A DNA stretch of 64,000 nucleotides from Bryum argenteum (Eukaryota; Streptophyta; Bryopsida; Bryales; Bryaceae). The translations under genes were made by a program, and so were the position numbers. Location of the stretch: positions 27,742,364 through 27,806,363 of the forward strand of contig CM073322.1 of assembly GCA_037043015.1 (NCBI GenBank). The letters are read 5' to 3'. The notes beneath the pieces were generated by a model. That model did not search any database and was not told where the DNA came from. It was given only the letters and a program-made list of their open reading frames with translations. Each line of letters starts with the position of its first letter. The stretch's first letter is position 1. Shown piece by piece: positions 1 to 64,000 of this stretch.

Positions 1-5
1 AGAAC

Positions 6-253
6 AAGTCCTAACCCGTGTCCTCCGGACACGGACATCAAAAAGGTAAGATCGAACTTTATGAAAACATGTAAAAATCCAGACCTAGGTATAAAGAATA
101 ATTATACCCTATTGAGAATCCTCCAACTACGTATTTCTTTTTATACCTGAGTTTAAATTTTTAGTTTTTTACGTGTTTAAAAAAAATAAATTTGATCATT
201 CGGCCCTTTTTGATGTCCTAGTTCGAAGGATATAGGTTAGGACTTCTATATAC
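6..253. mobile_element. Short inverted-repeat element at window edge
   Basis: The left end (AAGTCCTAACC..., with GACATCAAAAAGG about 25 bases further in) recurs in reverse complement at about 197-247. This gives imperfect terminal repeats of about 40 bases around an AT-rich core. No coding potential is seen. It is best read as a non-autonomous DNA element or fold-back repeat; the superfamily cannot be set because the window starts at its left border. Confidence 0.5.
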
Positions 254-289
254 CTATGTCCTTTAGACAAAAAATAAAATAAAAATAGT

Positions 290-1475
290 ATTCAATTAAT
301 TGGTGAGTAAGTTCCCCTCGTCCCATGGGTAAGCACTTCATTTGGTGCTCTTCAAAAACTACACCCTATCCTCGGTTCCCTCGTAAATGGTCTTCCTACT
401 TTTTAAGATTTATACCATGTCCTACGTTCCCTTTTTCTAGGTTACCCATGCTTTGGCCCGTTCCCCGGTCTCATCATTTCTTTTGTGTTTCAACAACTTT
501 CCTTTTTGGTTTCCGTCATTTGTTCCTAGTTTCCATCATTTGTATGTAGTTCCCATCATTCGTTCTTGGTTCTCATTATTTGTTAGTAGTTCTCATCCTC
601 CTTTCGTAATTCTTATCCTTTAATCTCGATTCCTGGTTCCCCTCCGATGTTCCCTTGATCTCCCCTCAAGTGACTCTTTCTTTGCTCCCATTTTTATGTT
701 CCATATTCCTTGTCTCTTTAACTCCTTGTATTTTTATTATTGGGATCTAATAAACTCTTAATAACAACCACATACCATTTAGAGAACTCTTCAAAATCTT
801 TAGAGCAGTTACTCTTCATGTTGTGTATACATGACCAACTGATAATGGCCATGACCATGCATGTCTTTGATTAATTTCTCCCCCTCATCCCGATGGATGA
901 GCTTTTTATTTGGTGCTCCTCAAGAATTGACCCCCATCCTTGATTCTCTCATTGATTGTATCTCCTTGCTTTATAAGAATTTTATGATATCCTTCATTCC
1001 ATGGATCCCTACTTCTCAGCTGTCCTCTGTTCTATTCTGGTTCCCCATTCTCTTTTTCTTTACTAATCACTCCCAACCTCTAATTTCCCATTCGTGGTTT
1101 CCATCCTTTGTTCCCGATTCCGACTCCCCCATCCGGCCATCCCCCAATTTCCCTTCTTGGTTTCATCATTTGTTCCCAATTTCCATAATTTGTTCCCAGT
1201 TCCTATCATACATTAACATGTGGTTCTCATTATTTGTTTTTGTTCCCATTCTCTGTGCCCAATTCCTAGTTCTTGTTCCATGTTCCCTTGATCTCCTCTT
1301 TACTCCTTACTTTGCTCCATTTTACATGTTCCACATTCCTTGTCCCTTCGACTCTTGTTATGTTAATGAGATTTAATAAATTCTTAATAACAATCAATTA
1401 CCACCTACGGAAATCCTTCAAAATCTTTAAAACTCTTCATACCGTGTATACTCTCATGGGCAAACCACCCTACTA
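290..1475 (+). repeat. Two tandem copies of a minisatellite-bearing dispersed repeat
   Basis: Copy A (about 290-865) and copy B (about 866-1475) share a head (TTATTTGGTGCTC followed by CTCAAGA or TTCAAAA), a middle built from degenerate units like GTTCCCATCATTTGTTC, and a tail (TAATAAACTCTTAATAAC... then TCTTCAAAATCTTTA). A third copy lies in reverse orientation at about 30390-31210 inside an intron of the SCAPER-like gene. Open frames across the region are low-complexity by-products of the C/T-rich units. The class of element is unknown. Confidence 0.7.
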
Positions 1476-2579
1476 CCTGGAAGGATCACCAAGGGCAAAC
1501 AGAGAAAACCGGCTGCATCAGGTCGGGCAACCTGCAAAGGATCGCTAGCAGGTAATCGTGTCTTTTTATATATAGAGATATTAGTGATTACCTTGATCTT
1601 CTTGTAGAACTTTTGAGTTGTTTAGCAACAAATTCTACAAGTAGTGGACGTCTAATTCTAATATTAGGAAAAAGAATTAAGGAAATAATAACAAACATAA
1701 ATTGTAAGATAAACTACTTCTATGATAAAATATTGTACGGCGTTCCTTCCGACCCACCAATGTACCAACCTACCAAGATACAAACCTACCAACCTACGAA
1801 CTTACCAACCTACCTACATTTTTTTCTGTTCTTTGGCTTATGTATTAAAATATATATAAAAGAAAGAAAGAAAGAAGAAGATGGTTTGAGGAAATGGTAG
1901 ACACGGGATACTACTCAAAAGGTACCTTGAAAAGACATTTCCCGTCGGGACGACGGGGACCTTACTAGTATCAAATAATTAAAATCTATGTGGGTGTTTT
2001 GGATTTTACTTGTGGGTCATGCTATGGGTTTTCATAAAGTTCTTGATTGTTTTATTTTTTCCTTCAATAGAAGAGGAACACAACATACTAATCTAAAATA
2101 GAAAGCTGATAATATATTTATATTTTGGGTATTACTTGCTTGTTGACATTGCCATGCCCACTTACATACTTTTACCATATCTTTCTTGTTTTTCTCCTAA
2201 ATTCAAAATTAGGTTATTCTTCTAATTTATCATGATTTGGGGCCATAATTACTTGGTAATTCATTACCTTGGGATCCATTGGCCTAATTCAAGATTTATG
2301 TTGTTCAAGCACCCCTACAAAAAAATTGACTCTAATGACATCTCATACGTTCTGATCCGAGTGGCAGTTTGCAAAGTCCCCATCCGATTGGCAGTTTGCA
2401 AAATCAAGATGTTACTTGCAAAACAAAACAAACTATCTCGCCTATATAATACATTTTAAAACTCATGGTTGTTTAAATATAAGCCTAAACATTTAATAAT
2501 TTAACCCCTAAACCACGAAGGCCTTCGATTAGGAGATTTGCAATTTTGGGCAGGCGAAATGAAGATCTTGAAAGTAATA
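1476..2579. other. Intergenic, no gene seen; low-complexity patches
   Basis: Holds an ACCAACCT-type low-complexity run at about 1755-1817 and an A/G-rich run at about 1860-1885. It also has a short sequence (TTTTTATATATAGAGATA, about 1563) that resembles the far end of the intronic repeat copy near 30370. I see no credible gene. Confidence 0.5.
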
Positions 2580-3200
2580 TTTTTGCATAAGATTTTTACT
2601 CAATGACATTCCCTAGTATGCTACAAGGTGTATGTGGGAAAATTTGCAAAGTCAAACTCCACCTTTGGAGTTTATAATTGCAAATTTTAGTTTTCAGCCT
2701 TGGGGCACGTAGAAAAAACTTTTTATTTTACCTTTTTTTTTAGATTTAAAAAAAAAAACCTTTTCTTGATTGATTTTGCACTTAGGTTTCCAAGTGACCC
2801 AAGTTGAAACTTTTACCAATCCTACAAGGGCACCCTTCGAAAATTACAAGAGCTAGATTCAAAGTTCTACGTGATATTATAATATTTTCTTTCAAAACTT
2901 GCCAAAATTTAGGATTTTAAATTTTTTTGAATTTCTTTTGTCTTCAAATTCAAAAACTCAAGAAGGTATATACTCGCCATTCATTTTCCCCTAAACCATA
3001 TACAAGAAACATGGTGCATGTTTTACCAAATCCATTATTTCTACCTTCTTCTAGTAAATAAATTGCATGAAGGTTCAAAAAGCAAAATGAGTGTCTAAAA
3101 TTTTGCATGGGCATGCTCAACTTAGTTACATACATGGAAAATTATATAAGCTAGATGTTTAAGGAAATAAGCATCAAGTTTTCCTTTGCACAAAGAGGAC
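2580..3200 (-). repeat. AT-rich dispersed repeat family, reverse copy
   Basis: In reverse complement this matches stretches near 23.7-24.2 kb, 48.6-49.3 kb and 63.6-63.9 kb: a shared phrase around a CTTTGTAGTATAAGG-like motif and a 'CTCAACTTAGTTAC.TACATGG' end, also seen at 54.3 kb. It is non-coding and diverged. Its right end directly abuts a fragment of the Dof-like family. Confidence 0.55.
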
Positions 3201-3201
3201 T

Positions 3202-3609
3202 ATGTTTGAGAAAGCTATGAAACACTTAGATAACGCTCTTGATGAAACCAGGAGGACTCATTTCTAGGAATATTTCATGTTATTGGATATGAAATGCAAG
3301 GAATTAGTGTCCAAGAGAGAGAACAAAAACGAGAGGCAGATGTACAATACGGAGATATCGTTTCAGGAGTTGAGAAACAATTTCAAGGGAGTTATCAATG
3401 ACTCGGCTGATACGAGCACCTTCTCTCGGGACAAATTGGATCGTACTAGTGCGCTTGAAGGCGAACTCATCAGGGCTGTTGGAACTGCACAGAGCTTCCA
3501 GGAGTATTTGAACTCAGATAGTGTTCGTCCCTCTGAGGTGGTGGAGATTGTGAAGAAAGCTAGAAAGATAACTCAAGCGCTTTATGATGTTCTCAGATGT
3601 ATTGGTTGA
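3202..3609 (+). pseudogene. 3' fragment of the Dof-like/coiled-coil family
   Basis: The frame opens at an ATG (3202), meets a TAG at 3265-3267, then runs open as 110 residues to a stop at 3609. The peptide aligns to the C-terminal domain of the intact gene at 9949-11430: HLDNALDE for HLDDAIDA, EYFMLLD identical, then STFSRDKLDRTSALEGEL for STFTTDRLERMQALEFHL. The zinc finger, basic patch and acidic stretch are absent, and an AT-rich repeat lies immediately upstream. It is therefore a truncated relic of a host gene unless an upstream exon skips the TAG. Confidence 0.75.
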
Positions 3610-5104
3610 TCTTGCCTGGTAAAACCATGATGATTTAATTTAGAATTTGTAGTGAGAACTATTGAATTTGAGAGTGTGGCTGTGCACCCGCACATGTTTG
3701 TTAGGAGCTTGATTTGAAAATTTAAATTCATTCTTGCTAAAGTGTGTGATAGGAGGATTTGGTTTTGATTATGCCCAACATATATGATATCTTGGTTAAA
3801 TCTTGGCAATTTCTAATTCTCAATTTGTATGCATCTCCAATCCGTAAGAAATATTATCTTCATGTTTTTTGGAGTCAAAATTTTGAGGTTTCCCAAATCA
3901 AGCTTTTGAGATTTTCCATTTTCAATATTATTCTTTTGTTTTTTTGTGTGATTGTATTGTAACATAGATACTTTAGTGAATAGATTCTTGCAATGTAGCG
4001 GTTTTTAAGTTGTGCACAAGTAATTGCAGCCAAACATATAAGATGTGAATGCAAGCAATCAATAGGACCAACACAAAACCTTGGAAGAATTCTAGTAAGG
4101 TAATATTAAGAATTAGGACTTCCAAAATCGTCATAATACTTAGTCATAATACTTAGACCAAGTCAACTTATCCTATTAAAATTTTACAAAAATGTTACAA
4201 AATGTTTAAAGTAACCTAATAGTGAATTTGTGTAGCACGCTTACATGCCGTTGCCACGCTCATACAAATAATTTCCAACATCTATGAGGTCAATACTTAA
4301 GAATTCAATATCTTTTGATCCTTCAACTTGATTGCCAATTGCCAATTTATTTTTATATATTTAAATAAAAGGCCAATGTCTTGGAACCTTGTGACTCGCT
4401 TTGTCTCGCAGGCTGCCGAAGCAAATATTTTGAATTTCAATATTCAATATCTTGGAACATGCTGATTCGATTTGCCAATTTTGTCAGTTTGCCCGCACCC
4501 CCTACGCCAATTTAACTGCATGCCAAAAATACTGCTTCCAACGACACCTCACCTCATGCACCTCGATTCAATCGGTAGTGGCTGCCACATCCAACGAGCT
4601 CTGCCCTAAAATCCTAAATCACAAGGTCACCCAGGAACAAAAGTAGAAAAAGTGCCTCCATCAAAATAATAGATGACATGCTCTTTAAGGTAAAAAGTAC
4701 CTTGTTGAAATCTTTCATGACCTCTCTCAGAGAATTAATTCAAAGGTTTCTAAGTTTCTTCACCTTTTTCACCCCCAAGGAATAATAGATAGTTAAACAC
4801 TTGATTTTGGATAGAATTATACTTGATACTCTAGAACCTTCCTAATTTCCCAAACAACCCATCCATTAACATTAGTCCTTCAGCATTCAGATTGAGTTTA
4901 AATTATGCCACATGCTCTGGTGTTTTTGTGTAACACACCCAATACCAAATGATGCGGTAAAGTTGCACATCGATATACAACGCCATGCATGCATCTGCAT
5001 GATCCACGCATACTTTACAACTACACCATCATAACGAAGTCTTCGAATCAATGAATGAATCCCCAGGCAAATTCGCCTCACTGGCATCCAATTTTGACTG
5101 AATT
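3610..5104. other. Intergenic, no gene seen
   Basis: AT-rich sequence with only short frames lacking start context or similarity that I recognise. It probably includes the 3' flank of the fragment upstream and diffuse repeat remnants. Confidence 0.5.
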
Positions 5105-5183
5105 GATGGGCCCCGTGGGGGCAGTCCAAAAACTGAGGTAGGCCGGTGAGTGTACCCAGCGCACGGTATTCTTTAGTAAAAGG
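5105..5183 (-). repeat. Short dispersed repeat (GGGCCC...CCGGTGAGT), copy 1
   Basis: A segment running GATGGGCCCCGTGGGGG ... TGAGGTAGGCCGGTGAGT ... CACGGTATTCTTTAGTAAA. It recurs at 6682-6760 in the same orientation and at about 21571-21612 and 22827-22910 in the opposite one. Similarity between the first two copies resumes about 300 bases downstream (CACACTCAGAACGACAAG against TACACTCAAGAGTGACAAG), so they are parts of a larger duplicated block. Confidence 0.65.
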
Positions 5184-6018
5184 CGAAGGAACAGTTCGCT
5201 CTGTGTTGAGCATCCGGCTGCACATCGAGCTGAAGCAAGAGTGCCGACTCTTAAACGAATCAGTGGTATGCAAGACATGCAATATGTATGGGATAAGATA
5301 ATTATATTAGTTCATATCCACTCTGAAGCAATCATCGAGTTCATTCAGCTTTCATGAGGAGGCCGATATCGACGCCTGTAAATCTGTAAATTTGATGTCT
5401 GTCTCGCAATGTTAACGTTCCATTTATGCAGGAGTTACACAATCCATGACAGTGCTATGTGGGGTTGGATTATGCATGCCACACACTCAGAACGACAAGA
5501 AATATCTAGCGCTCCGTTCACAAAGGTGTGATTCCGGTTTCGTGATCAGTTAGACTTAGTAAAACTGATGAATCTTCACGTACGTCTCCTGTACAACTCC
5601 TCACTGGAACAAGTCCTGTGCACTAGACATAGAATCACTATCCTTGTCGGTGACTCGGTGTACGAATAGTGAGCTTGATGTAAGTTACCGATAGAGCTGC
5701 AACTAATCCTTCTACTTGAATCTGTAACCAGAAGCCGGGGTTTACTCTTTCCGGCAGTAATAAGATACTGCTGATTGCTCTAAGTATTATCTTCAGTGAC
5801 ATTGCAATTGTCATAGTATGAGAACAGTAATACATGAAGGCTATCAATTACAAGGGTCAGATTTGGGGTTCTTTGAGCTTATCCAATACCGTTAGAAATG
5901 GTGTTGTTAGCTGATTATAACTGAAGTAGGTGGCGGGCCTTCTGGCACGACTATACTTGAACATGATCTGTTCTACAGTGCGTACATCTGATCTGTGTAT
6001 TCATAGTTTCATACATAC
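5184..6018. other. Intergenic, no gene seen
   Basis: Moderately GC-balanced sequence with short frames on the minus strand that have no recognisable domain. Part of it (to about 5520) belongs to the block duplicated at 6.7-7.1 kb. Confidence 0.45.
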
Positions 6019-6336
6019 ATGGACAAGAACCCCGACCCGGACGATGAGCCAAGGCCCTCCACCGTGAGCGCGATTGCCGCGGTCGCCTGCTTGCTGGGCG
6101 AGCTGCTAGATGAACGTCCCGTCTGGCCATTCCAGCGTGCGGTGATGGACGGAGGGCGTTTTGACGGGTTTATTGGGCTTCATGGTTGCGTTTCTGTGAA
6201 TGCTGCTTTGAAGCCTTCCATTTCGAAGCAGATTCTTAGGAAATCACTTTCAAAAATTACATTAGTTCACAGGAGCTTTCCTTCACTCAATGAATGTTTT
6301 CTAACGCCAGGCAGTGCTTTCCATAATAAACCGTAA
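6019..6336 (+). CDS. Small unrecognised ORF, possible gene fragment
   Basis: A 105-residue frame whose first half (6019-6175) is clearly GC-richer than its surroundings and reads as protein-like: an acidic, proline-rich start, then a hydrophobic helix-like stretch (VSAIAAVACLLGELLDE). The second half returns to background composition. It could be the first exon of a gene, a captured exon, or chance. I recognise no family and see no TATA box or clear splice partner. Confidence 0.25.
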   Translation: MDKNPDPDDEPRPSTVSAIAAVACLLGELLDERPVWPFQRAVMDGGRFDGFIGLHGCVSVNAALKPSISKQILRKSLSKITLVHRSFPSLNECFLTPGSAFHNKP

Positions 6337-6681
6337 TCATACCTCGATCTCATTGTTCATGTTGCTTGCCGTAGGAATGGGTTTGTTCAATTACAACCAG
6401 AATGCCAAACATGAAATGCGGCACTTCATTCCTCCGCAATCTCTGTACCTTCTGATGTGCTAAAGTTGTATGAATTCAGCACATGTTGAATTTGCGTCAT
6501 ATTCTTCAGTTGTTGAAGCACTTTCTTGTTCCATACACAATGCTTTACATCTCTTTGACCCGCAAAGAAATCAAAACCTTGTAACCATGGTGAAGTGCAA
6601 TATCTACTAGGCGGTGTACTTTAAATCGAGAGTTCTCACATCCACCCAGGCGAAGAGCGTCCAATGGAGTATGACAGAAGA

Positions 6682-6760
6682 GATGGGCCCCGTGGGGGTT
6701 ATCTAGAAAATGAGGTATGCCGGTGAGTATGTTCTGCGCACGGTATTCTTTAGTAAAAGG
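6682..6760 (-). repeat. Short dispersed repeat (GGGCCC...CCGGTGAGT), copy 2
   Basis: Same landmarks as the copy at 5105-5183: GATGGGCCCCGTGGGGG, TATGCCGGTGAGTATG and GCACGGTATTCTTTAGTAAA. The two are about 1.6 kb apart in the same orientation and both are followed by related sequence. Confidence 0.65.
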
Positions 6761-7751
6761 AGACTCATATGCATGAACTTTTAAAGAACTTGATAGTTAC
6801 TAATTTAACACGTAATTCGTTATAATGGGAATATTCAGATTATCAAATTGATGACAATTGAGCTCAAGTTGAGTCAAATGTACTGTGTGGGTACATTTAG
6901 CTCGACTCGAGCTAAACCCACATTTCTCAAAATCAGTGAATACTACCCTTATAACGAACTACGTTTTCCATCCTTTCAGCGGCTGGAACCAAAGCCTACA
7001 AGTCTCATGTTTAACGTACGTTTAATATTTAGACGAGTTATTTGTTCCATAGTTATGCCATAAGGGCTTGATTCTCATATGCCATACACTCAAGAGTGAC
7101 AAGGAGAAATATCTCGGCCTCGACGACGGCGAAGAAGACTCAGCTTAATTCTCCATAGCTCTACCATCACGTCTGTCATTGGTGTGGCAACTTCTCAATG
7201 GAATCAACACTCAAAGCTTGATGGAGCGGCAATGCGATGCTTCACCGCACAAGTGTAAATTATAATATTCATGAATATTCGAGCAGGGGGACGACTGGCA
7301 ATGGTTCGTGGACACTCTCCTAAGGTCATTGGCTCATTGCCCGCGTGAGAACAGTTCCCCGTCGGGCATGTGATCTTCAAAAGTGTGTCACGGAGCTGGA
7401 AAGACTAAGATCATTGGATGATCCCTTGGTGTTGTGTACTGAGAGTAATGTGATAAGAATCTAATTTGTTAGGTGACCTTCTTATAGTAACATAATCTAT
7501 CATGTCTTTGTGATAGTGCAAATGGTGTAAATTGTTTTAGTACGACTAAGAGAATATTTATGTTTATAAAGCATAAGAGCATCTATTATGTTATAAGATT
7601 GCTTTTAGGACTTCATATTGGTTTGAGGAGAAATTATAGTGGTGAAGTGAATCATCAATTTTTATCACTTGATAAGGTGTGTGATGTTACAAGTAATTGA
7701 ACTCAATTCTCTTAATGACTGATTAATCCCTTGTCTACATGGCACATGGAT
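6761..7751. other. Intergenic, no gene seen
   Basis: Contains the second member of the 5.1/6.7 kb duplicated block to about 7110. The rest is AT-rich sequence without a credible gene. Confidence 0.45.
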
Positions 7752-8012
7752 CCCCAATTCCGTTAAAATGGCATTATTCCGGTAAAATGGCACACCTCAA
7801 CTTTCTGAACTGCAGTTCAAAAACCATGTGATATAACAGAATTTTAAGGTAATATTAGGGAAAATGAGTGACAATGTATATAAAGAAGTGATATTACAAA
7901 AACAATTGTGATATTACAGAATACACCATTTTGTATGAGCATAAATGTAAGATCTAGTGTGACAAAATGGCACATGGCATAGTGCCATTTTAAGTTTTTA
8001 ACGGAATTGGGG
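7752..8012. mobile_element. MITE with 17-base perfect terminal inverted repeats
   Basis: It begins CCCCAATTCCGTTAAAA (7752-7768) and ends with the exact reverse complement (7996-8012), 261 bases in all. A subterminal AAAATGGCA motif also recurs inverted near both ends. The core is AT-rich and non-coding. Flanking bases (ACATGGAT and TTATGGTG) share only ATGG, so no clear target-site duplication can be claimed and the superfamily stays open. Confidence 0.8.
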
Positions 8013-9163
8013 TTATGGTGAAGTGATTTAGAAAGTTACAATTGTTGTAAATTGCAATTAATAACAATTTTGGGGATTTTTGACAATATTTGACCTTTTC
8101 AATCCTTTTGAATGGCTATCAAAGTGTGATGCTTATTAAATGTCGTAGGTAATGTTTGGTAATATTTATTGAACGGCTGTCAAGCGGCAATGATCACTAG
8201 ATGGTCGTTGATAATTTGTAAACAACCTTTTGGAAATATTGTCTTTTAAAGTCCATTTAAAAAAATATTGCCCATTTTAAGCCGTTTAAGCAATATTGTC
8301 GTCCAAAGGGCCTTTGAACGTTTTGTGCTCTAGTTTCGAACGGTCATTCACAAAATATTGCTCTTGGACGAAAATTCAATAAGATTAAAAAGTAAAAAAA
8401 TTGCCAAAAATGTTTAAGAATGTAGTGCAACAAGCAAAGGGTAATATTGCTTTGACGGCTAGCAAAATGGTAATTGTAATTTGAGAGAATTTATAGAATA
8501 AAATTCATATTAAGAGGATATGCGTGATATTAGTAAAATGTCTCTAAAAATCCATGCAAGCCAAAATGACATTTAATGACAAATGTAATAACTTCACTCT
8601 AAAGATATCAAGGTTGCTTGTAAATTTGCTTCAAAAAGTGAAGTGTGTGTATTATATACAACGTTACACAAGCATAATTTGCAATAAGTTTCCTATAAAG
8701 GTTTTCTTAAGTAACCTGTATAATGCAAATATGTAAGACCAGCAATAAATGTATAAGTCTTTTCATAATTTTTAATTCTTGGAAATTTAAAATAGCTCGT
8801 TCATCAACCATTTTGTATATTCACTTGGAATGATTTTAACTAAAAGTCTTTTTTTTACACCTCCTATTACCTATATTCTATGAGAATACTAATTATTTAT
8901 TGTCTTTAGAATAATAAAAATACATTAGAGAAATTTTAACACAAGTATTTACATCATTCGCATTTCGAGAAGATTATTTACATCACTCACATTTCAAGAA
9001 TAGAAATCAAATTACCATAATTTTAAAAAAGTAGTCACATCACTAACCTTTGGAGTAAAATATATACATGACCCACCTTCCGAGAAAAGTATTTGTATCA
9101 AGCACCTTTCAAGGAAAGTATTTGCAATCATCACCCTTATCTCGAGAGTTGATCTTCAATTTG
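8013..9163. other. Intergenic, upstream of Dof-like gene
   Basis: AT-rich and without a credible gene. At about 8940-9130 there is a loosely repeated phrase (ACATCA-TTCGCATTTCGAGAA, then CATCACTCACATTTCAAGAA, then CATCACTAACCTTTGGAG, then a GTATTTGTATCAAGCACC-like unit), a degenerate tandem array of about 50 bases per unit just upstream of the promoter. Confidence 0.5.
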
Positions 9164-9173
9164 TATATAAATA
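9164..9173 (+). promoter_or_regulatory. TATA box of Dof-like gene
   Basis: TATATAAATA lies about 90 bases before a splice-donor-like CAGAG/GTGAGT at 9256/9257, consistent with a short 5' non-coding exon followed by an intron that ends just before the start codon. Confidence 0.55.
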
Positions 9174-9256
9174 CTCTCATGTAGCACAACTCTCTTCTGT
9201 GTCAAAGGATCCTTTTGCAGTTTAGCAAGTTGAACTTGCGTTTGCCATCTTCAGAG

Positions 9257-9330
9257 GTGAGTGCAATGCACAAGTCTATGTTGGTCACGCTTGGATTCAA
9301 CAATTATTCTGAAATGGGCTAATCCGTTGA

Positions 9331-9363
<33 letters not shown>

Positions 9364-9939
9364 TTGGTACTTATATTTGTAAGGAATTTCTATGCTTTTC
9401 ATCTTTGTGCTTTTAGATTTTCTATTTGATGTCATCAAAATGCACGCATCTTTTCACACTAATTCATATATTGTTACTTATTTTCATCCTCTTTTGGTTT
9501 AGCAAGTTATGAGAAAGTAGAAGTATTAGAACCTAAGTATGATCAATTCCTCAAAGTTGAGAGTCTAGAGTTTTATCAAAATAATCAATAGTCACAACTT
9601 TTTTTGGTCACAACTCACAAATTAGATTTTTCATGATTACTTCATTTCCTTTGAAACTACCATCACATGTCTTTAATGTGAAATTTAAACTCAATCATAT
9701 TTGAAATAATGAGATAATAAAATAATTCTTTAACTCTAAAGAAATTGTAACGTTAGATTTTGTGTTGCTTCCACAAAATTGAGTAGTAAAGGCATTAGAA
9801 AGTTTTGGTACCATAATCACTAACATGTATGATTATATAAGAAAACCTTTCATAAACTTCATGATTTATTCTTAATAGTTGGAGCTTGAAAACCCGCACC
9901 ATCATACTCTAAGTACTCATGATATTGCATTCCTTTCAG
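9257..9939 (+). other. Probable 5' UTR intron of Dof-like gene
   Basis: Donor GTGAGT at 9257 and acceptor TTTCAG ending at 9939, followed by the short leader AATATCAAC and the ATG. The intron includes a pure T run of about 28 bases near 9335-9362. This is inferred from consensus sites only. Confidence 0.5.
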
Positions 9940-9948
9940 AATATCAAC

Positions 9949-11430
9949 ATGGCACCAAAGAAAGCTAACGGGCCTGAGCAAAAAGAGGAGCATATGGTGG
10001 ACCGCCTCAAAAGTGAACCAAAGAAGTGCCCGGGATGTGGTTCAACAAATGTCAGGTGGAGGTACTTCAACAATCGCAAGTTAGATCAACCTCGTTACGT
10101 TTGCAAGACTTGCTCGAAAATGTTCACTCTTGGTGGAATCACAAGAAATTCTTACATAACCTCAAAGAAGATCAATGAAGGAATTGAAGGAACTCGGGTT
10201 GATGGCGACGGTGGAGTTGGAGGTGCAAAACGGGCAAGTGGTAGGAATCGAACGCAACGCTCTCCTAATAAGAAGAGGCGGTGTTCAGCACCGAAGAAAC
10301 GTAAAGAAGAGTCAGGCTCAGAAGACGACGACGATGAAGAAGAAGAAGAAATTCTAGAGAGGGACCTAGAAGATGGAGACGACGAACCAGAGAATCCAGA
10401 CAGTGAAGAGGATGAAGATGGAGGTAACCAACTCGATGAAGACGACGAAGAGGACGAAGGTGAAGAGGATGGAGAGAATGAAGACGATGAGCACGATGAG
10501 GAACGTGAGGTTGATGAAGATGGAAGTGCCAGGAAGAGGGCGCGTCGATTACCTTCGCGGTGTAATTACAGGAGTGAGAAAAGTTCAATAGATTCAAGCT
10601 CAGAAGAAGATGGGGTAGATGCGATCGAGTCTAGCTCGGAAGATGCAGCCGACACTCCATGGAGTTCAGACGATGAAGAGCCTGCAGCTCATGACGACAA
10701 ATACCACAAGCTTGGAGACGAGAATGGCCACCGTGGAGGCGAATTTTACGAAGGTTGCGATGTCGAGTTTGTAGAAGGAGATGATATGTTTATTTCTTGT
10801 TTGATGGAGGAACAGGCTCATGATGTACAAGAAGTCTTTGATGGTAAAGTCCTTAATAAGGAGGCGTACGAACGTGAAGTATTCTCTATTCACTTCGAAC
10901 CTCTTCGAAACCATATGAAGGCCTTCAAACTCTGTCAGGACAAGATGAAGACCTACCGTTTAGCATTGTTACAGGCTGATGGAGGATGGGATGTGGGAAA
11001 GCGCTCTAAAGGAGCTCTGAAAGAGCGAGCTCTTGATCACTTGGATGATGCTATTGATGCTGCTTGGAAAGCTCATCTCGAGGAATATTTCATGCTGTTG
11101 GATAATACATGTAAGGACCTTGTGGACAAGGCAGTTCATGAGAACAGGCAGATGAATGAGGTCGAAATGTTGTTTCAAAATTTGAGAGAAGAACTCAGGG
11201 AAGTTATCAGTGAGTGGGTTGATATAAGCACCTTCACCACTGATAGATTGGAACGTATGCAAGCTCTTGAATTCCATCTATGGGAGCTGTGGAAAGATGC
11301 AGATAACTTAAGGGAACAAGTAGAGGATGCAGACATAGATAGTGTACGTCACACTCAAATGGTAGAATTTGAGAAGGAAGCAAAGATGCTAGGTGGAGCA
11401 ATTTTGGATGTTGTGCAACGCATGAGTTGA
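9949..11430 (+). CDS. Dof-like zinc-finger protein with acidic stretch and helical C-terminal domain
   Basis: 493 residues from the ATG at 9949. The upstream ATG at 9919 lies before a likely splice acceptor, and the paralogue at 45.9 kb starts at the matching position. Residues 25-66 form a Dof-type finger: C27-x2-C30-x21-C52-x2-C55, with FNN, QPRY and a following GG as in plant Dof factors. A basic cluster (NKKRRCSAPKKRK, 107-119) is a probable nuclear signal. About 120-245 is strongly acidic low complexity. About 300-493 is a charged, predicted helical domain (EYFMLLD, STFTTDRLERM) shared with four other loci here and not recognised. It is probably a nuclear DNA-binding protein; target and role are unknown. 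It differs from canonical Dof proteins in the residues after the finger and in everything C-terminal to it. It is followed 0.9 kb downstream by a decayed copy. Confidence 0.85.
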   Translation: MAPKKANGPEQKEEHMVDRLKSEPKKCPGCGSTNVRWRYFNNRKLDQPRYVCKTCSKMFTLGGITRNSYITSKKINEGIEGTRVDGDGGVGGAKRASGRNRTQRSPNKKRRCSAPKKRKEESGSEDDDDEEEEEILERDLEDGDDEPENPDSEEDEDGGNQLDEDDEEDEGEEDGENEDDEHDEEREVDEDGSARKRARRLPSRCNYRSEKSSIDSSSEEDGVDAIESSSEDAADTPWSSDDEEPAAHDDKYHKLGDENGHRGGEFYEGCDVEFVEGDDMFISCLMEEQAHDVQEVFDGKVLNKEAYEREVFSIHFEPLRNHMKAFKLCQDKMKTYRLALLQADGGWDVGKRSKGALKERALDHLDDAIDAAWKAHLEEYFMLLDNTCKDLVDKAVHENRQMNEVEMLFQNLREELREVISEWVDISTFTTDRLERMQALEFHLWELWKDADNLREQVEDADIDSVRHTQMVEFEKEAKMLGGAILDVVQRMS

Positions 11431-11666
11431 TCCAATTTTGGATGTTGTGAGACGCATGAGTTGATCTTGTTTAGAGCATGATATTTTCATGCAGATGTCT
11501 CTTGTGAGAACTTCCCACTTTTGGATAGGTAGTTTTGTAATGGCACATGTTCGGATTTAGAGTTAGGATGTAGAGTTATTTGAGGTGGTACAAGATGGAG
11601 AGAGCTCTTTGGACTAAGTAAAGGATATCTAGAGAGTTAGTGTGCTTTTTGACATTGTTTATGAAG

Positions 11667-11752
11667 GGCAGAAACTTTGAAGAGTCATAATTCTTTCATC
11701 CGAACTTCGATCTTCTGACAAAATAAATTGGGTTGAGTCCCAAATCAAGTCT
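11667..11752 (-). repeat. Fragment of AT-rich dispersed repeat
   Basis: In reverse complement, GGGACTCAACC, CGGATGAA and CTTCAAAGTTTCTGCC match the phrases at 16.8 kb and 24.7-24.8 kb. It sits in the 3' flank of the intact Dof-like gene. Confidence 0.55.
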
Positions 11753-12306
11753 CCTTGTGCGCTAAATGAGTGCACACAATGTTTGCTATTTTTGCTTTTA
11801 CAGCACTTTTAAATGAAAAAGGGATTTGTGCTTTTGGATCATTAATCCCGCACCTAGCAGGGATCAATGCATGCCTCATTTACACTAATCTCATTTTGCC
11901 ATTTACCATTTAAGTTGAAATAGTGAGTTACCTTCAGCACAAGAATGATCAACAAGTAAATGCTAGAACCACCTTTTATAGTTTATGAGAGTCAAAAGTG
12001 TAATTTTCTTTCAAAACAATAAATATGACATAAGATAATATGATTCTTCACAATAACCCCAATTCCTCTAAATTAACAATTAACTGTAGAGATACTATAT
12101 AACTAGTACATCTTGGATTGCCTCTGCGGACTGAGCAGTAAAGAAGTAAAAAACATACAGGCAACACAATCATTCACCATGTGGATATTAGAAAATCTTG
12201 CTTAAAGTTCATGATTATTCTTAATTTGAATTGATTTCATAGAATTCATACAAATTATACATGAATACACCGACATTAGTAGAAAAATTGTCCATAACGG
12301 ACAAAA
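11753..12306. other. Intergenic between two Dof-like copies
   Basis: AT-rich with no gene seen. A tail sequence after the first gene repeats its last coding bases (TTTTGGATGTTGTG at 11402 and 11435), a short tandem duplication across the stop codon. Confidence 0.5.
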
Positions 12307-14088
12307 GTGTGCAAGCGACCGGGATGTGGGTCAGATGGAGGTACTTCAACAATCGCAGGCGAGATCAACCTCGTTACCTTTGCGAGACCTGCACATAATT
12401 GTTCGCTTGGTGGAAGCATGAGCTCAGGAACTTACAAAACTGAAAATAAAATTAAAAGAGACATAGATTCTCAAAGTGATAACGAAGATAGAGATGGAGT
12501 TGAGAAACGGACAAGTGGTAAGGAGCGAACGCAGCAATTTCCAAATAAGGAGGGGCGGTCTCCCGCAGCGAAGAAACGTAAAGCAGAGTCTAGCTCGGAA
12601 GATGATGAAGTAGAAGAAATGACAGAGAGTGACCCAGAGGATGGAGACGACGAACCACGAACCTCAGAATCCAGACATTGAAGAAGATGATGATGAAAAA
12701 ATTGAAGACGATGACGACGACAAAGTGGATGGATGAAGATGAAGATGGAGAGCATGAAGACGAAGATGGAGGGATGAAAGGTGAAGATGGCGAGGATGGA
12801 AATGAAGATGGAGAGGATGAAGACGAAGATGAAGATGAGGAGGCTGAAGAGCATGAGCACGATGAGCAGGATGAGGATCATGAGGTTGATGAAGATGGAG
12901 TGGCAGGATGAGAGCGCGGCGATTTACAAGCACGATTGGGTTAACACAGCTAAGAAAATTTCACTGAAGTCAAACTGATAAGAAGATGAAGCAGATGGAA
13001 TTGAGTCGAGCTCAGAAGATGAAGCCGACACACCGTGGAGTTCAGACGATGAAGAGCTTGCAGCTCACACTGAGGATAAATGCAACGAGTCTGAAGAAGA
13101 GGATGGACACCGTAAAGATAAAGTTGACGAAGGTGACGATTTCGAGTTTGTCGAAGGAAAAAATATATCCGTTTCAATTCTTTGTTTGATGGAGAATCAG
13201 GCTGATGCTGTCGAAGAAGGCTCTCCTGTCTCATGTGTTACGTTTGGAGGAAGGGGTGACGAAGATCGTGTGGGAACGAGCACTGGAGGAGCTCGTTTGA
13301 AGAAGAGGATTGTCGAACACTTGCATATTTCGGAACATGTTGCTGGCCACAAGGATAAGTATACGTTGTTGGACAATGAACTGCAACAGTCTCAGCAAGC
13401 TAGAGTACAAGAAAACAAGGAACCTTGCGAACGTGAAGTATTCTCCGAGGAGGCGTACTATCGTGACATTTCCTCTGCTAATTTCGTACCTCTTCGGAAT
13501 CGGTTGAAGACCTTTAAGGACTATCAAGACAAGAACAATGCCTGCAAAGACCTTGAAGACGAGATCAAGGCCTACAGAGACTACCGTCGAGCATTGGCAC
13601 AGGCTGATGGAGGATGGGATGTGGGAAAACGCAGCAAAGGAGCGTTGAAAGACAGAGCCCTTATTCACTTGAATGACGCCATTGATGCAGCTTGGAAAAC
13701 TTATCTCCAGGAATATTTCATGTTGTTGGATAAAACATGTAAGAACCTTGTGGACAAGGCAATTCATGAGAACAGGGAGTTGAATGAGGTCGAAATGTCG
13801 TTTCAAAATTTGAGAGAAGAACTCAAGGAACTTATGAGTGAGTGGGTTGATGCGAGCACTTTTACTAGTGACAGATTGGAACGTATGCAAGCTTTTGAAT
13901 TCCATTTATCGGAGGCAATTGAAGATGGAGAGGAGTTAAGGGATCAAGTTTATGACATAGACATAAATAGTGTTTGTCACACTAAAATGGTAGAGTTCGA
14001 GAAGGAAGCGATCAAGTTATCGAGAGCAATTTTGAATGTTGTGAGACTCATGAGTTGGTGTTGCTTAGAGCATGATAATTTCATGTAG
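12307..14088 (+). pseudogene. Decayed Dof-like family copy with an intact C-terminal ORF
   Basis: A second family copy 0.9 kb after the intact gene. The finger starts as CKRPGC, but an internal deletion of about a dozen bases then shifts the frame, so the rest (WRYFNNRRRDQPRY then CETC) is read in another frame. The acidic region is split over at least two further frames (12471-12681, then about 12650-12910). From 13186 a 300-residue frame (ATG at 13186 or 13189) stays open through the whole C-terminal domain, with HLNDAIDAAWKTYL, EYFMLLD and STFTSDRLERMQAFEFHL. It is unlikely to be a DNA-binding protein. The long open 3' part could still be expressed on its own, or decay may simply be recent. 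Confidence 0.8.
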
Positions 14089-14390
14089 ATATCTCTTGTA
14101 ATTCAAATTTGGAAGGTAGTTTTGTAATGGCCCATATTGGTTTAACAAAAGATTGAGAAATATTTAGATGTACAAATTGAGTAAAAGATAGTTCCGTAAT
14201 GACCCATATTGGTTTAACAAAAGATTAAGAAATATGCAGATGTAGAAATTGAGTAAAAGATATTTACAAAGCTATTGTCAAAGATAGTTTTTGTCCATCT
14301 AAAATTATAAAGATTGAAGGAAAATAGAAAGAATTAATGCCTAAAAATATCATTATAATGGGAGGTATTCAATGATGTTGGGAAAATAAA
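14089..14390. repeat. Tandem duplication in 3' flank of decayed copy
   Basis: A phrase of about 70 bases (GTAATGGCCCATATTGGTTT..., AAAAGATTGAGAAATAT, GATGTACAAATTGAG) occurs at about 14124-14185 and again at about 14194-14262, with GACCCATATTGG in the second copy. No gene. Confidence 0.6.
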
Positions 14391-14648
14391 TGTACCCACA
14401 AATTGGATACTTTGCTAAATCTCAACAAACAACTAATTGTCGGTAGTTTTAAATGGCCCTAACTTACTCAATTTGTTTGATTTCAGCATATGAGGTGTTT
14501 TTGGACATATTTACTAGGAAGAGTAGATGTCAGAAAACACCTCATATGCCTAATTTGGACAAAACTTGAATAAGTCATGACAATTTGAAAATGCGTGACA
14601 ATTGTTTGTTTTGTTCACTTTCAGTGAAGTACCCAATCTGTAGGTACA
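14391..14648. mobile_element. Fold-back MITE
   Basis: The left arm starts TGTACCCACAAATTGGATAC. The right arm read in reverse complement starts TGTACCTACAGATTGGGTAC. The pairing continues inward through ACAATTGTC-like, GACTTATTCAA-like and CATATGAGGTGTTTT segments. The whole 258 bases is therefore an imperfect hairpin with a small loop. It is non-coding; both ends abut AT-rich sequence and no target duplication stands out. Confidence 0.75.
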
Positions 14649-16049
14649 ATTTAGCTTTAGCATGACTCAAACTCAAGTGTCATTGAATTGATAATTGGAA
14701 TATTTCCATCATAACAAAGTAAGTGTTTAGATAGTTTTAGACATTATGAGACATGTTAGTTGATATTGGTTAAATCATTAAAATTTCATTTAGATACCTC
14801 TTCTAAAAACTTTTCAACTTAGTCTCTAAAGGTATTCTACTAACAACTTTTTTTTGTTGGAACATACTTAGAATTCAATAATAAATTTGTCAAGTATCTT
14901 CAAGGCACTAGTAACTGGGCTAGAAACTAGCATAATAGTGTAGTTATAGTGTCCTCGAGAGGGGGAAGTAGTACTGTTCTAATTCCCCCGTGTCCGGTGG
15001 CCATCGGAATATTAGCATTACGAACGGACACTTCATTCACGTCGGTCCCTTAGAAAGGACCGGAGTTTCTATCTATCTATCTGGTATTAAATTTCTTTTG
15101 CACATATAGTAACAATAGCTTTGTTTTGCGTTTATTTCAAATCTTCAATTTGTTTGGCTATTTTTTCTTTGGCTTCGGTTTGTTGGACCAGCATGGCCCA
15201 TTGAGATTGCAATGAAATGAATACAACTCCTACAATTAACAAAAGCGAAATTAAATTTAGCGTGTTTATTCAGAGTGCAAACAATAGAGATGCTCTTGTT
15301 CATTATTAATGTGTTTTTTTTCTTAAACTAATATATCACTTTATATCATTTGCGCAATGATACATATTATGATTTTCCATACTCATATTTTACTAAGAAA
15401 ATTAAAACCAACTATAAGTTTATACAATTGTATGTATAAAAGTCCAATCACCTTTTTTGACCATGTGATATAACAAAAATGGGCATGTGGCAAGTTAGGA
15501 TTGATGACATATGATTTGATGAAATTTTGTAACTTCTTATTATCTACTATGAAAATTAGGTTGAATATAATGACAAACAAATTAAGAACCTATACACATG
15601 ATAAGTCTTAGCATATTCCATATGTTACTAAAGAATACTAAACAAGTTGGCAAAATCTCACGAGTAAAAACATAATTCTCTTGTGTCTCCTACACATGGC
15701 TTTTAAATGTATCTGACAAGTTACTGTGTGAGTAACTAAGTTTAAGTTAGTTAGAAGTTATGGAAGCATAGCAAAAGTTGAAATCAATAGGAGGTGCATG
15801 GAGATTTATGATGTAACTAACATATATTATAATCTATAATCTTAGTTTTTGAAAAAGAGTATCTAATACGTAGACAAAGTTGGTACACAAGTCTTCTCAA
15901 TTATTTTTTATATATAGGAGACTTAAGACACTTAACCTTTATATGTCCATGGGGTATTTTTAGCCATTTTTATTTTATATATATGGTTTTTAATGTCAGA
16001 CATGGAAATGTAAGATTGAAATAAAGAAAATTTGATAAGAACTATACAA
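14649..16049. other. Intergenic, no gene seen
   Basis: AT-rich. A GC-richer patch at about 14950-15070 holds CCGTGTCCGGTGGCC, ACGGACACTTC and a (CTAT)n-like run, resembling debris of an inverted-repeat element. No ORF with recognisable content. Confidence 0.45.
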
Positions 16050-17060
16050 ACTTGTAATAGACTTGTTGTAGGTCATGTGGATCAATACTTCACTCAAGAG
16101 ACCTCATAGATTGCAAGATCATAACAATGTATTAGTTCTACAAAATGAGTTTATCATTTTCACTTCGAAGTGACAACACTACCAACATAAAACTCACAAA
16201 ATAGAAAGTCGTTCAACTTTGTCTCAAAAACACTTTTGTACCAAAAATATTCATCAAAAATATATCTTGGCTCAAATGATAGCCTTCCATTGGTAAAAAC
16301 GGCCTTCAAAATTTTACAAAAGAAATTAGTCGAGAATTAGACCCTTTGCATTCAAATCCATACCCTATCTTCAATACATCTTCAATTAGGTTAAGGTTTC
16401 TACCACTAAAACTAGACTATGGTTGAAATCCATCCCAAAAAAGAAAGATGAAATCTAACACTGGATGAAGGAGATTTGGCTCCTCAAATACAATCCAAAT
16501 TTTCAATTTTTTCATTGTAGAAACATCATTGTACATCCAATACCAAAGTTATTTGAATCAAATAACTCGCAACCAGAAAGTTGTTAGAATACGACTACTC
16601 AATCATAATTATGTAAACAAACCCCTGAAGATCTATTTTTGATTTCATATAATTAGCTTGCAATGGTGAAACATGTCCCATGTTTGGGATCTAAAAGCAA
16701 AAACTACCTTCACTAAAATGCTTGCCATTATACTTCATTGTATGGGTCTCCAATTTTTAGCAAACAAACTAGGCTTAATTTGAGACCCAACCCCAAGTCG
16801 AAAACAAAGTCCGGATGAAGAAGTTATGAGTCTTCAAAGTTTCTACCCTTCAACCGAGATGTCATTTTTCGACACTATGGACCAAGAATTTGAAAACGTT
16901 CCCTATCGTGTATTTGGGCAAAGCAAATCTAAAAGAGTTCCGATATTGCCAAATCTATCTTATTTATTTAAGATAATTGCTCTTTACCACACGCGATTGA
17001 ATATTGATGTTGCATTCTAAAATTCGTGTTTGTACCCACAGTTTGCTGAATGAGCAGTTT
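16050..17060 (+). repeat. AT-rich dispersed repeat family, forward copy
   Basis: Aligns by eye over about 1 kb with 24.3-24.9 kb. Landmarks in the same order are CTCATAGATTGC.AGATCATAA, ATCATTTTCACTT, GTTGTTCA/GTCGTTCA, TACTTCATTGTATGGGTCT, AGTCCGGATGAAGAAGTTAT and TTTTCGACA. Non-coding and diverged. Confidence 0.65.
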
Positions 17061-17577
17061 TAACCCTTACAAGTCCCTTGGGGATAGTATGTAGGCTGTC
17101 GTATAATTAGGATTTGCTACCAACAAAAAACTCTAAAGTGGAATTGTAATAGCTCACTAGAACCGCATTAATTCAAATGTCAACTTCTTCTTTGAACTCA
17201 AACCCATAAAAGGTGTGCATTCACTCCAAATACAACCAAAATACACAGTATTCTACTGGTCGCCACGGCACGCTCACACCTTTAGGGGTTAATCTGAACA
17301 AATAAAAACTCATCTCAGCAGGCATAAAATGATAACCACATCCGAGAGAAGTGGGACAATATAATACGCCGTACTCCAGGCACCTGGCTCAAGTCATACA
17401 GATCCGTGCACAGAACGAGATCCATGGCATTTACTAACTACTCCTTTGCTGGTGTAGATACTTCGGAACAAAACTCATTGCATTTCATCATTGAAAAGAT
17501 AAACCTGAGAGGCCACTTTGCAGAGAAGAAACGAACTGTAAAGTCAGTGTTCTTCACATGTTTACAGTTTTAACTTA
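17061..17577. other. Intergenic, no gene seen
   Basis: Sequence between a dispersed repeat and a pair of miniature transposons. No credible ORF or RNA gene is seen. Confidence 0.45.
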
Positions 17578-18072
17578 GGGACGCTTTACGTGGGGAGTCA
17601 AGGTCAACAAATCTTCAAGCCAATTCACTCACAATTTTCAGCCCAATTGGCTCCGTGAGTCACTTGGAAATTAAACAATCAATAAAGTGGGGGCCAATTC
17701 CCCCATGTGTAAAGCCCTTGGGGCCGATTTCTAAAAGGAAAACAAGGCCATGGGTCCAATTTGTATTGTAAGCTACATTCCATGCGCTTTAGATTTGTTC
17801 ACATTGAAGTATTTTAGTAAAATAATGATTTTTAAATGAAATCAAGAAACGGCCTCTAGGCCATGAATTGGCCATCCATTCTTGTATCTCCCAACTTTTG
17901 GAGCGTGGCCCATAACTTGTTCCCCACCCATTATAATATAATTTCATAAAATTGACCTTGACTCCCCATGTAAAGCCCTTTGGCCCAATTTCAAGGATTC
18001 GACCAATCATAAGAGAGGATTTGGCCATGAATTGGCCACATCAATGGCTTAGCCCCTCGTGTAAAGTAGCCC
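17578..18072. mobile_element. Tourist/PIF-Harbinger-like MITE (diverged)
   Basis: The left end GGGACGCTTTACGTGGGG and the right end, in reverse complement GGGCTACTTTACACGAGGGG, form imperfect inverted repeats. TTA precedes the left end (17575-17577) and follows the right end (18073-18075). A 3-base TTA duplication is the hallmark of PIF/Harbinger. Related sub-repeats (CCCATGTAAAGCCC) occur inside. Non-coding. Confidence 0.65.
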
Positions 18073-18075
18073 TTA

Positions 18076-18574
18076 GGGTCCCTTTACACTATAGACCAAG
18101 GGCCATGACCAAGAAAATTGAAATCATCATCTTGGCCAAGAGCTGTGACCATGATAAATCAAAAATAGATTTTTAAGTGGCTTGGTCACTCTTTTAGTGT
18201 AAAGTGAATTTGGACCAGGGCAAGTTTAAGCTCAATTTTCTAATATAACTCCTCATCATTCTCTCTCTTATCCTCCTCTTTTTCCTCCTTTCTCTTTAAA
18301 TAGTTGAACACTAGCCAATCAAAGCCTCACGGTCTTCTTGATTGTCGTTTAGTGGAGGTATTCGGTTCGCTTCGACTCAACTATAATCAAGAAGATCATG
18401 AAAACATTATCCACAATGTAAAATATAGCACACTTTGGGGACATCAAAGTTAGTGGTCATTCTCCTTTCTTCATGATAGTGTAAAGCCAAATGAGACCGA
18501 GAGCACTTTACTCTCCAATCACAAATTTTAAAAGGCCAGGGTCAATCTTCATGGTCCATAGTGTAAAGGGACCC
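18076..18574. mobile_element. Tourist/PIF-Harbinger-like MITE
   Basis: The termini are GGGTCCCTTTACACTATAGACCA and its near-exact inverted copy ending at 18574. TTA lies on both sides (18073-18075 and 18575-18577), the expected 3-base target duplication. It is about 499 bases, non-coding, and immediately abuts the element on its left, sharing that TTA. Confidence 0.8.
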
Positions 18575-18577
18575 TTA

Positions 18578-18856
18578 ATCTCGAATTTGACAACCTAGAT
18601 GACGTATTCATGGATTGTTTTATGTTTCTAGAATATTTGTAAACTCCTAAGGTTTCCATCCCACCCTAATTTATTTATTAACAACCAACCTATGTTTATC
18701 AATTGAACAATACATGGCAGTATATTACCTGGAGAATCAACAGCTCATCCCAGCCTTAATTCCAGGACGCGGAAGCAGAGGAACCACTAATTTAACTTCC
18801 TAGTAAACGGCAGTTACCCTCCAACGCGGAGAGACGCAGGCGGGCGACGACGGCCG
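18578..18856. other. Intergenic; composition shifts to GC-rich near 18750
   Basis: AT-rich sequence giving way to a GC-rich island that continues to about 19680. No gene in this stretch. Confidence 0.4.
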
Positions 18857-19369
18857 TCACCCTGCAGACCAGCACAAGAAGCCCAGCCCTTCACCAGGTT
18901 CTTTTTCGGACATTAAGCAGATCTGCGCTTTTCGCTCCCAGCGCCCGTGGCAGGGGCGCGCCTCTCTTGCTGCACCGTGCTCTGCGGTACGCCGTTGCAC
19001 CAATGCAGCTCTTGCCCAGACTCTTTTTGTAGAATTTTGCATCGCACTTTCCTGTTTAGTCTCCCACACGGCCGGTAAAGGATCACTCAATCCAAAAGTG
19101 CAAGCGCGGCCTTTCTTTGTCGATTTGACCTTGTCGACTCGCAAACCTTTTGGGTCCTGCTCATCACCATTGTATTGCTTGCTGCTGTTTGCAGAGAGAT
19201 CCATTGTCTCATTGCTTCGGCACTTGAGATGCCCCTCTCGTTTCGCGCTTCGTGGAGCTCTGAGGCGTTCCATGACTGCTGCAACAACCACGTCGTAGCA
19301 TTGAGCAGGAGTTACGTAATCGACTGGTGGGAGGATCCCTTGTAGCGACTGGCCGGTAGGAGGAAGCAT
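18857..19369 (-). CDS. Unrecognised 170-residue ORF in GC-rich island
   Basis: An open minus-strand frame starting with ATG at 19369 (MLPPTGQSLQGILPPVDYV...), rich in R, K, A and E. There is no domain or signal that I recognise. It starts only 18 bases from the divergent ORF at 19388, so at most one of the two is likely a true initiator codon. It may be an exon of a real gene in the island or a by-product of high GC. Confidence 0.2.
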   Translation of the reverse strand: MLPPTGQSLQGILPPVDYVTPAQCYDVVVAAVMERLRAPRSAKREGHLKCRSNETMDLSANSSKQYNGDEQDPKGLRVDKVKSTKKGRACTFGLSDPLPAVWETKQESAMQNSTKRVWARAALVQRRTAEHGAAREARPCHGRWERKAQICLMSEKEPGEGLGFLCWSAG

Positions 19370-19387
19370 TGTAGCCGATCGTCAGCA

Positions 19388-19875
19388 ATGGCGCAGATCA
19401 GGTCGTTGGTGGAACTGGCGGATATGGGCTTCGTTATCGCCTTCCGCTTCTACGGGCGCTACCCCGAGACAGGGCGGACGTTTTACCACCCCCCGCCTTG
19501 TGAGAGCGACCCTGAATCTGCTGCTTCTCTCCATGGCAGAAGACATTCGCCTCCGAGACGCCCTAGCTTGGCCAAGGCAACATCTCTGATGTTTCCCAGC
19601 CTCTCGGCTCCCAGCCTTTCCGTTATATTCTCCAGTGGTGCTAACGCTGGTGAGCTCCCTCCCTTGTTTGCTATGATCTCCATTTGAAAGAAATGCCCAA
19701 TGTATTGACAAACCAGTCCCCGTCTACCTCCTGGCTCTGTTTTCATGCCTATCTTATCGTATTTGTTGGCTCGGATACTAATGCTGGTTTGTTGTTTGTT
19801 TCAGGTGGAGTTCATCCATCGCCGGAGCCTCGTCTCAATGACATGAGAAGTATTCTACTAAGCACTTGCCACTGA
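19388..19875 (+). CDS. Candidate two-exon small gene, unknown function
   Basis: The first exon (19388-19649) opens MAQIRSLVELADMGFVIAF and is GC-rich. A donor G/GTGAGC follows at 19649/19650, and an acceptor TTTCAG ends at 19804 after a T-rich tract. The second exon (19805-19875) keeps the frame and ends at TGA, giving 110 residues. Splice phase and consensus sites agree, which supports a gene, but the peptide is low in recognisable features: a short hydrophobic N-terminal segment, then a proline/serine/arginine-rich middle. No family is recognised. A divergent ORF starts 18 bases away. Confidence 0.35.
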
Positions 19876-20115
19876 AGTCGTGGGGTTTCATCGGCCAAGT
19901 TATCCAATCATTTATGTAACGGAAACTGAGCAGATGGACAATAAGCACTCACTTAAAAAACAATAAACTTTCCGCAGAAACCTTAATCTATACTTGATCA
20001 GTCTGCATAGTTCCGTGGTATTGTGTGATGTGCTACATACTTGGTCCGCAGTAACTTTCCAATCAGTAAAGCAACCATTATCTTCTCATCAGTGCGTCTT
20101 GAATGTCTTCTCAAT
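19876..20115. other. 3' flank of candidate gene, no gene seen
   Basis: Mixed composition. Contains AATAAA at about 19961, which could serve as a poly(A) signal for the candidate gene upstream. Confidence 0.4.
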
Positions 20116-20227
20116 GATTCGTTGTCTTTGGATCATTCCGGCGACTCCGTCATTGATTGAAAGGTGCAGATTCGTTGTCTTTGGATCATTCCGGCGACTC
20201 CGTCATTGATTGAAAGGTGCAGATTCG
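20116..20227. repeat. 53-base tandem duplication
   Basis: The segment starting GATTCGTTGTCTTTGGATC is repeated exactly with a period of 53 bases (20116 and 20169), followed by the first six bases of a third unit. The identity implies a recent event. Confidence 0.9.
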
Positions 20228-20756
20228 TACATGATTGAATCAGTCAGTGTAAAGAGTGAGAGACCTCGATGGCTCACTTGCTTTTTACCGCTACCTCGAG
20301 CAATTCTGGCCTGTCTTTTGTTACCCTTATCACTGTATTGGTCCCTGCAGCATGCTGTACATGCTTGCAATTTGGGCTGGTTGCAGTGACGACTTTCACT
20401 TTATGATGATAACAAAGTGCTTCTCTTGGCCTCACTTCATCATTCGGCCGACACGAGCTACGTCAACTTGATCTACGAAAAATTTATCTGTCCACAGTGA
20501 GTTTCTCTACGGAATGTCCTTTATCATCTTCGTGCGCCTTCGTCGTTGGGCAAGTCTGAATGTCTCCACTCAAGATAACAAGAAAATTGATTGCTCCTGG
20601 AAAGTGGGTGGTCACAGCTGTAGATGTGATGATTACGAATGTTTAGGTTCTGGAGGAAAGTTGATCTTATCTTGCAGAATATAGTGCATGCCCTGAAGAT
20701 ACATGATGTGAATAATATAGAAATCTGTGGATAAAATACCAATTTCCTATGTAAAA

Positions 20757-20836
20757 ATTAATCTTATCGATGATGTAGTAATACCACTTTCTGCTCATTA
20801 ATCTTATCGATGATGTAGTAATACCACTTTCTGCTC
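20757..20836. repeat. 40-base tandem duplication
   Basis: ATTAATCTTATCGATGATGT through CTTTCTGCTC is present twice without a mismatch, period 40 bases. Confidence 0.9.
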
Positions 20837-21570
20837 AATTCTCTATATGCATTTCAACTCAGAATTCCATAGAGATAATTCTGCAGTTTCCTGCAAAGCG
20901 AAGGCCGAACCTTACAAGTTACAACATCATTCTCGTGAGATCAGGTTATGATAAAAACTCCAGAGTTGATCTGCTGCTAATTTTACTAACTGAGCTTGAA
21001 ATCTGATCCGTGTTACCGTAATCAGAATTCCTCTTCTCGTATACTGGTGAATTGTTCGAAGTACTGACACACAGATCTTAACTGTTAATTAGTGAAACAA
21101 ACGTAGAGATGTAATTCAGAATTACTACGGCATGTCGCTTGGAACAGAGAATGCTACAGAGGGCCAATTTTTTTGTGACATACTACAAGCTTTGACTACG
21201 TCAGTTACAACCATGAGAACATCAAAATGATCATACAGTTGATTTCTTCCATGAAGAAGCTTGAAACTGTAGTGTTGGATACGTTGTGAGGGGTTGGCGT
21301 AGGCTCCGGAACTCGGGATCATGCACAAAATTCTACTAAGGGTCCGAACTTGATATCCTCTAAAATGCATCTTTATCAACGGGAGGCTGTGATGGGTAGC
21401 CAGTTCAAATGATGTCTTGGAGATGTCATGTTTTGCGCTTACACTCAGAATTGGGTAACTGAAAATCATCCCCAAATAATGAGAGAGGCAAAATGACATG
21501 AATACCCTTATTGTATCAATTGTGAAATCAGAATGCACAATTCCATCGCCTTATTTGGAAGAAAATTGTG
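20837..21570. other. Intergenic, no gene seen
   Basis: A minus-strand frame of 137 residues (21125-21538) has no recognisable domain, and its composition matches its surroundings. I do not call it a gene. Confidence 0.4.
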
Positions 21571-21612
21571 GACTGGGTGCACTCACCGGCCTACCCAAAC
21601 TTCTGGATTTAC
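21571..21612 (+). repeat. Short dispersed repeat (CACTCACCGGC), copy 3
   Basis: GACTGGGTGCACTCACCGGC followed by CTACCCAAACTTCTGG matches, in the opposite orientation, the repeat at 5.1 and 6.7 kb. It lies about 50 bases past the 3' end of a decayed Dof-like copy. Confidence 0.6.
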
Positions 21613-21665
21613 CCAACAAGTCGATGTACAGGAAACAGAAGCACCGGCATGCTCTGCTCCCACGA

Positions 21666-22800
21666 TTATAGAATAGATTTAGCTAAGTTCTTGGCTTTCT
21701 TCTCAATCTTTACCAATTCATAGTAACCAACACCATCTATGTTTATATCCTCTAAGTACTTGGTTCAATATTTGGTTCAATATTTAGCCCAAATAGTTTT
21801 CTGCATCTTCGACCACCTTAAATAATTCACCTTCATGCGCAATGATACGATCCAATGTGTCATAAGTGAAGCTGATCGTATGAGCCCACTCATTAATAAG
21901 TTCCTCGAGATTGATTTTCAGACTGTAACATGACTTGTCAACTTCATTCATCACCCTGTTTTCATGAATACTCTTCTCCACAAGCTGGTTAGATTTCTTA
22001 TCCAACAACATGAAATATTTCTCGAATGAACATGCCAAGCAGCATCAAAACAGTCATCGAAGTAGTCGAGAGCTTTCTCTCTCAACGCTCTTTTGGTGCG
22101 CGCTGCCACATCCCTTCTTCCACCAGCCTGTATATGGTAGTCTTTGTAGGCCTCGATCTTCTCTTGATAGTCTTTGAAGGCCTTGATCTGGTCTTGAAGA
22201 CGATCTAAAGAAACATCGAATTCTTCACTTTCGGACGCCTCCTCTTTTCTTGTATTTTTCTTGTACTATTCTCCTCGTGATGCACCTTCTCATCACCTTT
22301 AAATCTAATTCTCTTTAATGGGCGTCTAGGGCGTGTTCCCACCCGATCCTCACCACAAGGTTCTTTACCCTTTCTTCTATCCGAATCAGATGGATCATCG
22401 AAGACTTCATCAGCTTGTTTCACCATCAAACAAGGGGATTAAGCACTTTATCTCCTACGACAAACTCGATATCATAACCTTCGTCAACTTCGTCGTCACC
22501 GTGTCCATGATTCTCTTCTGCAGATTCGTTGTATTTATCCTCAGGCTCGTGATCTGCCGGCTCCTCATCGTGTGCCGACTCCATGGTGTTTCGTCTTCAT
22601 CTCCTGAGCTCAACTAACTCGCATATGCTTCGCCTTCTTCTGAGCTTGACTCTAGTGAACTTTCCTGAGCCCATTCGTGCTTGGAAGACGCCGCTCTCTC
22701 ATCCTGCCACTTCCATCTCCTTCAAAACTATCCTCTTCACCTTCGTCCAATTCGCCATCATCCTCTTCGCCCTCATCCTATTCACCTTTATCCTCACAAA
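21666..22800 (-). pseudogene. Inverted, decayed copy of the Dof-like family
   Basis: Minus-strand pieces in order: acidic/serine remnants near 22800-22600, a frame at 22429-22205 (HHEENSTRK...), a middle part (AFKDYQ, GRRDVAARTKRALREKALDYFDD) in another frame, then 22038-21784 with EKYFMLLDKKSNQLVEKSIHENR and a tail (YLEDINIDGV... to KSIL) ending with TAA at 21668-21666. Frames shift at least twice and the N-terminal finger is missing. It is a dead host-gene copy in the opposite orientation to the 3-14 kb copies. Related short repeats lie just outside both ends. Confidence 0.75.
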
Positions 22801-22826
22801 GAATTTAGTGAATTAGTAAGCGAACT

Positions 22827-22910
22827 CACTAAGGATACCCTGCGTTGGGTTACTTGGGTACACTCACCGGCATACTTCACTTTTTTAAAATCCCCTCACA
22901 GGGCCCGTAA
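22827..22910 (+). repeat. Short dispersed repeat (CACTCACCGGC), copy 4
   Basis: ACTAAGGATACCCTGCG, GGGTACACTCACCGGCATAC and CACAGGGCCCGTAA match, in order, the reverse complement of the 5105-5183 copy. It lies just beyond the 5' end of the decayed copy at 21.7-22.8 kb. Confidence 0.6.
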
Positions 22911-23011
22911 ATCTACTTAATACAGAATTTACTGGAATGAGCTCACTTCCCTTCCCATATTACCTTGAGTTCCGGAAGTTGTCATCGGATCCACGGAGCA
23001 AAGCAGGAGGC

Positions 23012-23185
23012 TAGAATGACGAGTATCTAGAAATGAGAGGGGACCGCTTCGGGAACGTAGTCGAGTTGAGATGCATCCCTAAATGGACTACGTAATGGTA
23101 GAATGACGAGTATCTAGAAATGAGAGGGGACCGCTTCGGGAACGTAGTCGAGTTGAGATGCATCCCTAAATGGACTACGTAATGG
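23012..23185. repeat. 87-base perfect tandem duplication
   Basis: The unit starting TAGAATGACGAGTATCTAG and ending CTACGTAATGG occurs twice with no difference I can see. Because 87 is divisible by three, the minus strand reads as a 29-residue repeat, but no gene is supported. Confidence 0.9.
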
Positions 23186-23689
23186 TCGAGGAGCACACGG
23201 TATTTGATCAGAGTGTTAGTTTAGCCCTAGTACAAATTTGAGAGAAATGGTTAGAACCATTTTGTGGCTCCCTAGTCACGACTAGGGTGAAGAGTCTCAC
23301 ACTGAACTCCTTGTTAGGAACTTTTTGAATATTTCAATGTTTGAATGATATTCTAGTGCTTAGAAACACAAGAACTGTTTTGAACAAGGACAAAGTGTGA
23401 CTTGAAGCGAATTTCTTTATATGATTAGGTATGGCATAAAAAGCATGAATTCATAAAATTCATATGAATGAAACATGGTTCAGTACGTGAACTCAAAGTT
23501 ATTATTTGAAAAAATAAAAGTCACAATCTTGGAGTAAGAAGTGTGTGATCTACTTACTAATATTTTGTTCTTGAGGAAATACCAATTATTTCTCATTTCA
23601 TTTCATCTCGTTTCAGAAGCTATTACATACTCTTGTTCTCACCATACACTCACAAAATGAGCATAAAAATTAAAAAATGAAGTTATACA
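23186..23689. other. Intergenic, no gene seen
   Basis: AT-rich sequence between a tandem duplication and a dispersed repeat. Confidence 0.4.
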
Positions 23690-24880
23690 GAAACACTGTA
23701 ATAATGATATTTTATTCAGAAGAAGGTCTAGAAACATCAGTATAGAGAAACATGCACCGTACCAGGGGTAAGTATATTAATTTTTTAAAAATCTCAGACT
23801 GTGAATAAGTATCTTTATGAGTCTTTTGAATTTTGAGATTAAAAAATTGGAAAATTTCAAAATCTTAAATTTTGACAAATTTTGAAAGAGATAATTTGGA
23901 AATTACTAGAAATTGTGAAGATTGTTTTTGTTATGTTTGGAGGCTGCACTTGTGAGATTGACAATTTTTTGGAATTAGGTCACTTTAGAACTTGAAATAT
24001 TATTTGGTCATGAAAAAATTTCATTGTATATTTCAAAAAAAGTATAAATTTAAAACACCCCTCATGGATTTAAGACCTAATATTTCTAGATGAAGGTCTG
24101 AAAACAAGAATTTTGCTTTGAAAATTTAACCAGTTACACTTTGTAGTATAAGGAGAACCCTGTAAAAATCTTAGGCTAAAATATTACTTTAAACCCCTTC
24201 AAAATGGCTTCCCGAAATTGCAAAACTCATTTTGGATATTAACCCCTAAATGGTTTGACTCATTTGTAGTAAAATGAACACATCCTCAAAAGCATTGTCA
24301 TAGGTGGAGGTAAAAGTGTGTTATCCAAATCTCAACCGTACAATCTTGTCGTAGACATATTGAACATCATGTGGGTCAAATTTTAAGTCATGAGGCTTCA
24401 TAGATTGCGAGATCATAATGTATTAATACTCAAAAATGATCACATAATTTCGTCATTTTCACTTTAAAGTGAAAATGCTACCATTAGACTTATTGCAATG
24501 AAAAAGTCACCAATTAGAATGTTGTTCACCTTCATCTCAGTAGCATCCTTGAACAAAAAAAAACCATGAGAAAAATTTCTTTGTGCAAATTATGGCCCTG
24601 CAATGGTGAAAACTGCCCTAAATTTTACAAAGGAAAAAATGTCTAAAACTAGGCTGCTGTCACTGAAATGCATGCCATTAATTCATACTTCATTGTATGG
24701 GTCTGAGATTTTTATGACATGAACTAGACTTGATTTGGGACTCAACCCAAGTGATTTCGTCCAAAACGGAGTCCGGATGAAGAAGTTATGGCTCTCCAAA
24801 GTTTCTGTCATCCAGAATGTCGATTTTCGACATTCGGCCCGCTTAAGGGTTAAGGATACCGTAAGGGGTTAATTGCTATT
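23690..24880 (+). repeat. AT-rich dispersed repeat family, longest copy
   Basis: The first part (23718-23960) matches 48832-49070 closely: AAACATGCACC, GAATAAGTA, ATAATTTGGAAA, TAGAAATTGTGAAGATTG, TTTGGAGGCT and TTGTGAGATTGACAA. The second part (24330-24860) matches 16.05-17.0 kb. It therefore joins two sets of partial copies into one family of at least 1.2 kb. No ORF is seen. It ends near TTAAGGGTTAAGG, a phrase also used by the TTAA-flanked elements at 56.4 and 61.3 kb. Confidence 0.7.
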
Positions 24881-26001
24881 AATAATCATGATAATGTCTC
24901 CACCCTCAATGAGATGCAAATCTTATGCTTTGTAGTTTTAATGAAAATGTTTAACATCCTCAAACACTTTATTTGAGGATACTTTCCATTGAAGTTATTT
25001 TCATACTAGAAGAACTTTCTTAAGTTTGACAATTTCTTCATGAACTTGCAAAACAACAAAATGGCTACCGTCTACCATTTATGTTTTATCCAGATGTTTT
25101 CATTTCGATTATACGCAACCCAAAGTGGGACAATTGGCACATGCGCATTGTTTGAGTAGTACTTTCTTAAGTTTATACAACTTACATTCTTCCAATGAAA
25201 TAATATCTAGAGAAAATCATGGATGTTAGTAAAAGAATGTGACTATAGAGTACTTGTTGGAAACCAAAAAAAGTTTTTACCTCCAAATACTATAATTCAT
25301 TCCTTGAGACTATTCCTCTTATGCTATTTCCGACATTAAGTCCTACATCATTGTAGAAGTCAATGACTTATTGAACCAAAATTCTCTTGTTTGTCAACAT
25401 CAGAAACTTCACTCAGTAGAAATTTAACACCATCACACATAAGCAGGAAATAGTGACTTGTTTACAACAAATTTCTGGATAGAATGACAAAGCCTTCAAA
25501 CATAAACGCGGTGCCCAAAGTAACGGCACTTTGTGTAGGTCCGGTCCAAGTGTCCAACTACTCCAATACCAACTTTTCGAATATGCGGTCCCTCACCTGA
25601 TGCTTTCAAAACTGTGAGCGTTTTCTTATCGTGTGAACACATAATCAGATAATCCTATGATAGTGTATAAGTCAAGGGTATGCTAAGCATGTGCGAAGTA
25701 AATCTGCGAAGGATGTAATTAGTTAGAAACGTGGTGAGAATAAACTGCAACATGGAATCTTTTCCAGTATTTAGGAGTACTGTACCCGACTTATGATTCC
25801 AGCCCCAGGTGCTGCCAGTTGATTCACGATTCGTGGGCTCCCACCTGATATCAGGCCAAGTAGCCCACTTTTTAGATGCATGGGGCCATCCTTAGCTTCA
25901 GGTAGTCAACTTCCCACTCCGAGTATGAATTCGAGCTCCCCCAAAATTCCCGACGCTGCTTTGACTGTCGGACCTCGTACGGCTGCTGCTGCTTTATCTA
26001 G
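24881..26001. other. Intergenic, upstream of At4g22030-like gene
   Basis: AT-rich, becoming more balanced from about 25500. No gene seen. Confidence 0.45.
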
Positions 26002-26009
26002 TATATAAC
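26002..26009 (+). promoter_or_regulatory. TATA box of At4g22030-like gene
   Basis: TATATAAC about 60-80 bases before the candidate start codons, at the border of the GC-rich gene body. Confidence 0.5.
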
Positions 26010-26065
26010 TCTTCGATTTCTCCAGTGAGATTTCATTCCGACCAGAATTTATCTGTCAGTGGCGT

Positions 26066-27304
26066 ATGCTCAGTTTTGGATCGATGGCAACTTCCATAGC
26101 TGTAATCTCGAACACCAGGTTGGTTGGTTCGGGTCAATCCATTCATGGGTACTCGACGACGGTTCGGCGATATGGCTGCAGAGATTGCAGGTTGATGGGA
26201 GGGTTGAAGGTAGTGGCCGTGCAGACATCGCCGACTTCAGAGTCGACGGGGTCCAGGAATCCTAGGTCACCGCGGAATACGAAAGGTTGGATCGACGAAC
26301 GGGGTAACCAGAATGAGCGTCTAATAGCGCAGATGCACAACATCGCGGTCGCGGCGCGCGACCGCGCGGAGCTCCACACCATCATCGGGACGCAACGGGA
26401 CAACTGGAACAAGCTCTGTCACACCACGGTGGTGAGCACCACAGTGGCGGCCTCGGTCCTGGCAGCGCTCAGCGGGGCCACTCCCGCGGTGCCTCTCTCA
26501 CTCACTGCTTTCCTGCTCAATTTGGGGACGTTCGGGCTCATGGTATTAGCAGGAAAGCTCCAGCCCAGTCAGTTAGCGGAGGAGCAACGATCCGCAGCGC
26601 GACAGTGCAGAAGCGTGGCTGGGGAGATCGAAGCCACATTGCAAATCGATCCTTCGCTCAGAGAAGACGCGGAGCTTTACATCGAGGACAAGCTGGCCAG
26701 GCTGCACGACGTCGATGTCGCATACCCGCTCCCGCTTACCCCGGACGGGCTACCCAAGTTCCCGGCTGTGGTCCAAGGCTCGGTACTGAGCCCACCAGTG
26801 GATCTAGCGGAGCCGGAGGTGACAGCGACGGACGCGAACGGATGGAGCGCGGCCATCAGCGAGGATCTGAAACAAACCGCACAGAAGCTACGCGAGGCGG
26901 ACATCCAGATCTACTTAGGCTGGGCGCGGAAGAAAGAGAGAGAGAGCCTGCGCCTGGCCATCGGGGCTCCAGTGCTGGTGGCCATGGCGGCACTGCTAAA
27001 TCTGGTGCAATGCGGTTCCAGAGTGCCGATGACGTCGAGCGCGGCGGCGGTGTGCAGCGTGGCGGCAATGTTCTGTTTCAGTTTCGCGCAAGGTGGGCAA
27101 ATCGGAATGATCTTCGAGATGTACCGCAACTGCGCGGGCTCATATGCAGATTTGGAGAATAGCATCCAGAGAGCCATCCGCACTCCCGTGTGGCAACGTG
27201 AAGACGGCGAGCTTTTCCACGAGAAGATTGCGTTGCAGTTGGGGCGCCAGAATCTGGTCCCGCTCGTTCGTCCTGGCGACAAAACTGCTGGCAAGGTGTT
27301 CTGA
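26066..27304 (+). CDS. At4g22030-like ('probable F-box') protein, likely plastid-targeted
   Basis: An intronless, GC-rich gene of 412 residues, or 406 if the second ATG (26084, MATSIAVIS) is used. The N-terminus is rich in S, T, R and G and poor in acids, as in chloroplast transit peptides. The body (about 95-395) carries the family's landmarks as I recall them: RAELHTIIGTQRDNWNKL, then a hydrophobic stretch of about 45 residues, and a second hydrophobic stretch (APVLVAMAALLNLV) after a charged helix (KKERESLRLAIG). The 'F-box' label is a database name; I see no F-box motif here, and the length is short for a version with one. It is a plausible membrane-associated plastid protein of unknown activity. 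It is the only single-copy GC-rich gene between 20 and 39 kb. Confidence 0.65.
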   Translation: MLSFGSMATSIAVISNTRLVGSGQSIHGYSTTVRRYGCRDCRLMGGLKVVAVQTSPTSESTGSRNPRSPRNTKGWIDERGNQNERLIAQMHNIAVAARDRAELHTIIGTQRDNWNKLCHTTVVSTTVAASVLAALSGATPAVPLSLTAFLLNLGTFGLMVLAGKLQPSQLAEEQRSAARQCRSVAGEIEATLQIDPSLREDAELYIEDKLARLHDVDVAYPLPLTPDGLPKFPAVVQGSVLSPPVDLAEPEVTATDANGWSAAISEDLKQTAQKLREADIQIYLGWARKKERESLRLAIGAPVLVAMAALLNLVQCGSRVPMTSSAAAVCSVAAMFCFSFAQGGQIGMIFEMYRNCAGSYADLENSIQRAIRTPVWQREDGELFHEKIALQLGRQNLVPLVRPGDKTAGKVF

Positions 27305-29016
27305 TTCCCACACTAGCAATAGAATATCAGTCACATCTTACATTCCTAGTACACTTTGTAGTTTGTACATTCTTAGATTCATCTCCAGTCATATCACTCC
27401 AGTCTGTAGTCCAGTGTACATCCTTAGAAGAAAAATTCTACTAGATTCCTTCAACATTGAAGGTTTATAAATGAGATCTGTTCGTCCTTTTATGATCATT
27501 CTGGAATGTTGGGTGGTTCAACAATCTCACGCAATGTCCTGGGAGTGTATTGAGTTCATCCAGCTATATATGGTACTCTCCACTTCACAATCAGTTGGTA
27601 GTTCAAAGTGATTCCGTGATATGCTAATGTGATACTCATGTGATAGTTGGGTATAATTTTAAAAATTTAATCCGAGGTTTATTTCATCTATTCAGCGATT
27701 CGGAATTTCATCCAGCTCATTTGTAACTAGCCAATATATTGATCTCAAGCAATGAACACAAAGCTCATTTGCCATGTAAACAAGTGCAGCAAGACTAACT
27801 GGGTTGGTCGCAAGTTTGGGCAATAAAAATGGCGGAACCACTTTAAAAAGTATGAATTATGGTGTGAATTATGACATGCATTTAAATGAGGCGGCTATTG
27901 TTTTTAGATTTTTCAATTTCAATCATCGTACATTTTTTCCAATAGTGCAATCTTATTGGTTCAGAAATTGCAACTCAAATCTACCATTGAAAAATATCTT
28001 GCTCTATTTGTGTTTGGACCCTTGTAAAAAACTAAAAGCCCTAGTGAAGTTTTGTAAATTGCAAATGAAATTGGACTCACAAATGTCTTACTTTTCTAGT
28101 ATAATAGAATTAATACCCAAAATTATTCTCTTTTTGACCGTGGCAAGCCATTAACATTCTCAATCAACCATATTATGATTGATTGGGCCATTACGGGTTG
28201 GAAAGGCTTCTTGGAGTTTAATAGCTAATTTCTATAATTTATTTCAAAAGAAGTGAGTGCAGAAAGTCCCAACTAACTTCTTCAAGTAAGGGTATTTACA
28301 CATGGATTTCGATTGTCAAGTATTATGAGATTTTTATTGCAATTTCAAAATTTCTGAAGAATTGTTAATGAAATGCAATTGGCATGCAAACCATGAATAC
28401 AAATACTTATTTAGTTTTCATTTGTGGCATTAGGAGGGCTATCTTCACACATGCTTTCAATTGAGTCATTGGATCTTTTAATTTAAGGCCTTGAATCTTC
28501 TGAATTTGTAGGTAGAATTCTTGAGAATTGAAGATCTTTGGTATTCTTCTAGTGTACATGAATCCAATGTACACTACATGATAATCATTCAAAATTCACC
28601 ACTATTAGAATGTAAGGAGGTCAGTATTATGAATTATTTTAGCATTCTTGAGCACTTGCAAAGCATCAAATTTATGATAGTATCACATTACTACATTTTT
28701 GAGGTATGCCATATTAATTTTTTTAAATTGAATATTGTAATGGTAACTTGTATAAACGATTATAGAGCTTCAAGTGAAAGATAGAAAGGATTCAAACTTT
28801 AGTATAGTCTAGTTTTTAAATTACCAATTCTTCCTTGTAGTAAGAAAAAATATGCCAATTCTAAAGTGCTGCAAAGGATGGCTTGTCTTGGATTGTGAGT
28901 TTCACGATGGTAGATTAGCGTAATTAATCAAACCCATTTGTCAAGGATATAGTCATCGAATTCTTAACAAAAATTGTCTTAATATATTATGTAATTCTTG
29001 CAAAGAAATCTTCTTG
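27305..29016. other. Intergenic, no gene seen
   Basis: AT-rich sequence between two genes transcribed toward each other. Short frames show no recognisable content. Confidence 0.5.
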
Positions 29017-32000
29017 TCATAAACACTTGACAAGTTGTCCCATCCAAGTACTTGATGAAAAAAATTCCTCCGCATATTTCCATAATTCCTCTGGAAAACG
29101 ATTCTGCAACTTAAAAGCATTAGGAAGTGGATCCATCACTGTGATTTTTGCTTTATCAATGCCTCCTGATCTTTTGTTTAGTATCTTCGGCGACCAACTA
29201 TTTTTCCTACTAACACCTTCTTTTGCAAATCCATCAGGAATAAAATTTGATTCATGATTAAAGTCAAGACTCCTACTCAATCTTGAACAAATTGCATCTG
29301 ATGATGTCACTTTGGAATGGAATATTGTACCACAACAAGTCAAATCTCCAAGTTGTCTTGTACCCCTTGGAGTTGAAGGACTAGCAGCAAACATATCAAG
29401 TTTTTCTTTAGCCATCATAGTTTTTGAAGGACTAAATAATGCCTTCGGTAGGGATATTTTTTTCAAAGACTCATGATTATCAGAGTAATTGTCACCATCA
29501 TTCTTTGGTTTTTTTACATTATACATCATTGTTTTTCCTGACAAATTTTTTGATTCTTTTTCATTTTTTGAAACATCACTTGAATCTAAAGAACTGAACA
29601 AGCCGCACTTTGAGCTTTTCAAGAAAGTGAGTAATATCTCCATACACAATTGTTGTTGTACTATATCACGATTGGTTTCACTTCCATAACAAATTGCTAG
29701 TAAAGTGCCTATTAGAATTGGAGTCAACTTGGAATCGCTGAAGAAAACAAATGGAAGATTGCACATCTAAGCACAATACAAAACTATAGCATTATAATTA
29801 TGAAATGATTATCAATAGGTAATTAGGTACTGGAACTTCAATATTTAGAATAAATATAGAAAAGTTATTTAAATAGAAAATGACACCGTTTAAGATTTAC
29901 AAATAATAGTATCTAATAGTCATTGAACATTTCACAAATACCTACCTTTTGAAGTATAGTGGGATGTTTTCCCCATCGTAACAAGGCTTGATTTTCAAGG
30001 TGTAATATGGCAGCGTATCCTATTAGCATCATTGTTTCTAACATTAATGAAGCCACCTGCAGTATAGAAATTTCTTTATTAGGATATGCGTATCTCTTGT
30101 TTGATAGTGAAACAAAGAGATTCTAATTGGAAATGTCTTGCAATGATGTATCTTTTGATGGGAAAGTCCTTAATTTATCAAAGTTTTATTTAAGTGGAAA
30201 AAGAAATTTTAGCACCTCATCAACACTTGATTTCCAATTACTTGTACAATATGTTACAAGAAAACTCATAAGTTGATAGAACTCAAGGCATACATCTGGT
30301 AATGCCTGTTACACAATTGTTAGGGATCATCAAAGTGTTATGATCTAACATGCTAATATAGCTTATAGTCTCTATATATAAAGAACATAGTCGGTGTGTG
30401 TCTCTGTCTCTGGGATCCATGGTTATGGTCATCATTATTTGGTCATGTATGCACGGCATAAAATGTTCTAAAGAGTTTGAAGAGTTTCAGTAAGTGATAT
30501 TTCATTGATATTATGAGTAAATAAATTCAAATAATATAACAAGGACACAAGGAGACGAGGTGACAAGGTATGATAAACATGAGAATAGAAATGAAGAATG
30601 AGTGAATGGGAGAACGAGAGAACATGGATAGGGAACCAAGATTAAGGAACAACATACGGGAATTGGAAACCAAGATTAAGGAACAACATACGGGAATTGG
30701 AAACCAAGAACAAGGAAACGAAGGATTGGGAACCAGGAATGAGAGAGGAGAGGACGAGAAACGGGAAACAATGGAACATAAAACAAAGAACCGGAAAAGT
30801 GGAAACACAGGAACTAGGAACTGGGAACCAGGAACGAGGGATAGGAACTAGGAACGGAAGATGGGAACGGGGAACAAATGATAGAAACCAAGACGGGGAG
30901 TTGGGGGACAGGGAACTTTGAACAAAGGAGGGGAACCAAGAACAAAAGATGGGAACTAGAAATGAGAGGTTGGAAATGGGCAATCGTGAAGTAGTAAACA
31001 GAGAATGAAGAACCAAGAACGTAAGATAGGAAAAATCGGGAACGTGGAAACAAATGACATGCAATAAATCTCAAAAAGGGGGCGGCACCATTAACGAGGG
31101 AACAAAAGACAACCGGAGAGGTGATAATTTTTGAAGAACATCAAATAAACAGCTCATTCATCAAAAGGAGGGGGACCTTACTCAAAAATTATTCAATTTA
31201 TTTTATTTTTATTTTTATCTTTTTCCAGTATATGTTAGTTACATTATAACAAATTATAATGTATACAAGAACTCCTCCCAAATTCAATCTAAGAGCTTAA
31301 GATAAAAAAAATTTATGGTACTAAATTTTGATAATGCATTCTAGTAAGTCATGACCAAAGATTGCTAATAATACAAAGTGAAGATATATAACATGTGTGT
31401 CAATGAGTGTTGAATTGATTATCTCTTTCAAGAATGGTCAAAGAATATACCAATTTACTTTGGACAAGATTGAGATCGATCCTTGCAATGTTGTTGAGTA
31501 CTTGTAGCAATATTATTGCTACTTCATTGAAATTTGATGGTAACACATCAATTTCCTACATGGATTGTTTACAAGATTTTAGTTGTTTGGAACATATTTA
31601 TTCCAATAAAATAAGCAAGAATATATAAATGACATCATATCTTTTTTGAAATTATCAAAAAATATATACTTGTGGAATAATGTGACCATCTCTCTATTTT
31701 CAAGTAGGATTGTAATTGTATACTTTTACTTGCAATCATTTGTGTCCATGCAATTTGATCAACAACAATTGTTAAAAGTATTTAAACATTAGAATAAAAT
31801 AAAAACATGTATATATATCTTCAAATAATTACTTTAATATGTAATATTTACTTCTTCCTTAGATGATGGATCGACTTGTAGTATAATTCCAATTAAAAGA
31901 GAAGGAAGTCCAACTAGGGTTGTTTCGGAGAGAGCAGCAATCAAAAATGTTGTTGATTCAGTAAGTGTAGAATTTTTTTGAGTTATTACAATACGTGGGA

Positions 32001-35000
32001 TTTTTTCACTATGTTTGTTAACGTCTTTGTTTTGTTTTTGAGCAATATCTTCACTATGATCGATATCTTTATTTGATAATGCAAAAATTCCATCCTTAGT
32101 AAAAACCTCTTTTTTAATATTAGCTTGATTTTGCTCCAAATATGATTTGTGTACAATTATGCTGATAGGTTCTTCATGAGCTACTTTAAGAGATTTCCTT
32201 TTTGACCCTGTTAAGGCTTCTAACAATTTGAGACAAAGAACAATGGAATTTTCAATAGGAGCTTGATTGCCTTGTTGCCAATGATATACAACAAAAAAAT
32301 GTTGCAATTGGTGTATAAGTCCACTAGCAACAAGCAAATCAACCAAATCATCCTGCATACTTGCTTGATTTTCATCAATGCATGTGTGCTCAATAATAGG
32401 TATAGTAGAATTTAATAATCCTTCTAAAATTTCTTGTAGGATGGTCAATTCTTTAGTTTTTTTTATTTGATCATCATTAGGTTCATTTACTTCTTCATGT
32501 GATGAGGAGCTTTTGGACTCTTGGTAAAAGTCACCAAAAGAACTAAATATTTCCAAACTTGACAAAAGCATAGGTATAAAAGGGGGGAACAAGTTACGAA
32601 CTATGAAATAACTTCGATTTGCTGGAAGATATAAAAGTGTATTTTGAATCTGCAATAGAATCATAGTAGTAAGTGGATCTTGACGCAAAGGAATGGACGT
32701 GGCCGTGTAGTCAAGAAGGCCTATCTGGCGAGCAACATGTAGCTCAGCTTGTTTACCTTCCAAACCCTGAAAAATAATTCTCATAGTGAAATTTTTATCT
32801 ATTACAAAGTTAAACATAGATTCAACTTCAAATTTTTTAGTACTAGAAATGATCATTCCCAAGAAATCATATTAATTTCAAATTAGAGAAATTGTGTCAT
32901 CATATGTATGATTATTGATAGTAAAGAGTAGTTTAGCAAAAAGATAGCATATTACTTTGGCTATTTCTTTTATGATTGGAGTTGTATCTGTTGTGTCTTT
33001 CATGGATTGTATATGTCGAAGTTCATCCATCCACTTGTTCATTTTAGCCTTTGCCAAACCTACAACATTTACAAATATAAAGAATTAATTGGAACAATAA
33101 ACTTGTCAATGATAATATCAACCAATCTCAATTTCATGTATTTGAAATTTTCCTTCACTCACTAAAACGAGAGAGATTAAAGAAAGATAATCAACAGTAT
33201 GTAACTATTTTCTCAAATTAAAGTATATGAATACCTGTAGTAGTAGATGATCCAATTCCAACACCTTCTACTCCTATGGGAGGTTCTAAAAATTCAACCT
33301 TCTTATTTGCTAACTTGGTTTTAAAACTTTTTACTTTTTTCTTTATAGCTTGAGTTTGAAAATAGTTGATGCTTTTGAGTTGCCCAAACATATTGTTCAC
33401 ATTATCAGAAAGACCATTCTTCTCACCAACAAAATTTTGATTCAAACAACCATCTATATTCCAAAAGTTCACACAAAATTTACTATATGTACATGGTACA
33501 TTGTTTCCTTCACTAATTAATGTAACACGGCCCTTGATTTCATCAAGACAAGCTAAACGCCTTTCTTCACCTTGTTTTAGTCTTTTTGCTAATCGTTCTT
33601 CAACGTTACTAATCTCACTTTTGTGAACGTTAGTTTTGGTTGTCTTAGGTTGAGCATGTCCTACTCTACTTCTACTCACTTTTTCATTAGTGAATATAAA
33701 CTCTTTCTTGTCTTGATTTTTAAAGAGTGATCTATCATTATTATTATCTTGACCTACTTTTGGGTCAATGGATAATTTGTTCTTTGGTAAAGCTTGATAG
33801 TTTTCTCCATACAACATTTTTTTGGAAAAAACTTCTATTGAAGCATTGGTCATTCCAATTGGGTTCAAGTTTTGAGCACTTTGAGACTTTTCAAGACCGT
33901 GATACCTTGGTGTACCTCTTCTAGGTGTTGCAAGTACATCTAACAAACTTGTCTTATGCTTCAAATCTAAACTACTACACTTGGTTGTCAAACTCCAAGT
34001 TTTGTGTTTCTCTTTGTGTTTTTCTTTTTCATTCTTTTTTATTTTTAGATTGTTTGCGGTACGTATATTGCTTGACTCTGTAGGTCTCATTAGCCGACCA
34101 GTGAAAGTATTGTGAATAACCTTTTTGTTTGTTTTGCAGTTTTCTGGTTCATCAATTTTGAAATTTACCATTTTTTGTCGTTCTTCATCGACTCGGTAGC
34201 CAATCACAGAGGCAGCTCGATTCCGCGTACTCATAAGAAATTCTTTGTCTTCCTTAGCATCATGAAATGTTTCCGAAGTTCTTCCTATTATCAAAAATAC
34301 GTCCTTGGTATTATACTTAATGCCTTCTATAGGAATAGAATTATAGAGTATCTTGATAAGAATTTAAGTAAAATATGTATATAGATAAGTATTGTATCAG
34401 ATGAACTTAGAAATTAAATAAAAGAACCTCACCATTATGGATATAAGATTGAAGATCCATTTGTGGCATAGGAGTTGGTGATGGTTCATTGAAATTAATA
34501 ATCATTCCAATTTTGCTATCTGTATTGTTGTCACCTAGTTGAGATTTTGGACGGGGTGGTCGACTAAACACCTAATAGTTTCAAAAAATTGAGTTATATT
34601 AACATGTTTTGATACATCTGACTATTGTTGTCATAAAGAGAATGAAGAACATTTTACTTATTATGATGTAGTGATCCTAATTACTCAATTGTGCACAAAG
34701 TATACAAATTTATTATGTCCTCAAAAACAATAATGACTGTGATTGTACTTTTTTTTCACACAATTAATGACATAAATGTTATAAAATAAACACACATAGG
34801 AAAAAGAATATGTAAAATCACCTCTCGAGGCAACATCTGATAGTTATTTCTATTAGTGTGAGCAACCTTAGGTGTGACGTTAGTGTTAGTAGTAGGAATA
34901 TATGATTCTTTGAGACTTTCAATTTTTTCCTTATCTATTAAGGCCTCAGCAGTTTCTTCTTTGGAACTTTTAGTTTGACGATCTAATGTATTGATTTCAA

Positions 35001-37585
35001 TGGGAACCTTTATTTCACCCTCTTCAACTTTGAGATTGTCATTTTTTATAGTTATACTTTCACTCTCTTCAACCTTGAGATTGTCCTTTTTTATATATAT
35101 AATTCCACTCTCTTCGACTTTGACATCGTCCTTTTTTATATTTATGCTTTCACTCTCTTCAATTGTGGAATGATTTGCTTTATCAATTATAACATTTTGC
35201 TTCAAATTTACTCTACCGTTGTTTTTCAACTCACTGGTGCCTTTTTCAAGATCACTTTCGTTAATTTTTTTAGGAAATTTAGTATCGCATTTATTCTCCT
35301 CTATTTTACATGGAAAGTTTATCAATTGTGTTTCTGAAATTAACTCCTGAATTTGTATGATATCTTTTTGATTTTCAGCTTTTTCACTGACAACATTTGG
35401 CACATGGTTCCTCTCTATAGATTTAAGTTTAATGCTTTCTACTTCTTGCCAATTTCTAGATTCTTCTTGGAAAAAATCATTCTTCATAGTGAGCTTTATA
35501 ATATCCAATTTCTTCTCACTTTCTTTTTTATTAAAACTAGATTCACTACTATCTGCACCATGACTAAAAGAATTGTCTTTTACATCCACTTGTGAAACGT
35601 TATTACACGATTTTAGCTCCTTAAAATCTTGGCAAGCTTCTTCCAAAAATAAAATTGCTTCTTCTATCTTTTCTGGAGTACCCTGGAGATCGCATAGAAA
35701 ATATAGTTTATCAACTGCTTGACTAAGGTTTTCAAATAAGAAACACCATAGTCTCTCACGAAACCATTCCTTACAATCTCCTGTAAAAGAAAAAGGTGTT
35801 AATTTTTTTAAACAGAACAAGTCCATGTTAATGTGTATCTTGCAATGTAGTTATGAGTTATGACTTAACCTTTGAACTTTTGGAAAAACCAAATTGATTT
35901 TTGAGAGTGTTAGTAAGCTTCCTCTCACTCCATTCAAAATACTATAATCTCATAATAATAATAAAAAAACTAATTGTTCAATTGAAACGTGAGTAATGGA
36001 TTAAGTCAACTCACATGTCCTACCGTTGGATTTATAAAAAAAAATCAATCAAGCTTGATAAAGCTCAAAATTGTAAAGGGTGAATCTTGAAAATGATAGC
36101 AAGTTTGCAATAAGATAAAAAGGAGTTATATAAGGTTATATTTGTAAACCAGTAGTATATAAAATGATTCCCATATTCTAGTTTGTTTATCTTAATTAAT
36201 AACAATTTTATCAAGTGTGATAACGTTTGAGATAATATGAATAATATTTTTTGAAAAGAGTTCTTTTATTAATCTATGATTCAACAACATTCTCAAATAG
36301 AAATAGTTTAGAATTAATCAATAGAACCTCTTTCAACTTAAGAAATAAAATAACATGAAACAAACTCACTGTCATTAGGCTCTATTACCAATCCATCACT
36401 TTTACTTTTTAAAGCTTCATTGTTTATATTGTTTTGCAATTCGTCACCATCTTTAATCAAACATTGTTTTCGAACATCGAAGTTTGGTGAGGAACTTCCT
36501 TGAGGATGTTTTGGTGAAAATGACAACTTAAATTTGTCATCATTTCTATGAGGTATACTGTCATAGATATCATGTTTTAGTTTTAAAGCACTTTTAGGTC
36601 CTACTTTACCACTTCCTAGTGATAGTGTTGTTTGCATTGTACACTCTTCCATAGCACCATCCAAAGGTTCGGAGACATAGTAATTCTCGTTCATGTTTTT
36701 GACAAGGTTATTAGAAGTTGGTACCAGATTATTTCTTTGTATTTGAAAAATGGGTTTCATATTCAATTTTAATTGAGGTTCAATTTTAATTTGTGAGGAA
36801 TTTTTTGTAACTTTAGAAACACTTATAGATTCATTAATGTCACGTGATTTGGATGTAATGGTCACCTTTGGCAAAGGAAACTCAATAGCAGGAACTTGTC
36901 TTGATGTTTGAAATTTCATCTCTTTTTGGAATATTAGACATTCTTGTGGATTTAACCTTGAAGTTAATGCAGGAATTGTCATATCTATTATTTGATCAAT
37001 TATATTATTATCTAGAATTTTCCTTGGTGTAGTGGATTTTGAATTGTGTTGAGAACTATTTTTTGTGCTACTTCTAGGACTTGATTTTGGACTCACATCT
37101 TTGGAACTTGCTAAAAGAGCAAGTCCACTTAATCCAGGAACTTCCTCCTCCAACTCCAACTGACTTGTTTTTTTACTTTCTTCATTATTGGTCTCATTCT
37201 CATCCATCCTTCGAGGTGATAAACTATATAGATCTAGTAATCCATCTTGAATTTGAGTACCTTTTTCCAACGTTCCTTGAGATGATTGATCTGAATGTTC
37301 ATCAACTTCATTACTCTGGTCATAAATTTGTAAGCAATATGTTTCTATAGTAGAATCAAGAAGTGGTGAGAATTTGTAACAATCCAACAACCCTACTTCT
37401 ACTTGAGTTCCTTCTTCAATAGGTTCCATATCTTCAACATGCCCAATTTCACAATCTTCTTCGTTTTGCCATGTATTTTTTGCCATGTCTGTACTTGTTG
37501 CAGCAAAAATCAAGGTTTTTCGCCGTTCTTCAGCACTTCTTAGATGCAATTTTTCAAGGTTATTAGGTAGAGGATATGATACCAT
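29017..37585 (-). CDS. SCAPER: SCAPER homologue, ten coding exons
   Basis: Exons (minus): 37585-36370, 35780-34822, 34571-34433, 34284-33235, 33059-32956, 32766-31852, 31555-31451, 30305-30216, 30056-29946, 29766-29017. All borders are GT-AG and every phase joins, giving about 1812 residues. Family: S-phase cyclin A-associated protein in the ER. Exon 2 starts with the N-terminal SCAPER helical motif (WFRERLWCFLFENLSQAVD, LYFLCDL, FLEEACQDFKELK). The exon 4/5 join gives EFLEPPIG, GIG and AKMNKWMDEL. Exons 6-10 give VARQIGLLDY, LPANRSYF, LPSLL, VLPSNFNEVA, LMSFLV, NQALLRWGK and LPFVFFSD, all in family order. Odd points: the AT-rich codon use, a first exon I cannot align, and no long charged coiled coil of the kind plant homologues carry before EFLEPP. 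Intron 7 holds a minisatellite repeat. An additional 5' exon is possible. Confidence 0.9.
30390..31210 (-). repeat. Minisatellite-bearing dispersed repeat inside an intron
   Basis: Lies within intron 7 of the SCAPER-like gene (31450-30306). In reverse complement it matches the two copies at 290-1475: head (GAGTAAGGTCCCCCTC, TTTGATGTTCTTCAAAAA), GGGAAC-rich unit array, and tail (TTCAAACTCTTTAGAAC, CATACATGACCA). A 34-base unit (AACCAAGATTAAGGAACAAC...) is duplicated exactly at about 30650-30715. Confidence 0.7.
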
Positions 37586-39692
37586 GATTGACAAAAGAAT
37601 GTTGGATATTGAATTTTAAGTAGTAAGTTATAATTATGCCAAATTCTTGACTTCAGAACAAATAGAATGTTATACTTTTAAAGAGTCAAGCTTTCACTTT
37701 TTGAATTTCCTATTTTTCACCAAAGAAATCCAACCTTACAAATAAAGTTCACTATTCATATGTGGAGGGGCACTTATGATTTGTGAAAAAATTCAATGGA
37801 TCATGCACTACATTACATTCATCTTTACTTTATTATTTGGTGATGCTTCTAAATGTCTTATTTACTTCTGTTTTAACCTTCATGAGTTATTCAAATTTGG
37901 TTAAATATTTAAACTTTGCATAATCTAATGTCATTTCATTGTGAATGACATCTATATAATAATTCTTCCTTTCTTATAAGTACAAATAGAAGTTTAGTCA
38001 TAATCGCTTGGAAGTTGGATTTATTATCATTTGTTGTAAAGATTTGTTATTATGCCACACAAACATAATCAAATTGCTATAGTCACATCTTGAGGTATTG
38101 GGTATTAGATTATGATGCTAAAACCTATTTGCATTGAGTGCTTATGTAATATCAATAACTTGGCAGGAACCCTATTACATTCTATACCTATTAGTAGCAT
38201 TCCTTCTGAAATTAATATTTTCAAATATCATAAAAATTAGATATTGATCATTCACTATATTCTGAGGAGCTTCAATTCGAACTTGATTCTTCTTTCATGT
38301 TGTCAATATATAAAATAGAACAAATTCTTTATAATTAGAGAATATATAATTCCTAGTCTCAAAAAGAGAGCAACGTAATACTCAATTGTGCAATAATTTA
38401 GTGTATTTGCAATCTAGTCCTTTCAAATTACTCGTGTATAGATGATGGAGTTACAAAATTTCCATCAACAATTTAAGATCGCAACCTTTGTTTGTTCCTA
38501 CTTCTTAACACAAGAATTGCGTATTTTCCTCGGTCAAAAATTGCGCATCCTTGTGCTTTGAAGATCCCCATTCACAACTAAAGCAACACAACATACATAC
38601 ATTCAACTCTTAAAGAAATGAGTTGGCATGTAATGTCTTGGTGTAACTTTCTTTCTGCAATAGCTACCTCACTAATAATTGTTCATAAATTGCTCCGTGA
38701 GTAATCAAGTTTTGTTTCGAAATAATTTGAGTAAGGATGATTTTGTCATCCACACACAACTAGTGCTACTCAGTCTTCAAGAATCTCATTGCAGAGCGTG
38801 GGATTGGGCCATGAGGCATTTTGTTGCCACAAGCGTGAATGCAAGGTCGGAGAATTCAAAGCGGCAAAGCTAAGAGAGGAACTCTGGCTTGAGCATTCAA
38901 ACGTTTTTTTGTGTCGATACCTCACACTAAAGACATGAAAGGTTACTCCCATCCTGTAATGCTCAATACATAGGCCAAGAATATGAAAATAGAATAAAAT
39001 AAAACAAACATGTTCCCAGCATTGGTAAAGATAGTTTCGGGGTCCCTCTTAAAAAACAATTGCGTTATGATTTCTTTTCTCATCGCCACTAAACGTTTCT
39101 CGGCAATTTGTGTACCATTAAGGAGTGCACTATTTGAAGGTGGTTTCTTTTCACAGTCTTTGCTTGTGATCACACAAATTGTCACGGTTTATTTTCTTCT
39201 TAGCACAAATGGTTTTCATTATTTACAAAGGCATTGCGACTTCAGTGTGAAGAGATAAAAGAGCATTACAGGGATACAAATATTTCCCGTGTGATTAACA
39301 TCAGGACATGAGCTGTTCAGATTGACCTTGAAAGTTTGAAGTGGTGCAGACAATGATATATTACTGGCCCTTGGTTTTCGCGTCAATTCAATCTAGACAT
39401 AGCAATATATCAAAAAGAGTAGTAAAAAAATGGCCTATTCTGCACAAACTCGAGCTTCTTGAAAGGTTTGTTCACCCTCAATTTATTGACATCTACTGTC
39501 AAGGTAAGGGCTACAACAATTCAGCCGCTTGAACCTTAGGAAAAAATTGCCGATTCTAAACTGAATATGAAGGAGATCTCTAAAATGGCGAGGAAACGTT
39601 ACCAAAAAAACCATCACACAAAATGTATACTACATTCTCTAGACAGTCTGCTCGTGCTGACCTTCACTTTACCCTACGGGCTAATCGATGAC
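37586..39692. other. Intergenic, no gene seen
   Basis: Upstream of the SCAPER-like gene and downstream of the first germin gene. AT-rich, with no TATA box I would commit to. The frame over 39567-40409 (plus) is the antisense shadow of the germin gene. Confidence 0.5.
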
Positions 39693-40349
39693 TTAAGCCG
39701 CAGGAGCGAAGCCCATCTTGATCTTGTCTGCCTCCATCGGCGAGATGCCGAAAGCCTTGGCCAAAATCTCTGTCTTGATGGGCGGGGTCGATCCGAACAA
39801 TGCCGAAGGCAGCAGCTGCACACCCGGGTTCTGCGCGTTCAGCACCGACACCGTCTCGCTGTGCCCGTTGCCCAAGCTCAGCTGGAAGTGCACCAATCCC
39901 TGGGGGAACAAGAAGAAGTCGCCCTTCTTGATCGTCACGGCGTACAACTTGCCCGCAGTGTCCACGAATCCAACGTACACCTCGCCCTTCACCACAGTGA
40001 TCACCTCCGACGCCCTGGCGTGGGTGTGAGGGGGCACCAATCCTCCCTTGGCGTAGTTGAACTTGGCCAACGCGAAGCTCTGCGTGTTCAGGGCCGGGTA
40101 GTTCACACCTGCGAACCCGGGGATGATGCCGATGCCCAGAGGGTTGTTGGTGTCGGCATTAGCGCGGAAACCTCGGAATGCGAAGTCCTCGTCCACCACA
40201 GCGGAGGTAGCCTTGCAGGCGAGTCCGTTGATCATGAGCATGCTCTTGAGGTCAGCGACACAGAAGTCGTTGATGGGAGGGGCGTCAGTTGCAGACACCA
40301 CAGCCACCAACAGGGCAGCTGCCACGAACGCCAACATGAGCTTGGCCAT
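39693..40349 (-). CDS. Germin-like protein (secreted cupin), copy 1
   Basis: An intronless gene of 218 residues. Residues 1-20 (MAKLMLAFVAAALLVAVVSA) are a signal peptide, so the product should be apoplastic. The paired cysteines of the germin N-terminus are present (DFCVAD ... GLACKA). Cupin motif 1 reads GGLVPPHTHARASEV...VVKGEVYVG, supplying two histidines and a glutamate; motif 2 reads KGDFFLFPQGLVHFQ, supplying the third histidine. The Mn-binding set is therefore complete. Family activities include oxalate oxidase and superoxide dismutase; which applies here is not determinable. It differs from copy 2 at about 8 positions and ends GFAPAA rather than GFQPAA. It is transcribed divergently from copy 2, 2.4 kb away. 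Confidence 0.92.
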   Translation of the reverse strand: MAKLMLAFVAAALLVAVVSATDAPPINDFCVADLKSMLMINGLACKATSAVVDEDFAFRGFRANADTNNPLGIGIIPGFAGVNYPALNTQSFALAKFNYAKGGLVPPHTHARASEVITVVKGEVYVGFVDTAGKLYAVTIKKGDFFLFPQGLVHFQLSLGNGHSETVSVLNAQNPGVQLLPSALFGSTPPIKTEILAKAFGISPMEADKIKMGFAPAA

Positions 40350-40468
40350 CTCGAGAAGTGGAGTCGAGACTGTTTAAGAGACTCTGCTGGGCACAAATGT
40401 CCAGGCTGATCTCAAGTGCGCAGACAGTTGGGTGTGAGCGGATATCGAAATGCTTGCTGTGTTTCACA

Positions 40469-40476
40469 TACTTATA
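40469..40476 (-). promoter_or_regulatory. TATA box of germin copy 1
   Basis: TATAAGTA on the minus strand, 120 bases before the ATG, followed by TGTGAAAC. It has the same motif and spacing class as the other germin copies. Confidence 0.65.
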
Positions 40477-41597
40477 GCAATATTTGCATGAGGAGATAGA
40501 GGTTGAGAGCGGGGAACTATTTTGAAACTTGGGCAGACATAGTAATGACAGAGGGCGCTGATTGTTACTTTCCAGGTCTGTATGAGGGCTCCGAACGCGA
40601 TGGCAAGCCACCAGTTGGTTGATCTGTTTGCTTGTGCGTGAATATTTGACGCCGCTTCAGCGTATCGCTGTTATCGTGCAAAAAGCAGCTCTCCTACATT
40701 GCCGCTTGCCTCCTCTCCACACAACATGAGCCACGTCTGCTTTAAATGTACCTCTTTTGCACTCCTTCCAAATTTTGTGGAGAAGAGAGTGAAAGTGAGA
40801 GAGTGATCCGAGCCTTATATTTTACTACTAAAACATCATCGCCATTCCATAAGTTTTATATGAAGCAAGCAGAACTCCCAATCTCTAATCTTCAGTCTGA
40901 ACAAATTAATAATTGACAGCGTACCAACAAAGTGTGCATTGCAATGAGCTCTCATTAGATCTTTCCTCTCCATTTGAATATCACATTCGACAGCTCCACT
41001 TTGATCTTTTTCTCCTCATTTGCATATCATATTCGACATTAAGGTAGTGAAACATTCGTTGAGTACAATACCGGATATACCAAGTATGTTATTGTAAATC
41101 TAGTAGTATATTTGATGACGACATTTGTACCCAAACTTGCAGAGTCTTTAATGTTTCTGACCATTCGGAGAGTGAAAAGAGTCGGAGGTGGTAGGGTAAA
41201 CATGTCGGCACGGGTAAATGAGATCTACATGCGCGAAGGTGTCAGTCATGCAGAGGATAAGGAGGGTCGACCTGTGAGTAACTGGAGTTCATAAAGTCGG
41301 CATTCAAGATCTAGATTCTCGCCCCTGGTATTATCCACCTGGTATCCCGTAAAGGTCTACCTTCACTCCCAGCTATTTCCAGAGTGCATTTCCTCCTCGA
41401 CAAAGTCGGCACTTGGACTGACGCTCTTAAATCACTAGCCAGCTTTTCCAGATTTAGATCCCTCCCCATTTCTGTTCACACTACCACAGGCACGAGATGT
41501 ACTTGCTCTAATTAAACTTTCTGAAACAATCAATCTTTCAACAAATGAGAAATACAAATTATGCCAAATATCTTCTGTTGAGCTTGGTTGAGACTCA
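40477..41597. other. Intergenic between divergent germin genes
   Basis: Mixed composition, no gene seen. A short duplicated phrase (CACATTCGACA at about 40982 and CATATTCGACA at about 41027, each after CTC.ATTTG.ATATCA) is present. Confidence 0.4.
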
Positions 41598-41764
41598 GGC
41601 CCCGTTTACACTACGGTGGAGAAGTCTACCAAAGTTACTGGTCAAGAAATGAAGGAACATTCTTGAATGTGATTGGTTGAAAATGAGACTATTGAAATGT
41701 GATTGTGATTTGTGATTGGTTGAAAATTTAATTCTTGACCGACCGGAGGCCTTGTAAACTGGCC
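41598..41764. mobile_element. Small Harbinger-like MITE
   Basis: The left end GGCCCCGTTTACACTACGG and the right end, reverse complement GGCCAGTTTACAAGGCC, are imperfect inverted repeats. TCA occurs immediately outside both ends (41595-41597 and 41765-41767) as a 3-base duplication. An inner GGTCAAGAA motif also recurs inverted. 167 bases, non-coding. Confidence 0.65.
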
Positions 41765-42652
41765 TCATACTCCGAGCTCATTTTCCACATCTCTTTCTAC
41801 CCCTCCAGCTTTATCGTAATAATAATGTCAAATGTCTTCCACATCACAAGTCTTTTCACATTGCAATTAATCTGCATTCAAATGATTCAAAGGGTTCTAG
41901 AACGAATGAAGAGTTTCAGTCTATCTGCACGACACTTATCAATGAAGTATTTTCTTCTTTTTGTTATGGACACCGATAATTTTTCATGTAAACATGTAAT
42001 GCAGGGTTCAAGTATGCAATCTATATTGTGTGGCTACAAAATCATCATTTAGTCTTCAGTAATTTCTTATCTTGTTACAGTCTTTCGTTGTCACCCATTT
42101 AAACTGACAAGTTCATTATGATTTCGTCATGTTCCAGGGGAGTTGGTCCGTCAGGCTCAAGGCCATATTTCATGTTCATTGAAGGCCACCGTGCCAAATT
42201 TTCATGATGGAATGTCTGAAGAAGCCCGGCAATAGAGATGATATTGAGTTTCATCGTGCGTAAAATTGTAGTCGAGCATTTCTTATCCACATCTCCAGGT
42301 GTTTGCTAATTTGACTCTCCTGTACCTGTGCATGTAAATTTATTAAATCTCGGATGTGTGTCAGTCTGGACACCTCTGTAAGGGCCAAATGTGAAACTTA
42401 CAAATTATCTCACTCCACAAATTGCGATCTTACCACATTGCCCACTGTAGACAGTGCGGGTTAAAATTTGAGATTTTGCACTGTCACAATGAAAGAAATT
42501 GGGAACGGAGGATTAAGCGAATGTGAGTGAAACGTGGAACGCGACAATTGATGGTAAAAGAAAAAGTGAATTCCGTGAAACGATTCATGTAGCCACGACG
42601 ACATGAAGACTCTACTGTGAAAGTAGATAAACGTTTCACGTTGCCGCGACGC
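41765..42652. other. Upstream region of germin copy 2
   Basis: No gene seen. The 42461-42730 minus-strand frame overlaps the promoter and is not supported. Confidence 0.4.
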
Positions 42653-42660
42653 TATAAGTA
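42653..42660 (+). promoter_or_regulatory. TATA box of germin copy 2
   Basis: TATAAGTA, 107 bases upstream of the ATG at 42767. It lies inside the upstream open extension of the reading frame, arguing that the ATG at 42767 and not 42617 is used. Confidence 0.65.
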
Positions 42661-42766
42661 CGCCGAGCGATTCTCTGCTTTTCATCAGTCGTCTGATCAT
42701 CTCCTCTGCTTCACATCCCTCTCCCTTCAACTGCTCCTCTCGTCAACGTTGATTCCAGTTCTCGCG

Positions 42767-43423
42767 ATGGCCAAGCTCATGTTGGCGTTCGTGGCAGCTG
42801 CCCTGTTGGTGGCTGTGGTGTCTGCAACTGACGCCCCTCCCATCAACGACTTCTGTGTCGCTGACCTCAAGAGCATGCTCATGATCAACGGACTCGCCTG
42901 CAAGGCTACCTCCGCTGTGGTGGACGAGGACTTCGCATTCAGAGGTTTCCGCGCTGATGCCGACACCAACAACCCTCTGGGCATCGGCATCATCCCCGGG
43001 TTCGCAGGAGTGAACTACCCGGCCCTGAACACGCAGAGCTTCGCATTGGCCAAGTTCAACTACGCCAAGGGAGGATTGGTGCCCCCTCACATCCACGCCA
43101 GGGCAGGGGAGGTGATCACTGTGGTGAAGGGCGAGGTGTACGTCGGATTCGTGGACACTGCGGGCAAGCTGTACGCCGTGACGATCAAGAAGGGCGACTT
43201 CTTCTTGTTCCCCCAGGGATTGGTGCACTTCCAGCTGAACGTGGGCAGCGGGCAGAGCGAGACGGTGTCGGTGCTGAACTCGCAGAACCCGGGTGTGCAG
43301 CTGCTGCCTTCGGCATTGTTCGGATCGACCCCGCCCATCAAGACGGAGATTTTGGCCAAGGCTTTCGGCATCTCGCCGATGGAGGCAGACAAGATCAAGA
43401 TGGGCTTCCAGCCCGCAGCTTAA
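42767..43423 (+). CDS. Germin-like protein (secreted cupin), copy 2
   Basis: Intronless, 218 residues. The frame is open upstream to 42617, but the TATA box at 42653 and alignment to the four paralogues fix the start at MAKLMLAF. Signal peptide 1-20, N-terminal cysteine pair, cupin motif 1 as PPHIHARAGEV and motif 2 as LVHFQLNVG; all four metal ligands (H, H, E, H) are kept. It is the most distinct of the five: HIH for HTH, GEV for SEV, and NVGSGQSE for SLGNGHSE. The 3' flank resembles that of copy 5 for about 450 bases, which shows the duplicated unit included downstream DNA. Confidence 0.92.
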   Translation: MAKLMLAFVAAALLVAVVSATDAPPINDFCVADLKSMLMINGLACKATSAVVDEDFAFRGFRADADTNNPLGIGIIPGFAGVNYPALNTQSFALAKFNYAKGGLVPPHIHARAGEVITVVKGEVYVGFVDTAGKLYAVTIKKGDFFLFPQGLVHFQLNVGSGQSETVSVLNSQNPGVQLLPSALFGSTPPIKTEILAKAFGISPMEADKIKMGFQPAA

Positions 43424-43880
43424 GCCTGTCTCGTTTCAAGTATCGGAGGTCAATGCAAGCAGGGTGCTAGAGTAGTGCACCTGTTGTTTTTGAGGCAAAT
43501 CAGTTTTTCTGTTACATTTGTAATGCCCATTGTGATGAGAATCGCAATGGTGCTGATTCTTTGAATTAATGTTAATTATTCCGAACCGAGTATCTAGTCC
43601 TGTTCATTATGGTTGCACCTGAGAGGAACTCGTACATTGCCTTCGGGGACATGGCCTACATTCTCCGAGCGAGTTGATGTGGTCTCATGTCCCTTTTTGA
43701 GATTGTGAACGTCGGTGCCCTGTTCACTGACAGTCAGGTGGATATCACGGGGCTTTGACCTTCATTAAACGCACAGCCCGTGTCTGCATTGGGAGTCAGT
43801 ACGCAATGACATCTGCGGGTTCGCGCGTACTCTTCAGTACATCTGACGTTTGTATACCCACATACATTCTCGAGAAATTT
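43424..43880. repeat. 3' flank of germin copy 2, shared with other copies
   Basis: Matches the 3' flank of copies 3-5: CTCGTTTCAAG, GGTCAATGCAAGCAGGG and TGATTCTTTGAAT, with AATTAA where the others have AATAAA. It matches copy 5 further down: ACATTGCNTTCGG, CTGTTCACTGACA, GACATCTGCG. This marks the unit of duplication; no second gene is present. Confidence 0.6.
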
Positions 43881-44338
43881 GCTGTCGTCTAACAATCCGA
43901 CGTTTCGAAATGCTCAACCGAAGAGAGGAAAAGGGGGAATAAGCAGAACATACTTTTGCTAATCATTAGTATCTATAATGCTTGTATTATTAGTATATGT
44001 CATACCGTAGTATTAACCGCTAGCTGTGCTGAACCGAGGTTCACCCGAGAATGGCACACGGGTGGATCTGCACCTTTCTGCAGTTGAGATGAACAAGGTT
44101 AGCACTGAGATGTTGCTGCATAGTGCATAGTGACCTTCACTATGCAGCAACATTAATTATTTAGTTTGAAGCCTTTCTTTGCCACATGGATCCCCTTGAT
44201 GGGTGGTACATGAACTCCATGGGTGATATCACATAATATTTTCATTTTGATCCATGAGTGAGCCCCGAGCTCAGCCCTCTTGTATGTTCTCATGAATGCA
44301 AGCAATTACAAACAATATGCGATAAATTACAGAGCCCT
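43881..44338. other. Intergenic, no gene seen
   Basis: Contains a short inverted motif (GTTGCTGCATAGTG... and CACTATGCAGCAAC, 44113-44151) able to form a hairpin of about 14 base pairs. Nothing else stands out. Confidence 0.45.
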
Positions 44339-44450
44339 GAGACCTCTGCTCCCAAGATCCTCGCCCCAAGACCCCTCCTCCCAAGACCCTCGCCCCAAGA
44401 CCCCTCCTCCCAAGACTCCGCCCCCAAGTCCCCACCCCTGGACCCTCTTC
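44339..44450. repeat. C-rich minisatellite
   Basis: Four or so units of the form CCCAAGACCC(T/C)CCTC, some reading CAAGACCCTCGCC. Several open frames through it are artefacts of the repeat. Confidence 0.8.
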
Positions 44451-44591
44451 TCCGCATTTTCCGGCGTGCAATGCGGTCCGCATTTCAGGAGCATAAGTGA
44501 GATTTTGGGAGATAGTTTCCTTAACCCGCTTACCCTCAGATACTTGGTATTCAAAGTTGAATCACTCCATTTATGGGTGCAAATCTAGTGT

Positions 44592-44593
<2 letters not shown>

Positions 44594-44631
<38 letters not shown>
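44594..44631. repeat. (TA)n microsatellite
   Basis: About 19 uninterrupted TA units. Confidence 0.95.
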
Positions 44632-44633
<2 letters not shown>

Positions 44634-45894
44634 GGACCCTAAAATCTCTACATGGGTGTTGCTTGGTTCCATTACTTCCATATACATGTACATCTTTAGA
44701 TCTTATTGAGTGTAGGGTTTATTGAATATTGCAAAACACAATAGAATTGAAATTTTAAAGAGAAGATTTGGTTCAAACATGACATTGTTGTGAAGTACAT
44801 AAGTGAGATATTGGTGCGTACTTGATTCAAACAAACATGTGCCATTACAAAAATACTCTTCCAAAGTTGAAGAGTTCCCACAAGTAAATTTACACAAAAT
44901 TATACTCAATGTTATAATTGAGAGTTGAGATCAACCCATGCATCTCATAAGCTCTAAAATTGCTCGGCCTATCTTCCTATCTTCCTTCTTGACCTTCCAA
45001 CATAATCCTTTTCAATTTCAAATGTGACGACTACTATGAACACATTTTGTGTCGACATCTCCTGTTAATGCTTGTTCTCACAAGTACATGTTGATGAAAG
45101 AAAACAAGACTAGGGCACAAATCCTTACAAAGAATTGTAAAATGTTTGGTTGCCATTAGCAGAGCCAAAGCGAGATAAGCTTGGTGAAGTAATCTAATGC
45201 TCTAGTACACCCTCCCTCTTTAAAGTGGCACACCGAGGTGATAAGGTTGAGGGTGATAGCCTCCACCTTGGAATGACATCAATCCACTACTTAGCGACAA
45301 GAAGCAAAAAAGATGAAAACGGTAATTCAACATGTAAGTAAACATATATTTTAGATTTTATTCCACATAAATCGCATGCCTCTTGATCTTAGGCCTCGTG
45401 TGGCAGGGAATCGCGTTTGTGATAATAAGATCTACGCACCCTTGGTGATGAATAAAGAAAAACCCTTAATGTACAAAGTTGCGAATCAATTTGACAACAT
45501 AAAGATAAAGAAAAAATAGAAAGTAAGAAAATTCCAAATCACAGGGAACACAGCATGGAAAGGCTCTACCCTCTCCCCACCTTTTATTCATATTGCATGC
45601 CTTCTCCTAAACCAACTATGAAACCCTAAAACAACCGTCTAATCGCACCAAAATCTTATTGGAATCGAGCAATGCAAAAAACAAACAAAAGCTCCATTGC
45701 ATAGCCCTGACCTTCATTGAGATCAAGCTATACAAAAGAGACAGATCTTCAAGCAAGTGGTGAAATTCACAATGCCGCAACAACATCGGCGCCTCCAACC
45801 GAACCTTCAATCGACTCCTCCCTCCTCCTATCCACATCTCCTCTTATGGTCCCAAAAACTCGTACACACCATCCTTCACCTCCACCTTCATTGA
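44632..45894. other. Intergenic, no gene seen
   Basis: AT-rich, downstream of the minus-strand Dof-like gene. No credible coding content. Confidence 0.45.
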
Positions 45895-47226
45895 TCAACC
45901 AATTCGTTTCACAATATCGGAAACTTCTTTAGCCAGCTTCCGAGCTTCCTTCTCAATCCTTTCTATTTCACTGTGACGAACACCATGATCACCATCTGTT
46001 GCATCTATATCGATTACGTGATCCCAAAACCTCGATACATCTTCTTTCGCCTTTTCTAAATCGCTTTCAAAAGCCACTGCACGATCATATCTATCACTGG
46101 TAAAAGTGCTCGCATCACCCCAACCACCCACAAACTCCTTGATGTCGTTTCTTAACTTGTATCTCACTATTTCAGACTCCGACATCTCCCTGTTTTCTTC
46201 TGTTATCCGTCCCTCATACTCCTTCCAATACTTATCCATCATCATCAAATGTGCCTCGAATTGCATCTTGTTACAAGCAACTAGAGCACCATCCAAGTGA
46301 TTAAGAGCTTTTTGTTTTAACGCCCCTTTCTTGCGTCCCACATGTCCTCCTCTAGCAAGCTCCTTTGCCAATGTCAGTCGGTGGTCCATGTATACTTTGT
46401 ATTGCCTCATCTCCTCTCGAAGAGCTCTATCATATTCAATGTAGTCTTGTTCATACGCCTCCCTATCTTGCACTGACAGTTGTCGTACCTTCTCGACATG
46501 TGAGTGGTCAATAGCTTTCTTCGTCAACGCTCTTCCAGTGCTTGTTCCCTCCTCATCTTCATCAACACGTGCTTTTCCCTTTCTTCTAGCTGATTCGGAC
46601 AGACCATCAAAGCGTTCCTCCACATCCTCTTCATCTGCATGTTCTCCATCGTCTAAACCCCATGGTATGTCATCTTCATCTTCTGAACTCGACTCTGGGG
46701 AATATTTCTTCGCTGCTTTAGACCGCCCCCTCTTGCTTTCAAGTCGCCACGCTCTCATTCGGCCACTTCCACCTTCAACTTCATCATCTTCGTCTTCCGT
46801 ATCTTCGTCTTCTTCCGTATCTTCGTCTTCACGATCTTCGTCTCCAGGATCTTTGTCTTCACGATCTTCGTCTTCAGGATTCTCGTCTTCAGAATCTTCA
46901 TCTTTACCCACATCCGTAATTGGAAGTTGCATTGTTCGCCTCTTCCCAACCCCATCTTCGTCACTCTCAGTCTCTTCATCTTCTTTAATCTTCTTTTCAG
47001 TTTTATTCTTCTTGTAACATCCTCGGATTCCACCAAGCGTGAAATACCTTTTGCAATCCTCGCAACGATAACGAGGTTGATCGAACGCGTAATTGTTGAA
47101 GAACTTAAACACGATGTTTGTTGAATTACATCCCTCTCGCGCACACTTCCTTGCTAAAGCTTTGAGGTTGTCGGCCATGTCCTCCTCTCTATGAGGCTGC
47201 CCTCTGAGTTTCTTCTTTCGTGCCAT
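45895..47226 (-). CDS. Dof-like zinc-finger protein, second intact paralogue
   Basis: 443 residues from the ATG at 47226, which lies just after an acceptor-like TTTAG and the leader GAATCAAC, as in the paralogue at 9949. The finger is at about 26-70 with C28-x4-C33-x21-C55-x2-C58; FNNY, DQPRY, CKRYFTLGG are close to the Dof consensus, but the first cysteine pair is spaced by four, not two, residues. The decayed copy at 12.3 kb shares this CX4C. An acidic stretch with E-D-x repeats follows (about 105-155), then an SSSEDED patch, then the helical C-terminal domain (about 245-443: ALKQKALNHLDGAL, STFTSDRYDRAVAFESDL, HSEIERIEKEARKL). It is likely nuclear. It lacks introns in the coding part. Its function is unknown, and it is not part of the 3-14 kb cluster. 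Confidence 0.85.
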   Translation of the reverse strand: MARKKKLRGQPHREEDMADNLKALARKCAREGCNSTNIVFKFFNNYAFDQPRYRCEDCKRYFTLGGIRGCYKKNKTEKKIKEDEETESDEDGVGKRRTMQLPITDVGKDEDSEDENPEDEDREDKDPGDEDREDEDTEEDEDTEDEDDEVEGGSGRMRAWRLESKRGRSKAAKKYSPESSSEDEDDIPWGLDDGEHADEEDVEERFDGLSESARRKGKARVDEDEEGTSTGRALTKKAIDHSHVEKVRQLSVQDREAYEQDYIEYDRALREEMRQYKVYMDHRLTLAKELARGGHVGRKKGALKQKALNHLDGALVACNKMQFEAHLMMMDKYWKEYEGRITEENREMSESEIVRYKLRNDIKEFVGGWGDASTFTSDRYDRAVAFESDLEKAKEDVSRFWDHVIDIDATDGDHGVRHSEIERIEKEARKLAKEVSDIVKRIG

Positions 47227-47450
47227 GTTGATTCCTAAAGTTCAGAATGTAACATGAGAATCGTTAAAAAACAATGGAATACCACATAATGCAACACAAA
47301 ACGCAATACTATGATCTTTATTTCTCATCGGATCGCTTTCACATTCTAATAGTTGCAAAAATCTCAACTTGTAAAGCAAAGACCTCTACGCTCGACGTTT
47401 CACCCCTTTGGAGCAACTACAAATGAGGGCTTGGCTCATTTATGGGAGTG

Positions 47451-47460
47451 TTTATATACA
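47451..47460 (-). promoter_or_regulatory. TATA box of second Dof-like gene
   Basis: TGTATATAAA on the minus strand, about 225 bases before the ATG. The context, followed by ACTCCCAT, resembles the TATATAAATACTCTCAT of the first gene. Confidence 0.5.
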
Positions 47461-47567
47461 CAGTTAAGGACAATTTCATAGTGACTCGAAGAGTCGTAAT
47501 TTTGTCTTAGAGTATTTTTACGCCTACATACTATTATTCTTTACATATTTAAAACTATTCATATGTA

Positions 47568-47742
47568 AGTACGCTTTACATGAAGAGTCAAGTTGTAACG
47601 AGTATAAGGCAATAGGAGGGCAAAAATCCCTTCAATATGGTTAGTTCGTTCATTGAAATTCAAGAAATGAACGAATTACATGAGAGGGATTTTATCCTCT
47701 ATCGGCCCCATGCACAACTTGACTTCCCATGTAAAGCATCCC
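47568..47742. mobile_element. Small Tourist-like MITE
   Basis: The left end GTACGCTTTACATGAAGAGTC and the right end, reverse complement GGGATGCTTTACATGGGAAGTC, each continue as AAGTTG. They resemble the ends of the 17.6 kb element (GGGACGCTTTACGTGGGGAGTC). TAA precedes and TTA follows, compatible with a 3-base TWA target. About 175 bases, non-coding. Confidence 0.65.
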
Positions 47743-48639
47743 TTAACATACTTCTATGCTTGGCGGTCACTCATGTATCTAAACCAAAATGTGTTTTTAT
47801 TTTTGGACTTTAGGATGTAGCTATTATAAGATTCTTTAATCAATTTAAACTACAACAAATTCATCAATAGTTTGATAGAATGTAAATTTTCAAATTTATT
47901 GATTTTTCACAATATTAAATTGGCAACATAACCTTAAATTGGGTTAATTTACACTTTATAAATGTGAAAGGTTTGCCATGGCTCTTGACCAAACACCTCA
48001 TCATCTCTAATGATCTTCATACGAGACAAAATTGTCTAGTATGACTTGTTTTACATTGCGTGGAGAAATTGTATTGGAGGTATTATAAGTATTATTTTAG
48101 AGTCTACCATAAATTTCTTGGTATCATCATTAACAAACAGTACCAAACGTTTTTTCTTCTAGTGTGTAATTCATAAATACCCAAAAAAACAATTCGTTGC
48201 ACTTTTGGACGTCTCTCTTTAATTCTAACTACGTATTCATACATGTTATAAGTCATCACACAATTTTGCAAGTGTACTTTTGTGATTGGCTTAGAAGGAT
48301 GTATGGTTTTAAGTCATATAAAGGTACTAAGTAATTTATGGCATTCGAATGGACCTTCTTACACCAAGAATGGTTTCGCGATGCCAAAAGTCACTTTTAT
48401 TTCTACAACCTCATTGTTTAACCCCTAACTATCCTTAACTCCTAAATTTATTGGTTGCTTTTTGGCAAGAAATCTCAAAATTGCCCTTTTTAGTCCCCTG
48501 CACTCCCATCCATTTTAATAAAAAAGAATCTTAATTTTGAGACTTCCAACCTTAGGATCTTATACCTTACTTGTTTTTGAGTTATTGCTCAAATTTCCAA
48601 CGATAAAATCTTCTTTACTTTGTAGATCTCAATGTTCAA
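47743..48639. other. Intergenic, no gene seen
   Basis: AT-rich with no credible ORF or structured RNA. Confidence 0.45.
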
Positions 48640-49390
48640 AGTTGATGCAGAAGAAAATTGACCATTTTCAGGGACACATAGTATATTAAATGATGCTAAG
48701 GGCAAGTTGAAGTTTGTTACCCCAAATATTTAGGGCATATTTTTTTTCCATGTAGGTAATCAAGTTGGTACCCTCATGCAAATTTTAGAGACTCATTCCG
48801 TTTTATTGAAATTCATGCAAATTGTTTCTTAGAAGAAGATCTAAAAACATCAATATAGAAAAACATGCACCACGGTTATTGATCTTTTTAATATCTCAAA
48901 TGGTGAATAAGTACCCTTATAAGTTTGTGAATTTTGAGCAATTTTTTGAAAAAAACTCCAAAATCCAGAATTTTGACAAATTCTGTAAGATATAATTTGG
49001 AAATTTACTAGAAATTGTGAAGATTGTTTTTGTAATGTTTGGAGGCTTCTCTTGTGAGATTGACAAAGTTTTATACTTATGTTTAATTTGGATCTCAAAT
49101 AATTATTTGAATATGAAAATATTTCATAAAAACATTTCAAGAAGAGTCTAAATTTAATCTACTCAAAACTTTAATTTGAACTCAAAACCTAGCATTTCTA
49201 GATGAAAGTTTTTAAATTGGAATTTGGCTTTGCAGATTTTACCACATACACTTTGTAGTATAAGGAGCACCTTGTAAAAACTGTAAGCACAAACATTACT
49301 TTTAACTCATTCATAATGGCTTCTCAAAATCGCAAAAACCCACTTTAAGTTTTAAGGATACTTAGGGGTTAAAAGTTGTTTTGGGCAAGC
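48640..49390 (+). repeat. AT-rich dispersed repeat family, forward copy
   Basis: Close match to 23.7-24.2 kb, including GAAGATTGTTTTTGTAATGTTTGG and CTTTGTAGTATAAGGAG. The end (AAAGTTGTTTTGGGCAAGC) matches the reverse complement of about 54.4 kb. Confidence 0.7.
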
Positions 49391-50379
49391 GAGACAAAGG
49401 TGTCAAGAGTAATTAGAGAATTGCAATTTCAAGGTTTCAAGCTCCAAAAAGCAGATAAGGAAATCTGCGGGTTAACCATTATTACTCCTTACATTTTGGT
49501 CTAAGTACACTAAGAGCATGGTGAGAAGATGTTTAAAGTAAAACATTTTTATTATATATAGAAATGATAGTCCAATTGGTTCATCATTTTTGAACTCATG
49601 TATAATTTGTTATGATCTTTTGAAGGTAGACTTATAGGTTGTTTTTAAATTGATGCTTTGTTTGATTTGATCTCACCCGCAAGATCTTAGGAAAACTCCT
49701 AACCGTCAAATGGGCCGATTGAGGTGAAACAAACGTAGTAGGATGAGGGGGAGGAATGATGGATATTGAGCCCGCCACACAAGCTAGCTCGTGTTGCACC
49801 CCATTTTGGCACCATCTTGCCTTGTGTTTATTTTTTTATGGCCCCCATAATATGATTATTGTGAATTTTGCTATGGCCTTCTAAATTTATTATGAATTTA
49901 TTAGCAAAGAATCCATACACACATGCGTCAATGGGGGATGTGTAATTTTCACCTTTGTATTAGAAAATTAAAGAAGGGTGAAATTTGTTCAATTTGTAAT
50001 TGAAATTTTGTGTGTTTACGATAAGTGAATATCAAGAATTGAATTATGTACTCTTGAAATTAGTCGTGAGTAACTTAGAAAGCAAAGAAAGCTACATCAC
50101 ATGCACTTGTAGTATCATAATACATCAAATATCTTGCAAGTATAAGGCATTATCTAATTTGGTTAACACATGTTTTTTTTTTTCCTCTCAGTTTTATATG
50201 ATAGATAACCAATAAACTTATGATTCACTAATTCCTACACTTTCATTATAAATTTTATCTTTATTCAAACGCAAACTTCATAAATTCGCAAATTGTTGGA
50301 CATGCCCAAATTTCATATAACCATGTACAAATATATTACTATTAAGACGTGAGTTCATCCGGGTTGCTTGAAATTGCAA
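49391..50379. other. Intergenic, no gene seen
   Basis: AT-rich; possible repeat remnants at both sides. No gene. Confidence 0.45.
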
Positions 50380-50640
50380 GAATTCATTTTGGGCTTTAAT
50401 GATGCTTAGGGGTTGATCTGAGAAGTTTGAAAGTAAGGCATTGATTTTAGTGCAAAGGGTCTAGATTTGGACTATTTTTATTACAGTTGGTCTATTACTA
50501 GCAGTTCAAAGTGAAAATGATGGAATTCTAAGATCGAAATGAAGTAATATTACACTACAATCTTCCGATTTGTATGACCTCTTGACATAAGATTTGATTT
50601 ACATCAACGACAACAAAACAATTACAAGATTATGATTGAG
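50380..50640 (-). repeat. AT-rich dispersed repeat family, reverse fragment
   Basis: In reverse complement it follows the same order as 24.3-24.5 kb: AATCTTGT.GT.GT, then AAATC.TA.GTCA.GAGG, then CATTTTCACTTTGAA. Confidence 0.5.
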
Positions 50641-50689
50641 ATTTGAATATCGTCTTTTCAATTACAGATATATCGTACATTCAATTTCA

Positions 50690-50810
50690 AATATTCAATC
50701 CCTCTCCATTATCTCAGTGCACAATGGTTACTCATTTGATTCTCCAAGCAGAGGTTCTCCCATGGAACATATGTATTTATTCAATTGATATTACATTGAT
50801 TGCTTCAAGC
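50690..50810 (+). repeat. Direct repeat unit A (germin-flank-like relic), empty MITE site
   Basis: GGTTACTCATTTGATTCTCC, CATGGAACATATGT and CAATTGATATTACATTGATT recur at 51753-51832 as TTACTGCATTTGATTCTCC, TATGGAACACATGT and CAATTGATAATACATTGATT. In this unit the TTA is unbroken, whereas in the other the 396-base MITE sits at it. Confidence 0.7.
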
Positions 50811-50934
50811 GAGAAAACAAAAAGAAAAAAGAGAAAAAAGAGAGAGACAGAAAAATAAGAGAGAAAATAGAAAGGAAGAGAAAGAAGAGAGAAAATAGAA
50901 AGGAAGAGAAAGAAGAGAGAAAACAGAAAGAAGT
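50811..50934. repeat. Purine-rich tandem repeat
   Basis: All A/G except scattered T and C, with a 28-base unit (GAGAAAATAGAAAGGAAGAG...) starting at 50861, 50889 and, in part, 50917. Confidence 0.85.
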
Positions 50935-50956
50935 TGGAGTTGTTCTCCTTGCCGGA

Positions 50957-51210
50957 CACTAAATCCAATCCATGTTCCCCCTTGGAATTTTCAAATATGG
51001 AGGGAGGCTAATAAAAGGCTGCTCAGTATTTTTTGTGTTTGAGGCCTTAAAATTCCAAGAAGAGGCCCCCTAGGGTGAAATGGGGGTGCAAACCCCAAAT
51101 TTCAAAAAAAAAAATAAAAAAAAATAAAAAAATGACCTTGAGGGGGTCAAAAATGGAAAAACAAAAAACTGGGGCCTCACCTAAGTGGGGAACATGGATT
51201 GGATTTAGTG
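50957..51210. mobile_element. MITE with CACTA-type ends
   Basis: It opens CACTAAATCCAATCC... (24 bases, 50957-50980) and closes with the exact reverse complement (51187-51210) ending ...GGATTTAGTG. CACTA ... TAGTG ends are typical of the En/Spm superfamily, but the 3-base flanks (GGA, AGC) do not match, so the assignment is tentative. The core is A- and G-rich and non-coding. 254 bases. Confidence 0.7.
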
Positions 51211-51356
51211 AGCGGCGTTCTCCTTCGGCATGGTGAGTGAGATCCAAAATCGGCATGCAGTGGAGCACCGGGGCCACTGGGAGTCCTGTGGTGTGACATG
51301 CAAGTCCACCTGCGACATTGATTACGCAATAAATACCCCGTCAAGTGCTCAGGTTA

Positions 51357-51752
51357 GAGCATGACCAGCCCTCTACGGCAGGCCGGCCAGCAAGGCCGTC
51401 CCAAAATGTGAAAGGCGCCGGTTGTCCGGGGTTACGAAGCCCAGCCCAACACGGAGGGCAGGGCCCGCTCACGAATCACCCACCAATCACACCACCTCAC
51501 ATTCCGCTTCTCATAGCTTTCTTTAGAAATCATTTCTTGCCAATGAAATTTCTGCCACGTGGCTCTCACTCATTAGTTAAAGGGGACACTAAAACTTGAG
51601 TGAAGGCACGGGATAACTTGGAGTTTTGGTGGACTAGAATTTAGGATACTGCAACCCTCTTGACCGGGTTACCGGGTTAATGTGTGAGCTGGGGCCCTGG
51701 CACTTCCTATCCGGCTCAATGCTCCGGCCTGCAGTGCGGGCTGGTCATGCTC
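51357..51752. mobile_element. PIF/Harbinger (Tourist-like) MITE with TTA duplication
   Basis: The ends GAGCATGACCAGCCC and GGGCTGGTCATGCTC are exact inverted repeats, with further pairing at GCAGGCCGG / CCGGCCTGC. TTA is present on both sides (51354-51356 and 51753-51755). 396 bases and GC-richer than its surroundings. The 84-residue frame inside (51345-51599) is not a transposase and is not called. Confidence 0.85.
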
Positions 51753-51756
51753 TTAC

Positions 51757-52160
51757 TGCATTTGATTCTCCATGCAAAGGTTCTGCTATGGAACACATGT
51801 GTTTATGCAATTGATAATACATTGATTAGCTTTTCAGCCTTTTCCATGTCATTAACTTACTGGAGAGCAACCTGGATTCTCAATCGCTGGAAAGCATCGA
51901 CGACTTCAGGTCATTAACTCTTCTTCTTGCCCGGATCGTCCATGCCGATTCCTGTGCTTTGAATTTCCCTCTTCATTTTCAGGTGCTCCTTTTGTTGAAT
52001 CTCTTGGTCATGAGTACGCCGTCGGATTCTCATTCTGGAAAAGCGCAAGCGCAGGTAGATGAATCAATGACCATGCTACTGAACAGTGAAACTTCTGAGG
52101 TTAATAATAGTAATGTTTCTGTACATGGGAAATTCCTTGAAAATGAAAAAATCTACAAGA
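51757..52160 (+). repeat. Germin-flank relic without a germin gene
   Basis: Follows the same order as the regions upstream of germin copies 4 and 5: CATGTCATTAACTTAC, GCAACCTGGATTCT, GGAAAGCAT, GGTCATT, GGATCGTCCATGCCGATTC and TTTTCAGGTGCTCC, with the last parts matching 61.26-61.47 kb (CTCTTGGCCATGAGTACG). No cupin sequence follows, so it is an orphan duplicate of intergenic DNA. Confidence 0.6.
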
Positions 52161-52406
52161 CAGTGTCATTCTGATATTCTGAAACTGGCCTTTTTGGTGG
52201 CAGATTTGGTTGTGTTTCTAAACTAGCATCTTTGATGTCAATGACAAGTAACAACTCCCTCACAAACACTACACATTGGTTAGACCATATCAACTATTGT
52301 AAATGGGGAAATGCAAAGATTCTAATATGTGGTTCACTGATAAATATAAACTGGAATTGAGTAAAGGTAAGTCGAGTTATTGGATTTTTGTAAAAAAGTT
52401 GAGGGG

Positions 52407-52428
52407 ATATATATATATATATATATAT
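52407..52428. repeat. (TA)n microsatellite
   Basis: About eleven TA units. Confidence 0.95.
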
Positions 52429-52490
52429 TCAATGAGTCTTTGTAGTATTGAGTTTTTGACGCACCATATATTCTTTGGATTCCTTTAGGA

Positions 52491-53197
52491 GACACTATTA
52501 ATGTTCGTCATACTGATAATGTTATCACCTTCTCATTTGAAACGAATGTTTGAGGTTGCCCAAGACCTGTAGAATCAAAGATTTTGCAGGAGAGAAGTAC
52601 AATCCAGAGGTACTCATTTTGGTGTCAACCTCAGGAGGTCCGAGGTTTGAGAGAGAAGAAGGAATTGGAAACCCTTTTTGTCCACATTTCCATACACTTC
52701 AAAGTTATCATTGACCTTGCCTCCCCCCACTAAGACTAGAGTTTCTAGAAGGAGACACTACCAATGGCCGTCATATTCATAATGTTTTCACCTTCTCATC
52801 TCAAACAAATGTTTGAGATTGCCCAAGACCTGTAGAATCAAAGTTTTTTGAAGGAGACAAGTGCAATCGAGAGGTACTCATTTGGTGTCAACCTCAGGAG
52901 GTCCCTAGTTCGAGAGAGAAGAAGGAATTGAAAAACCTTCTTGTCCACCTTCCCTTACACTTCAAAGTTATCATTGACCTTGCCCTCGACCAGTGAGACC
53001 ACAATTTCTGAAAGTAGACACTATCAATGTCCATCATATTGATAATGCTATCACCATCACATCTCAAACAAATGTTTGAGGTTGCCGACCATCTCTAGGA
53101 TCAACAGTTTTTAAAGGAGACAAGTGTAATGATCTGGTACTCATTTTGCCGTCAACCTCAGGAGGTCCGAGGTTCCAAAAAGAAGAAGGAATTGAAA
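52491..53197. repeat. 263-base tandem repeat, about 2.7 units
   Basis: Units start at GACACTATTAATG (52491), GACACTACCAATG (52754) and GACACTATCAATG (53017). Each continues with AATGTTTGAG.TTGCC, GGTACTCATTT, GTCAACCTCAGGAGGTCC and GAAGAAGGAATTG. The two full periods are both 263 bases; units differ by scattered substitutions. No conserved reading frame is evident. Confidence 0.85.
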
Positions 53198-53689
53198 ACT
53201 ACACAAATTTATCTCATAAGGCCTAACTATTATGATACAATCCTATTTTGCAATCCTATTTTTAATATGAGTATAAATGAAGTCAACCATTTTGAATAAA
53301 GACACTTCCCTCAAAGACATTCTACTACCTATCATGTCTCGAGGGATGTTGAAACAAGAAAGTTTTCTCGGGAAGCTTCCTTAGGACATTCATGAACTAA
53401 AAACATTTCATGAGGACGTTTTTGGGCACATAATATCTTGAGAAGAAATTCTAGAATCAAAATATCTCCAATAAAAAGTCTTAAATTGAAAACAACCCCT
53501 ATATACATTCTTGGACCTAGAATATATTACAAGGACATTTTAGATTGTTTGCAAGATTATAAATATTTCTTTGAATGCAAGATCACATATTACAAAATAT
53601 ATGATAAATGTATAATATGTAACTTGTCTCAGAATACAAGACAAAATTTCTAACATATTCTTGTAAAATCTTGCAAAGAACATGGGATT
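53198..53689. other. Intergenic, no gene seen
   Basis: AT-rich between a tandem repeat and a dispersed repeat. Confidence 0.4.
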
Positions 53690-54610
53690 TTTAACCCCTT
53701 ACTAACCTTAAAAATTGAATCGTTCTTTTCCAATTTTGGGCATCATAGGTTTTTGATTTATAATTGATATCTTTTACTCAGGTTTTTATTGGGTGTTCCT
53801 TATAGTACAAGGTGTGTGCAATATATTACAAAGTCAAATTCTAATTTTTGAATCTTCCAGGGCAATTCTTAGGATGCAATCCGAGGTGAGGCAGTTAAGA
53901 TTTAGCTTTTTTATTTTTATTTTTATTTTTTTGAAATATTTTCATAACCAAGTCACTACTCAAATTCCAAAGTGATCCAATTCAAAAAATTCCCGTTCTA
54001 TAAGGGCAACCTCCAAAAATTAGAAAAATAGTTTCTTTAGTTTTTACTAAATTTTAAATCATTTCTTATGAAATTTGTCAAAATTGGGAATTTAGAAGTT
54101 TAATAAAGAATTTTTTAAAAAATTGGTTAAAAATCTCAAATTCATATAGGCACCTAACCACTGTTTACTTTTCTCAAATTTAAATGGCCATTCAATAATA
54201 TTTACTTTGCCAATTCTGCACATTTAGACCTCCTTACAAGAATTTTTATGATTTTGCCCTAAGAACATGGAGGAACCCTAAGTTTTTGAATGCGCATACT
54301 CAACTTAGTTACCTACATGGAAATTAACATGAACAAAATGTTTGAAGTAACAATCATCAACTTACCCTTTGCACAATAGAGAACACACATCTCGTGCAAT
54401 GCCCAAAACAACTTTTGCTATAACCTTGAACCTTACGCTCTCACAAATGATAAACATCCAATGGTCAAATTTTGAAACAATACCTAAGGATAGGGTTGAG
54501 TAGAAGATCTTACGGTTGGAAGTTATAAAATAGTAAAAACAATTGTTTCTTACATAGGGGAGTCCATAGAGGTTGAGAATTGGAGTTTTGAGGTATCAAG
54601 CTTCAAAAAC
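53690..54610 (-). repeat. AT-rich dispersed repeat family, reverse copy
   Basis: In reverse complement it matches 48.6-49.4 kb (CCCAAAACAACTTTT; TAGTACAAGGTGTGTGCAAT for the CTTTGTAGTA phrase). Its CTCAACTTAGTTACCTACATGG matches the 2.58-3.2 kb copy. Confidence 0.6.
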
Positions 54611-56376
54611 ACAAGAAAATTTAGGGGTTAAGTACAAATTTGTTGAATTGAGGTTTTATGGTTGTCTTTCTTTAATACTAAATTATCCACATTTGTCAAA
54701 AAGTTCCATGTTAATAACTTCATAATATTATTTGGTGGTAGTAGATTCTACACATTCACGCCACTAGCAAAAGTTTAGGGCCTTCTCTTCTTCCGTCCAA
54801 ACAAAGTCTTTTTGGACTTTGAAATTGGAACATCTGCTAGCGATCAAATGAAATCTTTTTGGACTTTGGAAGTGGAACATCCGCTAGAGGATGTTATAGT
54901 ATGGGCTATCAAGGTTTCAAGGCGGTTCCAAATCTTTTTAATCTAGAAATTGTAAAATGGTGCAAACACTCTTGTATTTTATGGGCTTACAATGCTACTC
55001 TAAATATTGTAATGATTATAAACTAATCAATGATATTATTAATGGATAGAAATTAGGCATGTAGACTCCAACTCAAAAGATCATATATGAACACTATATT
55101 GGTTTGTTTTAACTGGTACTAGAAATAAATTATATAGTTAATGAAGAACCATGTGAGTCTATGCATTGCATGAATATTGACAAAAGTCAAAGTAAGTCCA
55201 AAAATAAATTTAAGCGAATGTATAATTGGTCTTAGTTTCTATTTTTACAAGAGATTAGTTGTTTACTTAGCTACAAAAGTAAATTACATTACAAAGGTGT
55301 GAATGCTTTAAACTATAATCAATAATCCCTTATAGAGCTAGAAGCTAAGACCCACTATACAATAACTTAAATTTATTTTGGGACTTACTTATATTTTTGC
55401 CAATATTCATGTGGTTTATAAACCCACATGGTTCTTCATTATAGAATCACTTAATGGATAGAAATATATAATGTAATTTCTAGTATAGGTTAAAAATAAC
55501 CACAATGTTATTTATATTTATTCTTTCAGTGAAGTTTTGCACGCTTCAATCAAGAAAATGACAATAATAATTTTATTAGTTAGTTCTAAATTTTAGCATA
55601 GTGTTATGTATGAATTACAAGAGTGTTTCTACTCTACTTTCACCTTAAAACTTTACATAATTGATTTAAGTTGGGGGCAACTAGAAAGTTAGGAAATATT
55701 AAAATTGTGTTAAGAACTTAATTTGAGATTGCTAAAGGAGAAGTGTTCACACTTGAGAGATTCATTGTTTCAATGTTTATATCAAAATATTTTCTAAAGA
55801 ATAAAAACTTGTTAGTAGTAAAATTCTAATTTTTACAGATGTTTCATTATCATATTTCAAATCTCCACGCTCTCATAGAGGTTCCATGGATGCTAGGATG
55901 TTAAATTATTGAGAGATTTGAATTTACACATGATGAAAAAACATATGATGAATTGAACAAATACTTTTCGGTCAAAATTTGCTATTGAAAGCGACATTAT
56001 ATTCTGTACCTATTCTGCAATGTGAAGAAAACTCTAACGTAGAGGTCACGGCCTCTCGGGGTAGGGCTTTCAACTAATTCTTTGGAAACACTCTGAGCAA
56101 AGACTGCTAGACAATCTAGTTGCTGGGGTTGTTTGGAGGGCTTGCGTAGCCGCTGCTCTTAGGACCCAATGCCATTTATGATCCGTACTTGTAAAATTGA
56201 GAGGGTCGTAAAAAACAGGCTATACCCATACAACCCAACCAGTAATTAGTTTTGCGGGAACCCGTAATATTTCAAGGGCTAGGCAAGGGAAGGTGACACT
56301 CTTTTAGAATATGAATAGTGCTTTCTTAAATGGAAGACCACTATTCCCTCAAAACAAGGCCTAAATTTGATCTTAA
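54611..56376. other. Intergenic, no gene seen
   Basis: AT-rich. A duplicated phrase (TCTTTTTGGACTTTG and GTGGAACATC.GCTAG) occurs at about 54808-54840 and 54855-54887. Phrases near 55140-55200 and 55370-55440 (AACCATGTGAGTC / CCCACATGGTTCTTCATTA) are partly inverted copies, suggesting a fold-back structure of about 300 bases. No gene. Confidence 0.45.
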
Positions 56377-56734
56377 CCCTTAAACGCCCAAGCAAGCCCG
56401 AGGGGCTTGATTCCAACATAATCTTCCTTGTAGCTCTCACTGTACTCAACTTTTCACTTATATTTTGATGTCAAACTGGTCACCTTCTTCTGATGCATTC
56501 AAAAAGTGAAATTTCACAATTCAAATCACAATTTGTATGAATGATTTTGTGCTTTGAAAGGATTGTGGTAGGTTGGGGTTGTACATAACCTTGTAGGAGG
56601 TTGCAAGTTCATCATTGATTGGTCTATTCATGATGCCCAAGTTCAAAAAGTGCACTATTCATGATGCCCAAGCCCAAAAGATGCTGTGATCCAATTTCGG
56701 GCTGCCCGTTTCAGACCCCATGGGCTTTTAAGGG
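56377..56734. mobile_element. TTAA-flanked inverted-repeat element
   Basis: TTAA (56373-56376) is followed by CCCTTAAACGCCCA. The right end, reverse complement CCCTTAAAAGCCCA, is followed by TTAA (56735-56738). Duplicated TTAA next to CCC ends is the signature of piggyBac-type cut-and-paste elements. 358 bases, non-coding. The shorter element at 61331-61402 has the same ends. Confidence 0.6.
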
Positions 56735-56929
56735 TTAAGAGGAAGACATGTGAATGGCCCTTCATAATCTGCCCTTGATAGTGGACCCCACAATGGGCTT
56801 CTACAATGGAATTACGAGGACGGGTCTCACATGGGAATGGCCCTTACCCTCCAAGCAGCTCGAATTGATATGATGCAATCAATGGCGGTCACGCTCGCCA
56901 GGTGCTTTCTACATTTAAGCACCTGCAGT

Positions 56930-57134
56930 TGTAATTGGAAAGTAATTTCTACTCCGACGGCAGTCTGGAACACTCCTATTCCCAGAAAGTAAAGTAACGC
57001 TAAATCTAAATCTCAAAATTGACTTACTGCCTCGCAGCAACTGTGACCACACCACTGGTTTCTTCACTCAGATATTGCCCGCTCAAATTCGGGTCGGCAC
57101 AGATGACAGATTGGGCATTGCTACGACGCTCAAT
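56930..57134 (+). promoter_or_regulatory. Copied promoter block of germin copy 3
   Basis: Matches the blocks before copies 4 and 5: GGAAAGTAA, CAGAAAGTAAAGTA, AATCTCAAAATTGAC, CAGCAACTGTGACCACACCA, ATATTGCCCGCTCAAATTC and GACAGATTGGGCA. The block ends at the TATA box. Confidence 0.65.
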
Positions 57135-57142
57135 TATAAATA
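57135..57142 (+). promoter_or_regulatory. TATA box of germin copy 3
   Basis: TATAAATA, 118 bases before the ATG; copies 4 and 5 have TATAAGTA at the same place. Confidence 0.65.
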
Positions 57143-57259
57143 CGTCAAACGTTTCTTCACTTCCATCAGATCACCAGATAGTCACCAGATCATCTTCTCT
57201 GTTTCACATTCCCCTCCCTGCGACTGCTCCTCACGTCAACGAAGACTCCAGTTCTCGAG

Positions 57260-57916
57260 ATGGCCAAGCTCATGTTGGCGTTCGTGGCAGCTGCCCTGTT
57301 GGTGGCTGTGGTGTCTGCAACCGACGCCCCTCCCATCAACGACTTCTGTGTCGCTGACCTCAAGAGCATGCTCATGATCAACGGGCTCGCCTGCAAGGCT
57401 AACACCGCTGTGGTGGCCGAGGACTTCGCATTCAGGGGATTCCGCGCTAACGCCGACACCAACAACCCTCTGGGAATCGGCATCATCCCCGGGTTCGCAG
57501 GTGTGAACTACCCGGCTCTAAACACGCAGAGCTTCGCGTTGGCGAAGTTCAACTACGCCAAGGGAGGATTGGTGCCCCCTCACACCCACGCCAGGGCGTC
57601 GGAGGTGATCATGGTGCTGAAGGGCGAGGTGTACGTCGGATTCGTGGACACTGCGGGCAAGCTGTACGCCGTGACGATCAAGAAGGGCGACTTCTTCTTG
57701 TTCCCCCAGGGATTGGTGCACTTCCAGCTGAGCTTGGGCAACGGGCACAGCGAGACGGTGTCGGTGCTGAACGCGCAGAACCCGGGTGTGCAGCTGATGC
57801 CTTCGGCATTGTTCGGATCGAGCCCGGCTATCAAGACAGAGATTTTGGCCAAGGCATTCGGCATCTCGACGATGGAGGCAGACAAGATCAAGATGGGATT
57901 CCAGCCCGCAGCTTAA
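57260..57916 (+). CDS. Germin-like protein (secreted cupin), copy 3
   Basis: Intronless, 218 residues, first of the head-to-tail trio. Signal peptide (1-20), N-terminal cysteines, HTH and E in motif 1 (PPHTHARASEV) and H in motif 2 (GLVHFQ) are intact. The trio is set apart from copies 1 and 2 by KANTAVVAED for KATSAVVDED, MVLKG for TVVKG, QLMPSALFGSSPA for QLLPSALFGSTPP, and ISTME for ISPME. The protein is identical to copy 4 although the DNA differs silently in places. AATAAA follows at 58072. It shares the block promoter upstream with copies 4 and 5, so co-regulation is likely. Confidence 0.93.
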   Translation: MAKLMLAFVAAALLVAVVSATDAPPINDFCVADLKSMLMINGLACKANTAVVAEDFAFRGFRANADTNNPLGIGIIPGFAGVNYPALNTQSFALAKFNYAKGGLVPPHTHARASEVIMVLKGEVYVGFVDTAGKLYAVTIKKGDFFLFPQGLVHFQLSLGNGHSETVSVLNAQNPGVQLMPSALFGSSPAIKTEILAKAFGISTMEADKIKMGFQPAA

Positions 57917-58896
57917 GGTTGTCGCGTTTCAAGCATTGGAGGCCAATACAAGCAGGGCGTTCGATCACGAGGGAGAGTAGTGGACCTGTTGATGATACGC
58001 TAGGTCTTTTTTCTATTGTGTACATTTGTAGTGCCAAACCTGATAAAAATCACAGTGGCATTGATTCTTTGAATAAACGTTCGTCATTTCGAACCGAGAC
58101 TTTACTCCAATCTACGAGTCTACGAGGGTCGTACCTGAGAGCGGCATTGGCATCTGCAGAGCCGTACTTTGCAATGAATCGAACGTTCATATTCTCATCC
58201 ATAAAAGCCTTTTTACGATGTCTGTCATGAACTTGCAATTTCAGTTCTTCGGAGGCGTAACGGAAGAGAGGATTGTGGTATCGCAGTATGTACCTGTACC
58301 ATATATTAGTACCGTAATGTGATGCATGAATTGGGAATCATGGATAGAGTTTCAGAGTGGGCCATATCGCAGGCTCAACTGAAAGCCCTTCCGAATCAAG
58401 GGCGATTGTCTCCGAACTTTTCACAGCTGAAGCTACCTTTCAAGAAATTCTGTTATAGAATTCTGTCATATTTCTTGATGATCTGTACTAAAGCAAACTG
58501 TGTAAGCAATTTTCATACATGGGGAAAGTAAGTGGAAGGATACTTAAAGTGGATTCATTATTTTTTGGAATCTTTTACGATATGCCATGAAATTTTCGAA
58601 AGCGATATCATGAATGTTCCTAAAGTGTACCCTAAGTTTACACTCTGTGAGTACAGACTAGTATTGACTGAGGAAACAATTATGTACCTTTGCATTCATC
58701 GCCATGTACTCAGCTGCCCATGTACAGCTTTTTCATGTCATTTACTTACGGAGCGCAACCTGGATTCTAAATTGGTGGAAAGCATGGACTTCTGGTCATT
58801 TACTACTTCCCCGGATTGTCCATTCCGATTCGTTTCCTTTTGTGTGCTTTAAATTTTTCCCTCTTCGTTTTCTGACGCACCTGCATTTGCACATCA
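57917..58896. repeat. Duplicated 3' flank and spacer after germin copy 3
   Basis: The first 290 bases match the flank of copy 4 almost exactly (GTTGTCGCGTTTCAAGCATT, GTAGTGGACCTGTTGATGAT, GAATAAACGTTCGTCATTTC). From about 58498 the spacer matches 60663-60960 (GTGTAAGCAATTTTCAT, TGGGGAAAGTAA, GGTGGAAAGCATGGACTT). No gene. Confidence 0.65.
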
Positions 58897-59090
58897 TGGA
58901 AAGTAACTTCTCCCCCGATGGCAGCCTGGAACACTCCTATTTCCAGAAAGTAAAGTACCGCGAAATCCGAATCTCAAAATTGACCAACTGCCAAGCAGCA
59001 ACTGTGACCACACCACTGGTTTCTCCACTCAGATATTGCCCGCTCAAATTCGGGTCGGCACAGATGACAGATTGGGCACTGCTACGATGT
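58897..59090 (+). promoter_or_regulatory. Copied promoter block of germin copy 4
   Basis: Same landmarks as the block before copy 3 (CATGGAAAGTAACTTC, CAGAAAGTAAAGTACC, CAACTGTGACCACACCAC, TTCGGGTCGGCACAGATGAC). Confidence 0.65.
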
Positions 59091-59098
59091 TATAAGTA
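59091..59098 (+). promoter_or_regulatory. TATA box of germin copy 4
   Basis: TATAAGTA, 105 bases before the ATG at 59203. Confidence 0.65.
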
Positions 59099-59202
59099 CG
59101 TCAAACGTTTCTGCACTTCCATCAGCCTTCTGATCATCTCCTCTGCAACACTTCCCGTCCCTGTGAGTGCTCCTCTCGTCAACGAAAACTCCAGTTCTCG
59201 AG

Positions 59203-59859
59203 ATGGCCAAGCTCATGTTGGCGTTCGTGGCAGCTGCCCTGTTGGTGGCTGTGGTGTCTGCAACCGACGCCCCTCCCATCAACGACTTCTGTGTCGCTGA
59301 CCTCAAGAGCATGCTCATGATCAACGGGCTCGCCTGCAAGGCTAACACCGCTGTGGTGGCCGAGGACTTCGCATTCAGGGGATTCCGCGCTAACGCCGAC
59401 ACCAACAACCCTCTGGGAATCGGCATCATCCCCGGGTTCGCAGGTGTGAACTACCCGGCCCTGAACACGCAGAGCTTCGCGTTGGCGAAGTTCAACTACG
59501 CCAAGGGAGGATTGGTGCCCCCTCACACCCACGCCAGGGCGTCGGAGGTGATCATGGTGCTGAAGGGCGAGGTGTACGTCGGATTCGTGGACACTGCGGG
59601 CAAGCTGTACGCCGTGACGATCAAGAAGGGCGACTTCTTCTTGTTCCCCCAGGGATTGGTGCACTTCCAGCTGAGCTTGGGCAACGGGCACAGCGAGACG
59701 GTGTCGGTGCTGAACGCGCAGAACCCGGGTGTGCAGCTGATGCCTTCGGCATTGTTCGGATCGAGCCCGGCCATCAAGACGGAGATTTTGGCCAAGGCAT
59801 TCGGCATCTCGACGATGGAGGCAGACAAGATCAAGATGGGATTCCAGCCCGCAGCTTAA
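59203..59859 (+). CDS. Germin-like protein (secreted cupin), copy 4
   Basis: Intronless, 218 residues, protein identical to copy 3. An in-frame upstream ATG (59167) would add 12 residues before MAKLMLAF; the signal peptide and paralogue alignment favour 59203. All cupin ligands are present. The DNA is nearly identical to copy 3, with silent differences such as CTAAAC/CTGAAC near the NTQS codons. Its 3' flank shares with copy 3 a deletion of about 150 bases relative to copies 2 and 5, so 3 and 4 are the youngest pair. AATAAA at 60018. Confidence 0.93.
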   Translation: MAKLMLAFVAAALLVAVVSATDAPPINDFCVADLKSMLMINGLACKANTAVVAEDFAFRGFRANADTNNPLGIGIIPGFAGVNYPALNTQSFALAKFNYAKGGLVPPHTHARASEVIMVLKGEVYVGFVDTAGKLYAVTIKKGDFFLFPQGLVHFQLSLGNGHSETVSVLNAQNPGVQLMPSALFGSSPAIKTEILAKAFGISTMEADKIKMGFQPAA

Positions 59860-60956
59860 GGTTGTCGCGTTTCAAGCATTGGAGGCCAATACAAGCAGGG
59901 CGTTCGATCACGAGGGAGAGTAGTGGACCTGTTGATGATGCGCTAGGCCATTTATATTAATTTGTGTACATTTGTAGTGCCAAACCTGATAAAAATCACA
60001 GCGGCATTGATTCTTTGAATAAATGTTCGTCATTTCGAACTGAGACTTCACTCCAATCTACGACTCTACGAGGGTCGTACCTGAGAGCGGCATTGTCATC
60101 TGCGGAGCCGTTCTTTGCAATATATCAAACGTTCATATACTCATCCATTAACTTTATTAGGACGTCTATCATGGACCTGCAATTTCATTTCTTCTTAGGC
60201 GTAATGGAAGAGAGGGGATTCTGGGGTCCTCAGTACGTGCTCGTACCGTGTACTAGAAAAACGGTGCTAGAGTGGGGAATGAAGAATAGTAGTTTCAGTA
60301 TGGGCCAGACCGTAGACTCAAGTTGTCAGCCCTACGGAGTTGACGATGACTATCTCAGAACAAGACTGCTCTGAAGCTACTTATCAAGGAATTCTAGTAC
60401 AGAAACTTCTTAATCATGGCCTTCTTTGTTGTATCAGAAATCATCCTCTTAAGAGGTAAGTGTGTAACAGAATTAAATGAATAATAAGAGAGAATGATCA
60501 AGAATGAACTGGTATGAATGGAGTTGTTAGGTTTCGTCACCTACACATACATGATAGTCTGGCAATCCAATAGTACCATATATACTCATTCTGAACGTCA
60601 TAAGGTGCTAATATAGGTGTCTTAATGGCTCAAATTCCATATTTCATGTAGTGAAGTATATAGTGTAAGCAATTTTCATGTATGGGGAAAGTAAATGAAA
60701 GGGTAGTCAAAGTGGATTCATCAAATTTGGACTCTTCTGCAATTTGCTATAAATTTTTGAAGACGATCTCATCAATGTTTCTAAAGCAGTGCCCTAATTT
60801 TGCACTCTATATTATTTGCCGTGAGTACATACCAGTATTGAGAAAAGAAACTATTTATGTACCTCTGCATTGATCGCCATTGTACAGCTTTTTTCATGTC
60901 ATTTAAATTGGTGGAAAGCATGGACTTTTGGTCATTTACTACTTGCCCAGATTGTT
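59860..60956. repeat. Duplicated 3' flank and spacer after germin copy 4
   Basis: Repeats the flank of copy 3 to about 60160, then unique AT-rich sequence, then a match to the 58.5-58.8 kb spacer from 60663, broken by the MITE at 60957. No gene. Confidence 0.6.
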
Positions 60957-61230
60957 GGATCTCTGTATTTAAGTGCTATGAGCGTTTCTAGGAGCCCCCA
61001 TCAGCCAATGGGATTTTTGCTTCAAAATCCATGGAATTTTCTATTTGGACCCCCCATGGCTGTTTTGATAATTTTGAATTCAAATTTGAGGTCTGCGACC
61101 CCAAATTACCAAGGAGAGCCTCCTCTGTGGAATTCTCTTTAAAGCCTATACTTCAAAAAATTAGGGGGTAATCTACCCATCCCCTCCTTGGCTGCCGAAT
61201 AACGCTCGTACCACCAAAATACAGAGATCC
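60957..61230. mobile_element. Mutator-like MITE with 9-base duplication
   Basis: The inverted ends are GGATCTCTGTATTT (left) and AAATACAGAGATCC (right), with weaker pairing to about 28 bases (GAGCGTT). Flanks CAGATTGTT (60948-60956) and CGGATTGTC (61231-61239) match at 7 of 9 positions, and 9 bases is the Mutator-type duplication length. The related spacer at 58.8 kb (CCCGGATTGTCCATTCC) has the uninterrupted site. 274 bases, no ORF of note. Confidence 0.75.
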
Positions 61231-61330
61231 CGGATTGTCCAGACCAATTCCTTTCCTTCTATGTACTTTGAATTTTTCCTGAGTCCTCGTTTTTAGGTGC
61301 TCCTTTTATGCTGATTTCAGGACTGCTTAA

Positions 61331-61402
61331 CCCTTAAACGTCAAGCCCCTCTAAAAATACACTAGAAACCAAGCCCGAGGGGCATGCTTGGACGTTTAAG
61401 GG
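61331..61402. mobile_element. 72-base TTAA-flanked hairpin element
   Basis: TTAA (61327-61330), CCCTTAAACGTC-AAGC, a short loop, GCTTGGACGTTTAAGGG, TTAA (61403-61406). Apart from one extra base and the loop it is a perfect palindrome. The ends match the 358-base element at 56377-56734, so this looks like a minimal derivative. Confidence 0.65.
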
Positions 61403-61406
61403 TTAA

Positions 61407-61899
61407 CTCTACTGTAGTCATTAGAGATATACTGGCGAATCTCTTGGCCATGAGTACGGATTTTCATCGTGGAAGATAGCGGGTGATTTAATTGATGACT
61501 ATGCTAATACTTTCAGATTTCTCAGTAGTAAAAAATTGAGCTTACTAACGGTATGAGTTGTATTATGGGCAATTTCTTACGTGAAAAAGCCAATATCACT
61601 GTAGTAACATCCTAATAAGATCCCAGGCTTAAGTAAAAATTTGCTAAATTGAGATTTAATGGCACTCTTCATTTGACAATGAATCATACATTCTTGCACA
61701 GAGAAAGACTTGCTTATCAAAAAGCACCAATTCAATAAATTTACCTACTCGTAATGATAGTGAATGGCGCTGCCTTTTCCACCTTCACGCCATTACTCAT
61801 GAAGCAGCTGGGATTACTATGCTGCAATCGATGACGGTCACGCATGCCGGTCACGCTAGCCAGCTGCTTGCTAAATTGACGCACCTGCATTTGCACATC
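61407..61899. other. Spacer upstream of germin copy 5, no gene seen
   Basis: Includes CTCTTGGCCATGAGTACG (61441), also present at 52.0 kb in the flank relic, then AT-rich unique sequence and a repeated phrase, GTCACGC with GCCAGCTGCTT, near 61836-61868. Confidence 0.45.
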
Positions 61900-62094
61900 A
61901 TGGAAAGTAACTTCGCCTCCGATGGCAGTCTGTAATACTCCTTTTTCCAGAAAGTAAAGTACCCCTGAATCTGAATCTCAAAATTGACCTACTGCCTTGC
62001 AGCAACTGTGACCACACCACTGGTTCCTCCACTCAAATATTGCCCGCTCAAATTCGGGTCGGCACAGATGACAGATTGGGCATTGCTACGATGT
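61900..62094 (+). promoter_or_regulatory. Copied promoter block of germin copy 5
   Basis: Same landmarks as the blocks before copies 3 and 4 (CATGGAAAGTAACTTCGCC, CAACTGTGACCACACCAC, GACAGATTGGGCATTGC). Confidence 0.65.
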
Positions 62095-62102
62095 TATAAG
62101 TA
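62095..62102 (+). promoter_or_regulatory. TATA box of germin copy 5
   Basis: TATAAGTA, 106 bases before the ATG at 62208. Confidence 0.65.
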
Positions 62103-62207
62103 CGTCAAACGTTTCTTCGTTTCCATCAGTCTTCTGATCATCTCCTCTGTTTCACATTCCCCTCCCTGAAACTGCTCTTCTTGTCAACGAAGACTCCAGT
62201 TCTCGAG

Positions 62208-62864
62208 ATGGCCAAGCTCATGTTGGCGTTCGTGGCAGCTGCCCTGTTGGTGGCTGTGGTGTCTGCAACCGACGCTCCTCCCATCAACGACTTCTGTGTC
62301 GCTGACCTCAAGAGCATGCTCATGATCAACGGGCTCGCCTGCAAGGCTAACACCGCTGTGGTGGCCGAGGACTTCGCATTCCGAGGTTTCCGCGCTGATG
62401 CCGACACCAACAACCCTCTAGGAATCGGCATCATCCCCGGGTTCGCAGGTGTGAACTACCCGGCCCTGAACACGCAGAGCTTCGCGTTGGCCAAGTTCAA
62501 CTACGCCAAGGGAGGATTGGTGCCCCCTCACACCCACGCCAGGGCGTCGGAGGTGATCATGGTGCTGAAGGGCGAGGTGTACGTTGGATTCGTGGACACT
62601 GCGGGCAAGCTGTACGCCGTGACGATAAAGAAGGGCGACTTCTTCTTGTTCCCCCAGGGATTGGTGCACTTCCAGCTGAGCTTGGGCAACGGGCACAGCG
62701 AGACGGTGTCGGTGCTGAACGCGCAGAACCCGGGTGTGCAGCTGATGCCTTCGGCATTGTTCGGATCGAGCCCGGCTATCAAGACGGAGATTTTGGCCAA
62801 GGCATTCGGCATCTCGACGATGGAGGCAGACAAGATCAAGATGGGATTCCAGCCCACAGCTTAA
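62208..62864 (+). CDS. Germin-like protein (secreted cupin), copy 5
   Basis: Intronless, 218 residues (a start at 62181 would add 9). It belongs with copies 3 and 4, from which it differs by RADADT for RANADT and a GFQPTA end for GFQPAA. The codons around 62378-62400 (TTCCGAGGTTTCCGCGCTGA) match copies 1 and 2 rather than 3 and 4 (TTCAGGGGATTCCGCGCTAA), suggesting a converted tract. Signal peptide and metal ligands are intact. The 3' flank keeps about 150 bases that copies 3 and 4 have lost. AATAAA at 63020. Confidence 0.93.
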   Translation: MAKLMLAFVAAALLVAVVSATDAPPINDFCVADLKSMLMINGLACKANTAVVAEDFAFRGFRADADTNNPLGIGIIPGFAGVNYPALNTQSFALAKFNYAKGGLVPPHTHARASEVIMVLKGEVYVGFVDTAGKLYAVTIKKGDFFLFPQGLVHFQLSLGNGHSETVSVLNAQNPGVQLMPSALFGSSPAIKTEILAKAFGISTMEADKIKMGFQPTA

Positions 62865-63619
62865 GGTTGTCGCGTTTCAAGCATTGGAGGCCAATGCAAT
62901 CGGGGCGTTCGATCACGAGGAAGAGTAGTGGACCTGTTGATGATGCGCTAGTCCATTCTTTTATTGTGTACATTTGTAGTGCCAAACCTGATAAAAATCA
63001 CAGTGGCATTGATTCTTTGAATAAATGTTCGTCATTTCGAACTGATACTTTACTCCAATCTACGATGGTCGTACTTGAGAGGGATACATTGCATTCGGAG
63101 ACAGTGCCTGCCCAATTTCTTTGAATGAGTTATATTAGTGCCAGATTCCTTTTTAAGATAATGGACGTCGATTCTCTGTTCACTGACAAGCCCGATCGAT
63201 ATCTCCGACCCTCACCATATGTACTATCCGTGTCTCCGCTGAGACCGAGTACGCATCGACATCTGCGAATCCGTACTTTGCATTATATCAAAGTTCATAT
63301 ACTCATCTGTAAATGTCCGTCATGCACTTGCCACTTCTCGAATGGCGTAACGGAAGAGAGGGGATTGTGGGATTCTCAGTACATGCTTGTAATGTGTAGA
63401 TATATGATGCTTGAATGGTAGTTTGAATGGTAGCTTGAATGCTTGAATAGTAGTTTCCATATGGGCCATACCGGAGGCAGAAGTGTAAGTTCTACGATAT
63501 CCAGGGTGGTTTTCTACCTCTATGCACGGTGTGATCCAAATTTTCTAACTTTTTTAGACTTCCTATCGTAAGATCTTACAAATAAGTCTAATTCTAGTCA
63601 CTCGTTTGATTAAGCATGA
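62865..63619. repeat. 3' flank of germin copy 5 in its longer form
   Basis: Matches copies 3 and 4 for the first 200 bases, then matches the copy 2 flank (CTGTTCACTGACA, TACGCATCGACATCTGCG) through a part missing from copies 3 and 4, then rejoins them (CGTACTTTGCATTATATCAAA). No second gene. Confidence 0.6.
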
Positions 63620-63880
63620 ACATATTTCAAAAAATAAATAAATAAAACCAACTATTTTAAAGATTTTGTTTTGTCCACCTAGGGTGAAAACTAAAATCTA
63701 CATTAAAAAACTCTAGAATTGGATTTTGACTTTGCAATTTGTTGCAAACACACCTTGTAGTGTAGGAAATACCTTGTAGAAATCTTAGACTAAAAAATAT
63801 ATGTTGACACCTTCGTCTAGCCCACCTGAAACAACAAAAAACCTATTTGACTTGTTTGGATAGTTAGGGGTTAATGGTTG
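63620..63880 (+). repeat. AT-rich dispersed repeat family, forward fragment
   Basis: GGATTTTGACTTTGCAATTT, CACCTTGTAGTGTAGG and CCTTGTAGAAATCTTAG match 24.1 kb and 49.25 kb. Confidence 0.55.
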
Positions 63881-64000
63881 CCATCTTTCTTTCTGTCCCT
63901 ACTCTCTTCCTCAGTACCTTCTTCCCTCTCTTACTCCTATCCACAGAGCTACTTGCAATTGTGTCTCCGAGCAGAGTCTCTACTTTTATACAGATGTTAA
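63881..64000. other. Window end, C/T-rich sequence
   Basis: A pyrimidine-rich stretch (TCTTTCTTTCTGTCCC..., CTCTTCCTC) with no gene visible before the window ends. Confidence 0.4.

Follow-up and report, generated by a model that had tools for sequence, protein, structure and literature searches.

Two intact genes in a 64,000-nt stretch of the Bryum argenteum genome (GCA_037043015.1, contig CM073322.1, positions 27,742,364-27,806,363, forward strand; referred to here as the window) encode proteins that combine a Dof zinc finger with a helical C-terminal domain, the two connected by an acidic linker. Both open reading frames, designated A and B, are uninterrupted at the positions proposed by the sequence-only reading, and the order of parts it had described (finger, basic patch, acidic stretch, C-terminal domain) was seen in both. 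That reading had not given the strand of B, which is the minus strand; the plus strand is full of stops there. Gene A has a further in-frame ATG upstream, at 9919, which would result in an alternative protein of 503 aa; the start at 9949 is favored, as homology with B sets in 6 bases ahead of that codon. When A was used as the query in tblastn, B (E 1.2e-36) and three broken copies, C (7.5e-65), E (2.4e-20), and D (5e-16), were retrieved; the likeness is therefore beyond chance.

9949..11430, plus strand: gene A, intact single-exon open reading frame, 493 aa
45895..47226, minus strand: gene B, intact single-exon open reading frame, 443 aa
10027..10113, plus strand: Dof zinc finger of A, residues 27-55, CX2C-X21-CX2C (Pfam PF02701, E 8.9e-15)
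47053..47145, minus strand: Dof finger of B, residues 28-58, variant CX4C-X21-CX2C (PF02701, E 5e-12)
10219..10305, plus strand: basic patch of A with NLS-like KKRRCSAPKKRK, at about residues 91-119 (identified by its charge profile and an NLS-like pattern)
10309..10488, plus strand: acidic tract of A, with D or E at 40 of the 60 positions in residues 121-180
10522..10557, plus strand: conserved basic linker motif of the type GSGRMRxRRL, A copy
46770-46735, minus strand (B); 22714-22679, minus strand (D); 12896-12931, plus strand (C): other copies of the GSGRMRxRRL-type motif
10630..10662, plus strand: conserved tryptophan-containing acidic motif of the linker, of the type SSSEDxxDTPW, in A
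13006-13038, plus strand: SSSEDxxDTPW-type motif, C copy
46692-46660, minus strand: the same motif type in B, with IPW
22610-22581, minus strand: the same motif type in D, as SSGDEDETPW
10846..11427, plus strand: C-terminal helical domain of A, residues 300-493, without significant Pfam or PDB match
45898..46530, minus strand: C-terminal domain of B, the stretch folded with AlphaFold2

A Dof finger joined to an acidic linker

The assignment of the finger to the Dof type held: in the Pfam scan, PF02701 was passed in two of two intact proteins with 55 (A) and 46.2 bits (B), well over the cut-off of 26.6, and none of the other listed zinc-ribbon families reached its own cut-off. By profile, the fingers of A and B are thus Dof fingers. 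That of A aligns to the Dof factor CDF1 (chain 8xuf_C, E 5.4e-07), the NN, QPR, and GG positions being common to CDF1 and the A and B fingers, and both fingers retain the cysteines, FNN, DQPRY, and FTLGGI. The cysteine spacing in A is the one given for Dof fingers in a passage of PMC7076670, which also describes the finger as highly conserved. In B, the first pair is spaced CX4C, and both fingers carry F in place of the W of YWT in CDF1, behind the last cysteine pair. Judging from these two changes, A and B may have altered or lost DNA binding or its specificity. Dof transcription factors bind DNA with an AAAG core.

With Dof factors, A and B share a single Cys4 finger near the N-terminus, but they add to it the helical C-terminal domain and, between the two, a long acidic linker carrying two conserved motifs. 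Ordinary Dof proteins are not known to have such a C-terminal domain. The linker of B is acidic as well (33 of 60 residues in 91-150). Its basic motif and its DTPW-type motif were each present in four of the four copies retaining that region (A, B, C, and D). Linker sequence absent from A is present elsewhere, namely EDEEGTSTGRALTKK in B, EDRVGTSTGGARLKK in C, and EDRVGTRPRRPLKR in D. D/E runs beside basic patches resemble the acidic tracts of histone-binding or chaperone-type proteins; in contrast to those, A and B matched no chaperone-family profile among the Pfam matches listed.

The relevant passages of a 2024 survey (PMC10842470), in which bryophyte Dof genes form one old lineage or stay ungrouped and functional studies are called for, hold no description of the A/B architecture; this picture leaves room for a branch like A and B. 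In a literature search covering open-licence PMC papers, no title or abstract opening dealt with this architecture, and the strings STFTSDR, EYFMLLD, STFTTDR, GKRSKGALK, and YFNNRKLDQPRY were not found; given that coverage, the lack of a match does not make the architecture unpublished.

The C-terminal domain

The C-terminal region is ∼200 residues long in both proteins. Structure prediction with AlphaFold2, which had been proposed as a check on this domain, yielded a helical model of moderate confidence for A residues 287-493 (pLDDT 71.4, pTM 0.63; 34 of 207 residues below pLDDT 50) and for B (pLDDT 74.7, pTM 0.68), the five models per protein spanning 50.4-71.4 for A and 43.0-74.7 for B. Helices were predicted at about 18-57, 63-111, 118-134, 145-174, and 182-206 in A, and, in the same order, at about 23-60, 66-111, 118-135, 145-153/155-173, and 186-210 in B. 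The two models suggest a similar helical layout with moderate confidence, the predictions differing in the first sequence and having the same five sequences in both inputs. Of the two motifs by which the domain had been characterized, EYFMLLD reads AHLMMMD in B; STFT(S/T)DR is found in A, B, and C by alignment and is altered in E (STFSRDK) and D (ISFTYDT).

The domain had been called unrecognised, and so it stayed, irrespective of whether sequence or fold was compared. No Pfam family reached the cut-off over the C-terminal part of whole A, B, or C; when the five members of the alignment, D and E included, were searched singly, the best E-value was 0.012, the first member reaching no cut-off. 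A sequence search of solved structures (PDB) with the C-terminal domain returned no significant match. With Foldseek, the A model gave 470 PDB matches at E<=10 and 0 at E<=0.001, and the B model 318 and 0; viral structures searched with the A model gave 398 and 0. The top PDB matches (best 50 of each Foldseek list) were mostly long helices with low TM-scores, from axonemal proteins, designed proteins, and the like, and were not considered relatives. HEPN_Swt1, which accounts for the E-value of 0.012, was weak and confined to one of five members; SlyX and CENPH (Pfam) and DOB1 (PDB) were weak and not common to the copies; UvsY (E 0.056) was matched by B only. All were rejected. Scans of bacterial and archaeal contigs with one short peptide pattern, and of viral contigs with two, confirmed no relative, which speaks solely against close relatives there.

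Conservation, decay, and the broken copies

The claim of stronger conservation for the domain was contradicted by the A-B comparison, in which identity was 56% over the finger (residues 13-65) and 39% over the domain. Its survival in relics had been taken to mark it as the functional core. This did not hold either, as D and E are truncated at the 5′ end and the finger of C is broken by frameshifts, so that the 3′ end is the part such copies retain; where both parts exist, the finger is better conserved. All three further loci reported to carry the domain were found, and a fourth relic retains just its 3′ end. The window thus holds six copies of the family in 64 kb, two intact and four broken. 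The relics and short tail copies listed with nhmmer were detected with models built from the window's own copies.

12242..14142, plus strand: copy C, frameshifts and stops in finger and linker, domain frame open
13189..14088, plus strand: fingerless 299-aa open reading frame of C; TGG in place of the TGA stop of A, B, and E adds 10 residues
21667..22796, minus strand: copy D, a fingerless relic with several frameshifts and stops
3188..3697, plus strand: copy E, 5′-truncated relic beginning at the equivalent of A residue 353, one in-frame TAG
44829..45084, minus strand: downstream of B, relic covering the 3′ end of the domain with adjoining 3′ flank (two nhmmer models, E 5.5e-17 and 7.2e-24)
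11433..11551, plus strand: short duplicate spanning the 3′ end of the domain and its 3′ flank, immediately behind the stop of A (nhmmer, alignment)
11573-11643 and 14733-14804: further short tail copies (nhmmer)

Over residues 1-65 plus the domain (251 codons), dN/dS (omega) between A and B was 1.15, with a profile-likelihood range of 0.8-1.8, although dN may be inflated by alignment error at 39% identity; the linker was left out because its acidic tracts align unreliably. The finger alone gave an omega near 1 (range 0.7-4, 52 codons), which sets it apart from ordinary Dof fingers. Germin-like paralogues of the window, five pairs tested of 10 possible, ranged from 0.04 to 0.27, these control pairs being much younger than A-B (dS 0.08-0.18). 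Omega was lower in other pairs of the family (B-C 0.75, A-E 0.60, A-C 0.57, and B-E 0.42), indicating purifying selection during part of its history. Simulated neutral change at 0.25 substitutions per site put a mean of 12.1 stops into A and 11.2 into B and left no stop-free copy among 1000 for either gene, whereas the real genes have none. An omega of about 1 combined with open frames points to relaxed or diversifying selection on the sequence while the frame is retained. This combination, the two linker motifs, and the fingerless frame of C go beyond the sequence-only reading.

Proposed role and alternatives

We consider A and B to be Dof-derived nuclear DNA-binding paralogues with an unclassified protein-contact domain, subject to local birth and death (probability roughly 0.6). 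The finger would hold the protein on DNA, the basic patches would serve as nuclear localisation signals, and the SSSEDxxDTPW motif with the adjoining acidic tract would recruit transcription or chromatin factors. The C-terminal helical domain would contact proteins, probably pairing family copies or binding a partner. The family would expand and die locally via tandem duplication, truncation, and insertion, A and B being its living members, in which amino acid change about equals silent change and the reading frame is maintained. A Dof branch with an unclassified helical domain and a finger evolving at an omega of about 1 would suit the study of a plant transcription-factor family turning into something new.

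Whether C is itself a working partner, that is, a stand-alone domain modulating A-like proteins through pairing, is doubtful, though the idea deserves tentative consideration. Its frame is open over 299 codons, and in the finger region A-C mismatches are spread evenly over the three codon positions (0.315, 0.245, and 0.288), but in the domain they are fewer at position 2 (0.232, 0.134, and 0.227). When B served as the outgroup in a codon model of three branches, omega of the C branch was 0.36, and fixing it at 1 cost a 2dlnL of 5.4. With E as the outgroup, however, the cost was 3.3, and with D (77 codons) it was 0.1, with a C-branch omega of 0.75. Among neutral runs, a domain-length frame survived in a fraction of 0.004 at 0.25 substitutions per site, but in 0.1 at 0.1 substitutions per site, so that chance survival of the frame after a recent break is possible. 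The lost stop, with its 10 added residues, also counts against a partner function.

An unlikely account is that the family is losing its function, with A and B as mostly redundant members, the omega near 1 reflecting relaxed constraint and the relics showing its future. Four broken copies of six and the linker sequence missing from A would fit such a decaying lineage; against it, unconstrained sequence of equal divergence would average 11-12 stops per gene, and the zinc ligands, the finger core, and the linker motifs are retained. An origin as cargo or accessory frames of a transposable element, the finger serving the element, is highly improbable: the window does hold many copies and fragments, and three of the six copies have a repeat, R, on their 5′ side (directly at E, ∼1 kb from D, and ∼1.5 kb from B), but A and B have no detectable common 5′ flank in the 2 kb compared and share at their 3′ side a tail relic, in the A and C stretches compared, likeness occurs in patches that reach no farther than ∼110 bp upstream and ∼120 bp downstream, as tandem duplication leaves, R also occurs with no family member behind it (53926-54384 and a fragment at 63659-63798), the R copy at 2533-3190, stops masked, matches no Pfam family, and the Pfam scan of A and B gave no transposase domain.

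Within the preferred reading of A and B as DNA-binding paralogues, KRAB-type and other fast-evolving animal zinc-finger families come to mind, as a parallel in mode and not in homology, for their local birth-and-death clusters with strongly divergent intact members; the fingers of A and B are unrelated to theirs and number one each, and positive selection and a target are conjecture here. An arms race, in which positive selection drove Dof fingers with a new pairing domain to diversify against moving DNA targets (mobile elements, for example) and fingerless copies were retained as modulators, would be a long shot. If true, the family would be a plant counterpart, by convergence, of the fast-evolving zinc-finger repressor families of animals.

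The window also holds a Plant_U3 snoRNA (RF01847, E 3e-23) and a PF14476 "Petal formation-expressed" protein (Pfam), a family that we take to be confined to plants; together they indirectly indicate a green-lineage genome, as expected of Dof.

Architecture of the family

Two open reading frames encoding Dof-like proteins, genes A and B, were found intact and uninterrupted at the positions claimed for them in the sequence-only reading. B lies on the minus strand, which had not been stated; the plus strand at this position is interrupted by stops. Three further loci had been reported to carry the C-terminal domain, and these correspond to copies C, D, and E; a fourth is a 3′-end relic. The relic and several short tail copies were retrieved with models made from the window's own family copies.

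Family members in the window
9949-11430, plus strand: gene A, intact ORF, 493 aa
45895-47226, minus strand: gene B, intact ORF, 443 aa
12242-14142, plus strand: copy C, directly after A
22796-21667, minus strand: copy D, without finger, several breaks
3188-3697, plus strand: copy E, beginning at the position that matches A residue 353, one in-frame TAG
45084-44829, minus strand: 3′-end relic (family-model search)
11433-11551, 11573-11643, 14733-14804: short tail copies (family-model search)

For A, an additional in-frame ATG is present at 9919; because the homologous DNA of the two genes starts 6 bases ahead of 9949 and 47226, these two positions are the likely starts. Both proteins show the order of parts proposed earlier. 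A leader of ∼25 residues precedes the Cys4 finger; behind the finger come a basic patch and then an acidic stretch (D/E at 40 of 60 residues in A 121-180 and at 33 of 60 in B 91-150), and the last ∼200 residues make up the C-terminal region. The finger does belong to Dof: its score against Pfam PF02701 was 55 bits for A and 46.2 for B (cut-off 26.6), and among the Pfam matches listed no other zinc-ribbon model reached its own cut-off for either finger. Its sole significant match to a solved structure was the 8xuf chain named CDF1 (E 5.4e-07 for A, 3e-06 for B), which has WT where both A and B have FT. The cysteine spacing is CX2C-X21-CX2C in A and CX4C-X21-CX2C in B. The linker between finger and domain is, judged by comparison of the copies, more than low complexity, with two conserved motifs: an SSSEDxxDTPW-type motif in all four copies retaining the region (DTPW in A and C, DIPW in B, ETPW in D), and a basic GSGRMRxRRL-type motif, likewise kept in A, B, C, and D.

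The 5′ end of E abuts, at about its truncation point, the dispersed repeat R. This AT-rich element of ∼0.4-0.7 kb lies 5′ of E, D, and B (copies at 2533-3200 (+), 24228-23718 (−), 49337-48694 (−), and 53926-54384 (+), and a fragment at 63798-63659 (−)); behind two occurrences no family member was found. With stops masked, the copy at 2533-3190 matched no Pfam family. Gene end and 3′ flank are duplicated repeatedly behind intact or half-intact copies (11433-11551, 14733-14804, 45084-44829), as if unequal exchange frequently breaks at the 3′ end. Two self-reverse-complement stretches, 55139-55441 (75%) and 14388-14651 (71%, just after C), are perhaps foldback elements.

The C-terminal domain

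The description of the domain (residues 300-493 in A) as unrecognised held. When A, B, and C were scanned whole, no Pfam model reached its cut-off over the C-terminal part; when each sequence of the five-member domain alignment was scanned singly, the best E was 0.012, with cut-offs compared for the first member only. Against PDB sequences, the best match of the alignment profile had an E of 0.094, and B as single query gave one weak match, UvsY (E 0.056). AlphaFold2, run on an alignment of just five sequences, predicted the same order of helices for A and B (a poorly predicted start, a helix of ∼40 residues, another of 46-49, and three further helices), but as both runs shared this alignment, the predictions are not independent. 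The pLDDT was 71.4 for A (pTM 0.63; 50.4-71.4 over five models) and 74.7 for B (pTM 0.68; 43.0-74.7). With neither model did Foldseek find a match at E≤0.001. The domain is thus unrecognised in the libraries searched, the quality of the predicted models being insufficient for a claim of a new fold.

Conservation and selection

The domain had been regarded, from its survival in relics, as the more conserved part and possibly the functional core. Between A and B, however, it is 39% identical, versus 56% for the finger (residues 13-65). D and E retain the domain because their 5′ ends were lost, and the argument from relics therefore fails.

Pairwise dN/dS (omega) was estimated with our own script under a maximum-likelihood codon model (F3x4). 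For A-B, omega was 1.53 in the finger (range 0.7-4, 52 codons) and 1.05 in the domain (0.7-1.8, 187 codons); residues 1-65 and the domain taken together gave 1.15 (0.8-1.8, 251 codons). Other pairs gave lower values (B-C 0.75, A-E 0.60, A-C 0.57, B-E 0.42); A-D gave 0.92 on 77 codons. Germin-like paralogues served as control, 5 of 10 possible pairs yielding 0.04-0.27; being far younger than A-B (dS 0.08-0.18), they test the method and are not matched in age.

Germin-like genes, 218 aa each
39693-40349, minus strand
42767-43423, plus strand
57260-57916, plus strand
59203-59859, plus strand
62208-62864, plus strand

Neutral change was simulated without indels or base bias. At 0.25 substitutions per site, which is roughly half of the silent divergence between A and B, a mean of 12.1 (A) and 11.2 (B) stops arose and 0 of 1000 runs each remained stop-free; at 0.1 per site, the stop-free share was 0.004 (A) and 0.003 (B). 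The absence of stop-free neutral copies at 0.25 per site indicates that selection probably held both frames through most of their divergence, while residues changed nearly freely. As no omega in the family comparisons was significantly >1, positive selection is considered only possible.

In C, the finger region contains frameshifts and stops, and the domain frame is open over 299 codons, with TGG at the position of the TGA stop of A, B, and E. A three-branch codon model with B as outgroup gave omega 0.36 for C, 0.75 for A, and 1.15 for B; fixing the C branch at 1 cost 5.4 in 2dlnL (3.3 with E as outgroup, 0.1 with D on 77 codons). In agreement with this, A-C mismatches in the broken finger region fall about equally on the three codon positions; in the domain, position 2 has fewer of them. 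These patterns weakly hint that the domain alone was maintained in C after the finger broke.

Proposed role, distribution, and neighbouring genes

The family is a real and clearly observed new Dof variant, whose domain is unclassified and whose intact copies have diverged unusually strongly. Its architecture, its membership by profile, and its pattern of evolution are shown, whereas the role is inferred: A and B are most likely nuclear DNA-binding regulators in which the Dof finger would anchor the protein to DNA, basic patches would serve nuclear import, the acidic tract with the DTPW motif might contact proteins of transcription or chromatin, and pairing could be mediated by the helical domain.

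Pattern matches in bacterial and archaeal contigs (71) and in viral contigs (152) included none confirmed by tblastn. A 2024 survey, which covered 82 species and 2124 Dof homologues, describes bryophyte Dof genes that stay outside its groups and some moss genes that encode two or more Dof domains. Near its Group 10 it also reports a set of highly divergent Dof genes, for which it considers an origin under positive selection possible; its section 5 does not mention a C-terminal domain of the A/B kind (PMC10842470). A search of open-licence papers found nothing closer to this architecture. Members of the family may well be annotated merely as Dof in moss proteomes.

The germin-like proteins are 92-100% identical, those at 57260 and 59203 having the same sequence, and both copies scanned (two of five) matched Cupin_1 (PF00190). 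At 26066-27304 (+), an intact ORF encodes a protein that matches PF14476 ('Petal formation-expressed'; E 9.6e-75); together with the plant U3 snoRNA described below, it supports a plant origin of the DNA. Several long minus-strand ORFs at 29017-37585 may belong, as exons, to a single large SCAPER-like gene; one of them (34756-35826) matches SCAPER_N (E 7.2e-11). A plant U3 snoRNA (5947-6170, +) adjoins a U5 spliceosomal RNA (5108-5219, −), and 6672-6763, which over 92 bases shares 83% identity with 5095-5186, may be a second U5-like stretch.
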